Assembly (NCBI RefSeq): GCF_015356755.1
Contig: NZ_JADFCO010000065.1
Span: 248,001-312,000 of the forward strand
Source: Nonlabens antarcticus
GTDB lineage: Bacteria > Bacteroidota > Bacteroidia > Flavobacteriales > Flavobacteriaceae
Direction of reading: 5' to 3'
DNA length: 64,000 bases
Of the stretch, positions 1-64,000 are shown in pieces (position 1 is the stretch's first letter; every line of letters starts with the position of its first letter). The position numbers were made by a program, and so were the translations under genes. The notes under the pieces were generated by a model. It saw only the letters and a list, made by a program, of their open reading frames with translations, was not told the DNA's origin and made no database searches.

Positions 1-222
1 GAACGTGTGGAAGTTGCCAGACGCCATCTTGAAATGGCAATTGCCTGGAAAGGAGAAAAATTGGGCGTTTTTGAAACCCGTAGACATTATACCAATTATT
101 TCAAAGGAATTCCAGACTTTAAGGAGCATCGCATGAAAATGGTAACTAGCGACGATAGCGCCGCTGTATTTGCTGCTTTTGAAGAAGTCTTAGAAAATTT
201 TGCTGATTACAGCTTTGCCTGA
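1..222 (+). CDS. dusB: tRNA-dihydrouridine synthase, C-terminal part
   Basis: Only the last 73 residues are in the window; the frame is open from base 1 and stops with TGA at 220-222. The helical tail (RVEVARRHLEMAI, then GVFETRRH, YFKGIPDF) looks like the C-terminal RNA-binding helical domain of the DusB/NifR3 family, which reduces uridine to dihydrouridine in tRNA D-loops with FMN and NADPH. The FMN-binding barrel lies upstream of the window and cannot be checked. The gene converges on the permease gene and the two coding ends overlap by 16 bp. Assignment to the Dus family is good; the DusB subtype is inferred from the tail alone. Confidence 0.8.
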   Translation, partial: ERVEVARRHLEMAIAWKGEKLGVFETRRHYTNYFKGIPDFKEHRMKMVTSDDSAAVFAAFEEVLENFADYSFA

Positions 223-1424
223 GAAAGCAATCTGTCGTTGATCCTGCGACTTCCTATATAACTAGCAATAATTCCCAATACCACAATGGTAGAAAGTGCA
301 ATCAGCACATTGAGCCAGTCCATCGCAAACGGATAAGGAATTCCCGGCGCGATATAAACCCAATTAAAAGTCATCTGTCCATAGACAAAAGCCATTCCTA
401 TCAACAATCCTAAGATGCCGCCTGAAATGGTCATTAAAGATCCTTGAAGGAAGAATATCCTGCGCAGTTGGCCGACTTCGGCACCTAGATCGAGTAAAGT
501 TTTGAGATTTTTCTTCTTGTCAAGAATCATCATAATAATGGATCCCACGACATTGAATAATGCAATAATCAGTACCAAAGTGAATATCAAGTACACCGCT
601 AGATTTTCAGAATTGAGCATTTTATAGAGTGCACCATTCAATTGCAATTTGTTCTTGATCTCAATATCCACGTCAAACAAAGCCTCGATTTCTTTGCGTA
701 CGTCATCTTCCATATTGGGATCTGTAAGCTTTATTTCTAGTGCAGACGCCGTAGTGTCACTATAATTGAGCAAGGTTCTGGCAGCGCTCAATCGCATGAA
801 TATATATTTGTTATCTAACTCTTCATTGACTGAGAACATTCCGGTAGCAATAGCATCTAACGTACTAAACGAGCGGCTCAAGTTCATAACATTGATCGCA
901 TTAGTTCCAGGTCTGGGAACCATTATTTGCATGAAGGCACTGTAATCATTTACAGATATAGATAAATCATCAGCTATTCCTGCGCCTATAATTACTTGTG
1001 GATCATTATCTGTCAACCAGCTGCCGTAAATCAGGATCGAGTCCGGCTCAATGATCTGATCATAATTTTCTGGAACTCCTTTAATGTAAGCGATATCATT
1101 TTTTTCAGAATAGCTCAAGAATGCCTTTTCTTCTATAACCTCAGAAACTACGGCAATTCCAGTAATGTTCTCGAGAGCCCGCTTTCGCGAAAGCGGAATT
1201 TCCAGCGTTTTACCCTGCACGGCAGTTACTTGCAAATCGGGATCAAAATAACCGGTAAATCCGGTGCTGAATTCTTTCAAACCACTGAATCCGGAAAGCA
1301 CGATAAATAGTGCCGCGGTTCCCACGATGGTGATGATAAAACTGAGGATATTGATGATGTTAATGGCGTTCTTGCCATTTTTTGAGACCAGATACCGTCG
1401 CGCTATGTAAAACGAAAAGTTCAC
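207..1424 (-). CDS. FtsX/LolE-type ABC transporter permease
   Basis: A 405-residue inner-membrane protein with the MacB/FtsX/LolC-E layout: one N-terminal membrane helix (about residues 20-45), a long periplasmic domain (about 46-275), then three C-terminal helices (about 280-305, 325-355, 370-395). The start (NFSFYIARRYL) is typical of Bacteroidota LolC/E-like permeases, whose relatives extract lipoproteins from the inner membrane. No ATPase gene is next to it, so the partner must be encoded elsewhere and the substrate is not shown. It lies 1 bp downstream of rbfA and is probably cotranscribed with it. One copy of the iterated 16-bp palindrome (1180-1195) encodes PLSRKR in the periplasmic domain. 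Confidence 0.8.
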   Translation of the reverse strand: MNFSFYIARRYLVSKNGKNAINIINILSFIITIVGTAALFIVLSGFSGLKEFSTGFTGYFDPDLQVTAVQGKTLEIPLSRKRALENITGIAVVSEVIEEKAFLSYSEKNDIAYIKGVPENYDQIIEPDSILIYGSWLTDNDPQVIIGAGIADDLSISVNDYSAFMQIMVPRPGTNAINVMNLSRSFSTLDAIATGMFSVNEELDNKYIFMRLSAARTLLNYSDTTASALEIKLTDPNMEDDVRKEIEALFDVDIEIKNKLQLNGALYKMLNSENLAVYLIFTLVLIIALFNVVGSIIMMILDKKKNLKTLLDLGAEVGQLRRIFFLQGSLMTISGGILGLLIGMAFVYGQMTFNWVYIAPGIPYPFAMDWLNVLIALSTIVVLGIIASYIGSRRINDRLLSQAKL

Positions 1425-1425
1425 T

Positions 1426-1821
1426 CTAGGACTTCTTGCGTCTAGGTAAAATGTCTGGGTTCTCGATAGGATTGTTATGCCCTTTCAACTCTTTGTCAAT
1501 CTGATCCATGTATTCCAGACTGTCATCATTAAAAAACTGAAGCTCTGGCATGCGACGGAACTGGTGACGGACTTTGGCAGCCACATCGTATCGCAACTCA
1601 CTGGTCATTTCTACAATCTCTTCAACTACAGTAGTCGCTTTGTCTGGTGGAAAAACCGACACATAAACTTTAGCATACCCTAAATCTGGTGTCACAGTAA
1701 CTCTAGTGACAGAAACAATCAAATTTTTCACGGCGTTTTCACGCATTTTATCTTGTAAAACCTGAGAAATATCCCCTTGAAGGATCCCAGCAATTTTTTT
1801 CTGACGTTGACTTTCTTCCAT
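1426..1821 (-). CDS. rbfA: Ribosome-binding factor A
   Basis: A 131-residue RbfA, a KH-fold protein that binds the 30S subunit during late 16S rRNA maturation and cold adaptation. Visible family features are the start EESQRQKKIAGILQ, the central VSVTRVTVTPDLGYAKVYVS strand region and the VRHQFRRMPELQFFNDDS segment. A start 18 bp further upstream exists in frame, but the ATG at 1821 is preferred: a -7 box TACCTTTG (complement 1826-1833) ends exactly 4 nt before it, so the longer form would not be transcribed. The mRNA is predicted to be leaderless or nearly so. The permease follows after 1 bp. Confidence 0.92.
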   Translation of the reverse strand: MEESQRQKKIAGILQGDISQVLQDKMRENAVKNLIVSVTRVTVTPDLGYAKVYVSVFPPDKATTVVEEIVEMTSELRYDVAAKVRHQFRRMPELQFFNDDSLEYMDQIDKELKGHNNPIENPDILPRRKKS

Positions 1822-1825
1822 CTTA

Positions 1826-1833
1826 CAAAGGTA
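1826..1833 (-). promoter_or_regulatory. -7 promoter box of rbfA
   Basis: TACCTTTG on the minus strand fits the Bacteroidota -7 consensus TAnnTTTG. It ends 4 nt before the rbfA ATG at 1821, placing the expected transcription start at or next to the start codon. No clear TTG -33 element is seen. Confidence 0.6.
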
Positions 1834-1863
1834 ACTCAAGAAATGATATTATGATGATAATAT

Positions 1864-1974
1864 GGGCGTTACCTCGGCTTAAGCCTCGGTCGGGCTATCT
1901 GCTGCAATCTTTTTCTTTCTACCGCCTAAAAGCGGCAACTAGAAAAGGATTTACGCTACTATCCCTAACGCAAA
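1864..1974 (+). repeat. Structured dispersed repeat, copy A
   Basis: First of three related elements (others: 3334-3442 complement, 24769-24894). The ends form an inverted pair, GCGTTA (1866-1871) with TAACGC (1966-1971). Inside are a GGCTTAAGCC palindrome (1876-1885), an 11-bp stem AATCTTTTTCT (1906-1916) with AGAAAAGGATT (1941-1951), and an apical stem CCGC (1922-1925) with GCGG (1932-1935). Shared blocks among copies are GGGCGT at the start, CGGTCGGGCT in A and B, and CTAC-ATCC-ACGCAA at the end. It may be a small RNA or a REP-like DNA element. It lies in the gap between divergent rbfA and mce. Confidence 0.7.
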
Positions 1975-2101
1975 GAGATCAAATACATTTTTTCATTTCA
2001 TCAATTTTTTAGTCTTCAGCCGTCTAAGAGTTACCCTAGGCAATGCATCATTAGTGAGTTCCTAATGTTGTAAAACAGTATTTTTACACAAAATCAGAAT
2101 C

Positions 2102-2506
2102 ATGCTGGGAAAAATAGAGCATCTGGGAATTGCTGTAAAAGATTTAGAAGCAGCAAACGCCGTTTATGAAAAATTACTGGGAACTGCAGCCTATAAACAG
2201 GAAGCGGTAGAAAGCGAAAGCGTTACTACCAGTTTTTTTAAAGCGGGCGACAATAAAATCGAGTTGCTTGCCGCTACAGATCCAGGAAGTGCGATCGCAA
2301 AATTTATTGAGAAGCGAGGTGAAGGCATTCATCATGTCGCATTTGCCGTAGAGAACATCGTGGCAGAAATGAAACGACTGGAACAAGAAGGATTTACTAT
2401 ATTAAATAAAGAACCCAAACGTGGTGCTGATAATAAGCTTGTTGCGTTTGTACATCCCAAGGGAACAAATGGCGTATTGGTAGAGTTATGTCAGGAAATC
2501 AAATAA
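2102..2506 (+). CDS. mce: Methylmalonyl-CoA epimerase
   Basis: A 134-residue single-module VOC (glyoxalase-fold) protein that interconverts (R)- and (S)-methylmalonyl-CoA in the propionate/succinyl-CoA pathway. The start KIEHLGIAVKDLEAA supplies the first metal-ligand His; GIHHVAFAVENI and the closing GVLVELCQ supply the other His and the Glu. Length matches the family. A TATTTTTA box about 20 bp upstream may be its promoter. It stands alone between a structured repeat and the tRNA gene; no methylmalonyl-CoA mutase gene is in the window. Confidence 0.9.
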   Translation: MLGKIEHLGIAVKDLEAANAVYEKLLGTAAYKQEAVESESVTTSFFKAGDNKIELLAATDPGSAIAKFIEKRGEGIHHVAFAVENIVAEMKRLEQEGFTILNKEPKRGADNKLVAFVHPKGTNGVLVELCQEIK

Positions 2507-2509
2507 TAG

Positions 2510-2540
2510 TTTGGTTAAACCCGCATATAGTTTAAATTTG
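2510..2540 (+). promoter_or_regulatory. Promoter of the CAT-anticodon tRNA
   Basis: The best bipartite promoter in the window: TTTG at 2510-2513, 19-nt spacer, then TAAATTTG at 2533-2540, matching the Bacteroidota pattern of a -33 TTTG and a -7 TAnnTTTG. It lies 40 bp before the mature tRNA 5' end, leaving a short leader to be removed by RNase P. Confidence 0.75.
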
Positions 2541-2580
2541 CAGACTTTTTAATCAGTACTATCAAGCTTTGATAGTTTTG

Positions 2581-2654
2581 GGGCCTATAACTCAGCTGGT
2601 TAGAGTATCTGACTCATAATCAGAAAGTCCCTGGTTCGAGCCCAGGTGGGCCCA
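2581..2654 (+). tRNA. tRNA with anticodon CAT (Met or Ile2)
   Basis: A complete 74-nt cloverleaf: acceptor GGGCCTA with TGGGCCC (one T-G pair), D stem ACTC/GAGT, anticodon stem TCTGA/TCAGA around loop CTCATAA, T stem CCTGG/CCAGG with loop TTCGAGC, discriminator A. CCA is not encoded. Anticodon CAT with this loop fits both elongator tRNA-Met and the lysidine-modified tRNA-Ile2, and the two cannot be separated by eye. The last 11 nt of the gene and its terminator are repeated three more times downstream. Confidence 0.93.
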
Positions 2655-3218
2655 CTCAAAGACCTTAGTTAATTCTAAGGTCTTTTTTATTTCCTGAATT
2701 CTAATTACGATCGCAATCTCAATACTCATCTGGACTAGAAGCTTGTGCCGCAATTGATGCGGTAAGCCCTGGCGCCGCACTGAGTGCAGTCGAAGTGTGG
2801 GCCCACTTAAAGACCTTAGGTAATCTAAGGTCTTTTTTATTTCGTGAATTCTCATTACAGTCGCAACCTCAATGCCCTTCTGGGCGAGAAACTTGTGCCA
2901 CACTTGATGCGGTAAGCCCAGGCGCCGCACTGAGCGCAGTCGAAGTGTGGGCCCACTCAAAGACCTTAGTTAATTCTAAGGTCTTTTTTATTTCCTGAAT
3001 TCTAATTACGATCGCAATCTCAATACTCATCTGGACTAGAAGCTTGTGCCGCACTTGATGCGTTAAACCCAAGCGCCGCACTGAGCGCAGTCGAAGTGTG
3101 AGCCCACTTAAAGACCTTAGTTAATTCTAAGGTCTTTTTTTATTTTCTAAATTCTCATTACGATTACAATCTTAATGCCCATCTGGACGACAAGCTTGTG
3201 CCGCACTTGATGCAGTAA
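2646..3218 (+). repeat. Tandem repeat of tRNA tail plus terminator, four units
   Basis: Units start at 2646, 2797, 2947 and 3098 (period 150-151 bp; the fourth is cut short near 3218). Each begins with the tRNA 3' end GTGGGCCCAC (GTGAGCCCAC in unit 4), continues with a terminator hairpin AGACCTTAG/CTAAGGTCT plus T-run, then a diverged spacer. The first three units end with CGCACTGAG(C/T)GCAGTCGAAG just before the next tRNA tail; the cut-short fourth lacks it. Only unit 1 follows a real tRNA. The open frames crossing the array arise from the repeat and are not counted as genes. Confidence 0.9.
2658..2689 (+). terminator. tRNA terminator (first of four)
   Basis: AGACCTTAG (2660-2668) pairs with CTAAGGTCT (2675-2683) and runs into six T. 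Equivalent hairpins recur in each later repeat unit, so any readthrough meets up to four terminators in series. Confidence 0.85.
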
Positions 3219-3333
3219 TCTGAAATGAACCAAAAATAAAACACGTGCTATTTGCTATAAATTTTGATTCTAGTCAAACTGTTACTAGACCTCTTGGCGT
3301 TCTCGTTTGCCCTAATGATTTACAGTAAATATT

Positions 3334-3442
3334 GCGTTAAGGATTGTAGTGAAAATCCTTTTTAAGCCTTTCGGGATGTTATGCTTGCTTAAAAAGATTG
3401 AAACGAAAAGCCTGGCCGAGGCCATAGCCGAGGCAACGCCCA
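3334..3442 (-). repeat. Structured dispersed repeat, copy C
   Basis: Read on the minus strand this matches copy A: it opens with TGGGCGTTGCCTCGG and closes with ATCCTTAACGC. The terminal pair GCGTTG/TAACGC is kept (one G-T pair). The main internal stem is AATC-TTTTTAAGC with GCTTAAAAAGGATT, 13 bp with one bulged G; its inner half differs from copy A but still pairs. It lies in the 300-bp gap before the M1 peptidase, where nothing else is recognised. Confidence 0.7.
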
Positions 3443-3500
3443 AAAGAACATGCTCATTATAAAATGTATCCCAGTCATAATCTCAATCTTTTCAAATCCT

Positions 3501-3508
3501 TATCTTTA
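3501..3508 (+). promoter_or_regulatory. Likely -7 box of the M1 peptidase gene
   Basis: TATCTTTA, a variant of TAnnTTTG ending in A as in several other genes here, lies 20 nt before the ATG at 3529. No convincing -33 element. Confidence 0.45.
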
Positions 3509-3528
3509 TCCAGATCTAAAAATTTCTC

Positions 3529-5388
3529 ATGAAAAAAATGTTATTAATGATTACCGCTGGGGTTTTTCTAGCCAGTTGTGGTTCTAATCAAGTTTCTAAA
3601 AAGACGCAAGCCTCTTCTGACAACCCGTACTACTGGCAGCAACATGTCAATTATGATATGGATATAAAAATGGATGTAAATCGCTATCAATATGATGGTA
3701 AGCAGACTCTAGTTTATACAAACAATTCTCCAGAAACACTGGATCGCGTTTATTATCACATGTATTATAATGCGTTCCAGCCAGGAAGTGAAATGGATGT
3801 ACGATCACGCACTATTAATGATCCAGATCGTCGAGTAGGGTCTCGTATTGAAGCGTTAAAGCCTAATGAGCAAGGATTCCTGCATGTGAGTAATATGACT
3901 CAAGATGGAAAAACTCTTTCTCCTATGGAAGAAGGAACTCTTCTTATCGTTCCACTTGCCCAAGCTTTAAAACCTGGACAATCCACAACTTTTGAATTGG
4001 ATTTCAATGGTCAACTTCCTGTACAAATTAGACGTAGTGGTCGTAATAATGCAGAAGGTGTGGCACTTTCTATGACACAGTGGTATCCTAAAATGGTCGA
4101 GTTTGATAAAGATGGATGGAATGCCAGTCCATACATAGGCCGTGAATTTCATGGTGTTTGGGGTGATTTTGATGTTAAAATCACCATAGATAAAGAGTAT
4201 ACGATAGGAGGAACTGGTTACTTACAGAATCCTAAAGAAATAGGACATGGCTATGATACCCCTAATTCTGGTCCAGGAAAAGGAGAAAACGGTATGTTAA
4301 CCTGGCATTTTAAAGCTCCAATGGTGCACGATTTTGCTTGGGGCGCAGATCCTAATTATATACACGATATCTACAAGGGAGCAAATGATGTTGACCTTCA
4401 CTTCTTTTATAAAGACAACGCAGCAATCAAGGATAACTGGAAAAAATTACAACCAGCAACAAACCAGATGTTGGAGTTTTTTAACAAGCATATAGGTCAA
4501 TATCCTTACAAACAATACTCTGTGATTCAAGGCGGTGATGGCGGTATGGAATATGCCATGAGCACATTAATTACTGGCGAGCGCAGTTTTGGAAGTCTTG
4601 CTGGCGTTACTGCACATGAATTTGCACATTCCTGGTTCAACCATGTATTAGCAACTAATGAGCTTAAACATGAGTGGATGGATGAAGGCTTTACTTCCTA
4701 CATTTCTGATGAGGCCATGAACGAGGTATTCAACGAGAACAAGGAAAACCCATCAGCGGGATCTTACAGCGGGTACATCAGACTTGCGACCTCTGGCATT
4801 GAGCAACCACAAACTACCCATGCAGACCGCTATGCACTTAACGGTGCTTATGGGACCAGTGCTTATTCAAAAGGAGCCGTTTTCCTTGCACAGTTAGGTT
4901 ACATTGTAGGTGAAAACGTGCGCGACCAGATCATTAAAGAATATTACAACACTTGGAAATTCAAGCACCCTACACCTAACGATTTTAAACGAGTAGCAGA
5001 GCGCGTGAGTGGTTTTGAATTAGACTGGTACCTTACAGACTGGACCATGACAACAAATACTATCGATTATGCCATTGATGGTGTGCGTACAGAAAATGGA
5101 GCTGCTATGGTATCGCTTTCGCGAAAGGGTCTTATGCCTATGCCACTTGATGTTCAAGTTACCATGACAGATGGCAGCAGCAAAATGTATTACGTTCCAC
5201 TAGAAATGATGTACAATGAAAAAACAGTTCCTACTAACTGGACTGTAGAAAATGACTGGGCCTGGGCTTATCCTACCTACGAGTTTGCTATAGATGGTGT
5301 CGATGCAGCAAGTATTGATAGCATCACTATCGATCCAAAAAATAAAATGGCAGATGTGAATAAGGAAAATAACTTATATACTAAATAA
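3529..5388 (+). CDS. M1 family metallopeptidase, lipoprotein
   Basis: A 619-residue zinc aminopeptidase-like protein. The N terminus is a lipoprotein signal with lipobox LASC (Cys 17), so it is probably anchored to a membrane of the envelope. The zinc site is HEFAH at residues 363-367 with the third ligand Glu 386 in WMDEGF, the exact HExxH-x18-E spacing of M1 enzymes. The usual GxMEN exopeptidase motif reads GGMEY here. It is a single-gene unit followed by a strong terminator. A degenerate copy of the iterated palindrome (5114-5129, 15 of 16 bases) encodes SLSRKG. Peptide substrate is unknown. Confidence 0.92.
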   Translation: MKKMLLMITAGVFLASCGSNQVSKKTQASSDNPYYWQQHVNYDMDIKMDVNRYQYDGKQTLVYTNNSPETLDRVYYHMYYNAFQPGSEMDVRSRTINDPDRRVGSRIEALKPNEQGFLHVSNMTQDGKTLSPMEEGTLLIVPLAQALKPGQSTTFELDFNGQLPVQIRRSGRNNAEGVALSMTQWYPKMVEFDKDGWNASPYIGREFHGVWGDFDVKITIDKEYTIGGTGYLQNPKEIGHGYDTPNSGPGKGENGMLTWHFKAPMVHDFAWGADPNYIHDIYKGANDVDLHFFYKDNAAIKDNWKKLQPATNQMLEFFNKHIGQYPYKQYSVIQGGDGGMEYAMSTLITGERSFGSLAGVTAHEFAHSWFNHVLATNELKHEWMDEGFTSYISDEAMNEVFNENKENPSAGSYSGYIRLATSGIEQPQTTHADRYALNGAYGTSAYSKGAVFLAQLGYIVGENVRDQIIKEYYNTWKFKHPTPNDFKRVAERVSGFELDWYLTDWTMTTNTIDYAIDGVRTENGAAMVSLSRKGLMPMPLDVQVTMTDGSSKMYYVPLEMMYNEKTVPTNWTVENDWAWAYPTYEFAIDGVDAASIDSITIDPKNKMADVNKENNLYTK

Positions 5389-5410
5389 GGAGTTCTGATT
5401 TTATATAGAC

Positions 5411-5443
5411 AAGCCAGCTCAAATGAGCTGGCTTTCTTTTTTT
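5411..5443 (+). terminator. Terminator after the M1 peptidase gene
   Basis: AGCCAGCTCA (5412-5421) pairs perfectly with TGAGCTGGCT (5424-5433), followed by a T-rich run. It separates the peptidase gene from rnpA. Confidence 0.88.
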
Positions 5444-5472
5444 CAAAAACTATCAGAATTAGTTAACTCCAG

Positions 5473-5480
5473 TATCTTTA
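5473..5480 (+). promoter_or_regulatory. -7 promoter box of rnpA
   Basis: TATCTTTA ends 4 nt before the rnpA ATG at 5485, the same spacing as at rbfA, folB and the delta' gene. A leaderless transcript is inferred. Confidence 0.5.
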
Positions 5481-5484
5481 CCGT

Positions 5485-5874
5485 ATGAAATTCACTTTGG
5501 GCAAAGACAAAAAACTGAAAAGTAAAAAGGCGATAGAACAACTTTTTGTTAGCGGGTTGTCCATTAGAAAAGGAGCATTACGCCTAAAGTATTTAAGTGT
5601 TCCAGGAGGTGAAGATCACAAAGTAGCCTTCAGCGTGCCGAAACGTTTTTTTAAACTTGCCGTTGATCGCAATAGGGTAAAGCGATTGATGCGCGAGGTA
5701 TATCGATTGCACCAGCATGAAATAAAAACCCCAGAAAACCAGTTCTATAATTTCATGTGGATCTACCAGTCTAATAAGCTCCCAGACTATGAACACCTGG
5801 AACGGTTGATGAAACCAGTATTGCATCAATTGGCAAAAAGCACCATACCTGAAGAAGTCAACAAGTCGTCTTAA
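5485..5874 (+). CDS. rnpA: Ribonuclease P protein component
   Basis: A 129-residue basic protein that assists the RNase P RNA in 5' maturation of tRNAs. The diagnostic RNR-type motif is present as DRNRVKRLMREVYR near residues 69-82, preceded by VAFSVPKR. rpmH and dnaA, frequent neighbours in other phyla, are absent; instead the gene is followed by an S41 protease and an OmpA-type gene. The start is fixed by the signature MKFTLGKDKKLKSKKAI and the promoter just before it. Confidence 0.93.
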   Translation: MKFTLGKDKKLKSKKAIEQLFVSGLSIRKGALRLKYLSVPGGEDHKVAFSVPKRFFKLAVDRNRVKRLMREVYRLHQHEIKTPENQFYNFMWIYQSNKLPDYEHLERLMKPVLHQLAKSTIPEEVNKSS

Positions 5875-5933
5875 AAAGCTTCTTTACTACAGTTTAAGCT
5901 ATATTTAATTAACTTATTAGAAAGCAATACTTT

Positions 5934-7580
5934 ATGAGATCGAGCACCATCAGTATCAAACGCCATATTCTATTACCTATTTTAGGTGCTGGATTCTTCT
6001 TGTCATTAGCGAGCTTTAAAGATGATTTTTTTGAAATCGCAAAACAGATTGAAATATTTACAGAAATGTACAAGCAGCTCAACATGAACTATGTGGATGA
6101 AACTAATCCTGCAGAGCTCATGGATAGTGCGATAAACGGAATGCTATCAGATCTAGATCCCTACACGATATACTGGACAGAACAAGAAGTCGAAAGAGCC
6201 AAGATTAATTCCCGCGGTGAGTTTACTGGAATAGGTGCAAATGTGAGCACTCAGGCAGATAAATTGATTATCATGGAACCTTGGAAAGATTATCCCGCAG
6301 ATAAAGCCGGACTAAAAGCAGGCGATGAGATTATAAAAATTGATGGTACAAGTATTTCAGATTATAAAGATAATGCTGGCGAACTGCTACAAGGATCAGC
6401 AGGAACTGAGGTGAATGTGACCTACATGAGGCAAGGGAAAAAAAATACTGCCACGTTAAAACGAGCTGCCGTAGAAATACAAGCAGTTCCCTTTTTTGAG
6501 ATGGCTACACCAGAAATAGGGTATGTCATCCTATCAAAATTCAACGAGAAAGCTTCTAGAGAAACTAAGGAAGCCATCAAGCAGCTCAAGGAAAAAGGAG
6601 CTAAAAAAATTATTCTGGACTTGCGAGGAAATCCAGGAGGGTTGTTAAGCGAGGCAGTGAACGTTTCTAATCTCTTTATTGAAAAAGATAAATTGATTAC
6701 CAGTACAAAATCTAGCGTGGATAAGTATAATAAAACCTACCTGACTAAACGCAATGCTTATGATGCAGATATCCCTTTAGTGGTTTTGATCAATGGCCGC
6801 AGTGCCAGTGCTAGCGAGATAGTCAGTGGTAGTGTCCAGGATTACGATCGTGGCGTGGTGATAGGAGCCAGAAGCTTTGGTAAAGGACTGGTACAGCGCC
6901 CACAAGAGTTGAGTTATGGAACGCAGGTAAAAATTACAATTTCTAGATATTACACACCCAGCGGTCGCAGTATACAGGCGCTGGATTACTGGAATCGCGA
7001 TACAGATGGTAACGCTGTACGCACAAAAAAGGAAGATTATAAAGCCTATAAAACGGTAAACAGCGGTCGTACCGTTTATGATGGTGGCGGCGTGGATCCA
7101 GACATAAAGCTCCCTAGCGCTGCTTATTCTCCCATCACAACCTCATTATTGCGGGAAAATGCGATTTTTGACTACGCTACAGATTTCTATTATTCACACC
7201 AGTATTCAGACCTTGATAAGATCCAGCTTACAGATGCAGACTTCAATGCATTTGTGGCGTGGATCGAATCTCGCGGCTTTAATTTTGATACAGAAACGGA
7301 GTCCGCTTTTGCGAAAGCTTACAAAACAGCGATCCTTGAAGAGCTGGATGATGATATAACGACCAGTTATAAAGGCATGATGCAATCCATTCAAAATGCT
7401 AAGAAAAAAGACTTACGCGATAAAAAAGCCGAAATCATGAGTTTGCTGACTGATGAAATTGTAAAGAGATACTTCTATAGAGAGGGTCTTTATAATCATC
7501 AACTCAAATATAATGCAGAGATTCAAGCGGCTATTAAAGTTCTCAATAGCCCCACAGAATATCATAAGATTTTAAATTGA
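5934..7580 (+). CDS. S41 C-terminal processing peptidase
   Basis: A 548-residue periplasmic serine protease of the CtpA/Tsp family. An N-terminal hydrophobic segment (about residues 10-25) acts as signal or anchor. A PDZ domain follows (about 85-175, with GEFTGIGANV at its start), then the S41 catalytic domain: nucleophile in NGRSASASEIVSG near residue 293 and general-base Lys in ARSFGKGLVQ near 318. Such enzymes trim the C termini of envelope proteins. It shares 4 bp (ATGA type) with the OmpA-like gene, indicating translational coupling. A degenerate palindrome copy (7304-7319) encodes AFAKA. Confidence 0.93.
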   Translation: MRSSTISIKRHILLPILGAGFFLSLASFKDDFFEIAKQIEIFTEMYKQLNMNYVDETNPAELMDSAINGMLSDLDPYTIYWTEQEVERAKINSRGEFTGIGANVSTQADKLIIMEPWKDYPADKAGLKAGDEIIKIDGTSISDYKDNAGELLQGSAGTEVNVTYMRQGKKNTATLKRAAVEIQAVPFFEMATPEIGYVILSKFNEKASRETKEAIKQLKEKGAKKIILDLRGNPGGLLSEAVNVSNLFIEKDKLITSTKSSVDKYNKTYLTKRNAYDADIPLVVLINGRSASASEIVSGSVQDYDRGVVIGARSFGKGLVQRPQELSYGTQVKITISRYYTPSGRSIQALDYWNRDTDGNAVRTKKEDYKAYKTVNSGRTVYDGGGVDPDIKLPSAAYSPITTSLLRENAIFDYATDFYYSHQYSDLDKIQLTDADFNAFVAWIESRGFNFDTETESAFAKAYKTAILEELDDDITTSYKGMMQSIQNAKKKDLRDKKAEIMSLLTDEIVKRYFYREGLYNHQLKYNAEIQAAIKVLNSPTEYHKILN

Positions 7581-8593
7581 TGAAGCTAACAGCGACTTGC
7601 TTTTTTTTGTTTTGTTTAATGGCTAGCGCTAGCGCGCAAATTACTGTGGAGCACAGTGTATTTTTTGATTTAGATAAACATACCTTCAAAAGAAGCGAAT
7701 TACGGTCTTTTGAAAGTTTCTTTAAAGATTTACTATACCTCCCCATTCTCGATGTCGTCATTTTAGGATATACAGATGATCGTGGAACCTTAGAATATAA
7801 TCAAAAGCTTTCAGAAGATAGGGTAGAAACTGTCGCTATGTGGTTGCTCGACAACGATATCAACCTTATGAATATTTATAAAGAGATTGCCGGGAAAGGG
7901 GAAATCGCATTAAATGGAGATTCTAATAGAGTGGCTATTATCAAAGCCCGTGCACAAAATAGGAGGGTGGACGTACGTTTTATTTTAGAAGAATCTGCTG
8001 CAAACCGGATCGCTATTAAATCCTTGCAGAAAAAGAATTTAACGTCAGATCAACTTAAAATTATTAACGATTACGAAGAGAAAGTAATCTATCAAGTACG
8101 TAAAAAGTCAGATAGTAAGCAGGCCATAACTGTAATGGATCTGGATGAATATTTTTATGTTCCCACCGTCATTAGTCCTCCAGTAAATAGTAAGGAAGAA
8201 CCTTTTAAATCCTTGTTGCGTAAAGACATTTCAGAAGGCGAGACTATTCTTTTAAAGGACATTCACTTTTTAAGAGGACGGTCGACACTCAATCCAGAAT
8301 CCATTCCGCTAGTGAAGCGTGTGATTGAGATCTTGCGGGCCAGGCCTAACATTCATTTTGAAATTAATGGGCACGTGTGTTGTATCGACTCAAGGTTTGA
8401 AGATGCCCTCGACAGGAATACGATGAAATCTGACCTATCTGAAGCGCGTGCACGATTGATTTACAGGGTCTTTTTAGAATATCAAATTGACATGAAACGT
8501 ATGAAATTTCAAGGTTTCGGTCGTAAAAAACCCCTCGGCGGCACTGATAAAGAGGACCGCCGGGTGGAATTATATATTACTAAAGTCGATTAA
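7577..8593 (+). CDS. OmpA-family protein with two OmpA-like regions
   Basis: A 338-residue secreted protein with a signal peptide ending ASAQ near residue 21. Two peptidoglycan-binding OmpA-like regions can be seen: one around residues 25-120 (VILGYTDDRGTLEYNQKLSEDR, then RRVDVRFI) and a C-terminal one around 225-338 (ILLKDIHFLRGRSTLN, EINGHVCC, DLSEARARL, EDRRVELYI). No beta-barrel is evident, so it probably lies in the periplasm bound to the wall. Start overlaps the protease stop by 4 bp. The second region carries a Cys-Cys pair where many OmpA domains have TD. Confidence 0.82.
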   Translation: MMKLTATCFFLFCLMASASAQITVEHSVFFDLDKHTFKRSELRSFESFFKDLLYLPILDVVILGYTDDRGTLEYNQKLSEDRVETVAMWLLDNDINLMNIYKEIAGKGEIALNGDSNRVAIIKARAQNRRVDVRFILEESAANRIAIKSLQKKNLTSDQLKIINDYEEKVIYQVRKKSDSKQAITVMDLDEYFYVPTVISPPVNSKEEPFKSLLRKDISEGETILLKDIHFLRGRSTLNPESIPLVKRVIEILRARPNIHFEINGHVCCIDSRFEDALDRNTMKSDLSEARARLIYRVFLEYQIDMKRMKFQGFGRKKPLGGTDKEDRRVELYITKVD

Positions 8594-8616
8594 AATCCTT
8601 TATTTGAAATTAATGA

Positions 8617-8630
8617 TCGTAATATTGCGA
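8617..8630 (+). promoter_or_regulatory. Possible ArsR operator
   Basis: TCGTAATATTGCGA is a nearly perfect inverted repeat (TCG-AATATT-CGA) just ahead of the arsR coding region; its last base is the A of the first possible ATG (8630). An ArsR repressor commonly binds such a site over its own promoter, so autoregulation released by arsenite is inferred. Confidence 0.4.
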
Positions 8631-8635
8631 TGACT

Positions 8636-8968
8636 ATGGGGTTGACTAAAACAGAGCATTTTACTAAGGAGATTAATGCGGTTGCCGCTTTCGCGAAAGC
8701 GGTGGGACATCCAGCCCGGCTGGTCATCATCAAATATCTGTTAGAACGGGAAACCTGTGTTTGTGGAGACTTAGTTAAAGAAATAGGACTTGCCCAACCA
8801 ACGATTTCCCAGCATTTAAAAGCACTTAAGGAAGCCGGTATTATACGCGGCACCGTGGAGGGAGCGAGCATCTGTTATTGCATTAATACTGATAAATGGA
8901 ACATGATGAATCAAGAATTGCGCAAACATTTGATCATAATTCCAAACTTGAAAAGTGATTGCTGCTAA
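8636..8968 (+). CDS. arsR: ArsR-family arsenite-responsive repressor
   Basis: A small winged-helix repressor (110 residues from the ATG at 8636; a start at 8630 is also open but overlaps the putative operator). The core GHPARLVIIKYLL, TCVCGDLVKEIGLAQPTISQHLKAL and GTVEGASICYCI matches the family; the CVC pair lies where arsenic-sensing ArsR proteins bind As(III). Extra cysteines occur at ICYC and as a terminal Cys-Cys. It heads an operon with three arsenic genes, 10 bp before the next. The iterated palindrome (8686-8701) encodes AFAKA just before GHPAR. Confidence 0.9.
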   Translation: MGLTKTEHFTKEINAVAAFAKAVGHPARLVIIKYLLERETCVCGDLVKEIGLAQPTISQHLKALKEAGIIRGTVEGASICYCINTDKWNMMNQELRKHLIIIPNLKSDCC

Positions 8969-8978
8969 ATAATATATT

Positions 8979-9443
8979 ATGAAATTATCTGAATTTTCAA
9001 AAGAACTAGAAGACCTGGATCGCATCGCATTCTTGCTAGAAGATGGAACAGCAGTTCCTGGACATTTCCACGTAACGGAAGTAGGAAAAGTGCACCGGCA
9101 TTTTATAGATTGTGGCGGTAAAGAACGAGAAGAAACAGTGATCAATTTTCAACTGTGGAATGCAAACGATTATGACCACCGTTTACACCCTGAAAAATTG
9201 AGAAGTATTATAGCACTTTCAAAACAAAAATTAAATTTACCCAATGCAGAAATTGAGGTAGAATATCAAGCCGAAACCATTGGTAAATATGGATTAGAGT
9301 ACGATGGGACATCCTTTGTATTAACTAATAAACAAACGGCTTGTCTAGCAGAAGATGCTTGCGGCATTCCGGAGAAAAAGCCACGTATACGTATTTCTAC
9401 ACTCACCGCTAACTCTTGCACACCAGATTCTGGTTGCTGCTAA
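8979..9443 (+). CDS. Cys-tailed small protein of the arsenic operon
   Basis: A 154-residue soluble protein, resembling the family I recall as DUF6428, which often accompanies ArsR in flavobacteria (family name not verified). The N-terminal two thirds look like a compact alpha/beta domain (LSEFSKELEDL, AVPGHFHVTEVGKVHRHFIDCGG). The C-terminal tail carries CLAEDACG and ends CTPDSGCC, suggesting metalloid or metal binding. It sits between arsR and the arsenate reductase gene with 9-10 bp gaps. No enzymatic motif is recognised; an accessory role in arsenic handling is inferred from context. Confidence 0.75.
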   Translation: MKLSEFSKELEDLDRIAFLLEDGTAVPGHFHVTEVGKVHRHFIDCGGKEREETVINFQLWNANDYDHRLHPEKLRSIIALSKQKLNLPNAEIEVEYQAETIGKYGLEYDGTSFVLTNKQTACLAEDACGIPEKKPRIRISTLTANSCTPDSGCC

Positions 9444-9452
9444 AACTCTCTT

Positions 9453-10061
9453 ATGTTTACACCAATAAAAACTTACATTGAAGAACTGAATGTCTCCAGC
9501 GTTTCAGAATCAAGAAAAGAAGTGTTGAATCCATTGAAGGATTATATTTCTTCTAAGATTTCTAGCTCTCAAGAGATCCACCTCAGCTTTATTTGTACCC
9601 ATAATTCCCGTCGCAGTCAATTAGGCCAGGTATGGTCGCAAGTTATGGCAGCCTATTTTCAGGTTCCTAATGTCATGACGTACTCAGGAGGGACTGAAGC
9701 AACCGCCGTATTTGTTGCAATTATTGACACTCTTAAAAAGCAACATTTCCAGGTTGAACTGGTTGATGAAACTGATAATCCGGTATATTCTGTAGCTTAT
9801 TCTGAAGACGATGCATCCTATTTGTTCTCTAAAAAAGTGGAAGATTCCAGCAATCCAGAAGAGGGTTTTGCAGCTATCATGACTTGCTCGCAAGCAGATG
9901 AGGATTGTCCTGTGATTTCTGGAGCCGAAAAGCGTTTTTCAATTCCGTATGAAGATCCTAAAACTTCTGACGGTACAGATTCTCAACATGAAACCTATAT
10001 GCAGTGTAGCATCCAAATCGCTATCGAAATGAAGTATGTCTTCTCAGAAATGCAAGCTTAG
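9453..10061 (+). CDS. arsC: Thioredoxin-type arsenate reductase
   Basis: A 202-residue low-molecular-weight tyrosine-phosphatase fold protein. The phosphate loop CTHNSRR (Cys 48 to Arg 54) has the CX5R signature; a second pair Cys 145 and Cys 152 in CSQADEDCP has the CX6C spacing of the redox relay in thioredoxin-coupled ArsC, and YEDPK (residues 166-170) fits the catalytic Asp-Pro loop. Together they suggest reduction of arsenate to arsenite. An N-terminal extension of about 40 residues precedes the domain. The stop overlaps the GTG start of the efflux gene by one base, so product would be handed directly to export. Confidence 0.86.
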
Positions 10062-11110
10062 TGGCTTCTAAAAGACTAGGGTTTCTTAATCGATACCTGA
10101 CGTTATGGATATTTATTGCCATGGCAATAGGTGTTGGGCTGGGATATTTCGATCCTAATATGGACAAACTCATCAATAGCATGAGTAGTGGTTCTACAAA
10201 CATTCCCATTGCGATAGGATTGATACTTATGATGTATCCACCACTCGCAAAAGCCGATTATAAACTGCTTCCAAAAGTCTTTAAAAACACAAAGGTTCTT
10301 AGTATTTCATTACTCCTCAACTGGATAATTGGTCCAGTTTTGATGTTTGTTCTTGCTATTATTTTCCTGCATGATTATCCAGAATATATGGTAGGATTGA
10401 TCTTAATAGGCCTTGCGCGTTGTATTGCCATGGTTCTGGTATGGAATGATCTTGCAGAAGGTTCTCCAGAATACGGCGCTGGCCTGGTCGCGCTCAACAG
10501 TATTTTTCAGGTTTTTGCTTATTCTTTTTATGCCTGGCTATTTATTACGGTGTTGCCACCTTATTTTGGTTTTGAAGGATCCATCGTCGATATTTCTATT
10601 ACCACTATTGCAGAAAGCGTGGCGATTTACTTGGGAATTCCTTTTATCATGGGAGTTTTAAGCAGGTACTTTTTAGTGAGGTTATATGGAAAAACCTGGT
10701 ATGAGCATACGTTTATACCCGCTATCTCACCTGTCACCCTGATTGCCCTTTTACTAACTATTGTACTGATGTTTTCTTTGAAAGGTGAGATGATTGTGGA
10801 GCTACCGCAAGATGTGCTTTTGATTGCAGTGCCGTTGTTGATTTACTTTTTAGTAATGTTCTTGATAGGATTTTTCATCAGTAAGGCTCGCGGAGCCAGT
10901 TATAGTGAGAATGCCGCGATTGCTTTTACTGCAGCTGGAAATAATTTTGAGCTTGCGATTGCTGTTGCGATTGCCGTTTTTGGTCTCAATTCTGGACAAG
11001 CTTTTACAGGAGTTATAGGACCACTGGTAGAAGTTCCAGCGCTTATTTTATTAGTTCGGGTTTCTTTTTGGTTGAAGAAGCGCTACTACCCAACTGATCC
11101 TGTTATGTAA
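10061..11110 (+). CDS. acr3: Acr3-type arsenite efflux transporter
   Basis: A 349-residue protein with about ten membrane helices. The Acr3 signature [16 protein letters not shown] is present with the essential Cys at residue 121, and a second family block [19 protein letters not shown] lies near the C terminus. It exports As(III) using the proton-motive force. Start is GTG at 10061, sharing a base with the arsC stop; an ATG-started form would lose the family N terminus. Last gene of the operon; no clear terminator hairpin follows in the next 140 bp. Confidence 0.94.
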
Positions 11111-11254
11111 GTCTCTTTAGGGATAAGAAACCTTAATACAAACCTTAACAATGTGAACTCATGCAACTATAAATTTGCTGCATCAGCATATTGGAGATTA
11201 ATTCACAGCAGTAAGTTATTACAGATAGAATTGAAATTTGCCGCAATGGTCAAA

Positions 11255-11782
11255 TCAAACCATTTTTGTAGCCGTCATTTCCATATGTGGTATTCCATCC
11301 TCTAGATATTCATCACCACTCTCTAAAAATCCAAGATCATTGTAAAATTTCCTAAGATAAACCTGTGCTGATATTTTGATGCGTGGTTCCGCCTCCGCAC
11401 TTCGACTGCGCTCAATATGAATTTCTTCGTCGCTTTGCTCCTTGAAAGTGATCACTTTCTGATCATTTTGCTCATCAAAAGCATACTTCATACTCACTTT
11501 CATTATTTGTTTACCATAATCTAATCTGCGGGATTTAGGACTCACTACCACTCGACCTATGCTGCTTTGATCAAGGTAATCCCCAGCTTTAAACACCCGC
11601 GTATAGGCTGCAAGCAAATCGCCATCATAACCTAAAATATGCATAGCTTTTTGATCGTTACCGTCGATGTCCTGATAAACACAATCCTGCTCTACCACAA
11701 AAACTTCTGATCTCAACTGCAAGAGATCGTAAAGTTCATTAGAGGTAAGTTCTTCAAATGTCTTAATCTTAAATTGAATCAT
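11255..11782 (-). CDS. ElaA-type GNAT acetyltransferase with repeat-derived insert
   Basis: A 175-residue GNAT protein. ElaA family blocks are clear: FVVEQDCVYQDIDGNDQKAMHILGY, SSIGRVVVSPKSRR, ISAQVYLRKFYNDLGF and EDGIPHMEM. Compared with E. coli ElaA as I remember it, about 20 extra residues separate the fourth strand from ISAQ; this insert (IERSRSAEAEPR) is encoded by TGAGCGCAGTCGAAGTG (complement near 11393-11413), the same motif found in the tRNA-tail repeats. The frame is intact, so the gene probably still works. It abuts the 86-residue gene upstream without a gap. Substrate unknown. Confidence 0.88.
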   Translation of the reverse strand: MIQFKIKTFEELTSNELYDLLQLRSEVFVVEQDCVYQDIDGNDQKAMHILGYDGDLLAAYTRVFKAGDYLDQSSIGRVVVSPKSRRLDYGKQIMKVSMKYAFDEQNDQKVITFKEQSDEEIHIERSRSAEAEPRIKISAQVYLRKFYNDLGFLESGDEYLEDGIPHMEMTATKMV

Positions 11783-12043
11783 CTAGAATCGTTTGGGAAC
11801 ATTATTTTGCTGGGGTGGTTTGATACCTATTCTTATATCAGTAATAATTTTCTCAAGCATATTACCGAATTCTTCATCACCTTGTGCCATCAAATCCTGA
11901 CGCACTCGATCTAGATCTTCTAGAGTTTCTTCCTTTTCGTCTTCCTCATAAAGTTCCAACTCCCGCCAGATTTCCATGAGTTTTTTTTCTGGATGAATTG
12001 CAGTTCGCAGTTGGTGTATTATAATAGAAGCTTCTTTTTTCAT
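11783..12043 (-). CDS. Small acidic protein, function unknown
   Basis: An 86-residue soluble protein rich in Glu and Asp in its middle (ELYEEDEKEETLEDLDR) with predicted helices and a basic, Pro/Gln-containing tail. No family is recognised. It ends one base before the ElaA-type gene starts, so the two are almost certainly cotranslated. Its start is set by the only good ATG; a further 180-bp gap upstream holds no recognisable gene. It could be a helical adaptor or regulator, but nothing in the sequence says so. Confidence 0.6.
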   Translation of the reverse strand: MKKEASIIIHQLRTAIHPEKKLMEIWRELELYEEDEKEETLEDLDRVRQDLMAQGDEEFGNMLEKIITDIRIGIKPPQQNNVPKRF

Positions 12044-12223
12044 CTCTTATTGCCCATTACGGGTATCTTTTTAAATTATCAGTTTGTTACGTCATGACTA
12101 GCAACCATTTGTTGAGCTAAGAACATTTCTTGACGCTATAAAAGTCGTTACTGACACTCATAATTTACTATAACAACCTAAAATGGCACCATTCTTATTT
12201 CCACCATTAAACATCCTACTCTA

Positions 12224-12499
12224 TTAAAACTTTCGATATGCTAAAGACTGCAGATTATCTATTAGAAGCTGTTCCTTATCTATCTTATATAGTTCCAACC
12301 TCTCAATGACTTGCTTTAATTGGATTGCATTTAGGTTTTTGTACGCTGGTGTGTCTAGTCTGTTGCTCCACTTATCGGCAGTAACTTTATCAAGCACTAT
12401 ACGCCAGTAGCAATGGTTTTTAAAATTTAGATCTTTATGAATAGTAGGCAGTTCGTTTGCCAACTCAAAATAACGCTTTTCTAAATTTTTTATAGACAT
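12224..12499 (-). CDS. Small conserved-looking protein downstream of rpiB
   Basis: A 91-residue soluble protein (IKNLEKRYFELANELPTIHKDL, NHCYWRIVLDKV, KWSNRLDTPAYKNL) with a charged helical N terminus and an aromatic centre. It begins 3 bp after rpiB and probably shares its transcript. Similar small proteins in flavobacteria are, from memory, annotated as hypothetical or acetyltransferase-like; no acetyl-CoA motif is visible here, so no function is proposed. Confidence 0.65.
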   Translation of the reverse strand: MSIKNLEKRYFELANELPTIHKDLNFKNHCYWRIVLDKVTADKWSNRLDTPAYKNLNAIQLKQVIERLELYKIDKEQLLIDNLQSLAYRKF

Positions 12500-12502
12500 A
12501 GA

Positions 12503-12931
12503 CTAGCAACTGATCTTTTGAACGCGGCGATCGTGACGTCCACCTTCAAACTTAGTATTGATAAAAGTCTCCACCATTTCAACTGCTTGTGTAATGGAAG
12601 TAAACCGTGCAGGAATACATATGATATTTGCATTGTTGTGCTGGCGAGCAAGAAAAGCAATTTCTTTGGTCCAGCAAACTGCACCACGTACCTCAGCATA
12701 TTTATTGACTGTCATGGAAACACCTTGAGCACTTCCACATATAACTACAGCAAGTTCTGCATTTCCATTAACTATATCTTGGGCAACAGGGTGAGCAAAA
12801 TCTGGGTAATCCACACTTTTTTCATCATTAGTGCCATGGTTTGTAATTTCATGGTTTGCATTCTTTAAAAAATCAACGATTGCCTTCTTGTAGTCCGGTC
12901 CTGCGTGATCGTTACCTATGGAAATTTTCAT
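12503..12931 (-). CDS. rpiB: Ribose 5-phosphate isomerase B
   Basis: A 142-residue RpiB/LacAB-family enzyme that interconverts ribose 5-phosphate and ribulose 5-phosphate in the pentose phosphate pathway. Visible are IGNDHAG at the start, DYPDFAHPVA, the catalytic Cys 65 in VVICGSAQG and His 98 in LARQHNNANI. An in-frame ATG 18 bp upstream (12949) is rejected because a -7 box TATTTTTG (complement 12951-12958) ends only one base before it; the ATG at 12931 gives the standard N terminus and a short leader. Confidence 0.93.
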   Translation of the reverse strand: MKISIGNDHAGPDYKKAIVDFLKNANHEITNHGTNDEKSVDYPDFAHPVAQDIVNGNAELAVVICGSAQGVSMTVNKYAEVRGAVCWTKEIAFLARQHNNANIICIPARFTSITQAVEMVETFINTKFEGGRHDRRVQKISC

Positions 12932-12950
12932 TTGATGGATTTTTATCATA

Positions 12951-12958
12951 CAAAAATA
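12951..12958 (-). promoter_or_regulatory. -7 promoter box of rpiB
   Basis: TATTTTTG on the minus strand fits TAnnTTTG and lies 19 nt upstream of the chosen rpiB start. It excludes the longer reading of the gene. Confidence 0.55.
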
Positions 12959-13489
12959 CGGTTAGTCAGCACATTATGGACTTATGAACAATACTAGTTT
13001 TCACAGGTATCATAAACAACATACAACCTGTTAATAAAATCTAAAAGAAAGTTCTAGGATAAGTCATTTAAAAAATGCTATGGAAATTTTGAGCTGGGAA
13101 ACCTAAATATAAGTAGGCTATTTTCTAGCGAGTTTTCAGACCATTTTCAATAGAAGTTAACAATGAAAAATGTATACACTTTTGAACAAATGATGGTTAA
13201 TTTGACTTATTGACAACTGTGGTTAGAATCATATAAATAGCTGTTTTTAAAATCAATACCTATCATATAATATGTGAACAACCTGTTATAACTAGATACA
13301 TGTCAACATAGCTAAATATTCTTCTTAAAAATATACCGCTATACACAGTACATCATCATCATCATTTTTATTTTAAATTATTAGAAAAAAGAAATATGAT
13401 ATATATAGTTGTTGATAAGAGAAAAATGAATCTATAGAATAGGAATTCCCATAACGGAATCACTTCAATTATTTAAAAAATAAAGGAAT

Positions 13490-13603
13490 TTATAGAATGG
13501 ATTTAACGGCTACAAAATAGAAGGCTAGAACACCTAAAATTAAAATGGTGACGAATAACAAGATGGTCACATTTGAAATAGTAAAAGGATTTTTTAATCT
13601 CAT
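13490..13603 (-). CDS. 37-residue single-span membrane protein
   Basis: A very short gene: ATG at 13603, stop at 13490. The product starts MRLKNPFTISNVT, has one hydrophobic helix (about residues 13-32) and ends VAVKSIL. A perfect -7 box TATCTTTG (complement 13641-13648) lies 37 nt upstream of the start, which argues for expression, and the codons look normal. It lies in the otherwise gene-free 0.8-kb AT-rich stretch between rpiB and rnr. Similar tiny membrane proteins can be subunits or regulators of larger membrane complexes, but no partner is indicated. Confidence 0.6.
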   Translation of the reverse strand: MRLKNPFTISNVTILLFVTILILGVLAFYFVAVKSIL

Positions 13604-13640
13604 AATAACTATATGACTTTGCTTATAGGGAAAAGTTTAA

Positions 13641-13648
13641 CAAAGATA
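13641..13648 (-). promoter_or_regulatory. -7 box upstream of the 37-residue protein
   Basis: TATCTTTG on the minus strand, an exact TAnnTTTG. It faces away from rnr and can only serve the 37-codon gene. The rest of 12960-13490 is AT-rich with nothing recognised. Confidence 0.55.
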
Positions 13649-13756
13649 CATTATTTACCTAATTAAGTGTTAATTGCAGGTAAACAGAGTATTAAGTTAT
13701 TCCTTTAAGATCATCTTTTAACTGTGGTACTCTGAATATGTTAACTTTACGCCCAT

Positions 13757-15967
13757 ATGAGTACAAATAATAAAAAACCAAGTAAGTCTAAGTTTCAAAA
13801 CTTAACTCAGGCAATTACTAATGTCTTTAACACAGACAAGGATAGTATCCTAAATTACAAACAGATTTGTTCAAAGTTAAGTATCACTGATACCAGCGGA
13901 AGAAATCAAGTCATTAAAAAGCTACACCAACTCAAGGCCAAAGGTCAAATTGAAGAAGTAGATAGAGGCAAATTCAAGCTAATAAAAGCCATTGATTACT
14001 ATACCGGGAGAATAGATATAAGCTCTAGAGGTACTGGGTATGTTATCACAACAGAACTTCAGGAAGATATCATGGTACCTCGCAAATCGCTAGGACAAGC
14101 ACTTAACGGTGATGATGTCGAAGTTCACGTTTATCATAGACGTCGTGGTCAGCAACCAGAAGGTGAGATCACCAAAATCATCAAGCGCAACAAAACGGAA
14201 TTTGTAGGAACCATTCAGGTTCATGAGAAATTTGCTTTTGTCAACGTTACAGATCATAAAGTACAAACTGATTTCTTCATACCAGGTAAAATGATCAATG
14301 GCGCAAAAGATGGTCAGGTCGTTTTGGTAGAATTCATCGACTGGAACGATAAGCAAGATTCCCCTACAGGATCTATTAAGGCAGTTCTGGGAGAACCTGG
14401 TGAGCATGATACAGAAATCCACGCGATTTTGGCACAATATGGTTTACCATATGAGTTTCCTGAAGCCGTAGAGAAAGAAGCAAAAAAACTTGATTTCACC
14501 ATATCAGACAACGATATTTCTGTCAGACGTGATATGCGGGACACGCTAACCTATACGATTGATCCTGCAGATGCTAAGGATTTTGATGATGCACTTTCCT
14601 TCAAAAAGATGGAAAACGGTAGCTTTGAAATCGGTATTCATATTGCAGACGTCTCACATTATGTAAGACCTAATACGATTCTGGAAACGGAAGCTTATGA
14701 GCGCGCCACATCGGTTTATCTGGTGGATCGCGTGGTTCCTATGTTGCCAGAAGTACTTTCAAATGGCGTTTGTTCCTTGAATCCCAACGAGGATAAATTG
14801 ACTTTTTCTGCGGTTTTTGAAATGGATGGTAACGGTAAAGTTACTAAAGAATGGTTCGGTCGCACGATTATACATTCAGACCAGCGATTTGCCTATGAAG
14901 AAGCCCAGCATATTATTGAGACTGGAAAAGGGGATATGCCTGAGGATATTTCGCTTTCGCGAAAGCGAACTCAAATCAGCCCTGAAATAGTTGAGGCAAC
15001 TCTAACTTTGGACAGCATTGCAAAGAAAATGCGAGCTGCCCGAATGAAAGCAGGAGCATTAAGCTTTGATAAAACTGAGGTGAAATTTGACCTCAACGAA
15101 AACAGTGAGCCGGTAGGTGTTTTCTTTAAAACATCGAAAGATGCAAATAAACTAATCGAGGAATTCATGTTGCTGGCCAATAAAAAAGTGGCGGCATTTA
15201 TAGGAAAAAGATCTCCTAAACAGACATTTGTTTATCGAATTCACGCAGAGCCTAACGATGAAAAGTTATCTGCCCTCGCACAATTTGTAACGAAATTTGG
15301 TCGTACGTTAGACCTGAGAGATCGCAAAACGATCACGCAATCCCTGAACAAATTACTGGAAGATGTAAAAGGATCCAAGGAGCAAAACATGATCGACACG
15401 CTTGCGATACGAACGATGTCTAAGGCAGAATATTCTACGGAAAACATAGGCCATTACGGTCTAGCATTTGACTATTACACCCACTTTACAAGTCCCATAC
15501 GACGTTATCCCGATGTCATGGTACATCGATTATTACAACATTATCTAGATGGAGGAAAGTCTGTTAATGAGGTAGAAACGATGGAAAAATGTGTGCATTC
15601 TACAGATATGGAAATCCTTGCTACAAAAGCAGAACGAGATTCCATCAAATACATGCAAGTCAAATTCATGAAAGACCATGCTGACGAGGAATTTTTAGGA
15701 GTTATTTCAGGAGCAACCGACTGGGGAATCTACATTGAAATTATCGCCAATAAATGTGAAGGAATGATTCGTCTGGGAGACCTAGACGATGATTCCTATG
15801 AATATGTAGAAGAGGAATTTGCGGTTGTGGGTCGTAAGACTAAAAATGCTTATCGTCTAGGAGATGAGGTTTACGTCAAGGTTAAAAATGCAGATCTTGT
15901 CAAAAAACATCTCGATTTCTGGATGGTAGGAGCCAAGGATAAAGTGGAAGGCAACCAAAAGAAGTAA
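13757..15967 (+). CDS. rnr: Ribonuclease R
   Basis: A 736-residue 3'-5' exoribonuclease of the RNB (RNase II/R) family that degrades structured RNA. Order: N-terminal winged-helix region (about 15-80), cold-shock domains (about 85-225), RNB catalytic domain with the Asp cluster DPADAKDFDDA near residues 270-280 and the closing HFTSPIRRYPDVMVHRLL near 575-595, then a C-terminal S1 domain (about 645-725). Length and order match the family. The iterated palindrome (14952-14967) encodes SLSRKR in the catalytic domain. A TAACTTTA box lies 7 nt before the start. Confidence 0.96.
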   Translation: MSTNNKKPSKSKFQNLTQAITNVFNTDKDSILNYKQICSKLSITDTSGRNQVIKKLHQLKAKGQIEEVDRGKFKLIKAIDYYTGRIDISSRGTGYVITTELQEDIMVPRKSLGQALNGDDVEVHVYHRRRGQQPEGEITKIIKRNKTEFVGTIQVHEKFAFVNVTDHKVQTDFFIPGKMINGAKDGQVVLVEFIDWNDKQDSPTGSIKAVLGEPGEHDTEIHAILAQYGLPYEFPEAVEKEAKKLDFTISDNDISVRRDMRDTLTYTIDPADAKDFDDALSFKKMENGSFEIGIHIADVSHYVRPNTILETEAYERATSVYLVDRVVPMLPEVLSNGVCSLNPNEDKLTFSAVFEMDGNGKVTKEWFGRTIIHSDQRFAYEEAQHIIETGKGDMPEDISLSRKRTQISPEIVEATLTLDSIAKKMRAARMKAGALSFDKTEVKFDLNENSEPVGVFFKTSKDANKLIEEFMLLANKKVAAFIGKRSPKQTFVYRIHAEPNDEKLSALAQFVTKFGRTLDLRDRKTITQSLNKLLEDVKGSKEQNMIDTLAIRTMSKAEYSTENIGHYGLAFDYYTHFTSPIRRYPDVMVHRLLQHYLDGGKSVNEVETMEKCVHSTDMEILATKAERDSIKYMQVKFMKDHADEEFLGVISGATDWGIYIEIIANKCEGMIRLGDLDDDSYEYVEEEFAVVGRKTKNAYRLGDEVYVKVKNADLVKKHLDFWMVGAKDKVEGNQKK

Positions 15968-15979
15968 GTCACTTTTCCT

Positions 15980-16147
15980 TTGAAAACTAAAACCTGTCAT
16001 ACGTGCCATCAAGAGCACACGACGCTGTACAGAATCCAAATTATAAAGGGATCTGAATGGATTTTTTGCTGCAAAAACTGCACGGAACTCAACCAGGCGC
16101 TACCAGATTATAAATATGGTGGTATCTGGAAGGGCTATAGACATTGA
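15980..16147 (+). CDS. 55-residue zinc-ribbon-like protein (TTG start)
   Basis: A short gene 12 bp after rnr and in the same frame as it, separated by the rnr stop and four codons. The only possible start in frame is TTG at 15980. The product reads KTKTCHTCHQEHTTLYRIQ, EWIFCCKNCTEL, KYGGIWKGYRH; the CxxC at residues 6-9 and CCxxC near 35-39 look like a zinc ribbon, which supports it as real. Probably cotranscribed with rnr and translated by re-initiation. A nucleic-acid role is plausible from the fold and neighbour but is inference. Confidence 0.7.
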   Translation: MKTKTCHTCHQEHTTLYRIQIIKGSEWIFCCKNCTELNQALPDYKYGGIWKGYRH

Positions 16148-16249
16148 GGATTACAAACAATAATTCTATTCTTTAAAGAGTTAGGAATAATTGATGCAGT
16201 ATAACTGTAACAATAGATGCTTCCCTGCATCATTTAAAAAAACCTTATC

Positions 16250-16921
16250 ATGAAATTATTTGGAACTGCTTTCGCATTGTTCGTTACTCTAATAGCAACG
16301 GCACAAACAGATCAAGAAGTTAACATCGACCAGTTTAATACCATCAAAACTTTTGATTTGATCAAAGTAAAAATGGTAAAGTCAGACGTTAATAAACTTG
16401 AGATCAAAGGTAAGGATGGTAGCGAGGTAGAATATGTTTTTAAAAACGGACTTCTCAAGCTGCGTATGGAAACAGATAAGATATTTGATGGAGCACAAAC
16501 GTTTGTGACCGTTTATTATACAGATGTAAAAACAATTGATGCTAATGAAGGTTCTGTCATTTATGCAGATGATATTTCTGGACAGGATCAGGTGGAAATT
16601 AGAGTGCAAGAAGGTGCTAAAGTGATTGCGGGAATAAATATTAATAGAGTAGAAGTAAGAGCGGTTACAGGAGGTATAGTTGAAATTTCTGGTAAAGTAA
16701 TCAAGCAAGAAGTCACTGTGAATACCGGAGGAATTGTAGAAGGTAAAAATCTAAAGTCAGAAAATGCCGATGTAAAAGTTCAGGCCGGTGGCGAGGTCGA
16801 ATTATATGCAAGTAAATCTGTTGATGCCATCGTTCGTGCTGGAGGTTATGTCACCGTTTATGGAAATCCTGAAAACGTAAATAAGAAAACCACATTTGGT
16901 GGTAGAATCGTAATCAAATAA
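16250..16921 (+). CDS. Secreted DUF2807 (GIN-type) beta-repeat protein
   Basis: A 223-residue protein with a signal peptide (cleavage likely after ATAQ, residue 19) and short beta repeats rich in V-E-V and G-G patterns (VRAVTGGIVEISGKV, VTVNTGGIVEGKN, VQAGGEVELYASKSVDAIVRAGGYVTVYG), typical of the right-handed beta-helix of DUF2807/head-GIN proteins common in Bacteroidota. The N-terminal part has the FNTIKTFDLIKVKMVKSD strand pattern of that family. Role unknown; periplasmic or surface location is inferred. Monocistronic. Confidence 0.82.
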   Translation: MKLFGTAFALFVTLIATAQTDQEVNIDQFNTIKTFDLIKVKMVKSDVNKLEIKGKDGSEVEYVFKNGLLKLRMETDKIFDGAQTFVTVYYTDVKTIDANEGSVIYADDISGQDQVEIRVQEGAKVIAGININRVEVRAVTGGIVEISGKVIKQEVTVNTGGIVEGKNLKSENADVKVQAGGEVELYASKSVDAIVRAGGYVTVYGNPENVNKKTTFGGRIVIK

Positions 16922-16987
16922 TAGATTTTTAAAAGGGATATTGCTGCGAACTGTCTATCCCTTTAATGTTTTATAAGCGCTATTGCA

Positions 16988-16995
16988 TACCTTTG
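16988..16995 (+). promoter_or_regulatory. -7 box of the LysE-type gene
   Basis: TACCTTTG, an exact TAnnTTTG, 23 nt before the ATG at 17019. A second TAAATTTG (17010-17017) ends one base before the ATG and is too close to serve. Confidence 0.55.
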
Positions 16996-17018
16996 ATTTA
17001 CTAGCCAATTAAATTTGC

Positions 17019-17921
17019 ATGGTAGAAGACATTATTAGCGCCATACCTTTAGGATTTGTCATCGCATTTCTCATAGGTCCCGTATTTTTTGCATTATTAG
17101 AAACGAGCGCTATTAAAGGGTTTCGGGCGGCTTTAGCATTTGATATAGGAGTAATTTTAGCCGACGTGGTATTTTTACTTGTAGCTTATTTCATGACATC
17201 GGCTATTTTAGTCAAGTTGAAGGATGATCCCGGTCTGTTTATTTTTGGAGGCGGTATTCTCGCTGCCTATGGTGTAATCTCTTTTGCACAAACTAGAAAA
17301 TCTTATCTTAAAGAGGTAGATCCCAATGTACTTATTGTCCAGCACAATAATTACTTTAAATTACTTTTTAAAGGTTTTCTACTCAATTTTATTAATGTTG
17401 GCGTACTGGGCTTTTGGTTGGGATTGATAGTCGTATTCAGTCCTCAAATGGAAGGCGATGGTAACCGTATATTCATTTTCTTTTCTGCCGTATTAGTCAC
17501 TTATTTTATTGTTGATATCATTAAGATCTTGTTAGCTAAGAGTCTTAACAGACACCTCACCCCATTACGTATCTTCTGGCTCAAACGGTTGATTGCAATT
17601 ATCATGATGATTTGTGGTGGCGTTTTAATCTTCAAAGGACTCTTCCCTAAAGCAACCGAGAAATTTGAAAATCAGATTCACATTATGCCCGATCTTTCTG
17701 AGCCGGAAGAAATCGATACCTTAGAGAAACAGGTTATCTATAAGGTGGTTAAGGATACTATTGATAAAGTTCCTGCCATTACAGAAATAGATTCCGTTAA
17801 TAAGGATCTAATCCCATTTGACCCATCAAGGGAAGGCCATAAAGCAGAAATAGACCTTGAAGAAAAAGATAGTATCCTCAAACTAATAGATTCTGTAAAG
17901 CAAAATCCCTTGCCTAAATAA
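17019..17921 (+). CDS. LysE-family membrane transporter with acidic tail
   Basis: A 300-residue protein whose first 215 residues carry six membrane helices of the LysE/RhtB amino-acid exporter superfamily (PLGFVIAFLIGPVFFALLETS at the start; the helix-1 Gly-Pro is typical). An uncommon feature is the 85-residue soluble C-terminal tail rich in Asp, Glu and Lys (LSEPEEIDTLEKQVIYK, ending DSVKQNPLPK). Substrate cannot be told. The stop codon lies inside the loop of the terminator hairpin. Confidence 0.82.
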   Translation: MVEDIISAIPLGFVIAFLIGPVFFALLETSAIKGFRAALAFDIGVILADVVFLLVAYFMTSAILVKLKDDPGLFIFGGGILAAYGVISFAQTRKSYLKEVDPNVLIVQHNNYFKLLFKGFLLNFINVGVLGFWLGLIVVFSPQMEGDGNRIFIFFSAVLVTYFIVDIIKILLAKSLNRHLTPLRIFWLKRLIAIIMMICGGVLIFKGLFPKATEKFENQIHIMPDLSEPEEIDTLEKQVIYKVVKDTIDKVPAITEIDSVNKDLIPFDPSREGHKAEIDLEEKDSILKLIDSVKQNPLPK

Positions 17922-17938
17922 ATAGGCAAGGGATTTTT
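17902..17938. terminator. Bidirectional terminator after the LysE-type gene
   Basis: AAAATCCCTTGCCTA (17902-17916) pairs with TAGGCAAGGGATTTT (17923-17937). A-run and T-run flank the stem, so it can stop transcription from both sides, including past tRNA-Cys on the minus strand. Confidence 0.88.
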
Positions 17939-17942
17939 GAAG

Positions 17943-18013
17943 AGGCGTCAAGCGGATTCGAACCGCTGTACAAGGTTTTGCAGACCTTTGCCTAGCCACT
18001 CGGCCATGACGCC
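17943..18013 (-). tRNA. tRNA-Cys (GCA)
   Basis: A 71-nt cloverleaf on the minus strand: acceptor GGCGTCA with TGACGCC, anticodon stem AAGGT/ACCTT around loop CTGCAAA (anticodon GCA), T stem GCGGT with a TCGAATC loop, discriminator T as expected for Cys. CCA is not encoded. It lies just after the LysE-gene terminator. Confidence 0.94.
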
Positions 18014-18095
18014 TTAATTATTAAGGAATGCAAAAGTAGTAAATTATAACTTTGCTTCTATAGCTTGTCATCGAATATTCTAAATTGAAAAGGTA

Positions 18096-18452
18096 TTATC
18101 GCTTTTGAGTCATTTGAATGGTAACCTTTTCCACATCTCCACCTAATGGAGGATTGATCTTAGAGACTTTTACCGTTGCCTCCTTTACCATTTCCTCTTC
18201 TTTAAATACTCGGTTAAGAATGCGTTGTGCCACTTGTTCAAGTAATTTAGAACGAATGGCCATTTCTTCTTTGATAATCCTGTTGAGAGACACATAATCT
18301 ACGGTATCGTTCAAGTCATCCGTTTGGGAGCTTTTGGTAAGATCTGTGGTTACTTCTAGATCAACACGATACTCGCTTCCTATGAGTTCTTCTTCATTCA
18401 AGCAACCGTGGTTTGTATAAACGCGTACGTTTTCAAGTAGAATTTTATGCAT
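18096..18452 (-). CDS. folB: Dihydroneopterin aldolase
   Basis: A 118-residue FolB, which cleaves dihydroneopterin to 6-hydroxymethyl-dihydropterin and glycolaldehyde in folate synthesis. Family blocks are ENVRVYTNHGCLNEEELIGSEYRVDLEV, DTVDYVSL, LLEQVAQRIL and VSKINPPLGGDVEKVTI; the last holds the usual K-x-P motif. A TACCTTTA box ends exactly 4 nt before the ATG, predicting a leaderless mRNA. The gene is single; the next 490 bp upstream hold only its promoter and AT-rich sequence. Confidence 0.94.
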   Translation of the reverse strand: MHKILLENVRVYTNHGCLNEEELIGSEYRVDLEVTTDLTKSSQTDDLNDTVDYVSLNRIIKEEMAIRSKLLEQVAQRILNRVFKEEEMVKEATVKVSKINPPLGGDVEKVTIQMTQKR

Positions 18453-18456
18453 GGAG

Positions 18457-18464
18457 TAAAGGTA
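18457..18464 (-). promoter_or_regulatory. -7 promoter box of folB
   Basis: TACCTTTA on the minus strand, 4 nt from the folB ATG at 18452. From here to about 18900 nothing else is recognised apart from weak inverted repeats (AGAAGAAA with TTTCTTCT). Confidence 0.5.
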
Positions 18465-18916
18465 GTTAGGATCTCCAAATTAGTACCAAGCATAATGTAT
18501 TAAGTATGAATATGAACAGTACAGGAATACTTACACTAATTATAATTTAACACACAATCCTCGTAGTTCACAAAACATGTTCTCTGGATACATCATATTC
18601 AAAGCGAAAATCAAAGCCAAGGCTGATAGAGTTACTGAGAGGATCGTAACATCTATATACTCGCCTATGAGAAGAAAGATCTTTATTCCTTAGACATTTC
18701 TTCTTATGGGAATGTTCATAATTGAATATGGGATACTGTATGAAAACTAAAACTTCTCTTAGTCCTAAGTATATTTCCCATTAAGCGAAAACTATTTTTT
18801 AATGAATTGATATTTAATGTCAAATCAGTTTTTACTCTCGTCAAAATCTAATTTGCTTTAAATTACCGCATTCTCAACTATATAATCAACGCACTAAAAA
18901 AGACCTGCGTTATGTT

Positions 18917-18924
18917 TAAATTTG
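18917..18924 (+). promoter_or_regulatory. -7 promoter box of glnS
   Basis: TAAATTTG, an exact TAnnTTTG, 20 nt before the ATG at 18945. Confidence 0.5.
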
Positions 18925-18944
18925 GTACTTTAAAATAAGCGACC

Positions 18945-20633
18945 ATGAATGATGCTGTTAAGCGTAATAATTTTATAGAAGATATTATAGATGAGGATCT
19001 TGAAAAAGGTCTTGATCAAAAGAAACTTAGATTTAGATTCCCACCAGAACCTAATGGATTTTTACATATAGGTCATGCAAGTGCTATTTGTTTAAACTTT
19101 GGCCTTGGTCAAAAATATGGGCAACCTGTTAATTTGAGATTTGATGACACAAACCCTGCAAAGGAGGAAGCAAAATTTGTGGACGCTATCAAGAATGATG
19201 TAGAGTGGTTGGGTTATGAGTGGGATACATTGTGCTATGCCTCAGATTATTTTCAGCAATTATATGATTGGGCAGTGCAACTAATTAGGGATGGAAAAGC
19301 TTACATAGATTCTCAATCCAGTGTTCTCATTGCAGAACAAAAAGGAACACCCACAGAACCTGGCATTGATGGTCCATTCAGGAATAGAAGTGTAGAAGAG
19401 AACCTTGCACTTTTTGAAGGAATGAAAAATGGTGAATACGGCGAATCGGAACATGTATTGCGTGCCAAAATCAACATGCAATCAACTAATATGTTGATGA
19501 GAGACCCTATTTTATATAGGGTTGTCGACCGTGCGCACCACCGTACAGGAACGGATTGGAAAATCTATCCCATGTATGACTGGACCCATGGAGAGAGTGA
19601 TTACATAGAGCAGATCTCACATTCCTTTTGTACACTGGAATTTTTACCACATAGGGAATTGTATAACTGGTTTTTGGACCAAGTTGTAGACACAGAAAAA
19701 GTGCGTCCTAAGCAACGAGAATTTGCCAGACGTAATGTATCACATACGGTAACAAGCAAGCGAAAATTGCAGCAATTAGTAGAATCGGGTGTCGTAAACG
19801 GCTGGGACGACCCTAGAATGACAACCATATCAGGATTGCGCAGGCGTGGTTATACCGCAGATTCCATAAAGAACTTTGCCGAATCAATAGGTATTGCAAG
19901 ACGTGAAAACCTTGTGGATATGAACCACCTGGAATACCACTTGAGGGAAGACCTCAATAAAAAGGCTGATCGCGTGATGTGTGTTTTAGATCCGGTAAAA
20001 CTAGTTATCACAAATTATCCAGACGGTAAGTCAGAAATCATGGATGCAGAAAATAGCCAGGAAGATGAAACTCGCGGTTATCGTGAAGTGCCATTTTCTA
20101 AAGAACTTTATATAGAGCGTGAGGACTTTATGGAGTCTGCTAACAAGAAATATTTTAGACTGACCATAGGTAAAGAAGTACGTCTTAAAAATGCTTACAT
20201 CATAAAAGGAGAATCCTGTGTAAAGGATGCAGATGGGAACATCACAGAAATCCACGCTACCTATGATCCTGATTCTAAAAGCGGCAGTGGTACAGAAGCG
20301 AGTATGCGTCGTGTAAAAGGAACGTTACACTGGGTGAGTAAAGAACACGCTGTACCTGTTGAGGTGCGCATGTACGATCGCTTATTCACGGTTCCATCAC
20401 CAGATACTGATAAGGAAAAGGAGTTTATGGAATTTGTAAATCCAGATTCTTTGACCACAATTACAGCAATGTCAGAACCTGCGATGCAACATTTGAAAGT
20501 GGGTGATACTGTTCAATTTCAACGTTTGGGATATTTTTGTGTAGACCCAGACACGACTCAAGATCTCATGGTTTTCAATCGTACCGTTACCTTGCGCGAT
20601 ACTTGGGCTAAGGTGGAGAACCCTGATGATTAG
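18945..20633 (+). CDS. glnS: Glutaminyl-tRNA synthetase
   Basis: A 562-residue class I synthetase that charges tRNA-Gln. The HIGH signature lies in PPEPNGFLHIGHAS (about residues 33-46), the KMSKS-like loop is VTSKRKL (about 268-274), and WDDPRMTTISGLRRRGYT is typical of GlnRS. The C-terminal half (about 340-550) is the two-barrel anticodon-binding region (PVKLVITNYPDG, SKEHAVPVEVRMYDRLF). Length matches bacterial GlnRS. Single-gene unit followed by an intergenic copy of the iterated palindrome. Confidence 0.96.
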   Translation: MNDAVKRNNFIEDIIDEDLEKGLDQKKLRFRFPPEPNGFLHIGHASAICLNFGLGQKYGQPVNLRFDDTNPAKEEAKFVDAIKNDVEWLGYEWDTLCYASDYFQQLYDWAVQLIRDGKAYIDSQSSVLIAEQKGTPTEPGIDGPFRNRSVEENLALFEGMKNGEYGESEHVLRAKINMQSTNMLMRDPILYRVVDRAHHRTGTDWKIYPMYDWTHGESDYIEQISHSFCTLEFLPHRELYNWFLDQVVDTEKVRPKQREFARRNVSHTVTSKRKLQQLVESGVVNGWDDPRMTTISGLRRRGYTADSIKNFAESIGIARRENLVDMNHLEYHLREDLNKKADRVMCVLDPVKLVITNYPDGKSEIMDAENSQEDETRGYREVPFSKELYIEREDFMESANKKYFRLTIGKEVRLKNAYIIKGESCVKDADGNITEIHATYDPDSKSGSGTEASMRRVKGTLHWVSKEHAVPVEVRMYDRLFTVPSPDTDKEKEFMEFVNPDSLTTITAMSEPAMQHLKVGDTVQFQRLGYFCVDPDTTQDLMVFNRTVTLRDTWAKVENPDD

Positions 20634-20643
20634 TTAAAGACAG

Positions 20644-20663
20644 TTCGCTTTCGCGAAAGCGAA
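20644..20663. repeat. Iterated palindrome, the only intergenic copy
   Basis: TTCGCTTTCGCGAAAGCGAA, a perfect 20-bp palindrome 10 bp after glnS. It is one of 17 copies of the CGCTTTCGCGAAAGCG element. It lacks a T-run and has no loop, so it is a poor terminator. Confidence 0.85.
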
Positions 20664-20799
20664 AAATACTTCATAACTTGTTGCAAATTCATCGATGAAT
20701 TAACATGATATTAGTCTTATTACAAAAATTGGGAATGATTTAATACAATAACGGTGTAAGGTTAACGGCTCATTAACGATAGCCGTTATATCCCTATAT

Positions 20800-20807
20800 T
20801 ATCTTTG
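20800..20807 (+). promoter_or_regulatory. -7 box of the YtxH operon
   Basis: TATCTTTG, an exact TAnnTTTG, 30 nt before the ATG at 20838. It probably drives the three-gene operon ending at 21797. Confidence 0.55.
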
Positions 20808-20837
20808 TTAGACAATTAATCAATTAATTATTATAAA

Positions 20838-21215
20838 ATGGCAAAGTCAGGAAACGCACTAGTAGCATTATTAGCAGGAGCAGCAGTAGGTGCAGCAGCT
20901 GCATTATTATATGCCCCAGAATCTGGTGAAGAAACAAGAAAAAAAATAGGTAAGCAAGCAAAGAAAACGCAAGCTGATATTGAGAAATCCACACGTGATA
21001 CTTATAACAATTTAGCTGGAAAAGCTTCTGAATTAAAAGGTAGCTTGAGTGAGCGTATTGAAAAAGCTCTTTCAAGTGCTTCTTATAAAGCAGATGATGC
21101 AATCGTTGCTTTAGAGGAAAAACTTGATCAATTGCGTTCAAAAAATGCAAAACATCAAAAGCCAGAATCTGTAAGTGAGGCTGCTAAAACTACAAGTGCT
21201 AAGGTAAACGTATAA
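20838..21215 (+). CDS. YtxH-domain protein
   Basis: A 125-residue protein with an Ala/Gly-rich membrane helix (LVALLAGAAVGAAAALLYAPESG, about residues 8-30) followed by a Lys-rich amphipathic helical tail, the classic YtxH/DUF883-like layout. Such proteins are often induced by envelope or osmotic stress; the molecular role is not known. First of three closely spaced membrane-associated genes (11-bp gap, then a 23-bp overlap). Confidence 0.86.
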   Translation: MAKSGNALVALLAGAAVGAAAALLYAPESGEETRKKIGKQAKKTQADIEKSTRDTYNNLAGKASELKGSLSERIEKALSSASYKADDAIVALEEKLDQLRSKNAKHQKPESVSEAAKTTSAKVNV

Positions 21216-21226
21216 ATCAATAAGGG

Positions 21227-21613
21227 TTGAGCAAAACTATTAAAGAGAATTTTGAAGATCTATCAACGACAGGTCAACGTTATATTGAATCGTCGATTGC
21301 ATTTTATAAATTAGATTTTTTTAAGAAAGCAATAACCGTGGCTGTTGATGGCTCACACAAGTTGATTCTTGCATTCTTTTTATTAATTGCTCTACTTTTT
21401 TTAAGTATAGCTGCTGGAATTTATATAGGTGGTTTACTTGATAGTTTACCATTAGGTTATTTAATTATAGGACTATTCTATATTTTCATTATGATAATAT
21501 CTGCCTATACTTTAAAACCTATCTTAAGGAAGATTATCTTAAAGAGAGCTAGTATTTCCTATTTCAATGATAAAAAAAAGAAAGGCTTAGATGAATCTAA
21601 AAGTTTACAGTAG
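21227..21613 (+). CDS. Putative actin-like/holin-superfamily membrane protein (DUF1469-like)
   Basis: A 128-residue protein with a helical soluble N terminus (about residues 1-45) and two adjacent membrane helices (LILAFFLLIALLFLSIAAGIYIG and GYLIIGLFYIFIMIISAYTL), then a basic tail. This layout resembles the phage-holin-superfamily/DUF1469 proteins that follow YtxH genes. Start is TTG at 21227, 11 bp after the YtxH stop. The end overlaps the following small gene by 23 bp. Confidence 0.75.
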   Translation: MSKTIKENFEDLSTTGQRYIESSIAFYKLDFFKKAITVAVDGSHKLILAFFLLIALLFLSIAAGIYIGGLLDSLPLGYLIIGLFYIFIMIISAYTLKPILRKIILKRASISYFNDKKKKGLDESKSLQ

Positions 21614-21797
21614 TTTCGAGCAAATCGATAGAGATTTAGAAATTCTTCAATTGGAGAAAAAAATCGACTACGAGAAAATGAAACTTGATTTGACTGATGT
21701 TAAGGAAAGTCTTTCCCCTTCTCATATAGCAAGTAATGCATGGGATAACTTGAGTCATAATGTTTTGAGTTTTACTCATAAATTATTAGGGAATTAG
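21591..21797 (+). CDS. Small soluble partner of the YtxH operon
   Basis: A 68-residue helical protein (KVYSSFEQIDRDLEILQLEKKIDYEKMKLDL, then SLSPSHIASNAWDNL), resembling the small family I recall as DUF6327 (not verified). It starts inside the upstream membrane gene, a 23-bp overlap that suggests translational coupling. Third and last gene of the operon; a strong terminator follows. An envelope-associated role is inferred only from context. Confidence 0.75.
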   Translation: MNLKVYSSFEQIDRDLEILQLEKKIDYEKMKLDLTDVKESLSPSHIASNAWDNLSHNVLSFTHKLLGN

Positions 21798-21822
21798 AAG
21801 TATTATTTACTCTATAATATAG

Positions 21823-21854
21823 AAAGCGCTGATCGTAAGATCAGCGCTTTTTTT
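21823..21854 (+). terminator. Terminator of the YtxH operon
   Basis: AAAGCGCTGATC (21823-21834), loop GTAA, GATCAGCGCTTT (21839-21850) and a T-run: a perfect 12-bp stem. Confidence 0.9.
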
Positions 21855-21989
21855 ATTGTAGGTATCTTTTATTTTCTAACCGAACATTATTGAATTCTAT
21901 GCTGAGAGATTGCAAATATTAGATTTATAGTTAGACACAAATAAAACTAGAAACTCTCTCTGGGTAATTTTATTATAGTAGAATCTATT

Positions 21990-22898
21990 CTAATTTTTCT
22001 CTTCTGTTTTTCCTCTAATCTTAGGCCTTTCTCCTAGTTGAATAGTTCCGAAAGTACCAGTTTCCATTATCTCTTTAAATTGGTCAAAAGTATCCCAGAA
22101 GGATCTGCTCATGGTTCCAACTGCTATTTCCTCATCGATTACAGGTTTGAAGTAATTCCAAACGTAATTATCCTCGCCATAAGTTCCTCTTTGATGCCAT
22201 AGAATAATCCAGGCCCTTGATTGCCATCCATGCTCTGCTGTAATTTCCATTAGTCTAGCTATATTCAAAGAATCTACTTTTTGCATGAGATCAGTTGTGG
22301 TTTCATTATATTTTGCTGCGGTTTGATGGAATAGAATCTTTTTAAATTCTTTTCCTTTTATCGTATCTTTTTCTTCTCGAGCTTTGCTGAAACCATCTCC
22401 CGCCTCTTGATAATCTTGTTCACTAATACCATCTAAATACATTCCTGTCTTACGAACAAATTGATCTCTAAATGTCAATTGCTCCACCTCATTGTATAAA
22501 TCAATATTTTCAATCGAACTGAAATATTGCCGTCGCAAAATATTGTAATCTGCTATAATTGTTTTGTAAAAAGTTTCATTCTGAACGTTTTGAAAGCCAT
22601 CAAATTCCCGCAGATATGACAAAGGTGCTCCAGCCTGTGTAACTCCCATTCTGATCCATTCATCTGCAACTTCCATTTTCCCTATTTTTATGGCACATTC
22701 TGCAGCGAGAAAATAGGACCTTCCAGAACTGGGCTTTATCAATTCTATCGCACTTCTATAAGTTTGGAGGGCAAGTTCACAGTTGCCGCTTTCTTTTTGA
22801 TCATAAGCATCAAAGAGTAGCTCATCATGGATATCATATTTAGTTTGTGCATTGCTGTAAAACGAAAAAACTAAAAGAAGTAAAATGGAGTATTTCAT
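21990..22898 (-). CDS. Secreted protein with TPR-like start and DUF6624-like end
   Basis: A 302-residue protein with a signal peptide (SNAQ at about residue 17). The first 110 residues look like two or three TPR-like helical hairpins (ELALQTYRSAIELI, YFLAAECAIKIGKMEVADEWIRMG). The C-terminal third (SLNIARLMEITAEHGW, AWIILWHQRG, YFKPVIDEEIAVG) resembles what I recall as DUF6624, a domain of unknown function common in Bacteroidota. Single gene; both flanks are terminators. Confidence 0.7.
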   Translation of the reverse strand: MKYSILLLLVFSFYSNAQTKYDIHDELLFDAYDQKESGNCELALQTYRSAIELIKPSSGRSYFLAAECAIKIGKMEVADEWIRMGVTQAGAPLSYLREFDGFQNVQNETFYKTIIADYNILRRQYFSSIENIDLYNEVEQLTFRDQFVRKTGMYLDGISEQDYQEAGDGFSKAREEKDTIKGKEFKKILFHQTAAKYNETTTDLMQKVDSLNIARLMEITAEHGWQSRAWIILWHQRGTYGEDNYVWNYFKPVIDEEIAVGTMSRSFWDTFDQFKEIMETGTFGTIQLGERPKIRGKTEEKN

Positions 22899-22983
22899 GA
22901 TGAGCTGATTTTAAGACCTTAAAGTTTAAATATATTGATAAAACCTCATGTACACATTCAGTATATTAATTAAACGATGGCAC

Positions 22984-23011
22984 AAAAAAAACGCTAACCT
23001 CTCGATTAGCG
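22984..23011 (-). terminator. Terminator of the slipin gene
   Basis: On the minus strand CGCTAA pairs with TTAGCG and runs into eight T. It ends the slipin transcript. Confidence 0.8.
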
Positions 23012-23034
23012 CTTCAGTATAAATATAAAACTAT

Positions 23035-24039
23035 CTAAGAATCAAACTGGTCATCCACATCGTCGTACCTGCTCTGATCAGGCATCGGTGGGGTTTCTTT
23101 TCTAGGTTTCTTTACGATTCCCTTGTCTTTATTTTCTTTTTTCATTTCTTCACCTATACGGGCACTAGCAGTAAAGCTGGCGATCATGTTGTTTAACATA
23201 TCACTTCCGGCTTGTGGCGAGTTAGGCAATAGGATAAGGTTAGAGTTCGTGTGTTCACCTATGGATTGTAGTGTATCGTAGTGTTGAGTCACAACAATTA
23301 GCGCACTTGCTTCCTGTGAGTTGATCCCTACATTATTCAAGACATCCACAGACTCTTCTAAACCACGTGCGATCTCTCTTCGCTGGTCTGCGATACCTTG
23401 ACCTTGAAGACGTTTAGATTCTGCTTCAGCGCGTGCCTTAGCAACGATTTTTATACGTTCCGCTTCTGCCTCATATTCTGCAGCAGTTTTCTCTCGTTCT
23501 GAAGCATTGATACGATTCATTGCAGCTTTTACCTGTACATCAGGATCAATGTCTGTAACAAGGGTTTTAATAATGTCATAACCGTAATCCATCATCGCTT
23601 CGTTGAGTTCACGTTTTACTGCAATAGCAATATCATCCTTTTTCTCAAAAACGAAATCCAGTTTCATTTTAGGAACTTCCGCACGTACTACATCAAATAC
23701 ATAAGCGGTAATTTGATCTGAGGAATTCTGAAGTCGGTAGAAAGCGTCATATAATTTTTCACGACGCACTTGAAATTGAACCGATATTTTTAAACGCACA
23801 AATACGTCATCCTTTGTTTTAGTTTCAACAATAACATCGAGTTGTTGAATTTTTAGATTGATTCGACCAGCGACTTTGTCGATTAATGGAATCTTCAATT
23901 GAAGCCCAGAATTGCGAATGCTTGTAAATTTCCCGAATCGTTCTATGATTGCCGCGGTTTGTTGTTTTACAGTAAAGAATACACTGAACAACATAATGAG
24001 ACCGATTACAATTAGTACCGGTATAATAAATAATTCCAT
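23035..24039 (-). CDS. SPFH/band-7 protein (slipin type)
   Basis: A 334-residue membrane scaffold protein of the stomatin/prohibitin superfamily. One N-terminal membrane helix (IPVLIVIGLIMLFSVFF), the SPFH domain (GKFTSIRNSGLQLKIPLIDKVAGRINL, to about residue 190), a coiled-coil rich in Ala-Glu (AEYEAEAERIKIVAKARAEAES) and a charged Pro-containing tail. Such proteins form membrane rings. The frame is open to an ATG at 24117, but this would overlap the divergent gene; the ATG at 24039 places the hydrophobic helix at the N terminus as in the family and is preferred. Confidence 0.87.
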   Translation of the reverse strand: MELFIIPVLIVIGLIMLFSVFFTVKQQTAAIIERFGKFTSIRNSGLQLKIPLIDKVAGRINLKIQQLDVIVETKTKDDVFVRLKISVQFQVRREKLYDAFYRLQNSSDQITAYVFDVVRAEVPKMKLDFVFEKKDDIAIAVKRELNEAMMDYGYDIIKTLVTDIDPDVQVKAAMNRINASEREKTAAEYEAEAERIKIVAKARAEAESKRLQGQGIADQRREIARGLEESVDVLNNVGINSQEASALIVVTQHYDTLQSIGEHTNSNLILLPNSPQAGSDMLNNMIASFTASARIGEEMKKENKDKGIVKKPRKETPPMPDQSRYDDVDDQFDS

Positions 24040-24106
24040 ATTGATTTGTTTGAAGATGTCAAGATACAAATCATTAGTCTTAAGTTTAGCTTCTAAATAA
24101 CAATTC

Positions 24107-24739
24107 ATGAAACGCATTGTGATCTGCTTTCTTATGATCTACGCTCTAAATCAAGTTGATGCCCAGCGCTTTTCCAGTAAAATTAACCGATTAGGAGTAG
24201 GGGCAGATGCGACATTTTTGCAGCTGGAAAGTAATGCCATAAACAGTGAGGCTAAATTAGGATACGCGGGCTCTTTAGAAACCCGTGGTGAATTGAGCCG
24301 CAATTTCGACATCATTTATGCGATCGGTATTTTTAATCATAACCTATTATTGGAAGAGTTTGCAACTCCTGATCTTATAGAAGCCAGCATGCTGGGTGCA
24401 GAAGTGAAGTTGCTTTTTGCATACCGACCTTTCAAAAATGAATACATCACGATTGAAGCTGGCCCGGCGTTAATGCTCAACGGAGAGTTTAAACTGGATG
24501 ATGTGGATAAATCTAGGTTTATAGGATCAGAAGTCTCGGTGTCCTTAGAAGAATTTCAGAAGACGAACCCGATAAACCTCAACGGAGTAATAGGCTTGTC
24601 TGCTGGTACAAACACTATCAGGGTTACCGCACATTATCACTATGCATTTTTTGACGCACTCGATAGTGTGGATACGACTGGGAAAGAGTTGGAAGGAAAA
24701 TTAAGTTACCTGAGCGCCGGATTGCGATTTTACTTTTAG
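24107..24739 (+). CDS. Secreted outer-membrane-like protein, function unknown
   Basis: A 210-residue protein with a signal peptide (about 19 residues, ending VDAQ). The rest alternates polar and hydrophobic residues (YAGSLETRGELSRNFDIIYAIGIF, TIRVTAHYHYAFF) and ends in LSAGLRFYF, the aromatic C terminus of an outer-membrane beta-barrel. A small barrel of eight or so strands is inferred. It is divergent from the slipin gene. No family name can be given. Confidence 0.7.
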   Translation: MKRIVICFLMIYALNQVDAQRFSSKINRLGVGADATFLQLESNAINSEAKLGYAGSLETRGELSRNFDIIYAIGIFNHNLLLEEFATPDLIEASMLGAEVKLLFAYRPFKNEYITIEAGPALMLNGEFKLDDVDKSRFIGSEVSVSLEEFQKTNPINLNGVIGLSAGTNTIRVTAHYHYAFFDALDSVDTTGKELEGKLSYLSAGLRFYF

Positions 24740-24768
24740 CCTAATGTTTTGTATGACTAGAATGATAT

Positions 24769-24894
24769 GGGCGTGACCAGCAATCTTTCGCTTTAGGCTC
24801 AAGACAACCGGTCGGGCTTTACGTTACAAGTCCTCGAGCAATCGATAAAAAATCAATGGCCCTGTGGGCTTTCCACTACTATCCCTCACGCAAA
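24769..24894 (+). repeat. Structured dispersed repeat, copy B
   Basis: Third copy of the element at 1864-1974. The terminal pair is GCGTGA (24771-24776) with TCACGC (24886-24891); copy A has GCGTTA with TAACGC, so both arms changed together. AAGTCC pairs with GGGCTT at the place where copy A has AATCT with GGATT. CGGTCGGGCT and CTACTATCCCT-ACGCAAA are shared with copy A. It lies 30 bp after the barrel-like gene. Confidence 0.7.
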
Positions 24895-25046
24895 CCTTAT
24901 TTCTTTGCTGGTTCTATTGTCATTGTTGCGGCACCGCTATGCATGCAGTGAAGGGTTTCTAAAAGGGAAATTAATACAACTATCGTATGAAAGGAGCTTT
25001 AAATTGTTTTGCTGGAAAGTGCTAGTGGTTCCTCGTCTAGAGTCCT

Positions 25047-25245
25047 GCATCCGACGAGTTTTATGAGAGGAATGCAAAGGACAGATTGGTCTCGCCATTA
25101 ATGGCGATGCAATAGAGAGTGGTTGAAGTTTCACTAAGATTGATTGTAATCCAGAACTCAGACTAATATCAATGAATCTTCAACCTATCCGACCAAAGCT
25201 CGCTTTCACTCACTTTGCCCACCTTTCCTTTTTCTAGGAAAGGAG
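25047..25245 (+). repeat. Intergenic repeat R1 next to gltX
   Basis: Diverged partner of the segment at 27064-27270 on the other side of gltX. Shared blocks include GCATC, AGGAATG, AGGACAGATTG, GAGTGG, CTTCAACCTATCCGACCAAA (25178-25197), ACTTTGCCCACCTTTCC and GGAAAGGAG. The closing hairpin CCTTTCCT/AGGAAAGG plus T-run looks like a terminator. No coding gene is recognised in 24740-25411; there is no transposase. Confidence 0.7.
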
Positions 25246-25411
25246 TTTTTTACTCATTTTCTGACACCATATTTACTCACTTCAGCGAGGCACGTTAGTT
25301 AACGGAGATTTTTTAACAAGGAAAAACACCTTGTTTCATAAGGTTAAGCTTAAGCCTACCATTATGAAAATGTAAAACTTGTGTTGCTGCAGTTGCGGGT
25401 TGTCATCTTTT

Positions 25412-26926
25412 CTAACCCAATTTCTCCATCGCAGTTTCAATACGAGCGATAGTTTCCTGCTTTCCTATTAGACTTGCAATTTCAAAAACGTCTGGTCCCA
25501 TCAAGCTTCCCACAAGGGATAAACGCAATGGCATCATCACTTTCCCAAAACCTATTTCTTGTTCTTTAACCCATCCTTTAACGGCATCGCTCAAAGCTAC
25601 AGCGCTATCATCTGTGGTGTTTTTCAGCACGGTGATCACGTTATTCATGATCTCGCTGGTGTCAGCTTTCCAAGATTTCCCGGCTGCTTTATCGTCAAAT
25701 TCGGTGGGGGCGGTAAAGAAAAATCCTGCGAGTTCAAACAGATCTTCCACAAATACGGCGCGCTCTTTTACGAGACCCACCACGATGTTGACATAATCTT
25801 GGGATTTATACTCTATATTTTCACGTTGTAACGCTTTCGCGAAAGCGTCTCCCACCACAGCATCGTCCTGCTCCACAAACCATTGTTGCTGGAACCATTT
25901 TGTCTTATCAAAATCAAACTTTGCTCCAGAACTATTGACATGCTCCAAAGAAAATGCTTGAACCAACTCGTCAAGCGAGAAAATCTCCTGTTCCGTTCCT
26001 GGATTCCAGCCTAGAAAAGCTAGCATATTGATGACTGCTTCTGGCAAATAACCATCCTCGCGATAACCGCTGCTTTTCTCTCCGTTTTCAGGGTTCCATT
26101 CCAGCGGAAAAACGGGAAAGCCTAATTTGTCACCATCGCGTTTGCTCAATTTTCCTTTTCCACCAGGCTTCAAAATCAATGGTAAATGCGCAAATTTAGG
26201 AGCTTCCCACCCGAAGCTTTCGTACAGCAAAACGTGCAGTGCCATACTAGGCAACCACTCTTCACCGCGTATGACATGGGAGATTTCCATCTCGTGATCA
26301 TCTACGATATTTGCGAGATGATAGGTAGGCATTTCGTCACTTTTGAACAGCACTTTATCATCTATCAAGGTCGTGTCGATCTCGATTCCCTTGCGTATCT
26401 CATCAAACATAAACAACGTCTTAGGCTGCGGTTTGAACCTGATCGTGTATTCATCACCACGATCTAGACGTTCTTTGACTTCGCTTTCAGTAAGCGTCAA
26501 GGAATTTGTGAAATCTAAACGGTTGTGGTGGTTGTAAATGAAGGTTAGTTTCTGAGCCTCCGTTTTTGTTCGGGCTTCCGCAAGTTCTTCAGCAGTGTCA
26601 AAAGCATAGTAAGCCGCACCGCTATCAATCAGTTGCAACGCATACTTCTTATAACGATCCTTGCGATCACTCTGTCGGTAAGGACCGTGGCCACCATCTT
26701 TTCCTGGGCCTTCATCAAAGGGAATGTTACACCAGTTTAAAGATTCAATAATGTAATCTTCAGCCCCTTCTACAAACCGATTCTGATCTGTATCTTCAAT
26801 ACGTAGGATGAATGTCCCGTTGTGTTTTTTGGCAAAAAGGTAATTGAATAAAGCGGTGCGCACACCACCTATATGTAATGGCCCGGTTGGGCTAGGAGCA
26901 AATCTTACACGTACATCAGCACTCAT
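25412..26926 (-). CDS. gltX: Glutamyl-tRNA synthetase
   Basis: A 504-residue class I synthetase. The start VRVRFAPSPTGPLHIGGVRTAL contains the HIGH motif (residues about 13-21), LRIEDTDQNR follows, and the KMSKS loop is GKLSKRDG near residue 259. The C-terminal helical anticodon-binding part ends in IETAMEKLG. It coexists with glnS, so the direct glutaminylation route is likely. The iterated palindrome (25832-25847) encodes AFAKA. A TATCTTTG box lies upstream. Both flanks are long gene-poor regions sharing a repeat. Confidence 0.96.
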   Translation of the reverse strand: MSADVRVRFAPSPTGPLHIGGVRTALFNYLFAKKHNGTFILRIEDTDQNRFVEGAEDYIIESLNWCNIPFDEGPGKDGGHGPYRQSDRKDRYKKYALQLIDSGAAYYAFDTAEELAEARTKTEAQKLTFIYNHHNRLDFTNSLTLTESEVKERLDRGDEYTIRFKPQPKTLFMFDEIRKGIEIDTTLIDDKVLFKSDEMPTYHLANIVDDHEMEISHVIRGEEWLPSMALHVLLYESFGWEAPKFAHLPLILKPGGKGKLSKRDGDKLGFPVFPLEWNPENGEKSSGYREDGYLPEAVINMLAFLGWNPGTEQEIFSLDELVQAFSLEHVNSSGAKFDFDKTKWFQQQWFVEQDDAVVGDAFAKALQRENIEYKSQDYVNIVVGLVKERAVFVEDLFELAGFFFTAPTEFDDKAAGKSWKADTSEIMNNVITVLKNTTDDSAVALSDAVKGWVKEQEIGFGKVMMPLRLSLVGSLMGPDVFEIASLIGKQETIARIETAMEKLG

Positions 26927-26949
26927 ATCTTGGCATTTTTTAGTGGGTG

Positions 26950-26957
26950 CAAAGATA
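26950..26957 (-). promoter_or_regulatory. -7 promoter box of gltX
   Basis: TATCTTTG on the minus strand, an exact TAnnTTTG, 23 nt before the gltX ATG. Confidence 0.6.
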
Positions 26958-27063
26958 GGAATCCGCTAGTTGTGAAGAGAAGTTATGAGTTCAGATTTAT
27001 GAGTTCAGAGTCGTTGCGTGTGAACCTGATAGAAAATGGTTATGGCTCATTGCCAAGAAACCC

Positions 27064-27270
27064 GCATCTGGAGAAGCTTTTTTACGATAGGAATGTATAG
27101 GACAGATTGATTTCGCATTGTATGGCTAAGCAATCGGGAGTGGATGATGTTGCAAGAGGCTTGTTCTAAACCCAAAGGTTAACTTAGGTTTTGTGGAACT
27201 TCAACCTATCCGACCAAAGCTCTCTATCGCTTACTTTGCCCACCTTTCCGGTTTCTCGGAAAGGAGCTTT
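27064..27270 (+). repeat. Intergenic repeat R2 next to gltX
   Basis: Partner of R1 (25047-25245) in the same orientation. It carries CTTCAACCTATCCGACCAAA at 27199-27218 and a closing hairpin CCTTTCCG/CGGAAAGG; the loop-closing pair is G-C here and T-A in R1, so the stem is conserved rather than the sequence. The following 27330-27891 region has no recognised gene, tRNA or repeat partner; it is unexplained. Confidence 0.7.
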
Positions 27271-27891
27271 TACACTTTTACTCTACGTTTTCATAGGGTT
27301 AGGTTTCAGCCTACCCCTATGAAAAACGAATGGATCTATGGATTAAACTGTAGTTTGTAGCCCCACCACTTAGTGTGGAATATGCTTGTTTATTAGCGAA
27401 AACCTAAGCGGCGGGAGCATTGTAACAATCCGCATGGGAGGATGACCATATCTCAATTGAGGATTGTACTGTTTAATGACTTATAAAATAATAGGACATG
27501 GGCTAAGCGGTAAGATATTTGAGGTGTAAAATGACGAAGAATATGCCGACTAAAATAATAGCAACAGAATATTGTTATTTATACAAATAGCTGTCTTTCA
27601 GATTAGGTCGAGAGGGATTTTGGTAAATTACTTTTATTCTCGTAAAGCATTAATTCGAAAGTAAACTGCGTGAGATATAGAAGTGGACGGCCCACAGCGT
27701 TGTTGATTTTTCATGGGTAAGGCGAGAACTTGAAACAATAGAGGAACCACCTATCTGAAGCGGAGACGAAAGGTTGCGCTCATGCCCAAATAATGGTTAA
27801 TTTAGAAGATTAAATAATTTTTGCTAACCGTTAAATCAATGGACTCAACATTTTTAAATTGATCGCACCATAAAACATTATAACAACGTCC

Positions 27892-30800
27892 ATGACCAAC
27901 TTTGAAATCATAGAGTCTAAACTCAACAAATTTATACGTAAATATTACGTGAATGAGTTGATTCGTGGTGTGATTTTGTTTTTTGCAATCGGGCTGTTGT
28001 ACTTTATTTTGGTTTCGGGAATTGAATATTTCTTTTGGCTCAACAAGACGGGAAGAACTATTCTTTTCTGGAGTTTTGTGGCGGTAGAAATTGGGTTGTT
28101 GATCAAGTTTGTGGCGTTTCCTATAGCGCGATTGGTAAAGTTATTTTCTGGGATCGATTTCAGGGATGCAAGTACCATGATCGGGACGTATTTCCCTGAA
28201 GTTTCTGATAAGTTGATTAATGTGTTGCAGTTGCACAGCACGGGTGGTGATGACGAGTTGACCTGGGCGAGCATCAACCAGAAGAGCGAGTCGCTCAAGC
28301 CCATCCCATTTAGTCTGGCGATTGATTTCAAAAAGAACAGCCATTATTTAAAGTATCTGGCGATTCCTGTGGTTATAATTGCCGCACTTATTTTTACCGG
28401 TAACAACAATGTGATCACTTCCAGCGCCTCTCGTGTGGCAGATTATCAGAACGATTACGTCCCGCCAGCTCCTTTTAGTTTTGAGATTTTAAATAAGGAT
28501 CTTAAAGCACTCCAAAACAAGCCTTTTGTACTGGATATAAAGGTTTCAGGAACAAAGTTACCAGAAAACGCTTCCATTAATTACAATGGCCAAAACTATT
28601 TTCTAATCCAAAACAGTCCGGAATCTTACAGCTTCACCTTTGACCGTCCCGCTGACGACACTGCGTTTTATTTCACTGCAAATGATGTACGCAGTGTCGA
28701 TTATCAGCTCCTTGTCAACGCTGTTCCCACGATCCGCAGTTTTGAGCTTATGCTGGATTACCCTGCCTACACCGGGAAAAAGGATGAAGTTGTCAAGAGT
28801 ACGGGAAATGCGCTCGTGCCTGCAGGAACGCAAATTACATGGCGGGTTGATGCGATTGCGGCAGACCTGGTTCAATTCAGAACGGAGCAGAAAAATTACA
28901 ATTTTGATGTGATTGATGGGAAGTTCGCTTTCGCGAAAGCGATCTCACAACAAACTTCATACACCATCGCAACCTCTAATGAATACGTTCGAGATTATGA
29001 AAAGCTAGACTTCAACATAGAGGTTATTGCAGATGAATATCCAGAATTAGCAATGGAAATGAAGCGTGATTCCATTGATGAGCGTACGCTTTATTTTAAA
29101 GGTCAAGCTGCGGACGATTATGGCATTCGTCGTTTGCAAATGGTATATTATAAAAATGATGATCCGTCCAACAAGAAAACGTTATCACTTACCAATTCTG
29201 GCGGAACTTTTCAGCAATTTCTTCAAGAATTCCCGGCAAATTTGCCATTAGAGCCCGGAAATGCGTATAGTCTCTATTTTGAAGTTGTAGATAACGATGC
29301 GGTACATAATTATAAGTCGGTTAAATCGGAAGTGTACTCGTATAACAAACCTACTGCAGATAAAGAACAGGAATTACGGTTGCAGCAACAAAAGGAATCC
29401 TTATCAAATCTTGAAAAGGCATTAAAGGAACAAGAAAAAAATCAGGAGGACATTAAGGAATTATCACAGGAACAGATTGAGAAGGATTCCCGCAGTTTTA
29501 GTGATAAGAAAAAGCTGGATCAGGCATTGAAAAATCAACAAAATCAGGAGCAGCAAATCCGCAAGCAGATTAATAAACTGGACAATCAGCTGGAAAAGTC
29601 AGGTGCGCAGGAGAATGAAAAGAAGCAACAACTTCAAGACCGACTAAAGGAAACTGCAGCCGATTCTAAGAAGAATGAGGAACTTCTTAAGAAATTAGAA
29701 GAGTATCAAGACAAGATATCTAAGGAAGAATTACAGGAACAATTAGAACAAACCCAACAAAATACAAAGCAACAGCAACGCAGTTTGCAGCAATTGCTGG
29801 AGCTTACTAAGAGGTATTATGTATCCCAAAAATATGATCAGTTAGGAAAGAAGCTGCAAGAAATTGCTGAGCGGCAAGATGACCAATCAAAGAAAACAGA
29901 TGCCAACAATAAGAAGGCCGAGCAAGATGCCTTAAATGCAGAATACAAGGCATGGGAAGCCGAATTGCGGGAGCTTGAAAAGGAGAATAATTCATTAAAA
30001 AAATCCATGGATCTAGAGTTTGATCCACAGGAATCAGATGCGATCAAGTCTGACCAAAAAGACGCTAGTGATAAGTTGGGCCAACAAGACGCGAAAAAGG
30101 CACAACCAAAACAGAAAAGTGCCGCACAGAAAATGCGCCAACAGGCTGCAGCTATGAATCAGGACATGGCTCAAATGGAAGGGGAGCAAATTGAGGAGGA
30201 TCTTGAAATGTTGCGACAGGTTCTAGATAATCTTGTTGTGTTTTCTGAACGACAGGAAGACGTGTTAATGGCAGTGAAAGCAATGAAAAGAAATAGTCCG
30301 AATCTGAGTAAAAGTCTAAAAGCACAGAAGGAACTAGAGTCTTCTTTTAAACATGTTGACGATAGTTTGTTTGCGCTGTCTTCCCGCAATGCTAAGATTG
30401 GGAAAGAGGTGAACAAGCAAGTTTTAGAAGTATATTACTATATGGAAAAGTCATTGGATCAATTAGCAGATCTTGACTTGAACCGTGGGCAAATTTCGCA
30501 ACAGTCTTCCCTTCAGGGATCCAACGAACTAGCCGTTATTTTAAGTCAGCTGCTAGATGCCGAAAATGACGCAAGTATTTCTGGCAAGCCGAATAAATCG
30601 GGTCAAGGAGCTGGATTTCAATTGCCTAATATAATAGAACAACAAGAAAGCCTGAAAAAGGATGGTGAGGGAAAAGAAGGCAAACAAGGGAATAAAGGAA
30701 GTCAACCCAGTCAAGGAAGTCCTGGGCTATCCCGTAAAGAAGGGTCTGAAGGGAAAAAAGGGGAATCGGGCAAGTCAGGTCAGAAGGGGATAGAAGGAAG

Positions 30801-31425
30801 TGCAGGCGCTCAAGGTCAAGGTTCGCAAGGATCATCAGGACAAACAGGGTCTGGAGGTAAATCTGGTGAGAATGGCAGCAACGGAAAAGGCGGTAAGAAT
30901 GGAACTGATGGGCAATCTGGGCAAGGGTCTGAAGGTTCAGATGGAAAGAATGGCTCCGGTGCTGGTACTGGAACAGATCGGAAAGAAGGTCAGCAATCCT
31001 ACAGGGAAAGTGAAGAAGAAAGTGAACGGATTTATCAGATTTACAAGCAGCAACAACAATTGAGAGATCAACTGGAAAACATGATTATCAATGAAGGTCT
31101 GCAGAAGAAAGTAGATGACATCACCGGCGAAATGAAAGGTGTAGAGCGCAAGTTACTGGATCAGGGTTTTGATCGAGAGGTCCAAAACAGAATGACTAAA
31201 ATTATTCATGATTTGATGAAGCTGAAGGACGCTAACCTAGAACAGGGGGAGGAGCAACAGAGGAAGTCTATTTTTAATCAAAATGAGTTTGTAAATCCGC
31301 TCAAATCAGATCCCGCCGTTATAGAACGTTATTTCAACAATAAAGAGATACTCAATCGACAAGTATTACCTTTGCAGCCGCAATACCGCAGCAAGGTCAA
31401 GGAATACTTTAAGACAAATGATTGA
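27892..31425 (+). CDS. Giant DUF4175-type membrane protein
   Basis: An 1177-residue protein. Membrane helices lie near residues 23-50, 58-80 and 150-170; a large beta-rich domain (about 175-490) follows, then a Gln/Glu/Lys-rich coiled coil (about 495-800), a helical region (about 800-900), a collagen-like Gly-rich stretch with few bulky residues (about 923-1033) and a helical C terminus. This matches the DUF4175 family of Bacteroidota, function unknown; envelope location is clear. The iterated palindrome (28926-28941) encodes AFAKA. It overlaps ybeY by 8 bp, so the two are coupled. Confidence 0.85.
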   Translation: MTNFEIIESKLNKFIRKYYVNELIRGVILFFAIGLLYFILVSGIEYFFWLNKTGRTILFWSFVAVEIGLLIKFVAFPIARLVKLFSGIDFRDASTMIGTYFPEVSDKLINVLQLHSTGGDDELTWASINQKSESLKPIPFSLAIDFKKNSHYLKYLAIPVVIIAALIFTGNNNVITSSASRVADYQNDYVPPAPFSFEILNKDLKALQNKPFVLDIKVSGTKLPENASINYNGQNYFLIQNSPESYSFTFDRPADDTAFYFTANDVRSVDYQLLVNAVPTIRSFELMLDYPAYTGKKDEVVKSTGNALVPAGTQITWRVDAIAADLVQFRTEQKNYNFDVIDGKFAFAKAISQQTSYTIATSNEYVRDYEKLDFNIEVIADEYPELAMEMKRDSIDERTLYFKGQAADDYGIRRLQMVYYKNDDPSNKKTLSLTNSGGTFQQFLQEFPANLPLEPGNAYSLYFEVVDNDAVHNYKSVKSEVYSYNKPTADKEQELRLQQQKESLSNLEKALKEQEKNQEDIKELSQEQIEKDSRSFSDKKKLDQALKNQQNQEQQIRKQINKLDNQLEKSGAQENEKKQQLQDRLKETAADSKKNEELLKKLEEYQDKISKEELQEQLEQTQQNTKQQQRSLQQLLELTKRYYVSQKYDQLGKKLQEIAERQDDQSKKTDANNKKAEQDALNAEYKAWEAELRELEKENNSLKKSMDLEFDPQESDAIKSDQKDASDKLGQQDAKKAQPKQKSAAQKMRQQAAAMNQDMAQMEGEQIEEDLEMLRQVLDNLVVFSERQEDVLMAVKAMKRNSPNLSKSLKAQKELESSFKHVDDSLFALSSRNAKIGKEVNKQVLEVYYYMEKSLDQLADLDLNRGQISQQSSLQGSNELAVILSQLLDAENDASISGKPNKSGQGAGFQLPNIIEQQESLKKDGEGKEGKQGNKGSQPSQGSPGLSRKEGSEGKKGESGKSGQKGIEGSAGAQGQGSQGSSGQTGSGGKSGENGSNGKGGKNGTDGQSGQGSEGSDGKNGSGAGTGTDRKEGQQSYRESEEESERIYQIYKQQQQLRDQLENMIINEGLQKKVDDITGEMKGVERKLLDQGFDREVQNRMTKIIHDLMKLKDANLEQGEEQQRKSIFNQNEFVNPLKSDPAVIERYFNNKEILNRQVLPLQPQYRSKVKEYFKTND

Positions 31426-31837
31426 TTTTTCTTCACAAACCGATTTCGATTTAACCGAAGTTAGAAAGCATGGCGACTGGCTCACCTCTGTAGCCGATTC
31501 TTATGATGCCATGATTGAATCTTTGGGGTATGTTTTTTGTGATGATGAATACCTGCATTCTTTAAATGTACAGCACTTAGACCACGATACGTTAACAGAC
31601 ATAATCACTTTCGATTACGGCACGGAAGATGTTTTAGAGGGAGAGCTATATATCAGTATTGATCGCGTCAGGGAAAATGCGGTAGAATTCGGTCAAGAAT
31701 TTGAAGAAGAATTGCGCCGGGTCATGGTTCACGGAATCTTGCATATGCTGGGTTTTGGAGATCATACTAAGGAAGACAAACACAAAATGAGATTGCTTGA
31801 AGATGAAAACATCAAGTTGTTTCACGTGAAACAATAG
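31418..31837 (+). CDS. ybeY: Endoribonuclease YbeY
   Basis: A 139-residue zinc-dependent RNase for 16S rRNA 3' maturation and ribosome quality control. The metal site HGILHMLGFGDH (near residues 107-118) fits HGxLHLxGYDH. Family blocks LDHDTLTDIITFDYG and GELYISIDRV precede it. The start overlaps the DUF4175 gene by 8 bp. The last codons (LFHVKQ-stop) are made of a perfect parS-like site, so the DNA site fixes the protein's C terminus. Confidence 0.93.
   Translation: MIDFSSQTDFDLTEVRKHGDWLTSVADSYDAMIESLGYVFCDDEYLHSLNVQHLDHDTLTDIITFDYGTEDVLEGELYISIDRVRENAVEFGQEFEEELRRVMVHGILHMLGFGDHTKEDKHKMRLLEDENIKLFHVKQ
31818..31833. other. parS-like centromere site 1
   Basis: TGTTTCACGTGAAACA, a perfect 16-bp palindrome identical to the ParB-binding parS consensus defined in Bacillus subtilis and widely conserved. 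It lies within the last codons of ybeY, 8 bp before mnmG. ParB/Spo0J loads at such sites near the origin for chromosome segregation. Confidence 0.85.
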
Positions 31838-31840
31838 AAT

Positions 31841-33712
31841 ATGTTCCAAGAAGAATATGATGTAATTGTAGTAGGAGCAGGACACGCTGGAAGCGAGGCC
31901 GCGGCAGCCGCAGCCAATATGGGTGCGTCCACATTGCTTGTTACAATGAATTTACAAACGATCGGTCAAATGTCTTGTAATCCTGCTATGGGCGGTATTG
32001 CAAAAGGACAGATTGTTCGTGAGATTGATGCCTTAGGTGGATTGAGCGGAATCGTTAGCGATAAGAGTGCGATTCAGTTTAAGATGTTGAATAAATCTAA
32101 AGGCCCAGCAATGTGGTCACCGCGTACACAAAACGACCGGATGCGTTTTGCTGAAGAATGGCGATTGCAATTAGAAGCTATACCCACTCTAGATTTTTAT
32201 CAGGAAATGGTTTCTGGGTTGTTAATTGAAAACGGGAAAATAGCAGGTGTCAAATCGTCACTTGGTTTGCCTATTCGAGGAAAATCTGTAGTACTTACCA
32301 ATGGAACTTTCCTAAATGGATTGATTCACATTGGTGAAAAACAGTTTGGCGGCGGTAGAGCAGGGGAACGAAATAGTACCGGAATTACAGAGCAACTTAT
32401 CGATCTAGGTTTTGAATCTGGAAGGATGAAAACGGGTACGCCACCGCGAGTTGATGGTAGATCTTTAGACTATTCCAAGATGTCTGTGCAACCTGGAGAT
32501 ATTGACGTTTCTAAATTTAGCTATACCAATAAATCGAGCAAACTTACGCAACAGCGCGATTGCCATATGACTTATACGAGTCCGCTGGTTCATGATTTGT
32601 TGCGGGAAGGTTTCGATCGCAGCCCTATGTTCAATGGTAGGATTCAATCAGTTGGGCCGCGATATTGTCCTTCTATTGAGGATAAGATCGATCGCTTTGC
32701 AGACAAGGACCGTCATCAAATGTTTATTGAACCGGAAGGATGGGATACTGTTGAGGTTTATGTGAACGGTTTTAGCACTTCGTTGCCTGAAGATGTCCAG
32801 TTCAAAGCACTCCGTTCTGTAGTTGGTTTTGAGAAGGTCAAGTTCTTCCGTCCTGGTTATGCAATCGAGTACGATTATTTTCCTCCTACGCAACTGAAGC
32901 ATACACTGGAAACTAAGATCGTAGAGAATTTATATTTTGCCGGCCAGATTAATGGAACTACTGGTTATGAAGAGGCTGCATCGCAGGGATTAATGGCTGG
33001 GATTAACGCAGTTCGTAAAATACGAGAGGAAGAATCTTTTATTCTGCGCAGGGATGATGCTTACATAGGAGTTCTAATTGATGATTTAATTACTAAAGGA
33101 ACTGAAGAACCTTACAGAATGTTTACTTCCAGAGCAGAATACAGAACCCTTTTGCGTCAGGATAATGCCGATATGCGTTTGACGCCTCGTGCTTACGATT
33201 TAGGAATTGTAAATGCGGAACGCTTAAAGCTAGTCGAGCGTAAAGAGGAAGAAACAGAAAACATGCTCCAATTCTTGAGAAACACGAGTTATGATTTCCC
33301 GGAGATGAATGAGCTTTTGAATGAAAAGAACACCGCCGAGGTTACCCAAAACGATAAATACTTTAAAGTTTTTTCAAGACCTCAAATAGGCTTGAGTGAT
33401 ATCAGAAGATTTGACGACGTGGAGAATTATATACAGGAACACGATCTGGATGAAGATATTTTAGAGCAGGTTGAGGTACAAGTAAAGTATTCTGGATACA
33501 TAGAAAAGGAGAAGAATAATGCAGATAAGTTGAATCGATTAGAGGATATTAAAATTCCGTCTGGGTTTGATTTTAGCAATATTCAATCGATTTCTATAGA
33601 GGCTCGACAGAAGCTGAAAGCGGTACAGCCCGTTACCATTTCACAAGCTTCCAGAATTTCAGGGGTGAATCCTAGCGATATTTCGGTGTTGTTAGTACAT
33701 ATGGGCAGATAG
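31841..33712 (+). CDS. mnmG: tRNA uridine-5-carboxymethylaminomethyl modification enzyme MnmG
   Basis: A 623-residue FAD enzyme (GidA) that with MnmE modifies the wobble uridine of several tRNAs. The FAD-binding start VIVVGAGHAGSEAAAAAANMG is present, followed by SCNPAMGGIAKGQIVREIDALGG, TGTPPRVDGRSLD and the C-terminal helical domain ending INPSD-type (GVNPSDISVLLVHMGR). Length matches the family. Its stop overlaps a second parS-like site. It is often origin-proximal in bacteria, in line with those sites. Confidence 0.97.
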   Translation: MFQEEYDVIVVGAGHAGSEAAAAAANMGASTLLVTMNLQTIGQMSCNPAMGGIAKGQIVREIDALGGLSGIVSDKSAIQFKMLNKSKGPAMWSPRTQNDRMRFAEEWRLQLEAIPTLDFYQEMVSGLLIENGKIAGVKSSLGLPIRGKSVVLTNGTFLNGLIHIGEKQFGGGRAGERNSTGITEQLIDLGFESGRMKTGTPPRVDGRSLDYSKMSVQPGDIDVSKFSYTNKSSKLTQQRDCHMTYTSPLVHDLLREGFDRSPMFNGRIQSVGPRYCPSIEDKIDRFADKDRHQMFIEPEGWDTVEVYVNGFSTSLPEDVQFKALRSVVGFEKVKFFRPGYAIEYDYFPPTQLKHTLETKIVENLYFAGQINGTTGYEEAASQGLMAGINAVRKIREEESFILRRDDAYIGVLIDDLITKGTEEPYRMFTSRAEYRTLLRQDNADMRLTPRAYDLGIVNAERLKLVERKEEETENMLQFLRNTSYDFPEMNELLNEKNTAEVTQNDKYFKVFSRPQIGLSDIRRFDDVENYIQEHDLDEDILEQVEVQVKYSGYIEKEKNNADKLNRLEDIKIPSGFDFSNIQSISIEARQKLKAVQPVTISQASRISGVNPSDISVLLVHMGR

Positions 33713-33726
33713 TTTCACGTGAAACA
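33711..33726. other. parS-like centromere site 2
   Basis: AGTTTCACGTGAAACA, 15 of 16 bases of the parS consensus with the 14-bp palindromic core GTTTCACGTGAAAC intact. It starts in the mnmG stop codon and ends one base before the next ATG, exactly filling the gap. It is 1.9 kb from site 1. Confidence 0.82.
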
Positions 33727-34563
33727 ATGATTGATAAAACCACAAAACAGCTTTCTACACAGGATTACTTCCTTACTAAAGAAGCGTTCGAAATTTTCAG
33801 AACTAAAATTCCTGGAGTTTTAAAAACAGACCCTCAGCCAGTAGATCTAGAAAAATACTACGACACTGACGACTATTTATCCCATGATGATTCCGATGGA
33901 TCCTTGTTTGCAAGATTGTATCGCTTTGCGCGAAAAAGAAACATCCACTCAAAATTTAAACTAATTTCCAGCTATAGCGATGACGGAGCTATTCTGGATA
34001 TAGGAGCAGGGAATGGAGAGCTGGTTCGGTACCTAAAGGAAAAACATTTAGACGCACAAGGTTACGAGCCTAGTGCAGCTGCAAGAAAGGTAGCTTACAG
34101 AAAAGGGGTAGATTTATGGGATTATTTACCAGTGAGTAAAAAATCTCATTATAAAGTGATTCAGATGTTCCATGTCCTAGAACATATTCCAGATCCGGAG
34201 AAAATGATAACCGATTTATATTCCATGCTGCAAGAAAATGGGATTCTAATAATCGCGTTGCCAAATTATAAATCTTGGGATGCTTCTTTCTTTAAGACTT
34301 ATTGGGCAGGGTACGATGTGCCTAGACATTTATTTCACTTTGATCAAAAGGGAATAGAAAACTTAATCAAAGATCATTTTGAACTTCAAAACACAAAGCC
34401 GATGTGGTGGGATAGTTTTTACGTTTCAATTCTTTCGGCTCGATATAAGAAATTACCAATACCTATGATTTCTGGAGGTTTTGTGGGTTTGATATCAAAT
34501 CTTGTTGCAATGTTCACTTCCCAGCCCTCTTCACGCATCTATATCTTCCAAAAACGAAATTAA
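33727..34563 (+). CDS. Class I SAM-dependent methyltransferase
   Basis: A 278-residue soluble methyltransferase. The SAM-binding motif I is AILDIGAGNGELVRYL (about residues 88-103), followed by AQGYEPSAAARKVAY (motif II acidic-residue region) and VIQMFHVLEHIPDPEKM, the DUF-type Methyltransf_23 pattern. The C-terminal part (YWAGYDVPRHLFHFD) is typical of methyltransferases acting on sugars or lipid-linked acceptors, but the substrate is unknown. The start lies just after the second parS-like site. Confidence 0.87.
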   Translation: MIDKTTKQLSTQDYFLTKEAFEIFRTKIPGVLKTDPQPVDLEKYYDTDDYLSHDDSDGSLFARLYRFARKRNIHSKFKLISSYSDDGAILDIGAGNGELVRYLKEKHLDAQGYEPSAAARKVAYRKGVDLWDYLPVSKKSHYKVIQMFHVLEHIPDPEKMITDLYSMLQENGILIIALPNYKSWDASFFKTYWAGYDVPRHLFHFDQKGIENLIKDHFELQNTKPMWWDSFYVSILSARYKKLPIPMISGGFVGLISNLVAMFTSQPSSRIYIFQKRN

Positions 34564-34681
34564 AGCCGTTTTAAGAGACTATTTAGCGATCGGCATTATC
34601 TTATATTAAAAAAATTATGAACCGACCGCAGAAGGCGTTAATTTTAAGTAGTTATTTATAGAATTATCTGATAATGCACAG

Positions 34682-35089
34682 TTATGCTATAGATACCATT
34701 GATTGTGTCCAGTACAGTCCAAAAACCGACAGCAAAAAGTAAATCGCAATTCTAGCAGATCCCACGTAATCTTTTACCATGCGCAATCCAAAAAGTAGCA
34801 TTGTAAATAAAATGCTAGAGGCAATTAATGCATAAACCGAAAATACATAGCTCTCATTTACTATTATATCCCAAATACCTAAACCAGTCAATGTGCTAAT
34901 AATTACTTCCAAGCCTAATATAAATACAATCACGGGTGTAATTGCTTTAGCTATAAATGTAGATTGAAACATTTTGCTATAAAATTCTAATTGAGCTTTC
35001 CAATCATTAATCTTCTCATAAGCTGAAAATAAATAGGTAATTAAAATGAAGCAAAGAATTATAATGGGTCCTATATCAGGAATATTCAT
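34682..35089 (-). CDS. DoxX-like four-helix membrane protein
   Basis: A 135-residue integral membrane protein with four predicted helices (about residues 5-22, 48-70, 80-100, 110-130) and a soluble loop with SAYEKINDWKAQLEFYSKMF after helix 1, like DoxX/MauE-type small quinone-related membrane proteins. No catalytic residues are diagnostic. It ends 80 bp before the delta' gene starts downstream on the same strand. A TATACTTG near-match to the -7 box lies upstream. Confidence 0.65.
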   Translation of the reverse strand: MNIPDIGPIIILCFILITYLFSAYEKINDWKAQLEFYSKMFQSTFIAKAITPVIVFILGLEVIISTLTGLGIWDIIVNESYVFSVYALIASSILFTMLLFGLRMVKDYVGSARIAIYFLLSVFGLYWTQSMVSIA

Positions 35090-35173
35090 GTTAAATTGAA
35101 ATTTTGAACAAGTATAGGAAGGAATGGGTTATTTTCTGTACTTAACTAGATTACAGACTCTTTTAATCGGTAT

Positions 35174-36301
35174 TTAAACTGCTTTGTGTAGAATTTTAGT
35201 CATTCCTATGCTCAGATCAGTAAAAACTATTTTTGCATTTGCATTCCTGTCAATGTGCATAAGCGCAGTTTCTAAGGACTCAGCGATTTCCGTAATACGG
35301 TGTCCATCAATGAAAGCTGCAAATTTACTAAGGTCAAAATTTGTCTTAGTTTGAAAATAAACAGCGCTGGTAGCTTTATAATTGGTTAACATGGCCTGTC
35401 GGAAAAATTCTAAGGAGAATAGCAGAAACCTTTTTTGAATTTCTCGATTAGTGCCCGCAATGGTTTCTGCCCATTCAATCAAGCCCATTATAGCGCTGGG
35501 TTTGCCCTTAGCGCTGAAAGCTGTCCGTACCCATGTGACAAACCATTCTTCAAACTGCAGATCTTCTGTGGTATTTTGAAGAAGTTTTAAAGCACGACCA
35601 TAACTTCCATTTGCTTGTCTAGCCACCATGTTTGATTCATGTTCAGAAGCTTGTGCTGAATTGCGCAGTGATGCAGCAATGGCCGCAGTGGATAATTTAG
35701 GAATATGCAGCACCTGACACCTGGAGCGGATCGTATTTATAATTTGGTTCTCATCTTCCGTAATTAGTATCAAAACAGTACCAGATGGTGGTTCTTCAAT
35801 TAGCTTTAGCAGTTTATTTGAAGCAGCATTATTCATCATTTCTGCACCCCAAATGATGCATATTTTTGCACCGCCTTCATAGGACTTTAAGCTCAGTTTC
35901 CTGCTAATCTCTGCTGCTTCATGCACCCGTATCTCACAAGATTTTTTTTCTATGTCGGCCGTTTGATACCAGTCTTCCATAGCACCGTATGGATTCTCAG
36001 AAATAAAAGTTCTCCACTGTTCTATAAAGTCATCAGCGACAGGCTTAGTAGAAGATTGCGGAGTAGAAGCAACGGGATAGGCAAAGTGCAAATCTGGATG
36101 GGAAACTTGTTGAACTCTTTTAAGACAGCTTGATTCTTGATCCTTACATAGGATCAGACTCGCATAATACATCGCGAGCGGGAGTGCACCGCTGCCAGAA
36201 GGCGCCACAAAAAGCTGAGCATGCGCAATACGGTTGTTTACCACCGTTGTCTGAAGGTGTTTCTTCAAATGTTCCAAACCTACAATCTTGTCCTCTTGCA
36301 T
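35174..36301 (-). CDS. holB: DNA polymerase III delta' subunit
   Basis: A 375-residue clamp-loader subunit. ATPase-fold blocks are IAHAQLFVAPSGSGALPLAMYYA, SHPDLHFAYPV, GAKICIIWGAEMMNNAASNKLLKLIEEPPSGTVLILIT and IRSRCQVL. The Walker A lacks the GKT lysine (GSGAL), as usual for delta', so it binds no ATP. The zinc module seems worn: only two Cys (LCKDQESSCLKR) remain where relatives have four. A TATCTTTG box ends 4 nt before the ATG, predicting a leaderless transcript. It is divergent from pgk. Confidence 0.9.
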   Translation of the reverse strand: MQEDKIVGLEHLKKHLQTTVVNNRIAHAQLFVAPSGSGALPLAMYYASLILCKDQESSCLKRVQQVSHPDLHFAYPVASTPQSSTKPVADDFIEQWRTFISENPYGAMEDWYQTADIEKKSCEIRVHEAAEISRKLSLKSYEGGAKICIIWGAEMMNNAASNKLLKLIEEPPSGTVLILITEDENQIINTIRSRCQVLHIPKLSTAAIAASLRNSAQASEHESNMVARQANGSYGRALKLLQNTTEDLQFEEWFVTWVRTAFSAKGKPSAIMGLIEWAETIAGTNREIQKRFLLFSLEFFRQAMLTNYKATSAVYFQTKTNFDLSKFAAFIDGHRITEIAESLETALMHIDRNANAKIVFTDLSIGMTKILHKAV

Positions 36302-36305
36302 GGTG

Positions 36306-36313
36306 CAAAGATA
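36306..36313 (-). promoter_or_regulatory. -7 promoter box of holB
   Basis: TATCTTTG on the minus strand, exact TAnnTTTG, 4 nt before the ATG at 36301. Confidence 0.6.
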
Positions 36314-36345
36314 TAGGTCTGATCAAGAGGTTGAGCCATATCTGT

Positions 36346-36353
36346 TATATTTG
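36346..36353 (+). promoter_or_regulatory. -7 promoter box of pgk
   Basis: TATATTTG, exact TAnnTTTG, 23 nt before the ATG at 36377. It lies back-to-back with the holB promoter. Confidence 0.6.
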
Positions 36354-36376
36354 TCTTTCTCAAAAAAAAGAAGAAT

Positions 36377-37561
36377 ATGAATATCGATAATATATCATTT
36401 GAAAATAAAAAAGCGCTCATACGTGTTGACTTTAATGTACCGTTGAATGATAACGAGGAAGTTACAGATGATACCCGCATACGAGCTGCAAAGGACACGA
36501 TTATTCATGTTCTGGAACACGGCGGCTCTGTTGTTTTAATGTCACACTTAGGCAGGCCTGAAGGAAAAAGAGAAGAAAAATATTCTTTAAAACACGTGAT
36601 TGATACAGCATCTGATATTCTAGGCGTACAAGTCCAATTTATTGATGATTGTGTAGGTGATGCGGTTAAGAAAAAAACAGCGGCCTTACAGCCTGGAGAG
36701 ATGTTACTGCTAGAAAACCTTAGGTTTCATAAAGAAGAAACTGCGGGTAGCGATCGTTTTGCTAAGGAATTATCAGAATTAGGAGATGTCTATATCAATG
36801 ACGCATTTGGTACCGCGCACCGTGCACATGCTTCTACAACAGTGGTCGCTAAGTACTTCAAAGAAAAGTGTTTTGGAAAACTGATGTTACGCGAGATCGA
36901 AAGCTTGAAAAAAGTTCTTGAAACTCCAGAAAAACCAGTGGTAGCAATTCTAGGCGGAGCTAAGGTGTCTTCAAAAATTACCGTGATAGAAAATATCCTA
37001 GAAAAAGTAGATCACCTCATTCTTGCAGGTGGTATGGCTTATACATTTATCAAGGCTCAAGGGGGGCATATAGGAGAATCTCTTGTTGAAATAGATAAGC
37101 AGAAAATGGCTTTGGATATTCTCAAAAAAGCCAAAGCCCTAAACACTCAAATTCACTTACCGGTAGACGCCATTACAGCAGACGCGTTTTCTGAAAATGC
37201 AACCCGTGATATTTCTCCAATAGATGACATTCCAGACGGCTGGATGGGTTTAGATATAGGAGAGGAGTCCAGAGTAATCTTTTCAGAAGTAATTAAAAAA
37301 TGCAAAACTATTCTATGGAATGGACCAGCAGGTGTTTTTGAAATGGAACCCTTTGCTCAAGGAACCATTGCTCTAGGGAACGCAGTGGCAGAGGCTACTT
37401 CAAATGGCGCCTTTTCTTTAGTAGGCGGCGGTGATTCTGTCAGTGCGGTGAAACAATTTGGTTTTGAAGATAAAGTAAGTTATGTTTCTACTGGTGGCGG
37501 CGCGATGCTGGAAATGCTAGAAGGGAAAACATTGCCGGGAATTAAGGCTATAAAAGGATGA
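36377..37561 (+). CDS. pgk: Phosphoglycerate kinase
   Basis: A 394-residue glycolytic kinase that makes ATP from 1,3-bisphosphoglycerate and ADP. Clear blocks: ALIRVDFNVPLND, VVLMSHLGRPEG, LLLENLRFHKEE, INDAFGTAHRAHAST, VAILGGAKVSSKI, LILAGGMAYTF, ILWNGPAGVFE and the closing GGGDSVSAVKQFG with STGGGAMLE. Length is standard. It is followed 31 bp later by the lytic transglycosylase gene, possibly on the same transcript. Confidence 0.97.
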   Translation: MNIDNISFENKKALIRVDFNVPLNDNEEVTDDTRIRAAKDTIIHVLEHGGSVVLMSHLGRPEGKREEKYSLKHVIDTASDILGVQVQFIDDCVGDAVKKKTAALQPGEMLLLENLRFHKEETAGSDRFAKELSELGDVYINDAFGTAHRAHASTTVVAKYFKEKCFGKLMLREIESLKKVLETPEKPVVAILGGAKVSSKITVIENILEKVDHLILAGGMAYTFIKAQGGHIGESLVEIDKQKMALDILKKAKALNTQIHLPVDAITADAFSENATRDISPIDDIPDGWMGLDIGEESRVIFSEVIKKCKTILWNGPAGVFEMEPFAQGTIALGNAVAEATSNGAFSLVGGGDSVSAVKQFGFEDKVSYVSTGGGAMLEMLEGKTLPGIKAIKG

Positions 37562-37592
37562 TAGTGGCAAGAACCTTGATGAATAGCAAGCG

Positions 37593-39089
37593 ATGAGAAA
37601 AATAAAAATAAGTACAGCGATAGCACTTCTTTTTTGCACACTGACGTTTGCCCAAGAACAGGCGTCATTTGAGGCTGTTAAAAAGGATACGTTGCATGTT
37701 AAAGTCCTAGAAGGTCAATTAGTAGTTGCGCCCCTGACAGCAGGTGATACACTAGGCTTGATTACATATCCTCAAGTAGATATATACGATCAGGAGTTTT
37801 TAGACTTGCTCTACACTCATGATGGTTTTGACTATATGTTTGATGATGTGGGTGCCATTAATAACGATCAGTTATTAGACAATACATTACCTACAGATAC
37901 ACTCAAGGCTCGATTAAAGAGGATTAACGAGAGTACTCCATTTCAAATCGATTATAATCCCGTACTAGAGCAATTGATCAAGAAAAAGCTTAGCTACAAG
38001 AGGGTTTACATGGAACGTCTTATGACCTTGAGCGATTACTATTTTCCCATGTTTGAAGAACAATTGGATCGCTTTGACATCCCGCTAGAGATGAAATATC
38101 TAGCCGTGGTAGAAAGCGCACTGGATCCTAGAATACGCAGCAGAGCGGGCGCTACTGGTTTATGGCAGTTTATGTTACCTACCGGTCGTGCGATGGGACT
38201 CGAGATTGATTCTTACGTTGATGAACGTATGGATCCTGTAAAATCAACTATTGCCGCAACTAAATATCTCAATTATCTATATGATATGTACAACGATTGG
38301 GATCTGGCACTGGCAGCTTACAATTCTGGAGCAGGTAATGTGAATAAAGCGATCCGACGCAGTGGTGGAAAGAAAAACTACTGGAATTTACGACCTTATC
38401 TTCCACGGGAGACGGCAGATTATGTACCACAATTCCAGTCCATATTGTATTTGTATACGTATGCAAAAGAGCATGGTTTTAAACCGCAGCGTACGCCTAG
38501 ATTACGTATAGGAACAGATACAGTTCAAGTTAAGAACAAGATTAGTTTTGCCCATATTTCAAAAGCTTTGGATCTGGATGCCGAAACTATAAAATTTCAC
38601 AATCCCAGTTATAAATTAGATGTGATCCCGGTTATTGATGGGAAACCTCAATTTTTAAGGTTGCCGTATAAAGAGATGATGGACTTTGTTAGTAATGAGA
38701 AAAAAATTTACGCTTTCGCGAAAGCGGAATTAGATGACGTAGAACAGCCCAGTCCAGAATTATTAAAACCTCAAACTAATACTTACTATACCGTACGAAG
38801 CGGTGATTTTTTAGGAAGAATCGCTCAAAAATATGGGGTCACCATAAGCCAGATCAAACGCTGGAATGGTATGCGTGGCAACAGGCTCAAAATAGGGCAA
38901 CGCATTAAAATTGTATCACGTGGTACCGCTGTCGCGACTACTGCAAAGTCAAAGACGTACAGGGTGCGTAATGGCGATAGTTTATGGGAAATTTCCAAAA
39001 AATATGGATTGAGCATCAATCAAATCAAGAAATTGAACCCTATAAAGTCAAAAGATCTTCAACCGGGCATGACTCTTGTGTTAAAATAA
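37593..39089 (+). CDS. mltD: Membrane-bound lytic transglycosylase with two LysM domains
   Basis: A 498-residue MltD-like wall enzyme that cleaves the MurNAc-GlcNAc bond forming 1,6-anhydro ends. A signal peptide (about 19 residues, ending LTFAQ) is followed by a linker, the SLT domain (about 130-270) with catalytic Glu in LAVVESALDP and the GATGLWQFM motif, and two C-terminal LysM repeats (about 402-445 and 455-498; YTVRSGDFLGRIAQKYG and YRVRNGDSLWEISKKYG). The iterated palindrome (38711-38726) encodes AFAKA between them and the SLT domain. The next gene starts 4 bp later. Confidence 0.93.
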   Translation: MRKIKISTAIALLFCTLTFAQEQASFEAVKKDTLHVKVLEGQLVVAPLTAGDTLGLITYPQVDIYDQEFLDLLYTHDGFDYMFDDVGAINNDQLLDNTLPTDTLKARLKRINESTPFQIDYNPVLEQLIKKKLSYKRVYMERLMTLSDYYFPMFEEQLDRFDIPLEMKYLAVVESALDPRIRSRAGATGLWQFMLPTGRAMGLEIDSYVDERMDPVKSTIAATKYLNYLYDMYNDWDLALAAYNSGAGNVNKAIRRSGGKKNYWNLRPYLPRETADYVPQFQSILYLYTYAKEHGFKPQRTPRLRIGTDTVQVKNKISFAHISKALDLDAETIKFHNPSYKLDVIPVIDGKPQFLRLPYKEMMDFVSNEKKIYAFAKAELDDVEQPSPELLKPQTNTYYTVRSGDFLGRIAQKYGVTISQIKRWNGMRGNRLKIGQRIKIVSRGTAVATTAKSKTYRVRNGDSLWEISKKYGLSINQIKKLNPIKSKDLQPGMTLVLK

Positions 39090-39093
39090 TTCT

Positions 39094-40068
39094 ATGAAAC
39101 ATCTCTATTATATTTTAACCTTATCGTTCGTATTTATCTCTTGTAACGAGAAATCTGTCATTATAAATGATAGTGCTGGCCGCTTGAATGATATTCTTGT
39201 CGTAATTGATAATGATAACTGGGATGGTCAGATAGGCGATAGCGTCAGGGCAGTTTTAGCGCGTCCTATCGATGGAATTGTAAGAGAGGAGCCTATGTTT
39301 TCATTAAATCAGGTGAAGCCCCAATCTTTTCAAGGGATGCTCAAGAAATCTAGAAACTACCTTTTTATTCAAAAATCAGATAGTGCTGGCGTCGCGATTA
39401 GAAATGATAAATATGCAAGACCGCAGTTAGGAATAATTGTGAGAGGTTCAAATGCTGCTGAGATATCTCGCGTTTTAGGGGAGAATGCTGACGAGATCAT
39501 CCGGATTTTTAATGACAGTGAAATCGCAGAAAAGCAGCGACTGATTCGTAAGGTAAAATTGAACACAGACCAGATTACAGATCGATTTGGGATTATTATT
39601 AACGTTCCTCAGGCCTATAGGTATGCAAGTATGGAAGATCCAGACTTTACCTGGTTGCGACGAGATATTGTTGAGGGAACCATGGATATCATGATATATG
39701 AGGTGCCTTTAAAGGAAATTACTCGTGATAGTGCTGTCGTAAAAGACATTGTAAGGGTACGTGATTCTGTAGGAGGGATGAAAATACCGGTGGATAACGG
39801 TATTTTTCAAACAGAGAATGCATTTTCTCCATTTGTGAATGAAACGCAAATAGATGGTGCTTTTGCTTTTGAGACTAAAGGAACTTGGGAGGCTAAAAAT
39901 AAGTTTATGGCCGGTCCGTTTGTAAACTATGCTGTTTACAATAAACAAAAAAATAACTGGTTGATTATTGAGGGCTTCGTTTCTGCTCCTAATGCTAGTC
40001 AGCGCAACTATCTCTTTGAGCTGGAAGCTATCTTGAAAAGTATTGAATTTAAGAAGACTAGTTCTTAA
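39094..40068 (+). CDS. DUF4837-type lipoprotein
   Basis: A 324-residue lipoprotein (lipobox FISC, Cys at about residue 16) resembling the DUF4837 family: RLNDILVVIDNDNWDGQIGDSVRAVL, QPMFSLNQ-type segment, then VPQAYRYA and TRDSAVVKDIVRVRDSVG. Function unknown, restricted to Bacteroidota as far as I know. It starts 4 bp after the transglycosylase stop, so a role in the cell wall or outer membrane is plausible. A strong bidirectional terminator follows. Confidence 0.8.
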   Translation: MKHLYYILTLSFVFISCNEKSVIINDSAGRLNDILVVIDNDNWDGQIGDSVRAVLARPIDGIVREEPMFSLNQVKPQSFQGMLKKSRNYLFIQKSDSAGVAIRNDKYARPQLGIIVRGSNAAEISRVLGENADEIIRIFNDSEIAEKQRLIRKVKLNTDQITDRFGIIINVPQAYRYASMEDPDFTWLRRDIVEGTMDIMIYEVPLKEITRDSAVVKDIVRVRDSVGGMKIPVDNGIFQTENAFSPFVNETQIDGAFAFETKGTWEAKNKFMAGPFVNYAVYNKQKNNWLIIEGFVSAPNASQRNYLFELEAILKSIEFKKTSS

Positions 40069-40090
40069 CTCACAGTAAAGCTAGAATACA

Positions 40091-40127
40091 AAAAACCCCC
40101 TAGAAACGTAGTTTCTAGGGGGTTTTT
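40091..40127. terminator. Bidirectional terminator between the DUF4837 gene and tatA
   Basis: A perfect 17-bp stem (40091-40107 with 40111-40127) rich in C/G at its base, loop GTA, with A-run and T-run on the two sides. It serves both convergent genes. Confidence 0.93.
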
Positions 40128-40147
40128 CAATAAAATACTTCAACCGG

Positions 40148-40345
40148 TTATTTAGTTGAATCGATATTACTTTTTGGTCTGTCCTCAGTATCATCTTTAG
40201 AAGCGTCTTTAAACTCCTTGATACCGCCGCCTAGGCCGCGCATCAATTCTGGAATCTTTTTACCACCGAAAAGAAGTAGTACTACTACAACAATCAGTAC
40301 GACACTCCAAATACCAGGAGCTCCTAAGAAAAAATTTGCTGTCAT
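40148..40345 (-). CDS. tatA: Sec-independent translocase subunit TatA/E
   Basis: A 65-residue protein with an N-terminal membrane helix (GIWSVVLIVVVVLLLFGGKKIPEL, about residues 8-30), the FGGKKIPEL hinge, an amphipathic helix (MRGLGGGIKEFKDA) and a charged tail. It forms the twin-arginine pore that exports folded proteins. TatC is not in the window. A TATCTTTG box lies upstream on the minus strand. Confidence 0.94.
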   Translation of the reverse strand: MTANFFLGAPGIWSVVLIVVVVLLLFGGKKIPELMRGLGGGIKEFKDASKDDTEDRPKSNIDSTK

Positions 40346-40367
40346 AATTACATTATTTTAATGGCTT

Positions 40368-40375
40368 CAAAGATA
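40368..40375 (-). promoter_or_regulatory. -7 promoter box of tatA
   Basis: TATCTTTG on the minus strand, exact TAnnTTTG, 22 nt before the ATG at 40345. Confidence 0.6.
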
Positions 40376-40462
40376 CAATAAGACATACAACCTCGATAAC
40401 TCAACATCATAATGTTTAAGTACATGTGTGATACAATCCATGAGCTTCCCCTGCGTTTAATT

Positions 40463-40470
40463 TATATTTG
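40463..40470 (+). promoter_or_regulatory. -7 box of the M23 peptidase gene
   Basis: TATATTTG, exact TAnnTTTG, 9 nt before the ATG at 40480. Confidence 0.55.
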
Positions 40471-40479
40471 TAGAAGGAC

Positions 40480-41340
40480 ATGGAAGAACCCAAGAAGAAA
40501 TATAGAAGCAAATGGCGCAGTCACTACCGTATGGTGGTGCTCAATGATGACACATTTGAAGAACGTTTCAGCCTCAAATTAAACAGGCTTAACGTTTTTG
40601 TAGTCACCATGGTGAGCGCTGTAATTTTGATTACACTAACTACAATATTTATTGCATTTACACCGGTACGTGAATTCATACCGGGCTATTCTAGCAGTGA
40701 ATTGCGCAATGAGACTACCGCATTGATGCAGGAAACGGACTCCCTCAAAATACGACTTGCGCTCAATGAGCAACAGTATGATCGCATAAAAATGGTTCTG
40801 AAAGGAGATATAACTACTGAGGAATATGCTAGAATAGATAGCATCGCCCAGGTAGAAACGCAAATTTCCTTGCAAGATTTTGCTCCCAGCAAGGAAGATA
40901 GTTTGTTGCGGGAAGAAGTGGCTCGCGAGGATAAGTATAATGTACTGGAAGGGGCAAAAGCGCGAACAAATTTTGTCTTCTTCAAACCTTTACGTGGCAG
41001 TATCTCAAATGGTTTCAGCGTTCGCGATAAGCATTATGCGGTAGATGTTACCACCGCCACAAATACGCCTATCAAGGCCGCCGCCGCAGGAACAGTCGTT
41101 TTTTCTGGATGGAGTGCAGAGACGGGTTACACCATTTTATTAGAACATACTTACGGACTCATTACGGTTTACAAACATTGTGGTACCCTTTTGAAGCAAC
41201 AAAACGATCAAGTCCTGGCCGGTGAGGTAATCGCCAGCGTGGGAAACACTGGTGAATTGACAAATGGCCCACATCTTCATTTTGAGTTGTGGAGCAATGG
41301 CTACCCGCTGGATCCTACCAATTTTATAAATTTTGAGTAA
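40480..41340 (+). CDS. M23-family cell-wall metallopeptidase
   Basis: A 286-residue LytM-fold protein anchored by one helix (about residues 35-58, FVVTMVSAVILITLTTIFIAF). A coiled-coil stretch (about 75-135) leads to the M23 domain: zinc ligands in HYAVDV, and HLHF in NGPHLHFELW. It cuts peptidoglycan crosslinks or activates amidases. The basic cytosolic N terminus (RSKWRSHYRMVVLNDDTFEERF) is typical of Bacteroidota members. The stop shares a base with the next start. Confidence 0.93.
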   Translation: MEEPKKKYRSKWRSHYRMVVLNDDTFEERFSLKLNRLNVFVVTMVSAVILITLTTIFIAFTPVREFIPGYSSSELRNETTALMQETDSLKIRLALNEQQYDRIKMVLKGDITTEEYARIDSIAQVETQISLQDFAPSKEDSLLREEVAREDKYNVLEGAKARTNFVFFKPLRGSISNGFSVRDKHYAVDVTTATNTPIKAAAAGTVVFSGWSAETGYTILLEHTYGLITVYKHCGTLLKQQNDQVLAGEVIASVGNTGELTNGPHLHFELWSNGYPLDPTNFINFE

Positions 41341-42842
41341 TGTCCTTTAAGTCAATCGCCGCGCGCTTATTTGCCGCTCACATTCATAGGAAAACGGCGC
41401 AGTGGTCTAATCATCCTGTTCGTTCTCAACAACGTGTTTTTGACAATTTGTTGAGCGTTGCAGAAAATACCGCTTTCGCGAAAGCGCACTCATTCCAAAA
41501 TATAAAAAGCCATCAAGACTTTGTTAGTCAAGTCCCAGTAAGGGATTATGAGGATCTAAAACCTTTTGTAGATAGAGTAGTAGCTGGTGAAAGTGATGTA
41601 TTGTGGCCGGGAAAACCGCTCTATTTTGCCAAAACATCTGGAACCACCAGCGGTGCAAAATACGTCCCACTAACTAAGGAATCCATGCCGGAACATATCA
41701 AGGCAGCGCGCAATGCAATCCTTAGTTATATCCACGAGACGGGAAATTCTAGGTTTGTGGATGGCAAGATGATCTTCCTGCAAGGCAGTCCAGAAATGGA
41801 AACCCAAAATGGAATCCAGCTGGGCCGTTTGAGTGGTATCGTTGCCCATTATGTCCCAGATTACCTGCAACGCAATCGCATGCCTAGCTGGGAAACCAAT
41901 TGCATTGATGACTGGGAAACTAAAGTTGAAGCCGTCATTGATGAGACTTTACCAGAGAACATGAGTGTCATTTCTGGAATCCCCAGCTGGTTACAAATGT
42001 ATTTTGAGCGCATTGTACAACGCACGGGAAAAAAAGTGGGCGAGGTATTTCCAGATTTGAGTTTACTCATTTATGGCGGTGTAAATTTTGAGCCCTATAA
42101 AGCTAAATTCAAATCGCTTATAGGTAGAGACATTGACAGCATCGAACTTTTTCCAGCTAGCGAAGGTTTTTTTGCCTATCAGGATAAGCAGTCTGAAAAA
42201 GGAATGTTGCTACTGTTAGACGCAGGAATATTCTACGAATTCATTCCAGCAGATCAATTTCATCAAGAGAACCCGCCTAGACTAACGATTGCAGATGTTG
42301 AAATAGGCGTGAATTATGTGCTTATTATTTCCACCACGGCGGGATTGTGGGCGTACAACATAGGCGACACCATTGCTTTTACAAGTTTACAGCCCTTCAG
42401 GGTTGTCGTTACTGGCCGCATTAAACATTACATAAGCGCGAGCGGTGAGCATGTGATAGGTAAAGAAGTGGAAGAAGCTATGAAAGCTGCAGTTGCGCAA
42501 CATGGATGGATCATCAACGAGTTTACCGTCGCACCACAACTGGAAACTCCAGATGGCGAACTACCGTATCACGAGTGGTTCGTAGAAATGGATGAAATTC
42601 CAATTCAAGAGTCCCTAACGGTTTTTAAAGCAACCCTAGACCTAGAAATGCGCCAGCAGAACAGTTATTATGACGACTTAATTAAGGGTAAAATTCTGCA
42701 ACCGCTCAAAATTAAAATTTTGAAGACGGGCGCTTTTCAACATTACATGAAAAGTATAGGAAAGTTGGGCGGGCAAAATAAATTGCCACGATTGTCTAAT
42801 GACAGGAAAATTGCCGGGTTCCTAGAGGATTATGAGTCCTAG
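41340..42842 (+). CDS. GH3-type acyl-adenylating enzyme
   Basis: A 500-residue protein of the GH3 family (named for plant auxin-conjugating enzymes), part of the ANL-like adenylate-forming superfamily. The ATP-binding P-loop-like motif is FAKTSGTTSGAKYVP (about 97-111), followed by GIPSWLQMY, ELFPASEGFFAYQ and GLWAYNIGDTI. Bacterial members are presumed to attach amino acids to acyl acids, with unknown substrate. Start overlaps the M23 gene stop by one base. The iterated palindrome (41471-41486) encodes AFAKA. Confidence 0.88.
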   Translation: MSFKSIAARLFAAHIHRKTAQWSNHPVRSQQRVFDNLLSVAENTAFAKAHSFQNIKSHQDFVSQVPVRDYEDLKPFVDRVVAGESDVLWPGKPLYFAKTSGTTSGAKYVPLTKESMPEHIKAARNAILSYIHETGNSRFVDGKMIFLQGSPEMETQNGIQLGRLSGIVAHYVPDYLQRNRMPSWETNCIDDWETKVEAVIDETLPENMSVISGIPSWLQMYFERIVQRTGKKVGEVFPDLSLLIYGGVNFEPYKAKFKSLIGRDIDSIELFPASEGFFAYQDKQSEKGMLLLLDAGIFYEFIPADQFHQENPPRLTIADVEIGVNYVLIISTTAGLWAYNIGDTIAFTSLQPFRVVVTGRIKHYISASGEHVIGKEVEEAMKAAVAQHGWIINEFTVAPQLETPDGELPYHEWFVEMDEIPIQESLTVFKATLDLEMRQQNSYYDDLIKGKILQPLKIKILKTGAFQHYMKSIGKLGGQNKLPRLSNDRKIAGFLEDYES

Positions 42843-43458
42843 AATGAGGATCATTCATAGATCTTAGGAAACGCATCATTTTGCAATCGTATGCTAAGTT
42901 TAATTTTTTAATACATTGCTGGAAGAAAAATAATCTATGCTATAGAATGATACTTCCTGTAATTATTCGGTTAGGTATTGCTATTATTTAATTCTCAATT
43001 ATCGATTATTTAATGTTGCCGAGGGTTTCTCGATATGAAATCTAAAAAGAATCTATTTAAAAGTTTGCTCAAGGTATACTACAGTTAGCGTATGCTATTC
43101 ACGCTGTATCATATTTTGTGATGAAATAAACTTTTGAGTTGTTTTTTGATATCAGCTTGATGCTCAATTGCATAAATCACCATAGCAGAAGTTCTTAATG
43201 CATAAAATCTTGTGAGCATATCGATTTTTTACTGTACCCCACGCTTATGTTACTCAAAACTTAAAACAACAAAAAATTTAATTAAAGAGCACTAATTCTT
43301 AATGGACAGGTTTTTAAACATAGAATATAAGAAATTATGAATTCATGGGATCTCGCTTAGGATTTTCAATGAATAGGAGAGCAAAGTCGGATTGCGGTAT
43401 TAAAAACCAGAACCATAAACTCTCAACCCATAACTAATCGTCACTAAGCTGATAATAC
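42843..43458. other. Gene-free 0.6-kb interval
   Basis: AT-rich sequence between the GH3-type gene and the DUF6909-like gene. I see no tRNA, no shared repeat, no terminator hairpin and no credible small gene in it. Confidence 0.6.
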
Positions 43459-43466
43459 TATCTTTA
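43459..43466 (+). promoter_or_regulatory. Likely -7 box of the DUF6909-like gene
   Basis: TATCTTTA, a TAnnTTTR variant used by several genes here, 16 nt before the ATG at 43483. Confidence 0.45.
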
Positions 43467-43482
43467 CATAGAAATACATTTT

Positions 43483-45210
43483 ATGCCTATAATTACCGTA
43501 GAACCCAGAACGAGAGCTCAAGAAAGCACAAATGCGATTGAACGCATGTACATTACTATGCGTCATCTATTTAATCGCGGCTTTTACAAGCCTATGGGCG
43601 TGAGTGGTGAATCTTTGAGAGAAGCACTGTTAACCATACGTCCAGAGATATATGGTTCCATTGCAGAGGATAAGATCGAGTTGAGCGGTTTGCTTTATGT
43701 AATGGATCGATTGCCTATGGGAATCGAGGAATGCACCTATATCAATCTAACTAGTGATGAAGGATACAGTAGATCACATTTTAAACCTATCATTCCTAAA
43801 AAACGACGCCGCAACTGCTATCGTATTGATCAACATCAGATGAATATTGAAATTACCCGCGGTAGATCTGAGATTTATGATATTCTCACACACCTTACCT
43901 TCTTGATGGTGGAGTCGCATAAAATAATGAAACGCGTCATTATAGGTGACAATGGAAATACCACCCGTGATTGGAAATGCCTTGAGAATGCCATTGAAAA
44001 AGAAGAGCTGAATCAGGATGAAAAAGAGGTAGCAGTCATTCATACTGCAAATATTTTAGGCCGCACTTTTGAAGAGGTAATGAATGTATATGACGATTTT
44101 GCAACACCTGCAAATCCGCATCAATTTTTGACCACGATATATTATTTAGGATTGTTGGGCAAACGGGAGATCATGGATGAGCAGAAGCGGGTCGTGACGT
44201 TTTCGCCAGTGTTGAGAGAGCGTTTGGGACATCACATTCACGGTGATCGCTGGGCAACGCGTATCAAAAAACACCTGATTGAAAACGATCTTTTTGATCG
44301 ACCGTTGCACATTATCAGTGCTAACTTGCACTCCGTAATGAACTCCATTTACGGTCCTAAAGTTCTAGGGGCTCAAATCGCAAAAAAGGGACGTATGGAA
44401 ACATTTGCTTCCTTGAGCACGCATGATGGAAAGAAAAATAGGGATGCCATTAGAAAATTTGCGCTTCAAAACGGTATGTATGAACTTCCTGATGCCAGTG
44501 GTACTAACATTGACGTTCAAGTGTTTGATACCGCAAAAACATTATTTGATAATGTAGGTTTCTGTGAAGATCGCTTTCGCGAAAGCGACATTGCACAAAA
44601 ACCGGTGCTGATTGTTATGGATTATGCGTTTGGTGAACAGGCCTATGAAACTCTAGACGAACTGCTCAAACCCTATAATAATAGCGAGGAAATCCTGTTG
44701 ATGAATATAAAATCTGTCAGCATTATGGGGAAGGCTGGAATTTTAGAAGGCGACAAGGGCGATATTATGGTGCCAGATGCGCACGTATTTGAAGGAACGG
44801 CAGATAATTATCCTATTAAAAACCGTCTTAGTAAAAAAGATCTAAACACGGACGGTCTCAATGTCGTTTCAGGATCTATGGTTACGGTTTTAGGAACTTC
44901 GCTTCAAAATCGGGATGTTTTGGAATATTTTTACAGCTCTAGCTGGCGGGTTATCGGTCTAGAAATGGAAGGTGCACATTATCAAAAAGCAATTCAGGCA
45001 GCCTCAAAAGTTCGTCGCAGTATCAGTAAGAATGTAAGGGTGCGTTACGCATATTATGCGAGTGATAACCCTCTTAAAACTGGTCATACACTTGCCAGTG
45101 GTGGTTTAGGCCTTACTGGAGTAAAACCAGTTTATGTGATTACTGAGAAAATTCTGGAACAGATACTTAAGGATAGTGTGAGTAAAATTAAGCACGACGA
45201 GCAAGAGTAG
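43483..45210 (+). CDS. Large soluble protein of unknown function (DUF6909-like)
   Basis: A 575-residue soluble protein without signal peptide or membrane helix. Recognisable segments: RTRAQESTNAIERMYITMRHLFNRGFY, PMGIEECTYINLTSDEGY, LGRTFEEVMNVYDDFATP, VLIVMDYAFGEQAYETLDELL and ADNYPIKNRLSKKDL. It resembles the Bacteroidota family I recall as DUF6909 (not verified). A part near residues 455-565 (GTSLQNRDVL, VIGLEMEGAHY, YYASDNPL) is reminiscent of nucleoside phosphorylase-type folds (EMEGAH). The palindrome (44572-44587) encodes RFRES, the only copy in this frame. Confidence 0.72.
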   Translation: MPIITVEPRTRAQESTNAIERMYITMRHLFNRGFYKPMGVSGESLREALLTIRPEIYGSIAEDKIELSGLLYVMDRLPMGIEECTYINLTSDEGYSRSHFKPIIPKKRRRNCYRIDQHQMNIEITRGRSEIYDILTHLTFLMVESHKIMKRVIIGDNGNTTRDWKCLENAIEKEELNQDEKEVAVIHTANILGRTFEEVMNVYDDFATPANPHQFLTTIYYLGLLGKREIMDEQKRVVTFSPVLRERLGHHIHGDRWATRIKKHLIENDLFDRPLHIISANLHSVMNSIYGPKVLGAQIAKKGRMETFASLSTHDGKKNRDAIRKFALQNGMYELPDASGTNIDVQVFDTAKTLFDNVGFCEDRFRESDIAQKPVLIVMDYAFGEQAYETLDELLKPYNNSEEILLMNIKSVSIMGKAGILEGDKGDIMVPDAHVFEGTADNYPIKNRLSKKDLNTDGLNVVSGSMVTVLGTSLQNRDVLEYFYSSSWRVIGLEMEGAHYQKAIQAASKVRRSISKNVRVRYAYYASDNPLKTGHTLASGGLGLTGVKPVYVITEKILEQILKDSVSKIKHDEQE

Positions 45211-45230
45211 ACAGTGCTTTTCTATTACAT

Positions 45231-45238
45231 TATATTTG
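45231..45238 (+). promoter_or_regulatory. -7 box at the head of the polysaccharide locus
   Basis: TATATTTG, exact TAnnTTTG, 22 nt before the chain-length gene at 45261. The following genes overlap or nearly touch up to 53535, so this may drive most of the locus. Confidence 0.6.
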
Positions 45239-45260
45239 AACAGCATAGAAGCGTCAATTT

Positions 45261-46301
45261 ATGGAGCAACCACACAATGATAACCACCGCGATGAGCAAG
45301 AGGTAGATCTGGTACCGGTTTTTGTATGGATAGGTAATGGAGTTAAAGGTTTTTTTAATGCCATAGGAGCTTTTTTTAAAGCGATAGGACACGGTATTAT
45401 TTTATTTTTGATCTTTCTACAGAAAAATATTATTCTGATCGGGATATTTTTGATTCTAGGACTTGCTTTAGGTTATTACTTAGATACCGAGAATAAGACA
45501 AATTACTCCGCTCAATTACGGGTATCGCCTAATTTCCAAAGTGCGGCACAGCTCATCTCAAATATTAATTACTACAACTCACTTACGGAAGAGAAAGATT
45601 ATGAGCTTCTATCCCAGGAATTAGGTATTTCTAAAGAGGAAGCCTCAGGATTGAAATCCTTTGACATAGAGCCTAGCTTTAGCGACACAGAATTACTGAT
45701 AGAATACGATCGCCTTGCTAGAAGGACAGATACGATGGCACTAGATAATTTCACTTTTGATGGTTTTAAAGACGCCAAACGAGAAATAGATTATGAGTTT
45801 TATGAAATAAATGCTGAAGCCAGTAGCAGGGGGGTTTTAGAAAAGATTAGTGATAGAATTGTAAATGTAAAAGAAACAGGTGGAATCAAAGCTGCCCGGC
45901 TAGTCATGGTGGAAGGCGTGCGGTTCAACGTTGATATAAAGCAGGCGCAGTTGATAGAATTAGACTCCTTGATTGTTGCTTATCAGGATATGCTCAAAAG
46001 CAATAGGCCTAGTGGTAACTCTACAAATTTGTATCTGGGTGATCGAGAATCTTCCGATAAATTGATGAATCTTTTTAAACAAAAACAAGCCTTACTATAC
46101 GATCTAGACGTGTTGCGAGATGATCAGTACGGGTCAGAAAATACGGTCAACATAGAATCACAGTATATTGTACAAGGAGCAATTGCAAAACAATACATTA
46201 AACTCAAGATGTTGCTTGTGTTTTTTGGGATCGCATTGTTGATAGCTGTTATTCCACTGGTCTGGAGATTTCTAAAGGCTTATCCTAAGGCAACTCGATA
46301 A
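45261..46301 (+). CDS. Wzz-like chain-length determinant protein
   Basis: A 346-residue protein with membrane helices near residues 40-70 and 317-336 and a large periplasmic coiled-coil-containing domain in between, the topology of Wzz/polysaccharide co-polymerases that set O-antigen or capsule length. The start is hydrophilic and acidic (HNDNHRDEQEVDLVPVF). No tyrosine-kinase domain is fused. It heads the polysaccharide locus, 10 bp before rfbD. Confidence 0.8.
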   Translation: MEQPHNDNHRDEQEVDLVPVFVWIGNGVKGFFNAIGAFFKAIGHGIILFLIFLQKNIILIGIFLILGLALGYYLDTENKTNYSAQLRVSPNFQSAAQLISNINYYNSLTEEKDYELLSQELGISKEEASGLKSFDIEPSFSDTELLIEYDRLARRTDTMALDNFTFDGFKDAKREIDYEFYEINAEASSRGVLEKISDRIVNVKETGGIKAARLVMVEGVRFNVDIKQAQLIELDSLIVAYQDMLKSNRPSGNSTNLYLGDRESSDKLMNLFKQKQALLYDLDVLRDDQYGSENTVNIESQYIVQGAIAKQYIKLKMLLVFFGIALLIAVIPLVWRFLKAYPKATR

Positions 46302-46311
46302 AACTATTACA

Positions 46312-47154
46312 GTGAAAAAAGTGATGATTACCGGCGCTGGAGGAATGCTGGGAACTACTATTTGCAACGAGTTGAAGGACGTTGAAATGCATGCTTTTAA
46401 AAGCAGAGAACTAGATATTATCTGTGTCCAGCAATTATCTAAAACTATTGCCCGGTTAAAGCCTGATTATATCATCAATTGTGCTGCCTATACCGCAGTA
46501 GATCTAGCAGAATCAAATCCTGAAATTGCCCACAGAATTAATCACCATGCGGTTGAAAAATTAGCTGAATTAGCAGCACAGCATAATGCCACCTTGATCC
46601 ATTTCTCTACGGACTATGTGTTTGATGGAACCGCAAAGACGCCTTATTTGCCGCAAGACAGTACTAATCCTATTAATGTGTATGGGAAAAGCAAACTGCT
46701 GGGAGAACGTGCCATAGAACGTTCTGGGACTAACTATTATATCTTTAGATTGTCGTGGTTGTATGCACCACATGGTAAAAATTTCTTCCGTTGGGTGATG
46801 GAGAATGATCAGGATGAAATGAAGGTGGTTGATAATCAAATAGGTTCCCCTACAAGCGCGTTAGATGTGGCTCAGTTCATTAATCATGTTGTTCATCATG
46901 ATCCAAAGAATTACGGAAGCTATCATTTTACTAATGTAGGGAGCATGAGCTGGTTCGCTTTCGCGAAAGCGATATTAGACAAGACATCTTCATCAAAAAA
47001 GTTATCTCCAACCAATCATTTTAAGACTGCAGCTGTCCGTCCTAATTATAGTGTGATGGACACAACATCAACAGCAGTAACTTTCCAGTATACCATCAAC
47101 TCAACGAGGACAGCATTAGATCATGTTTTAAGAAGTTACAACAGAGATGTTTAA
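46312..47154 (+). CDS. rfbD: dTDP-4-dehydrorhamnose reductase
   Basis: A 280-residue short-chain dehydrogenase that makes dTDP-L-rhamnose. NAD(P)-binding GAGGMLGTTI at the start, DYIINCAAYTAVDLAESN, the STDYVFDG block and the catalytic YxxxK (YGKSK) are present. Start is GTG at 46312. rfbA, rfbB and rfbC are not in the window. The end overlaps the flippase gene by 8 bp. The iterated palindrome (46956-46971) encodes AFAKA. Confidence 0.9.
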   Translation: MKKVMITGAGGMLGTTICNELKDVEMHAFKSRELDIICVQQLSKTIARLKPDYIINCAAYTAVDLAESNPEIAHRINHHAVEKLAELAAQHNATLIHFSTDYVFDGTAKTPYLPQDSTNPINVYGKSKLLGERAIERSGTNYYIFRLSWLYAPHGKNFFRWVMENDQDEMKVVDNQIGSPTSALDVAQFINHVVHHDPKNYGSYHFTNVGSMSWFAFAKAILDKTSSSKKLSPTNHFKTAAVRPNYSVMDTTSTAVTFQYTINSTRTALDHVLRSYNRDV

Positions 47155-48421
47155 ACCTTTAAAAAAATTAAAATCAGAGGAAAAAACGGTAGCGAAAAAC
47201 TACAGTGCTTTGATGGTTTTACAGGGTCTAAATTATGTGCTTCCATTTTTAATTATTCCGTTTTTAGAGCGGACTTTGGAGCTGGAACGTTTTGGTCTGG
47301 TTATGCTTGCTCAGTATGTGATGGCTCTATGTGTTGCTGCTACAGATTTTGGATTTAGTACAACTGCCGTAAGAGAAATTTCCCTACTGAAAGAAAAAGG
47401 CAGTGATTATTCCACAATTTATTTTAAAGTATTTTGGGCAAGAGCAGTTTTACTGGTTGTTGTGTTCTTGTTGCTTTGCGCATTTGTATTTGCTATTCCC
47501 AGATTTGCGGTGGAATGGGAGGTGTATCTGTTGAGTTATGGAATGGTTATAGGTCAAACGATTTTAGGTGATTGGTTCTTTCAGGGAATCGAGCGCATGC
47601 GTTTACTTACAGCGGTAAATGCGATTTCTAAAATTTTATTTACCGTGCTGCTATTTGTTTTTATAAGCTCGCCGTCTGACTATATTTATGTACCTATTTT
47701 CAATTCCATAGGCTATTTATCTGCTGGCCTGGTCATGCTTTTTTTGAGCCTCAAATATGTGAAATGGCAATGGCCTAACTTTAGAAATTCACAGGAATTC
47801 TATAAGGATAGCTTTCATATATTCCTTTCAGATATATCATCCCAATTCACCTATGCTGCAAATGGCGTTGTGTTAGGGTTATTTGCAGGTGACAGCGTTG
47901 TAGGTATTTTTAGTGCGTTTGACAAGTTAATGCTAGCTGCGAGAAAAATGTATCTACCTATTTGTCAAGCAGTATATCCCTACATGTCCAGAAAACCATT
48001 TATTGAAAAGAGAATATTGATGAGGAAATTGATTGCCGGAGCAACGGCAATAGGTGTTATAGGATTACTGTTTGTCGTTTTTTTAGGTCAGTGGATTGTA
48101 GAGTTTTTATATGCAGATCCTGCTATCGCAGCAAATATTCACTTGTTAGAATGGATGGGTTTAATTGTTCTGTTTGTTGGTCTAAGTCTTTTATTTACAA
48201 ATCTATACGCGCCTTCTCGAAAGTTATTCCATCAAAGGCTATGGGTAATGGTGTCTGCAACTATCTTTAATCTTATATTGGGTTTTGCATTGGTTCCCTA
48301 TCTAGGCTTAACGGGAACAGTAATCACTACGATTTCAACAGAATTTTTAATGTTGATTGTATCAGCTTATTTTTATTTGGGTGATGACAACTCAAAAGAT
48401 AAACAAGTAATTGTTGAATAA
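47147..48421 (+). CDS. Wzx-type polysaccharide flippase
   Basis: A 424-residue integral membrane protein with about 12 helices, MATE/MOP-superfamily (Polysacc_synt) type. YSALMVLQGLNYVLPFLIIPFLERTL and FGLVMLAQYVMALC match the N-terminal signature. It moves the lipid-linked repeat unit across the inner membrane. It overlaps rfbD by 8 bp and is 17 bp before the polymerase gene. Confidence 0.87.
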   Translation: MFKPLKKLKSEEKTVAKNYSALMVLQGLNYVLPFLIIPFLERTLELERFGLVMLAQYVMALCVAATDFGFSTTAVREISLLKEKGSDYSTIYFKVFWARAVLLVVVFLLLCAFVFAIPRFAVEWEVYLLSYGMVIGQTILGDWFFQGIERMRLLTAVNAISKILFTVLLFVFISSPSDYIYVPIFNSIGYLSAGLVMLFLSLKYVKWQWPNFRNSQEFYKDSFHIFLSDISSQFTYAANGVVLGLFAGDSVVGIFSAFDKLMLAARKMYLPICQAVYPYMSRKPFIEKRILMRKLIAGATAIGVIGLLFVVFLGQWIVEFLYADPAIAANIHLLEWMGLIVLFVGLSLLFTNLYAPSRKLFHQRLWVMVSATIFNLILGFALVPYLGLTGTVITTISTEFLMLIVSAYFYLGDDNSKDKQVIVE

Positions 48422-48438
48422 AAGAATTTAGCTATCCT

Positions 48439-49881
48439 ATGCTTTTACGCAATTTGTTCATCTTTATTTACTTGTTTTCCATGGTGGTGTTGTTCTCCAC
48501 CTTTGACGCGACGCTGGGATTGTGGTTATCGTTTCTCGGGAATGCGTTATTACTGACTTTGATTACTTACTACCATATATTCATTGAGAAGAGCTACAGT
48601 CCTTTTCTAAGTACCTATATTGTTTTTAGTTTCCTGTTTTTTCTGGTGGCCCCTATAATTCAAGCAGGAGTTCTAGCGCCGCAAGTTGACGGGACTTTTG
48701 ATCACAACTTCCCCTTCAAAGAAGATCTTTTTATAAAAACAAATGGACTCATTGCTTTGTTTCACGTTGTTTTCTTTCTGTTCTATGTGGGTGTTAAAGA
48801 TTATATCAGAAGAAAAACAGTGGATAAACTGGTCGTTAAACCTATCAAAGTAACGCGGCAACTTAGGGGCATCGTTATTATTTTATTCATTTCTATTATT
48901 GTAATAGCGGTAGGTTATCCGTTTTTAATGGAGGAGCTCGCCAGACCAGAATATATTCAATCCTCCTATTCCCCAGGGTCACAATTGATTCAAAAAAAGG
49001 TATTGTTTATTATTCCATTAGCTGGTATTGTGCTTTCAAAAAAATTGATGAACAAGAAGGGCATCTCTACACAAACATGGCTCTTAGGTTTTATTCTATC
49101 CGCTTTATTGATCATTGTATTATTTCTACTTAAAAATCCATTTGTAGAGAAACGCAACGCATTAGGTCCAATTTATTTTTTGTTGATCTTTCTATTTTTT
49201 CCTAAAATATTGAACAGTAATGTGAAAATGAGTTTAACTTTTTTTGTGATCATGATCCTATTTTTCCCGTTGCTTCAAATTCTTACCCATTCTGATTATG
49301 GGTTTCAGGAAATGGTAAATAACCCAAGTCTTTTTACAAATGTCATCGATAAAGGCTCTCTTAGTAAAGGGTTTATGTCCTTAAACTATGACGCTTTTTG
49401 TAATATAGGTGTCGTGATTGAAGTTGTGGAAAAGAATGGTTTTTCATGGGGATATCAATTGTTGAGCGCTTTGCTTTTTTTCATCCCTAGAAGCATATGG
49501 TCAGGAAAACCTGATGCTTCTGGACAAGTCGTGGGGGATCATTTAATCAATAATTACGATTATTACTTTGCTAATCTATCAAACCCATTAGTGTCAGAAG
49601 GTTATATGAATTTTGGCTTTTTAGGTGTTGTGATTATGGCAGTGGCACTGGCACTAACGATCGTCTACTTTTTGACCTGGCTCAATAGCCATGATCATTT
49701 AAAAAAAGCCGTCGCATTTTATTTTGCCGTTCACTTACTATTTTTACTTAGAGGCGATTTTACAAATGGTTATAGTTACTTTGTAGGAACTTTTATAGGT
49801 TTATACGTGATACCTAAATTGATTTTAAAAATATCGCACCTGCTATTAGATCAAAAAATATGGACGGTAAAAAAGAGCTAA
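48439..49881 (+). CDS. O-antigen polymerase (Wzy-like)
   Basis: A 480-residue protein with about 12 membrane helices, separated by a large periplasmic loop containing FSWGYQLLSALLFFIPRSIW, the characteristic stretch of OAgPol/Wzy proteins. It joins repeat units on the periplasmic face. Sequence conservation in this family is low, so the call rests on topology and locus. The end overlaps the next membrane gene by 22 bp. Confidence 0.75.
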   Translation: MLLRNLFIFIYLFSMVVLFSTFDATLGLWLSFLGNALLLTLITYYHIFIEKSYSPFLSTYIVFSFLFFLVAPIIQAGVLAPQVDGTFDHNFPFKEDLFIKTNGLIALFHVVFFLFYVGVKDYIRRKTVDKLVVKPIKVTRQLRGIVIILFISIIVIAVGYPFLMEELARPEYIQSSYSPGSQLIQKKVLFIIPLAGIVLSKKLMNKKGISTQTWLLGFILSALLIIVLFLLKNPFVEKRNALGPIYFLLIFLFFPKILNSNVKMSLTFFVIMILFFPLLQILTHSDYGFQEMVNNPSLFTNVIDKGSLSKGFMSLNYDAFCNIGVVIEVVEKNGFSWGYQLLSALLFFIPRSIWSGKPDASGQVVGDHLINNYDYYFANLSNPLVSEGYMNFGFLGVVIMAVALALTIVYFLTWLNSHDHLKKAVAFYFAVHLLFLLRGDFTNGYSYFVGTFIGLYVIPKLILKISHLLLDQKIWTVKKS

Positions 49882-51122
49882 GTCACTGGTTGTCGAAAGC
49901 TCTGATCGTATGCACAGGATTGATGTTCTTGATGCCCATCATTCCAAGGGGTGTGCGACCTACCGCAATAGCGTTACTTGTGATTTTAAGCATTGTAACA
50001 AGTTTACAACAAGAGCAAAAGTTTAAATGGTTCTATTTTTTATTAAACTCGGGACTTTTTATTTGCTATGTCATAAGCCTATTATATACGGACGATGTTG
50101 CCTATGGGCTCAAAAAGCTGGAGACTGGAGCGTCTATTATTGTGTTTCCGTTCCTGTTTGCCATTATGAATGAATCTTATCTGAAACTGTTATTAAAAAA
50201 TCGTTTCAAGTTTATGTGGTTATTCATTATGGCCACAGTACTGTTATGCCTGGGGTCTTTTCTAAAATTTTTGCAGGTTTTCAATTTTGAAGAAATCTTA
50301 GTGCACTATGTCAATATCATAAGAACCGATGTAAGTGGGTGGAATATTCATCCTATTTATTTGAGCATGCACATAGGGATCTCCATAATTTTCTCAGTAT
50401 TCATTATTAAGAAAGGAGTGACTCTTTGGCCAAAAATAGCCTTAGTTGTGATGAATTTGATTTTGATAGGTTTTCTCATGATGGTCATTAAAAAAGGACC
50501 TATAATCGCTCTTATATTAGTTTTGGGATATTTATTATTGATGCTCAAAAGCCGGAATCTATACATAATATTCGGCGCTTGTGCTTTTTTAATTATTGGA
50601 ACAGTAATTCTAAATCCTAAAGCGAACGATAAATTTTCAGAGCTCCTGCAAATTCAGGACGCTGAAACCCAAGAGGCAACCTCTACAGACATTAGATTTT
50701 CTATCTATAAATGTGCGGTAGAAATTTTACCAGAAGCTGGGATTTTCGGTTATGGTGTGGGGGATGGTAAAAACAAGCTCCTAAATTGTTATCAGGAAAC
50801 CAGCGCCTTTCTTGCTGAAAACCGTTATAATTCTCACAACCAGTTTCTAGGGATCATCATAAAAGTAGGCTTTTTGGGACTCCTCGTATTTTCTTTATTC
50901 TTGATATACCATATGGCTCGTGCTTTCGATAAGCGTAACTATCTTTTGATTGCAGTAACTTTATTTTATTGTATCGTTATGTTTTCAGAAAATATCATGG
51001 AGAGAGAAAATGGGATTCTCTATTTTTCATTTTTCGTCAATTTCTTTATAATGATAAATTATAATTTTCCTGTAAAAACGAGTGAGGATAGAGACTCACT
51101 TCAATCTGTTCTAAAAAAATGA
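49860..51122 (+). CDS. O-antigen ligase-type membrane protein
   Basis: A 420-residue protein with ten or more membrane helices and the Wzy_C/WaaL-type loop DIRFSIYKCAVEIL, GYGVGDGKNKLL and RYNSHNQFLGIII (the N-H-N stretch is common in ligases). It would attach finished polysaccharide to lipid A-core or act as second polymerase. Overlaps the gene before by 22 bp and the glycosyltransferase gene after it by 4 bp. Confidence 0.78.
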   Translation: MDGKKELSHWLSKALIVCTGLMFLMPIIPRGVRPTAIALLVILSIVTSLQQEQKFKWFYFLLNSGLFICYVISLLYTDDVAYGLKKLETGASIIVFPFLFAIMNESYLKLLLKNRFKFMWLFIMATVLLCLGSFLKFLQVFNFEEILVHYVNIIRTDVSGWNIHPIYLSMHIGISIIFSVFIIKKGVTLWPKIALVVMNLILIGFLMMVIKKGPIIALILVLGYLLLMLKSRNLYIIFGACAFLIIGTVILNPKANDKFSELLQIQDAETQEATSTDIRFSIYKCAVEILPEAGIFGYGVGDGKNKLLNCYQETSAFLAENRYNSHNQFLGIIIKVGFLGLLVFSLFLIYHMARAFDKRNYLLIAVTLFYCIVMFSENIMERENGILYFSFFVNFFIMINYNFPVKTSEDRDSLQSVLKK

Positions 51123-52177
51123 AATCCCTGTTTCACATTACAGAAGATGTTTCCAGAGCAAGCGGCGGTATTCGTACCGTTGTAAATGATATTCATAAGC
51201 ACTTCCCCAAGTCGACTATTTTGACCACTAATAAGGATAAGCAGGATCAAAACATCACTGCATTTGAGAAAAAGGGACCCTGGTTATATTCGCCTGCATT
51301 GAAAAATCACCTGGAACAACTCCCTGCAAATGCGATGTTTCACCTGCATGGGGTATGGATGCATGCGCAGTATGCCGCAGCCAAAATTGCCTCTCAAAAA
51401 AAGATCCCGTTTATCGTCAGCCCACATGGTATGTATGAACCGTGGTTATGGAAGGATGGGGTGGTAAAGAAGAAATTGTATTTTAAGCTTTTGACAAGTT
51501 CCGCTTTCGCGAAAGCGAACTACATCCACGCCATTACACCTGAAGAAAAAAGCAACTTGCAAAAGCTTTTCCCTAAAAGCAAGATAGTCTGCATCCCAAA
51601 CGCCATTGAAATGCAACCGTTACCCGTCAGAAAACTGGTGGAAAAACCCTATTTCTTGTTCCTGGGAAGGATACACCCTAAAAAAGGAGTACAGCTTTTG
51701 ATAGAAGTATTTTCCATGCTCAAAGAGCTCGACTTTGATCTAAAAATAGCAGGCTCACCTAACGAGTATTCGCGAGAACTAAAACGTAAAGTAAATGGGC
51801 TAAATGATTCTAGAATCCAATTTATAGGCGAGGTACATGGAGCGCAAAAACAACAGCTATATAGAAATGCACATGCATTTGTGGCTCCCAGTTTTTCAGA
51901 AGTTGTGGGAATGGTAAACTTAGAAGCCGCAATGATGGCAACGCCAGTCATCACGACTTTTGAAACCGGCTTACTGAAAGATTGGAACCTGAATGGAGGT
52001 ATTTTGGTACATCCTGATTTTGAGAATCTGAAAGATGCCATCATTCAGGCAGCTCAATGGGAGCAGCCTGAACGAGATGAAAGAGGCTTACAATTAAGGG
52101 AATTTGTAAAGAGAAACTACTCTTGGGAAACCATTTTACCACAATGGACTTCTCTTTATAAATCTATGGTAATATGA
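51119..52177 (+). CDS. GT4-type glycosyltransferase
   Basis: A 352-residue GT-B glycosyltransferase. Donor-binding signs are FLFLGRIHPKKGVQLLIEVF (residues about 178-197) and APSFSEVVGMVNLEAAMMATPVI with the E-x7-E pattern. The acceptor is unknown; likely adds a sugar to the repeat unit. Four-bp overlaps with both neighbours. The iterated palindrome (51502-51517) encodes AFAKA. Confidence 0.9.
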   Translation: MKSLFHITEDVSRASGGIRTVVNDIHKHFPKSTILTTNKDKQDQNITAFEKKGPWLYSPALKNHLEQLPANAMFHLHGVWMHAQYAAAKIASQKKIPFIVSPHGMYEPWLWKDGVVKKKLYFKLLTSSAFAKANYIHAITPEEKSNLQKLFPKSKIVCIPNAIEMQPLPVRKLVEKPYFLFLGRIHPKKGVQLLIEVFSMLKELDFDLKIAGSPNEYSRELKRKVNGLNDSRIQFIGEVHGAQKQQLYRNAHAFVAPSFSEVVGMVNLEAAMMATPVITTFETGLLKDWNLNGGILVHPDFENLKDAIIQAAQWEQPERDERGLQLREFVKRNYSWETILPQWTSLYKSMVI

Positions 52178-53535
52178 GGGTTACCATCATTTTACTCTTC
52201 TTGATCCAGTGCTGTTATGGTTTTAATCACAATTTAAATAAAGCAAAACTTCCCCCTATAGAAGTTTCTACACAGTTAACCGCTCAGCTTCAACAGACCG
52301 CAAACTATCTGAACAATAAAACCCAAAGCACAAGACCTTTTAAAATTCAATTTTATGGGCAATCCATTGTGGCTGGAATGGATATGCAGAGCGTCGAGAA
52401 ACGTTTAAAAAATGACTTCCCTGACGTTAAGTTTCAATTGCTTAACAATGCAATAGGTGGCTATCAGGCAAACTTGATCAAAGAAACAGCGTATCACGAT
52501 CTATATCCAGCGCATCCAGATTTACTGATATTTCATGTATATGGCGGCACAAAAACGGGAGAGCTGGAGGAATTATTTTGTGAAATTACTTCAAGATTGA
52601 CAAGTGACGTTCTGATTTTTGATCATCATATATCTTACGTAGAAGGCAGTCTCAAACAACAAGATCATATTAAGTACCAAGACGAGGAATCATCCACAAT
52701 TAAAAATCTGGCAGACAAATATGGTTTCGGTTTTATAAATGTTCGACAATACTGGAAGGATTTCCTAACCTTAAATCCTGACTACACCATTAAAAGTCTT
52801 CTAAGAGATGACGTTCACCCAAATGAAGAAGGAAATGCGCTACTTGAGTATATCTTGTTCGAAAGCTTACAGAAAGCTGTAAAGAGAAATGGGCGAAATA
52901 AAAGCACAGTTGTCCATAATTCTCTACTTAAAATTAAAAATAACAAGGAAATCTTATTTACAGGGAATAAGGTGGTATTAAAGCCTAATAAAGGTGCTGT
53001 AGGCAGTACATTCAAAGTACTCATAGATGGAAAAGAGCCTCATCAATTAGCAGAAGCTTATACGGTCACCAGACCTTCTTCTGTTCCTGGTCAGTGGTGG
53101 CCAGCGATAAACAGGATATATTTAAATCGAGAAATGACACAGTTTCCAGAAAAATGGAAAGTCAACTTTAGCGATATTGACTGGATTAAAATGACGTATA
53201 AATTTGACGTTGTTGGAGATAATTCAGGCCCACAAGGCAATGGGGTAAACGGACAAGATTTTACCTCAAAAAACGGATTGATCTCGTTTAAACAAAAAGA
53301 CGTTACCCTATTTTTAATAAGAGAAAGAGCAGAAGAGTTCAAGGAAGTAACTATTGAATTTGAAGTTAAAAACCAATTCAAAAACCCTATTCACCTTAAG
53401 GATGATCAGGAAGTGACATTATTTCAATCATCCAGAAACACAGAACATGTCTTAAAACTAATTCCCATAGAAGGTTCCCTACAACAAACTCAAATGATGG
53501 TTCATACTCCGCAAGAGAGTTCTTGCAATGATTAA
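52174..53535 (+). CDS. SGNH-hydrolase-type secreted protein
   Basis: A 453-residue protein with a signal peptide (about 17 residues). The SGNH-like part (about 50-230) shows FYGQSIVAG in the GDS position (Asp replaced by Gln), NNAIGGYQANL, a YGGTKTGELEE block and the closing DDVHPNEEGNALL (catalytic D-x-x-H). A second, beta-rich part (about 250-450) has no known match. It probably removes acetyl groups from, or otherwise modifies, the exported polysaccharide. It starts 4 bp inside the glycosyltransferase gene. Confidence 0.78.
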   Translation: MRVTIILLFLIQCCYGFNHNLNKAKLPPIEVSTQLTAQLQQTANYLNNKTQSTRPFKIQFYGQSIVAGMDMQSVEKRLKNDFPDVKFQLLNNAIGGYQANLIKETAYHDLYPAHPDLLIFHVYGGTKTGELEELFCEITSRLTSDVLIFDHHISYVEGSLKQQDHIKYQDEESSTIKNLADKYGFGFINVRQYWKDFLTLNPDYTIKSLLRDDVHPNEEGNALLEYILFESLQKAVKRNGRNKSTVVHNSLLKIKNNKEILFTGNKVVLKPNKGAVGSTFKVLIDGKEPHQLAEAYTVTRPSSVPGQWWPAINRIYLNREMTQFPEKWKVNFSDIDWIKMTYKFDVVGDNSGPQGNGVNGQDFTSKNGLISFKQKDVTLFLIRERAEEFKEVTIEFEVKNQFKNPIHLKDDQEVTLFQSSRNTEHVLKLIPIEGSLQQTQMMVHTPQESSCND

Positions 53536-53612
53536 GTTGTCGTAAGAAACCTTTCCAGAGGTAGGACTTTGAATAGCTGTAAAGGCCTGTGGCTTTATAA
53601 AATATCTAGAAG

Positions 53613-53620
53613 CTACCTTT
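53613..53620 (+). promoter_or_regulatory. -7 box of the second polysaccharide transcript
   Basis: TACCTTTG, exact TAnnTTTG, 22 nt before the GTG start at 53643. Confidence 0.55.
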
Positions 53621-53642
53621 GCCAGCACGATAAGAATGCCAT

Positions 53643-54188
53643 GTGAAAAATTACCAACAACTCAACAAGTTCAAACTACCGCCTAATTTTCGTGGTAAAA
53701 ATGCTGTGACTGTTCAATTATGGTGGTTAGTTCAAAGCAGCTTATTCGCTTGCTCCCCTCAATTTATGTACGGGTGGCGTAGGTTTTTGCTCAGGCTTTT
53801 CGGAGCAAAAGTCGGTCGTAATGTAATTATTAGGCCTTCAGTAAAAGTTCAGTTCCCTTGGAAAGTTCAAATAGGTAATGATAGTTGGATAGGCGATGAG
53901 GTGATTCTTTACAGTTTGGGTCCTATTGAAATAGGAAATGATGTTGTGATTTCCCAGCGTTGCTACATTTGCACAGGAACTCATGATCCTTTCAAAACAA
54001 CCTTTGACATCAGTAGTCATAAAGTCGTTATTGAAGACCAATGCTGGCTGGCTACAGATGTATTTGTGGCCCCAGGTATTATCATTGGAAGAGGAACCGT
54101 GGTCGGTGCTCGCAGCAGTGTTTTTAAGGATTTACCAGCGGGTAAGATTTGCATAGGACAACCTGCTACAGTCATCAAAGACCGCTAG
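53643..54188 (+). CDS. WcaF-type acetyltransferase (hexapeptide repeat)
   Basis: A 181-residue left-handed beta-helix acetyltransferase. RRFLLRLFGAKVGRNVIIRPSVKVQFPWKVQIGNDSWIG and the long CTGTHDPFKTTFD segment match colanic-acid WcaF/WcaB proteins, which acetylate sugar residues. Start is GTG at 53643 (an adjacent ATG is immediately closed by TGA). It begins a second transcript in the locus and is 4 bp before the next gene. Confidence 0.88.
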   Translation: MKNYQQLNKFKLPPNFRGKNAVTVQLWWLVQSSLFACSPQFMYGWRRFLLRLFGAKVGRNVIIRPSVKVQFPWKVQIGNDSWIGDEVILYSLGPIEIGNDVVISQRCYICTGTHDPFKTTFDISSHKVVIEDQCWLATDVFVAPGIIIGRGTVVGARSSVFKDLPAGKICIGQPATVIKDR

Positions 54189-54192
54189 ATTC

Positions 54193-55413
54193 ATGCAGCT
54201 TCAAGGGAAACACATCACCTTCATAGGTCTCAACTATGCTCCAGAGGATACGGCCATAGGTTTGTATTCTACACAGATGGTGAAAGCTCTTGAATGTGCG
54301 GGAGCGCATGTGGATGTAGTTACCGCAATGCCCTATTATCCACAATGGAAAATCCAGGCACCATATGATCAGGCTGGAAGTTATGTGCTGGAACAACACG
54401 AAAATATCACAGTGTACAGATATAAACAATATGTACCGGCAACGCCCACATTTCTCAAGCGTGTACTGCATATTTTAAGCTTCACCTGGGGCAGCTGGCG
54501 CAACCTCAAAAAAATTGATAAGACAGACCTGGTAATCTCGGTCATTCCGTTCACGACTTCTGCATATTTAGGCAATAGGCATGCGATTAAACATAAAGCC
54601 CCACACTGGATTCACATTCAGGATTTTGAGTTTGATGCAGCGCTGCAGTCGGGTATTTCTGGAACTGGAAAAAAGCAGATATTCAACCAGCTGTTTAAAG
54701 TTGAATCTGGAATACTGAAAAAGGCAGCTAGCGTCAGTACCATCAGCCATTTGATGATTAAAAAACTACAATCAAAGACTAAAACCGCTACCTTTTATTT
54801 ACCCAACTGGATTGATCCAGAAGAAATCAAACCAACTGCATCGCATTACCATCCTTATTTACGCAGTGATAAATTCAAGTTGCTGTATAGCGGCAATGTG
54901 GGAGATAAGCAGGATTGGGAATTTTTTATCGCTTTCGCGAAAGCGATACCACCACAAGAAATCGACATCATCATTGTAGGTGCTGGGGCTAAAATGCAAT
55001 GGCTTAAGAAGCAACTAGAACAGAAAAATATTCACTATTACGACCCAGTACCTTATGGTGATTTATTCTATTTATTATCAAGTGCAGACGCTCACTTCCT
55101 CTTCCAGAAAAACGATGTGATCGATACCGTGATGCCGTCAAAATTATTGGGAATGATGGCCAGCGGGAAGCCCTCGCTAGTTTTAGGAAACAGCGCGTCA
55201 GAAGTCCGATCCGTTTTAGAGTCATCAAATGGCGGCGTGTATCTGTCAGATTATGATGTAAAAATTGCAACAGATTTAATTTTAAAATGGAAAGCAGATC
55301 CACAATTAAGAGTCTTGATAGGAGGGCGGGCGAGATCCTATGTTGTGGAAAAATTTTCAAAAACCCAAATCCTTGACAGCTGGATTAAAAAGCTCGCCGC
55401 TCTGATAGACTAG
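54193..55413 (+). CDS. WcaI-type glycosyltransferase
   Basis: A 406-residue GT4-family glycosyltransferase. ITFIGLNYAPEDTAIGLYSTQMVKAL is the N-terminal signature of the WcaI colanic acid branch; FKLLYSGNVGDKQDWEFFI and DVIDTVMPSKLLGMMASGKPSLV form the donor site. The first ATG (54193) lies 4 bp after the acetyltransferase stop. The iterated palindrome (54930-54945) encodes AFAKA. Confidence 0.9.
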   Translation: MQLQGKHITFIGLNYAPEDTAIGLYSTQMVKALECAGAHVDVVTAMPYYPQWKIQAPYDQAGSYVLEQHENITVYRYKQYVPATPTFLKRVLHILSFTWGSWRNLKKIDKTDLVISVIPFTTSAYLGNRHAIKHKAPHWIHIQDFEFDAALQSGISGTGKKQIFNQLFKVESGILKKAASVSTISHLMIKKLQSKTKTATFYLPNWIDPEEIKPTASHYHPYLRSDKFKLLYSGNVGDKQDWEFFIAFAKAIPPQEIDIIIVGAGAKMQWLKKQLEQKNIHYYDPVPYGDLFYLLSSADAHFLFQKNDVIDTVMPSKLLGMMASGKPSLVLGNSASEVRSVLESSNGGVYLSDYDVKIATDLILKWKADPQLRVLIGGRARSYVVEKFSKTQILDSWIKKLAALID

Positions 55414-55452
55414 CATTTCTCTATCTTTACGTTTTTGAAGTTTCAATATTCT

Positions 55453-56442
55453 ATGAAAAAACGAGTACTCATCACGGGAGCCGCAGGATTTCTAGGGTCG
55501 CACCTTTGTGACAGGTTCATAAAGGAGAATTTTCATGTCATAGGAATGGATAACCTGATTACCGGTGACCTCAAGAATATTGAGCATCTTTTCCCGCTGG
55601 AGAATTTTGAATTTTATCATCATGATGTTTCAAAATATGTGCATGTGGCAGGCGATCTGGATTATATCTTACATTTTGCCTCACCAGCAAGCCCAATTGA
55701 TTATTTGAAAATTCCAATTCAAACTTTAAAAGTAGGATCCCTGGGAACCCATAATTTACTAGGTCTTGCAATGGCCAAAAACGCCCGGCTTCTCATCGCA
55801 TCAACATCAGAGATCTATGGAGACCCACTCGTCCACCCACAAACGGAGGATTATTATGGGAATGTAAACACAATAGGACCACGAGGTGTTTATGACGAGG
55901 CTAAGCGATTTCAGGAATCCATGACTATGGCATATCATAGATATCACGGGCTGGAAACTAGAATTGTACGTATATTTAATACATATGGTCCTAGAATGAG
56001 GCTGAATGATGGACGAGTAATTCCTGCATTTATGGGACAGGCGTTGCGAGGTGAGGACATTACAATATTTGGTGATGGAACGCAAACACGTTCTTTTTGC
56101 TATGTGGATGACCAGGTAGAGGGAATTTACCGATTGCTACATAGCGATTATGCAGATCCCGTAAATATTGGTAATCCGCATGAGATCTCCATTAAGGAAT
56201 TTGCACAAGAAATTATAGACCTGACGGGAACTGACCAGAAAGTAGTTTATCAATCGCTACCTCAAGATGACCCCATGCAACGCCAGCCAGATATTTCCAG
56301 AGCTCGAGAGATCCTGGGATGGGAACCGCAGGTTGACCGTAAAGATGGCATGAAATTGACCTACGATTATTTTAAAAAGCTGTCTCCAGAAGAACTCAAA
56401 AAAAGTGAACACAAAGATTTTAGCGAACACAGCAGAAGATAG
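55453..56442 (+). CDS. UDP-glucuronate decarboxylase (UDP-xylose synthase)
   Basis: A 329-residue extended SDR. NAD-binding [14 protein letters not shown], the [14 protein letters not shown] block, the catalytic YDEAK and [10 protein letters not shown] are all typical of UXS, which turns UDP-glucuronate into UDP-xylose. The frame reaches 55435 (TTG), but a TATCTTTA box (55422-55429) sits only 5 nt before it; the ATG at 55453 begins with the usual KKRVLITG and is preferred. Confidence 0.92.
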
Positions 56443-57796
56443 CATCAGTTATCGCGACGGCCGGTATTCCAGCTTGATAAGACCCATTTCATACTTATTT
56501 GATCTGGCTATTATTATCTATAGCACTAATTTCTTTTTCAAATTAAGCTTTGACACCCTATCGTTTTCCATTTTTATAGGGGTTTGCTGGATTATTGTTT
56601 CCATGCAGTTGGGTTTCTACCAGATACACCGCAATACAAATCTGTTTACATTATTGAGTTTGCTGCTCAAACAGTTATTATTTTTTACCCTTGTGGTGTT
56701 TGCTTTCTTTGGATATTATTACCAGATCGACAGTACCAGCGGTTATATTTTTAAATACATAGCAGTCGTGTTTACAACGATAGCGCTTGTAAAAATAACA
56801 GTCTACTATATTTTTAAAAATTACCGCAGCTATCTGGGTGGGAATTTTCGCAATGTAGTATTGATAGGCGAGAATAAGGAAACACTGGAACTCCAGCAGT
56901 TTTTTGAAAGCCATCCCGACTATGGTTACCGTTTACAAAACATGTTTGATGTTAAATCAACTGGTTTCAATATTCAGACAATTAAAGATTTTATTCTCGA
57001 AAATAAAATTGACGAAATCTTTTGTTCCGTAAAAGAGTTGAACAATGAAGAGCTACTGGAAATAACAGATTATGCCGATAATAATTTGCGTACTTTAAAA
57101 TTCCTACCTGATCCAGACACCCTACTTTCAAAGCATTTGAAATACGACTATTACGGCAAGACACCCATTCTATCGTTGCGAGAAATTCCACTGGATGATC
57201 CTGTCAATCAATTAGCAAAACGTTCCTTTGATATTCTTTTTTCATTGTTAGTTATTGTAGGAATTCTATCATGGCTCACGCCCATCATAGCATTATTGAT
57301 AAAACTGGAGTCTAAAGGCCCTGTATTTTTCAAACAAGGACGTAACGGTATTGATTATAAAGAATTTAGATGCTATAAATTCCGTTCGATGGTGCTCAAT
57401 AAAACCGCAGATATTGATCAGGTTTCTAAAAATGATCAGCGCGTTACAACAGTTGGGAAGTTTTTACGCAAGACCAGCATTGATGAATTGCCACAATTTT
57501 TCAATGTTTTGAAAGGCGACATGAGTGTGGTAGGACCGCGACCACATATGGTAAGCCACACACATATGTATGCAGAGCGTATTGATAAATTCATGGTGCG
57601 TCATTTTGTAAAACCAGGCATTACGGGACTGGCGCAAACCAGCGGCTATCGCGGCGAGGTAGAAACTGACGACGATATAGTGGGTCGGGTGCGTAATGAC
57701 ATTTATTACATTGAGAACTGGAGCACGACAATGGATATCCGGATTATTTTCAAGACCATTTTGAACCTGTTTTCTGGTGACGAAAAAGCGTACTGA
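56405..57796 (+). CDS. Polyprenyl-phosphate sugar-1-phosphate transferase (WcaJ/WbaP type)
   Basis: A 463-residue initiating transferase that loads the first sugar phosphate on undecaprenyl phosphate. Four or five N-terminal helices (about residues 25-140), a nucleotide-binding-fold middle (about 145-250) and the C-terminal catalytic part ([61 protein letters not shown]). Start is GTG at 56405, overlapping the UXS gene by 38 bp; no nearer ATG keeps the N terminus. Its stop shares a base with the GT2 gene start. Confidence 0.92.
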
Positions 57797-58572
57797 TGAA
57801 AGTTGTTTCTGTCATTGTGCCCGTTTTTAATAATCGTGAAACCCTTCCTGAAACGCTGGAGAGTATTACAAATCAAGATTATCGTCCGCTTGAAATTATC
57901 ATCGTTGATGATCAAAGTAGTGATGGAAGTTTTGCTTTCGCGAAAGCGGTTGCTCAACAAAATACACAACTAGAGATTAAATTTATAGTTGAGCAAAACC
58001 AAGTAAACAAAGGTGCAGGAGCAACCCGTAACAGAGCTTTAGAGGTCGCCACGGGACGTTATATCGCTTTTCTTGATGCAGACGACCTGTGGAAGCCGCA
58101 AAAATTAAGCACCCAAATAAATGCGCTGCAATCCAGTGGAAGATCTATTTGTTATGCCGCTTACGAGATATTTGAAGAAAATCCGCTAAAATCGATCGCC
58201 ATCCACAAGGTTTTTACAGAATTGACCTATGAAAAGCTTCATAAAACCAATTATTTAGGAAACCTCACAGGAATTTATGACGTCAAAGCGATTGGTAAAG
58301 TCCCGATTTCTGACATGCGCAAGAGACAAGACTGGGCGATGTGGCTGGACGTTTTAAAAAAAGGTGGACCAGCGATAGGAATTCAAGAACCCATGGCCAG
58401 TTATAGATTAGGGGCCGGGCTATCTGCTTCTAAAGTAGATTTGATCAAATATAATTTTGCGGTATATCGGGAACATTTAGGATATGGCTATTTGAAAAGC
58501 TGTTGGTGTCTGTTGCTTTTTTTTTATGAGCAATTTTTTGTGAAGAGTACCATGAAAATTAGAGTTCGTTGA
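57796..58572 (+). CDS. GT2-type glycosyltransferase
   Basis: A 258-residue GT-A glycosyltransferase. VSVIVPVFNNRETLPETLES and IVDDQSSDGSF hold the first conserved Asp residues; GAGATRNRALEVATGRYIAFLDADDLW contains the DxD metal site. The acceptor base region is KRQDWAMWL. It adds a sugar to the lipid-linked unit. Last + strand gene of the locus. A degenerate palindrome copy (57933-57948) encodes AFAKA. Confidence 0.93.
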   Translation: MKVVSVIVPVFNNRETLPETLESITNQDYRPLEIIIVDDQSSDGSFAFAKAVAQQNTQLEIKFIVEQNQVNKGAGATRNRALEVATGRYIAFLDADDLWKPQKLSTQINALQSSGRSICYAAYEIFEENPLKSIAIHKVFTELTYEKLHKTNYLGNLTGIYDVKAIGKVPISDMRKRQDWAMWLDVLKKGGPAIGIQEPMASYRLGAGLSASKVDLIKYNFAVYREHLGYGYLKSCWCLLLFFYEQFFVKSTMKIRVR

Positions 58573-58739
58573 GTAAACGCTCCTTCACTAAAATCATTAA
58601 GCGTTGGACAAAGTCTATAAGTTACCCCAGTTAATCTCACATAGGTTTTTTAAAAAGGGGTAATCATTATTCATATTGCCTTTACAAGAGTAAAAAAGTG
58701 GAAAAACACACTTCTCACTTCTTAACATTAAATATCAAA

Positions 58740-60032
58740 TCAAACCTCTGTCACAAACTGCTTCAACTTCCCTCGACTACTGCGATCCAGCTGCAATAGT
58801 TTTTGAAACTGGACATCTATTGAAGCATCAGCATAATTTGCCATAGCGGTTTGAATTTGCTGTTGTTCCTTTGATGTAAGTTCTATGGTGGCTACATATC
58901 GCACTTCAAATAATAAAGGCTCTTTTTGTACAATCACAAATTCAGTGACCGTACTTTTTTCATTGATCACACTTTTTGTAACGTAGTAGAAAGTCAGTCC
59001 AGGAATGACCTTGCCATTAGGTAATCGAGCCACATCACTGGTTCTTCCTTCCAATTTATTCAGAATTCGTTGTCCATTTTTTGAGGAAATGCTGCCCAAA
59101 TCACCTATCTCATACCTGATAAAGGGATGAGCCTTATTAAATAGATCTGTAATGATTAATTTCCCGACCGTCTCATCAGGAACCAGATAGTTTTCTTCAT
59201 CAACCACTTCTATAAAAAGCGTACTGGTATTTAAAACCATATCACCTGCGGGATTTTGAATGGCTATCAGACCAGTTTCGCTACTTCCATATTCGTTGAT
59301 TATCACAACACCTAAAACTTGTTCTAGCAATTCCCGGTCATCATCAAAAAGCATTTCGCTGGTTGTGATACAGGCTTTTAAAGTGGGGCAGATCTCGTTT
59401 AGAACAATTCCTTGACGCTGACAATACTTTGCAAAAAGCACGATACTACTGGTATAACCATTGATATAATTATAGGAATTCTTGAGAAATTTCTTTAAGT
59501 AACCTTCAAGAACGACATCACTCATATCAAATATGGGAAAGCGACGCCGGTTGCCCACAGTATCCTTCAAGCGTTCCTTAAAATGATCCACACCTTTTGA
59601 AGGAATCCCATAAAACCGAGCCTCGAGAGACTTATCTAAATCTATACCGTGTTGTTGATAAGCCCTATCAAAAGCAGCCCAAGTCATCGCATGGCAAAAT
59701 TTATCTTTAGCAAACGAAAAAGGATGACCGCTAGACCCACTGGTTTTTCCTTTATAGATATTTTTTAAGGTAAAACCAGTACTCAATCTTTGGCGCAGTG
59801 GCAGTTGAAGATCTGCTTTGTTGAGAATAGGAAGGTTTTTCCAGTCTAAGGTTTCATCAATTACGTGACTTTTATAAAAAGAATTGGATCTTAAATGATG
59901 GTCTAAGATCTCTTGCCGCTGATGTAAAACTTGTTCTTCATTCCAGCACGAAATCTCTTCTAATAGCCGGGAAGCTTTCTTCAAATCATAACCTTGAAAT
60001 TGTAGGGATTTTCTAAAAAAAGGAAGTGCCAT
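58740..60032 (-). CDS. CapK-type adenylate-forming enzyme
   Basis: A 430-residue member of the phenylacetate-CoA ligase/CapK family. The ATP-binding motif GKTSGSSGHPFSF (about residues 91-103) and NEYGSSETGLIAI (about 250-262) are clear, as are DLFNKAHPFIRYEIGDLG and the small C-terminal lid. CapK proteins often lie in capsule loci and are assumed to activate an acyl group for transfer to the sugar; the substrate is unknown. It is convergent with the rest of the locus. Confidence 0.86.
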   Translation of the reverse strand: MALPFFRKSLQFQGYDLKKASRLLEEISCWNEEQVLHQRQEILDHHLRSNSFYKSHVIDETLDWKNLPILNKADLQLPLRQRLSTGFTLKNIYKGKTSGSSGHPFSFAKDKFCHAMTWAAFDRAYQQHGIDLDKSLEARFYGIPSKGVDHFKERLKDTVGNRRRFPIFDMSDVVLEGYLKKFLKNSYNYINGYTSSIVLFAKYCQRQGIVLNEICPTLKACITTSEMLFDDDRELLEQVLGVVIINEYGSSETGLIAIQNPAGDMVLNTSTLFIEVVDEENYLVPDETVGKLIITDLFNKAHPFIRYEIGDLGSISSKNGQRILNKLEGRTSDVARLPNGKVIPGLTFYYVTKSVINEKSTVTEFVIVQKEPLLFEVRYVATIELTSKEQQQIQTAMANYADASIDVQFQKLLQLDRSSRGKLKQFVTEV

Positions 60033-60071
60033 TTAAACGAGGATTCACGGTGGATAGCAAAGTAAAACTTT

Positions 60072-60079
60072 TATTTTTG
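60072..60079 (+). promoter_or_regulatory. -7 promoter box of purD
   Basis: TATTTTTG, exact TAnnTTTG, 18 nt before the ATG at 60098. Confidence 0.6.
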
Positions 60080-60097
60080 CTTTCTCAATAACCACCT

Positions 60098-61369
60098 ATG
60101 AACGTTTTGATATTAGGAAGCGGCGGCCGTGAGCATGCTTTTGCCAGATCCATTGTTGCCAGTCCATTACTCACTAAATTATTTGTGGCTCCCGGTAACG
60201 CGGGAACCTCACAAATCGCTACAAACCTAGACCTAGCAATAACTAATTTTGAAATGATAAAGGCAACCGTTCTTGAGAAAGATATAACGATTGTTGTTGT
60301 TGGGCCAGAAGCTCCACTAGTAGAAGGAATCTTTGATTACTTCCAGCAGGATGAACAGCTCAAACACGTTAACGTCATAGGTCCATCAAAGCAGGGTGCC
60401 GTATTAGAAGGCTCTAAAGAATTTGCTAAGGAGTTCATGATGCGCAATAAAGTTCCTACCGCAGCATACGAGAGCTTCACTAAAATAAATCTAAAGGCTG
60501 GAATGCAGTTCATAGACAGTTTAAAACCACCTTATGTTCTAAAAGCTGATGGACTTGCAGGTGGGAAAGGAGTACTCATTCTTACAGATGCTGACGAGGC
60601 TAAGGAGTCTCTTGAAGACATGTTGGTTGGAGGAAAATTTGGTGCAGCATCTAATAAAGTGGTTATTGAAGAATTTCTCAACGGGATTGAGATGAGCGTT
60701 TTTGTCCTCACAGATGGTAATAGTTATAAGATATTGCCTAGTGCTAAGGATTACAAGCGCATAGGAGAAGGAGATATGGGCCTAAATACCGGCGGGATGG
60801 GCGCCATTTCCCCTGTGCCTTTTGCAGATGAGGTCTTGATGAAAAAGGTAGAAGATCGAATTATAATCCCTACCGTTGAAGGTCTAAAAAAAGAGAATAT
60901 AACCTATAAGGGATTCATTTTCATCGGCTTAATGATAGTGGATGGCGAGCCCCTCGTTATAGAATACAACGTAAGAATGGGCGACCCAGAAACTGAGGTA
61001 GTTTTGCCGCTTGTTTCTAGTGATTTACTTTCTCACTTCCACGCTTTCGCGAAAGCGGAATTGCACAAGGAAACCCTAACTATTGACGAGAGAAGTGCCG
61101 CGACGGTAATGCTTGTATCTGGGGGCTATCCAGAAGTTTATGATAAAGGAATGGAAATAGAAGGATTGAATGATGTCCATGGAAGTATCATCTTCCACGC
61201 TGGAACTACAGAAAAAGACGGTAAAATCCTGACAGCAGGCGGTCGTGTAATTGCCGTGACTAGTTTAGGTAAAACGTTCCAAGAAGCCACAAAAAAATCC
61301 TATGAAAATATAGAAAAGCTACATTTTGACAGGATGTATTATAGAAAAGATATAGGCTTCGACCTATAA
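60098..61369 (+). CDS. purD: Phosphoribosylamine-glycine ligase
   Basis: A 423-residue ATP-grasp enzyme of purine synthesis that joins phosphoribosylamine and glycine. Signature start VLILGSGGREHAFA, VAPGNAGT, the ATP-grasp block YVLKADGLAGGKGV, VVIEEFLNGIEMSVFVL, GDMGLNTGGMGAISPVPF and GDPETEVVLPLVSSDLL are all present. Length is standard. The iterated palindrome (61042-61057) encodes AFAKA next to DLLSHF. The DUF6341-like gene converges on it, 2 bp away. Confidence 0.97.
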   Translation: MNVLILGSGGREHAFARSIVASPLLTKLFVAPGNAGTSQIATNLDLAITNFEMIKATVLEKDITIVVVGPEAPLVEGIFDYFQQDEQLKHVNVIGPSKQGAVLEGSKEFAKEFMMRNKVPTAAYESFTKINLKAGMQFIDSLKPPYVLKADGLAGGKGVLILTDADEAKESLEDMLVGGKFGAASNKVVIEEFLNGIEMSVFVLTDGNSYKILPSAKDYKRIGEGDMGLNTGGMGAISPVPFADEVLMKKVEDRIIIPTVEGLKKENITYKGFIFIGLMIVDGEPLVIEYNVRMGDPETEVVLPLVSSDLLSHFHAFAKAELHKETLTIDERSAATVMLVSGGYPEVYDKGMEIEGLNDVHGSIIFHAGTTEKDGKILTAGGRVIAVTSLGKTFQEATKKSYENIEKLHFDRMYYRKDIGFDL

Positions 61370-61371
61370 AA

Positions 61372-61602
61372 TTATTTCAAAAAGGAATGCGCTGTTTGTG
61401 AGCGATCTTCTTCACCAGTTTTATCAAAAATGCGCAGTTGTTTCATCCAGTAACCTAATGCAAGGATCAAAAAAATGATCGCGACCCAAGAAAATAAGTT
61501 TGCTAACCACCAGTTTTCCAATTCCAGCTCGCGTATCCAGTTAAATGGTACCATTAGTATTTCTTCAAATAAATATGCGATTCCCTCAAATAAATCTTTC
61601 AT
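61372..61602 (-). CDS. Small membrane protein (DUF6341-like)
   Basis: A 76-residue protein with an aromatic amphipathic N terminus (LFEGIAYLFEEILMVPFNWIREL) and one membrane helix (LFSWVAIIFLILALGYWM), then a charged tail. From memory it matches DUF6341, a small Flavobacteriia protein next to purD and a DUF6427 gene. Function unknown. A TATTTTTG box (complement 61626-61633) lies 23 nt upstream. Confidence 0.75.
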   Translation of the reverse strand: MKDLFEGIAYLFEEILMVPFNWIRELELENWWLANLFSWVAIIFLILALGYWMKQLRIFDKTGEEDRSQTAHSFLK

Positions 61603-61625
61603 TGCTCTAACTTGCTTTAAGACTG

Positions 61626-61633
61626 CAAAAATA
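61626..61633 (-). promoter_or_regulatory. -7 box of the DUF6341-like gene
   Basis: TATTTTTG on the minus strand, exact TAnnTTTG. It lies back-to-back with the divergent gene that starts at 61647. Confidence 0.55.
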
Positions 61634-61646
61634 GTGAAAAATTCAT

Positions 61647-62549
61647 ATGCTCTCTAGATTTTTTAGCACTTCCCAACCCTTTCATTATTTAGTGGGCATC
61701 TTATTGTTAGGTCCAGTCAGTATAGGTTTGTTAGTTTTATTAAACGGCAGTTGGGAATGGAAATTTCTGATAATAGGATGCTTACTGCCGCTCGCTTTAT
61801 TGTTAGTTCAATTCATCATTCTAAAAAACGAACTTACAGGACAGAATTCATACGGGCTCTTTTCTTATGCAACCTTGACACTTTGTGCTGTTATATTAGG
61901 AATACAGTGGGAGTTTGCGGTGTGTTTGCTTTTATTATTATTTGCGTTACGCAGGCTACTCAGTCTCAAAACAGGCACCTCCACCATTCGCAAAATTTTT
62001 GATGGAACCTTATGGATTGCCATTGCAAGTTTGATCCAGCCACCCATGATTGTTTTTATTTTGGTGGTTTTTTCGGCTGTTTTCCTATTTGACCGTACAA
62101 AATGGCGGCACTGGGTGATACCATTTGTCGCATTAATTTGCGTTGCAGTTCTATCATTCCTTGTAGAGGTTTTTATGAACTATGAAATTTTGAGTGCTTT
62201 ATTCTATAGAGAGGCTTACCCGGCCTCTGGAATGTTAGAACAATGGAAAACCAGTGATTTAATAGGATGGATCCTTTGTGTCTTTGCAGTCATCGGTTTT
62301 GTAATTTACGTTATAAAATTAGTGGACATTCAACAGCGGGTCAGGCCTCGATTCTCTGTGTTAACTATTTCAGGAATTTGTGCCACACTGCTCGCGTTGT
62401 TTGTGAATGAACAATTTGTAATAGTATTAATTCCTGTTCTTGCTATTTTTCAAGCACGCGCGATGGAACATATTCACCACAAGGGATTTCGCGAGTTTAT
62501 TTTTTTGGTACCGGTCTTTCTGTTAGTTATTGCTGTATTTACAAGGTAA
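61647..62549 (+). CDS. Polytopic membrane protein (DUF6427-like)
   Basis: A 300-residue membrane protein with about nine helices starting at residue 12 (YLVGILLLGPVSIGLLVLL) and a short basic C terminus. The start LSRFFSTSQPFHY and the RRLLSLKTGTSTIRKIFDGTLWIAIASL segment match what I recall as DUF6427, known from Bacteroidota genomes. Function unknown; the companion DUF6341-like and DUF4254 genes suggest a conserved envelope or glycan unit. Confidence 0.75.
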   Translation: MLSRFFSTSQPFHYLVGILLLGPVSIGLLVLLNGSWEWKFLIIGCLLPLALLLVQFIILKNELTGQNSYGLFSYATLTLCAVILGIQWEFAVCLLLLLFALRRLLSLKTGTSTIRKIFDGTLWIAIASLIQPPMIVFILVVFSAVFLFDRTKWRHWVIPFVALICVAVLSFLVEVFMNYEILSALFYREAYPASGMLEQWKTSDLIGWILCVFAVIGFVIYVIKLVDIQQRVRPRFSVLTISGICATLLALFVNEQFVIVLIPVLAIFQARAMEHIHHKGFREFIFLVPVFLLVIAVFTR

Positions 62550-62568
62550 TCGCTACTTATAGAAACTT

Positions 62569-62576
62569 TATATTTG
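62569..62576 (+). promoter_or_regulatory. -7 box of the DUF4254 gene
   Basis: TATATTTG, exact TAnnTTTG, 17 nt before the ATG at 62594. Confidence 0.55.
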
Positions 62577-62593
62577 CGTCTTAATTTCCAGAT

Positions 62594-63202
62594 ATGTTCT
62601 CTAAAAAAGCCAATGAAGTTTTCCAGAAAGTCATCAATGATTACCACATTATAAACACGGTAGATCAGGAATTTGATAATAAGTACGATCGCAATACGCA
62701 TTTAATCGAGTATTTATTGTATCGCAAGAGCTGGATAGATACCGTACAATGGCATTATGAAGATATCATACGTGATCCCAATATTGATCCAGTAGCGGCA
62801 CTTACATTGAAGCGGCAGATTGATGCCAGCAATCAGGATAGAACTGATATGGTGGAATATATCGATAGTTACTTTCTAGAAAAATATAAGGATGTGAACG
62901 TTAAGGACAACGCGACAATTAATACAGAAAGTCCAGCCTGGGTAGTCGATCGACTGTCTATTCTCGCACTTAAGGTATTCCACATGGAAGAGGAGGCAAG
63001 TCGTCAAGATGCTAGTGAATCTCACAAAGTTGCCTGTCAGAAAAAGCTAGATATCCTGCTGGAACAGCGCATTGATCTATCAACAGCACTTGATCAATTG
63101 TTAGAAGATATTTCTACAGGTGAAAAATACATGAAAGTCTACAAGCAGATGAAAATGTATAACGATGACGAGCTCAATCCAGTCTTGCGTTCCAGGAAAT
63201 AA
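62594..63202 (+). CDS. DUF4254 protein
   Basis: A 202-residue all-helical soluble protein of the DUF4254 family: ANEVFQKVINDYHI, HLIEYLLYRKSWIDTVQWHYEDIIRDP, LKRQIDASNQDRTDMVEYID, and a C-terminal AxxKLDILLEQR-like helix. Such genes sit next to GT9 genes in Bacteroidota, as here (1-bp gap), which suggests a link to lipopolysaccharide core assembly; the biochemical role is not known. Confidence 0.85.
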   Translation: MFSKKANEVFQKVINDYHIINTVDQEFDNKYDRNTHLIEYLLYRKSWIDTVQWHYEDIIRDPNIDPVAALTLKRQIDASNQDRTDMVEYIDSYFLEKYKDVNVKDNATINTESPAWVVDRLSILALKVFHMEEEASRQDASESHKVACQKKLDILLEQRIDLSTALDQLLEDISTGEKYMKVYKQMKMYNDDELNPVLRSRK

Positions 63203-63203
63203 A

Positions 63204-64000
63204 ATGCAACAGCCACAGCGAGTTTTAGTAATGCGTTTGAGTGCGATGGGTGATGTGGCGATGACCATACCGGTGTTGCTTGCATTGCGTAGAGTTTATT
63301 CGGATCTGGAAATAAGTTCGCTTTCGCGAAAGCGGTTTTTTCCCATCATCCAGCAAGTTCCTGGAATCTCTATCATCGAGGCAAAAGTTGACAAACAACA
63401 TAAGGGAATATTGGGACTGCGTCGCTTAGCAATTGAAATCAGCAATAAGAAAATTGATGCCGTAGCAGATGTGCACAATGTATTGCGTACAAAAGTATTG
63501 AGAGCATTCTTGCCGGGCACTCGTAAAGCTGTGATAGATAAAGGGAGAAGAGAGAAAAAAAAACTCATCAACGACTCTGATTATTTTCAGCAACTTAAAC
63601 TTACCACACAACGTTATGCTGACGTTTTTGAGCAATTAGGATTGCCTATCGAGCTCACTCCCGTAGATATATTGCCACGTCTCCCCATTCCTAAAAAAGT
63701 CCACAGCCTAGTAGGTGACCATCAACACCGGTGGATAGGAATTGCTCCTTTTGCAGCGCATAAATATAAATCTCTGACTCCTAAAAAAGCTAAAGCACTA
63801 GTTCAAGCTATTCTTGAGGTGGAGAATGTAAAGATTGTTCTCTTAGGCGGAGGATCAAAGGAAGCTAAGCAGCTGGAAATAGTTGCGGGTACTAGTTCTA
63901 ATGTGTTCAATCTTGCTGGATTTATGAGTTTTGAAGAAGAACTTGCGATGATATCAAACCTTGATGCGATGATTTCCATGGATAGCGGCAACGGTCATTT
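63204..64000 (+). CDS. GT9 family (heptosyltransferase-like) glycosyltransferase, start only
   Basis: The first 265 codons of a gene that runs past the window end. RVLVMRLSAMGDVAMTIPVLLALRRVY is the GT9 N-terminal signature (R-x-x-G-D pattern as in WaaF/WaaC), followed by DAVADVHNVLRT, IGIAPFAAHKYKSL, KIVLLGGGSKEAKQLE and the donor-site stretch FNLAGFMSFEEELAMISNLDAMISMDSGNGH. It likely adds a heptose-like sugar to the LPS core. It is coupled to the DUF4254 gene. The iterated palindrome (63319-63334) encodes SLSRKR. Confidence 0.9.
   Translation, partial: MQQPQRVLVMRLSAMGDVAMTIPVLLALRRVYSDLEISSLSRKRFFPIIQQVPGISIIEAKVDKQHKGILGLRRLAIEISNKKIDAVADVHNVLRTKVLRAFLPGTRKAVIDKGRREKKKLINDSDYFQQLKLTTQRYADVFEQLGLPIELTPVDILPRLPIPKKVHSLVGDHQHRWIGIAPFAAHKYKSLTPKKAKALVQAILEVENVKIVLLGGGSKEAKQLEIVAGTSSNVFNLAGFMSFEEELAMISNLDAMISMDSGNGH

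Follow-up and report, generated by a model that had tools for sequence, protein, structure and literature searches.

The window, which is the whole 64-kb stretch of Nonlabens antarcticus DNA analyzed here, carries 17 copies of a palindromic word, of which 14 are exact, those at 5114 and 57933 have one change each, and that at 7304 has two, all at the coordinates given in an initial annotation of this DNA. The copies, the genes in which they lie and the residues that they encode are as follows.

1180–1195: exact; FtsX-domain permease gene (207–1424, minus strand), read as LSRK
5114–5129: one change; M1 peptidase gene (3529–5388), LSRK; identical variant in genomes G019 and G004
7304–7319: degenerate, two changes; S41 protease gene, AFAKA; exact in G019, G020, G004 and Dokdonia sinensis
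8686–8701: exact; ArsR-family gene (8630–8968), AFAKA
14952–14967: exact; RNase R-like (RNB) gene (13757–15967), LSRK
20646–20661: exact; intergenic, left flank AGTT; exact in G019, G020 and G004
25832–25847: exact; gltX (25412–26926, minus strand), AFAKA
28926–28941: exact; DUF4175 gene (27892–31425), AFAKA
38711–38726: exact; SLT/LysM (MltD-like) gene, AFAKA
41471–41486: exact; GH3-family gene, AFAKAH
44572–44587: exact; DUF6909 gene, RFRES
46956–46971: exact; RmlD-like gene, AFAKA
51502–51517: exact; group 1 glycosyltransferase gene, AFAKA
54930–54945: exact; glycosyltransferase gene, AFAKA
57933–57948: one change; family 2 glycosyltransferase gene, AFAKA; exact in G019, G020 and G004
61042–61057: exact; purD, AFAKA
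63319–63334: exact; family 9 glycosyltransferase gene, open at the window end, LSRK

The in-gene readings (AFAKA in 11, LSRK in 4 and RFRES in 1) and the position of 20646 as the sole intergenic copy in the window were as initially described, and Pfam scans of the 16 copy-bearing genes (ArsR, S41, GltX, DUF4175, SLT/LysM of MltD-like type, GH3, RmlD, glycosyltransferases and PurD) agreed with the gene names proposed earlier. The claim that chance would give far fewer copies was borne out by 100 shuffles, which had a mean of 0.13 and a maximum of 2. The word is a real, genome-wide feature of marine Nonlabens and a few relatives. The source genome contains 480 exact copies in 3.27 Mb, against 0 for the control, and all of the 23 Nonlabens genomes searched contain 180–737 copies each. 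Among 397 sampled genomes of the family, more than 21 copies of the 12-bp core were found only in Nonlabens, Dokdonia sinensis and the genus g224, and motif-rich genomes have roughly 450–900 redundant sites. The word is also kept with high exactness, since 464 kb contained 76 exact, 23 one-mismatch and 8 two-mismatch copies, compared with 0, 1 and 1 for 20 scrambled palindromes together. It was much less exact in G270, in which 380 kb contained 17 exact, 24 one-mismatch, 18 two-mismatch and 17 three-mismatch copies.

The description of an iterated 16-bp palindrome was correct except for the length, because the intergenic copies form a 24-bp palindrome, AKTTCGCTTTCGCGAAAGCGAAMT. Weak symmetric preferences extend in the flanks to about position −12, and single mismatches are distributed symmetrically, mostly at the outermost position (34/57). 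As a single strand, the 24-mer is predicted to form a stable hairpin (−9.3 kcal/mol, z of −3.3), whereas the 16-mer alone is unexceptional (z of −0.9). The statement that copies are nearly always inside genes holds for the window but not for the genome, in which copy density is about 4.7 times higher intergenically than in genes. In larger samples, with open reading frames (ORFs) defined by a cut-off of 80 aa or more, 21 of 76 exact copies in G000 and 42 of 103 in G019 were outside ORFs; 116 of 172 counted copies were in ORFs and 56 exact copies were intergenic. Gene orientation had little effect on intergenic density (0.53–0.78 per kb in all four classes), which, together with flanks that are T-rich on the left and A-rich on the right, led us to reject a role as a terminator. 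Bidirectional terminators have the opposite flank polarity. Within genes, 55 copies in G000 and 61 in G019 were observed against codon-shuffled means of 0.33–0.35 (0.35 for the 55 copies), and the AFAKA frame was preferred (33/55 and 45/61, respectively), although three frames were used.

Along the chromosome, the mean spacing of about 4 kb reported for the window, which is locally dense, does not extend to the genome, in which exact copies are on average about 6.8 kb apart; the median spacing in Nonlabens is near 3–4 kb. Gaps shorter than 1 kb were scarce (1/93, with 20% expected). The word was present in all of the 24 stretches of 20 kb taken from the G019 chromosome, with 2–6 copies each, and the counts were under-dispersed (variance/mean of 0.39). 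Nevertheless, the overall coefficient of variation of the gaps was 1.07 compared with 1.03 by chance, because some gaps are long. One of the word-free stretches spans 53 kb and has a BREX cluster within it, the annotation of this BREX-bearing island covering 20 kb of one island.

Copies were found to be kept at the same places in relatives. At orthologous positions across Nonlabens, 72 of 104 readings were exact and 94 of 104 were within one mismatch, compared with backgrounds of 0.4–2.1% and 2.8–9.0%, respectively, in a comparison that covers one 64-kb region and has cells that are not independent. At the gltX site (25832), the Nonlabens orthologues were exact in 11/17 and had one mismatch in 6/17, and the word was absent in all 17 non-Nonlabens orthologues, 12 of which aligned gaplessly with 9–14 mismatches and 5 with gaps of 1–4 residues. 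At the DUF4175 site (28926), 15 of 18 Nonlabens orthologues were exact and 3 had one mismatch, against none of the 19 others. The MltD-like site (38711) was exact in 13 of 18 Nonlabens orthologues, and its AFAKA residues also occur in Dokdonia sinensis (3 mismatches), g224 (1), G031 (4) and G080 (3). AFAKA is missing in the orthologues of other genera at three of the four sites followed, but not at 38711, at which the residues are partly shared. At the GH3 site (41471), 10 of 16 Nonlabens orthologues were exact and 5 had 3–7 mismatches, and AFAKAH faces F-G-x-D-H in all 16 non-Nonlabens orthologues. In the five mismatched Nonlabens orthologues, the residues are FGKAH or FAQAH, which means that replacement of D by A at this site is not limited to carriers. 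Placement appears permissive, judging by the intergenic excess and the AFAKA preference, yet this one site displaces conserved residues. As 64 of the 69 non-Nonlabens readings at the four sites were gapless and the other five were short by 1–4 residues, and the alignments were likewise gapless at a site in a further gene, which we take to be pgk, the copies apparently arose by substitution.

These observations bear on two explanations of how the copies came to be there. A mobile mini-element or a REP-like repeat that inserts itself might be suggested by the many copies, their inverted symmetry, the stable 24-mer hairpin and the occurrence of copies in islands of other genera; we consider it very improbable, because gapless readings at the four sites and at the pgk site contradict insertion, copies occupy the same orthologous places and also lie in ORFs, and those of other genera sit in a common island with conserved spacing. 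REPs resemble the word in having many palindromic copies per genome and differ in being extragenic and associated with tyrosine transposases, according to parts of PMC2817692, whereas most copies of the word are in ORFs and fixed in place. An effect of codon usage or of a recurrent AFAKA peptide at the protein level, to which the frame preference might point, is scarcely credible given the codon shuffles, the use of three frames and the intergenic copies that carry a longer word. The initial proposal that unrelated proteins share the string owing to the DNA therefore stands in both the codon-shuffle and the orthologue comparisons.

The main alternative, although a rather unlikely one in our estimation, is that the copies are bound by a chromosome-organizing protein (a nucleoid, segregation or supercoil-domain factor) that needs a site every few kb, in which case ordinary selection would maintain the sites; nucleoid organization was among the functions initially suggested. 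The long symmetric word with weak flanks to about −12 is like a dimer footprint, short gaps are scarce, every 20-kb stretch of G019 contains copies, and copies also occur in viral contigs resembling temperate phages. However, losing a single site among so many redundant ones would be expected to have little consequence, whereas most places are in fact kept, and a 53-kb wordless stretch is tolerated. Moreover, 14 of 16 motif-rich genomes have a single ParB domain, and the additional ParB_N matches, in G000 and G019, belong to reading frames of about 600 aa. The sites of parS and Noc are 16-bp palindromes with TTTC...GAAA half-sites that are bound by ParB-family proteins; in the present word, the half-sites are 2 bp closer, the sites number hundreds and no ParB paralogue tracks the motif. 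CACGTG-family words, which we take to be parS-like, are found repeatedly when the homologous region is examined in other genera, with TCCACGTGGA present twice in 8 of 17 pieces, and no other comparable words proper to those genera were found in the 17 pieces, which at 17–20 kb are too small for rarer words. A ParB/Noc role was thus rejected, as no Noc-like ParB paralogue is evident and the distribution of the extra ParB_N proteins does not match that of the motif. It is also improbable that an orphan methyltransferase acts on the inner palindrome (TCGCGA, CGCG), with methylation-linked repair making and keeping the word as may be the case for HIP1 (GCGATCGC). The cyanobacterial HIP1 and alternate HIPs, as covered in parts of PMC4390886, are likewise highly iterated palindromes with single mismatches biased to the ends, but they are 8–10 bp long, and HIP1 occurs at 0.3–2.7 per kb in most cyanobacteria, compared with 16–24 bp and about 0.15–0.25 per kb for the present word, a conserved unit far beyond a type II site. 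Among 16 motif-rich genomes, PF01555 was over the cut-off in 10 (including G002, which is barely over it and has an internal stop), PF00145 in 9 and PF02086 in 4, so that none of the three families is universal among carriers. Methylation, which had been among the initially suggested functions, is disfavored because these families are patchy and the Nonlabens genome G010 has none of them.

We read the motif as a word for self-recognition that is maintained by drive and that would most likely be a DNA uptake sequence, perhaps the first of Bacteroidota, read independently of pili; we give this reading an even chance of being correct. To our knowledge, the uptake sequences known so far, those of Neisseriaceae (DUS) and of Pasteurellaceae (USS), are not palindromes. 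In the parts consulted of PMC1939737 and PMC2397512, those sequences likewise number hundreds to thousands, combine a core with flanks of weaker preference (H. influenzae DUES being an example; PMC1939737) and are conserved in place at permissive sites; they are described as rare in new genes. Neisserial DUSs in particular are said to show high conservation, to occupy permissive sites within core genes, to be missing from recent genes and to have a spacing similar to that of conversion fragments (PMC2397512). They differ in having an asymmetric 9–10 bp core and a longer consensus, compared with a 24-bp palindrome, and in a spacing of 1.1–1.5 kb in Neisseria (PMC2397512), compared with the longer Nonlabens median. 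The spacing of these uptake words was reportedly found to be significantly even by Karlin et al., although PMC1939737 itself describes it as less even than compaction would require. In the mechanism that we propose, copies would spread and persist by biased transmission (molecular drive) as a genus-level self-recognition word, driven by preferential uptake and recombination of word-bearing DNA during natural transformation in bacteria mostly lacking type IV pili. A DNA-binding component of the uptake system would bind the symmetric site, and word-bearing alleles would enter and recombine more often; near-matches in permissive places would become exact by substitution and then be held, which would account for the substitution, exactness and positional conservation seen in the samples. 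A second copy within about 1 kb would add little, because both would be on the same fragment, which may account for the observed scarcity of short gaps. DNA new to the lineage would lack the word and gain it with residence, as suggested by the wordless BREX island and two phages, on the one hand, and by word-bearing metal islands and probable temperate phages, on the other. The replacement of residues at 41471, in combination with hundreds of redundant sites, seems to fit drive better than ordinary per-site selection. A fuller version, put forward tentatively and with a little less than an even chance, is that this is the first Bacteroidota uptake sequence and that no earlier one consists of a long perfect palindrome, with a Riemerella-like pilus-independent reader, drive that alters conserved residues and a donor mark on exported islands.

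With respect to the machinery, the T2SSF platform gene (PF00482) was present in only 1 of 13 motif-rich genomes. Its lack in the other 12 makes the known pilus-based reading of DUS inapplicable, and a type IV pilus was rejected as the reader. DNA uptake appears to be the best fit of the four functions initially suggested, although not through a pilus-type machine. ComEC was present in all of the 34 genomes and does not differ between motif-rich and other genera. The same genes surround comEC whether or not a genome carries the word, among them one for a DNA/RNA non-specific endonuclease (unmatched in the G156 stretch). The neighborhood was rejected as motif-linked machinery, as no component of the machinery has so far been seen to vary with the motif, and no reader protein or receptor was found among the uptake machinery examined. 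Riemerella, described as a member of Flavobacteriaceae, shows natural competence while lacking pilus homologues (PMC8459023, in part); R. columbina prefers its own DNA, although the k-mers listed for it are all A/T-rich and no longer than 10 bp (PMC7965970, in part). Under the conditions applied to R. columbina, F. johnsoniae reportedly showed no competence. Among the matches listed in the open-licence literature, there was no competence experiment in Nonlabens or Dokdonia. Among such matches, there was also nothing relevant by title for the full motif or for its cores of 12 and 10 bp (the 10-bp string alone was found), and nothing on the motif in work on palindromes, over-represented words or uptake sequences of Nonlabens and Dokdonia, iterated palindromes in Flavobacteria, or uptake sequences in Bacteroidetes and Flavobacteriaceae. 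In the parts of the cited literature consulted, uptake sequences are those of Pasteurellaceae and Neisseriaceae only.

In a tree of eight window proteins, Dokdonia sinensis and g224 were grouped with a support of 1.0 apart from Nonlabens, with non-carrier genera in between at weak support (0.61 and 0.80), which is compatible with one origin followed by losses and also with two origins. Of the sites in Dokdonia and g224 with at most one mismatch, 55 in all, 8 lacked a usable ORF, 27 were unmatched in the sampled Nonlabens DNA and 20 were alignable, some of them against distant homologues only (27–41% identity); of these 20, 3 were common with Nonlabens within one mismatch and 1 more with two. 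One of the three is the pgk site, at which convergence is possible, as other genera have an FAK/FAE core without the word.

Because the word is long and symmetric and has stayed in place through deep divergence, it could serve as a handle on the missing receptor, namely as a direct bait, and every site makes molecular drive measurable against protein selection. The word is preserved faithfully even where it alters the protein sequence, and it resembles a molecular self-label, perhaps one for the uptake of DNA from relatives. It may also mark DNA once resident in carrier genera and thereby make transfers to other genera traceable, as the metal islands that carry copies suggest. A plasmid search with one motif-bearing stretch as the query gave no match, and the core was not found within two mismatches in two closely related Nonlabens phages, for which the host density predicts about 7 copies. 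The copies in temperate-phage-like contigs are permitted, not predicted, by uptake drive.

The initial annotation had reported 17 copies of the 16-bp palindrome in the window, and all of them were confirmed (14 exact, two with one change and one with two) against a mean of 0.13 in 100 shuffles, as were their amino acid readings (AFAKA at 11 places, LSRK at four and RFRES at one, with one copy being intergenic). The names assigned to the 16 genes bearing a copy also matched Pfam scans. The window belongs to a 672-kb contig; its 3.27-Mb genome (G000) as a whole contained 480 exact copies of the word, compared with 0 for the reversed control word. In 464 kb of this genome, there were 76 exact copies, 23 with one mismatch, 8 with two, 8 with three and 16 with four, and 20 scrambled palindromes, when pooled, gave 0, 1, 1 and 42 at zero to three mismatches. 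The claimed excess held against a null in which synonymous codons were shuffled within genes, with 55 copies in the ORFs of G000 compared with a mean of 0.35 and a largest value of 3 in 100 shuffles. The same test gave 61 copies versus 0.33 in G019, another Nonlabens genome, 15 versus 0.05 in G270 of genus g224, and 8 versus 0 in Dokdonia sinensis (G286).

A search of 148 genomes indicated that the word was present in 180–737 exact copies in all 23 Nonlabens genomes, including that of the window, and that it was absent from 119 of the 125 others, the remaining six having 1–11 copies. At least one exact copy was found in 48 of 397 sampled genomes of the family, with high counts only in Nonlabens (448–579 in the four drawn), G286 (630), which represents the sole Dokdonia species recognised in this sample, and G270 (153), and with no more than 13 in the rest. 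The counts of the 12-bp core were 586–685, 917 and 445, respectively, and 21 or fewer in the other 391 genomes. Among the 80 stretches listed of 107 from a scan of GTDB contigs, 63 were from Nonlabens or Dokdonia, 4 from BBFL7 and 13 from others.

The word was conserved in place when the window was aligned, at 69–75% identity, with stretches from 18 further genomes of Nonlabens, the alignments extending much beyond 20 kb only for G019, G020 and G004. For the 16 window sites with at most one mismatch, 72 of 104 site-by-genome readings, which are not independent of each other, were exact and 94 were within one mismatch; ordinary 16-mers in the same alignments were identical in 0.4–2.1% and within one mismatch in 2.8–9.0%. 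Reciprocally, of the exact sites in G019, G020 and G004, 38 could be aligned to the window, where 31 were exact and 34 within one mismatch.

Outside the genus, orthologues were compared at four sites in D. sinensis, g224, g110 and up to 15 more genera. The expectation that the AFAKA residues would be absent from orthologues in word-free genera was borne out at three of them, where different residues and no word were found, but only partly at 38711, where these residues were common to D. sinensis, g224 and the genomes G031 and G080. At 41471, all 16 non-Nonlabens orthologues had F-G-x-D-H, and Nonlabens carriers of the word had F-A-K-A-H. The word was missing (3–7 mismatches) in 5 of 16 Nonlabens orthologues at this site, which read FGKAH or FAQAH, indicating that the D-to-A change was not restricted to carriers. 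Across the four sites, 69 readings came from outside Nonlabens; because 64 of these were gapless and the other five, all in gltX, were short by only 1–4 residues, the copies most likely arose by substitution, as judged from these alignments.

A survey of 944 kb from two genomes placed 56 exact copies in the 88 kb between ORFs and 116 in ORFs of at least 80 aa, shorter genes falling into the intergenic class, and thus the density was about 4.7-fold higher between ORFs; 7 of 179 exact copies were left out of this split because they lay close to the end of a stretch, spanned the edge of a gene or did not fall within a bounded interval. The intergenic density was little affected by the orientation of the flanking genes (0.53–0.78 per kb in four classes). 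In the intergenic copies, which are free of coding constraint, the palindrome was lengthened to AKTTCGCTTTCGCGAAAGCGAAMT, with T in 80%, T in 86%, T or G in 89% and A in 65% at positions −1 to −4, respectively, and a weaker preference for T at −11 and −12. The flanks were alike in D. sinensis and weaker in G270. About 1 Mb of Nonlabens DNA, a sample that contains orthologous stretches, yielded 57 single mismatches, of which 34 were at folded position 0, 7 at position 1, 8 at position 5 and 8 at position 6, with none at 2, 3, 4 or 7. The word was looser in G270 (17 exact, 24 one-mismatch and 18 two-mismatch copies in 380 kb), chiefly at the outermost pair. G270 has a dialect of the word in which this base pair is relaxed, as also observed in its 153 exact 16-mers versus 445 cores.

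Short gaps between cores were rare. Gaps below 1 kb accounted for 1 of 93 in G000 (20% expected at random) and 5 of 100 in G019 (24% expected), and those of 2–5 kb for 60% (32% expected) and 69% (34% expected), respectively. No gap below 1 kb was found among 31 in G270 (p 0.004) or 15 in G286 (p 0.04), in which the excess at 2–5 kb was not seen. Overall, the coefficient of variation of the gaps was not below chance (1.07 versus 1.03), because long gaps exist. In 24 stretches of G019, four of which adjoin one another, there were 2–6 copies each, with a variance/mean of 0.39, less than chance.

One word-free stretch of 53 kb was found in the genome of the window (contig C58, about 45.6–98.9 kb). 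The 20 kb of it that was annotated, with 8 of the 10 larger ORFs scanned, contained the BREX genes BrxL, PglZ and BrxC and an Eco57I-type methylase. This defence cluster was accompanied by an OLD-like ATPase and a UvrD-like helicase. For the scattered copies in other genera, 13 stretches from 11 genomes were retrieved, of which 12 (L169–L173 and L175–L181) were mutually alike and had copy spacings of 933, 2446 or 3460 bp in common. We take these islands to be DNA transferred from a carrier genus, in which the word is perhaps a mark of the donor. L169, the sole member listed gene by gene, is a putative heavy-metal efflux island, with proteins that we take, from their translations, to be CusA/CzcA-like and TolC-like proteins, a multicopper oxidase and a P-type ATPase.

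The 41 viral stretches were retrieved because they hold the word, and their word densities are therefore inflated. They included two groups, in both of which the word lay within terminase, portal, HNH or other genes:

Group one, 10 stretches on 8 contigs, terminase closest to that of the Mu-like Winogradskyella phage Peternella_1 (54.5%): L111, L112, L117, L124, L128, L134, L139, L141, L145, L148
Group two, 17 stretches on 11 contigs, with siphophage head genes and an integrase: L113, L116, L118, L119, L121–L123, L125, L126, L129, L133, L135–L138, L140, L147

Both groups are probably flavobacterial phages, which may be temperate. The other 14 stretches resembled neither group; several of them were G+C-rich, and the word in these is perhaps due to chance. 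The core was missing, even with two mismatches allowed, from P12024S and P12024L, the two sequenced phages of Nonlabens, which are closely related; 1.4 and 1.3 would be expected by chance and about 7 at the host density.

Selection per site should be weak when there are hundreds of redundant sites. That most sites are nevertheless near base-perfect, with at least one placed on residues conserved elsewhere, points to maintenance of the word by biased transmission. Uptake-biased transformation is the known mechanism with comparable features: the word shares with it positional conservation, a location in permissive places and weaker flanks, and may also share its spacing and its scarcity in newly gained DNA (PMC2397512, PMC1939737). 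Competence without pili is possible in Riemerella (PMC8459023), and R. columbina shows a preference for DNA of its own (PMC7965970), so that a role in uptake is possible in the carriers; F. johnsoniae was not competent under the conditions used for R. columbina. By analogy, uptake-biased transformation could be the cause of the drive. A serious rival to this explanation is that the word is a chromosome-organising site.

No reader protein was identified in searches for ComEC, the pilus/T2SS platform, three methylase families and ParB_N. ComEC was present in all 34 genomes, and the platform family was detected in one carrier of 13 and in 4 of the 29 non-carriers. Among 16 carriers, PF01555 was above the cut-off in 10, PF00145 in 9 and PF02086 in 4, with none of the three in the Nonlabens genome G010, and ParB_N was single-copy in 14. 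In the comEC region (L291, L292 and L298), ComEC was fast-diverging within Nonlabens (48–60% identity to G019), unlike its neighbours LpxB and SurE (77–92%). CACGTG words, which resemble parS, recurred in many non-carrier genera in the region homologous to window positions 24001–44000 (L216–L231), which may adjoin a ParB loading zone. In G002 and G010 (L188 and L191), the homologous stretch contained short repeats, among them TACCACATACCA in 7 copies and CCACATTCCACA in 14.
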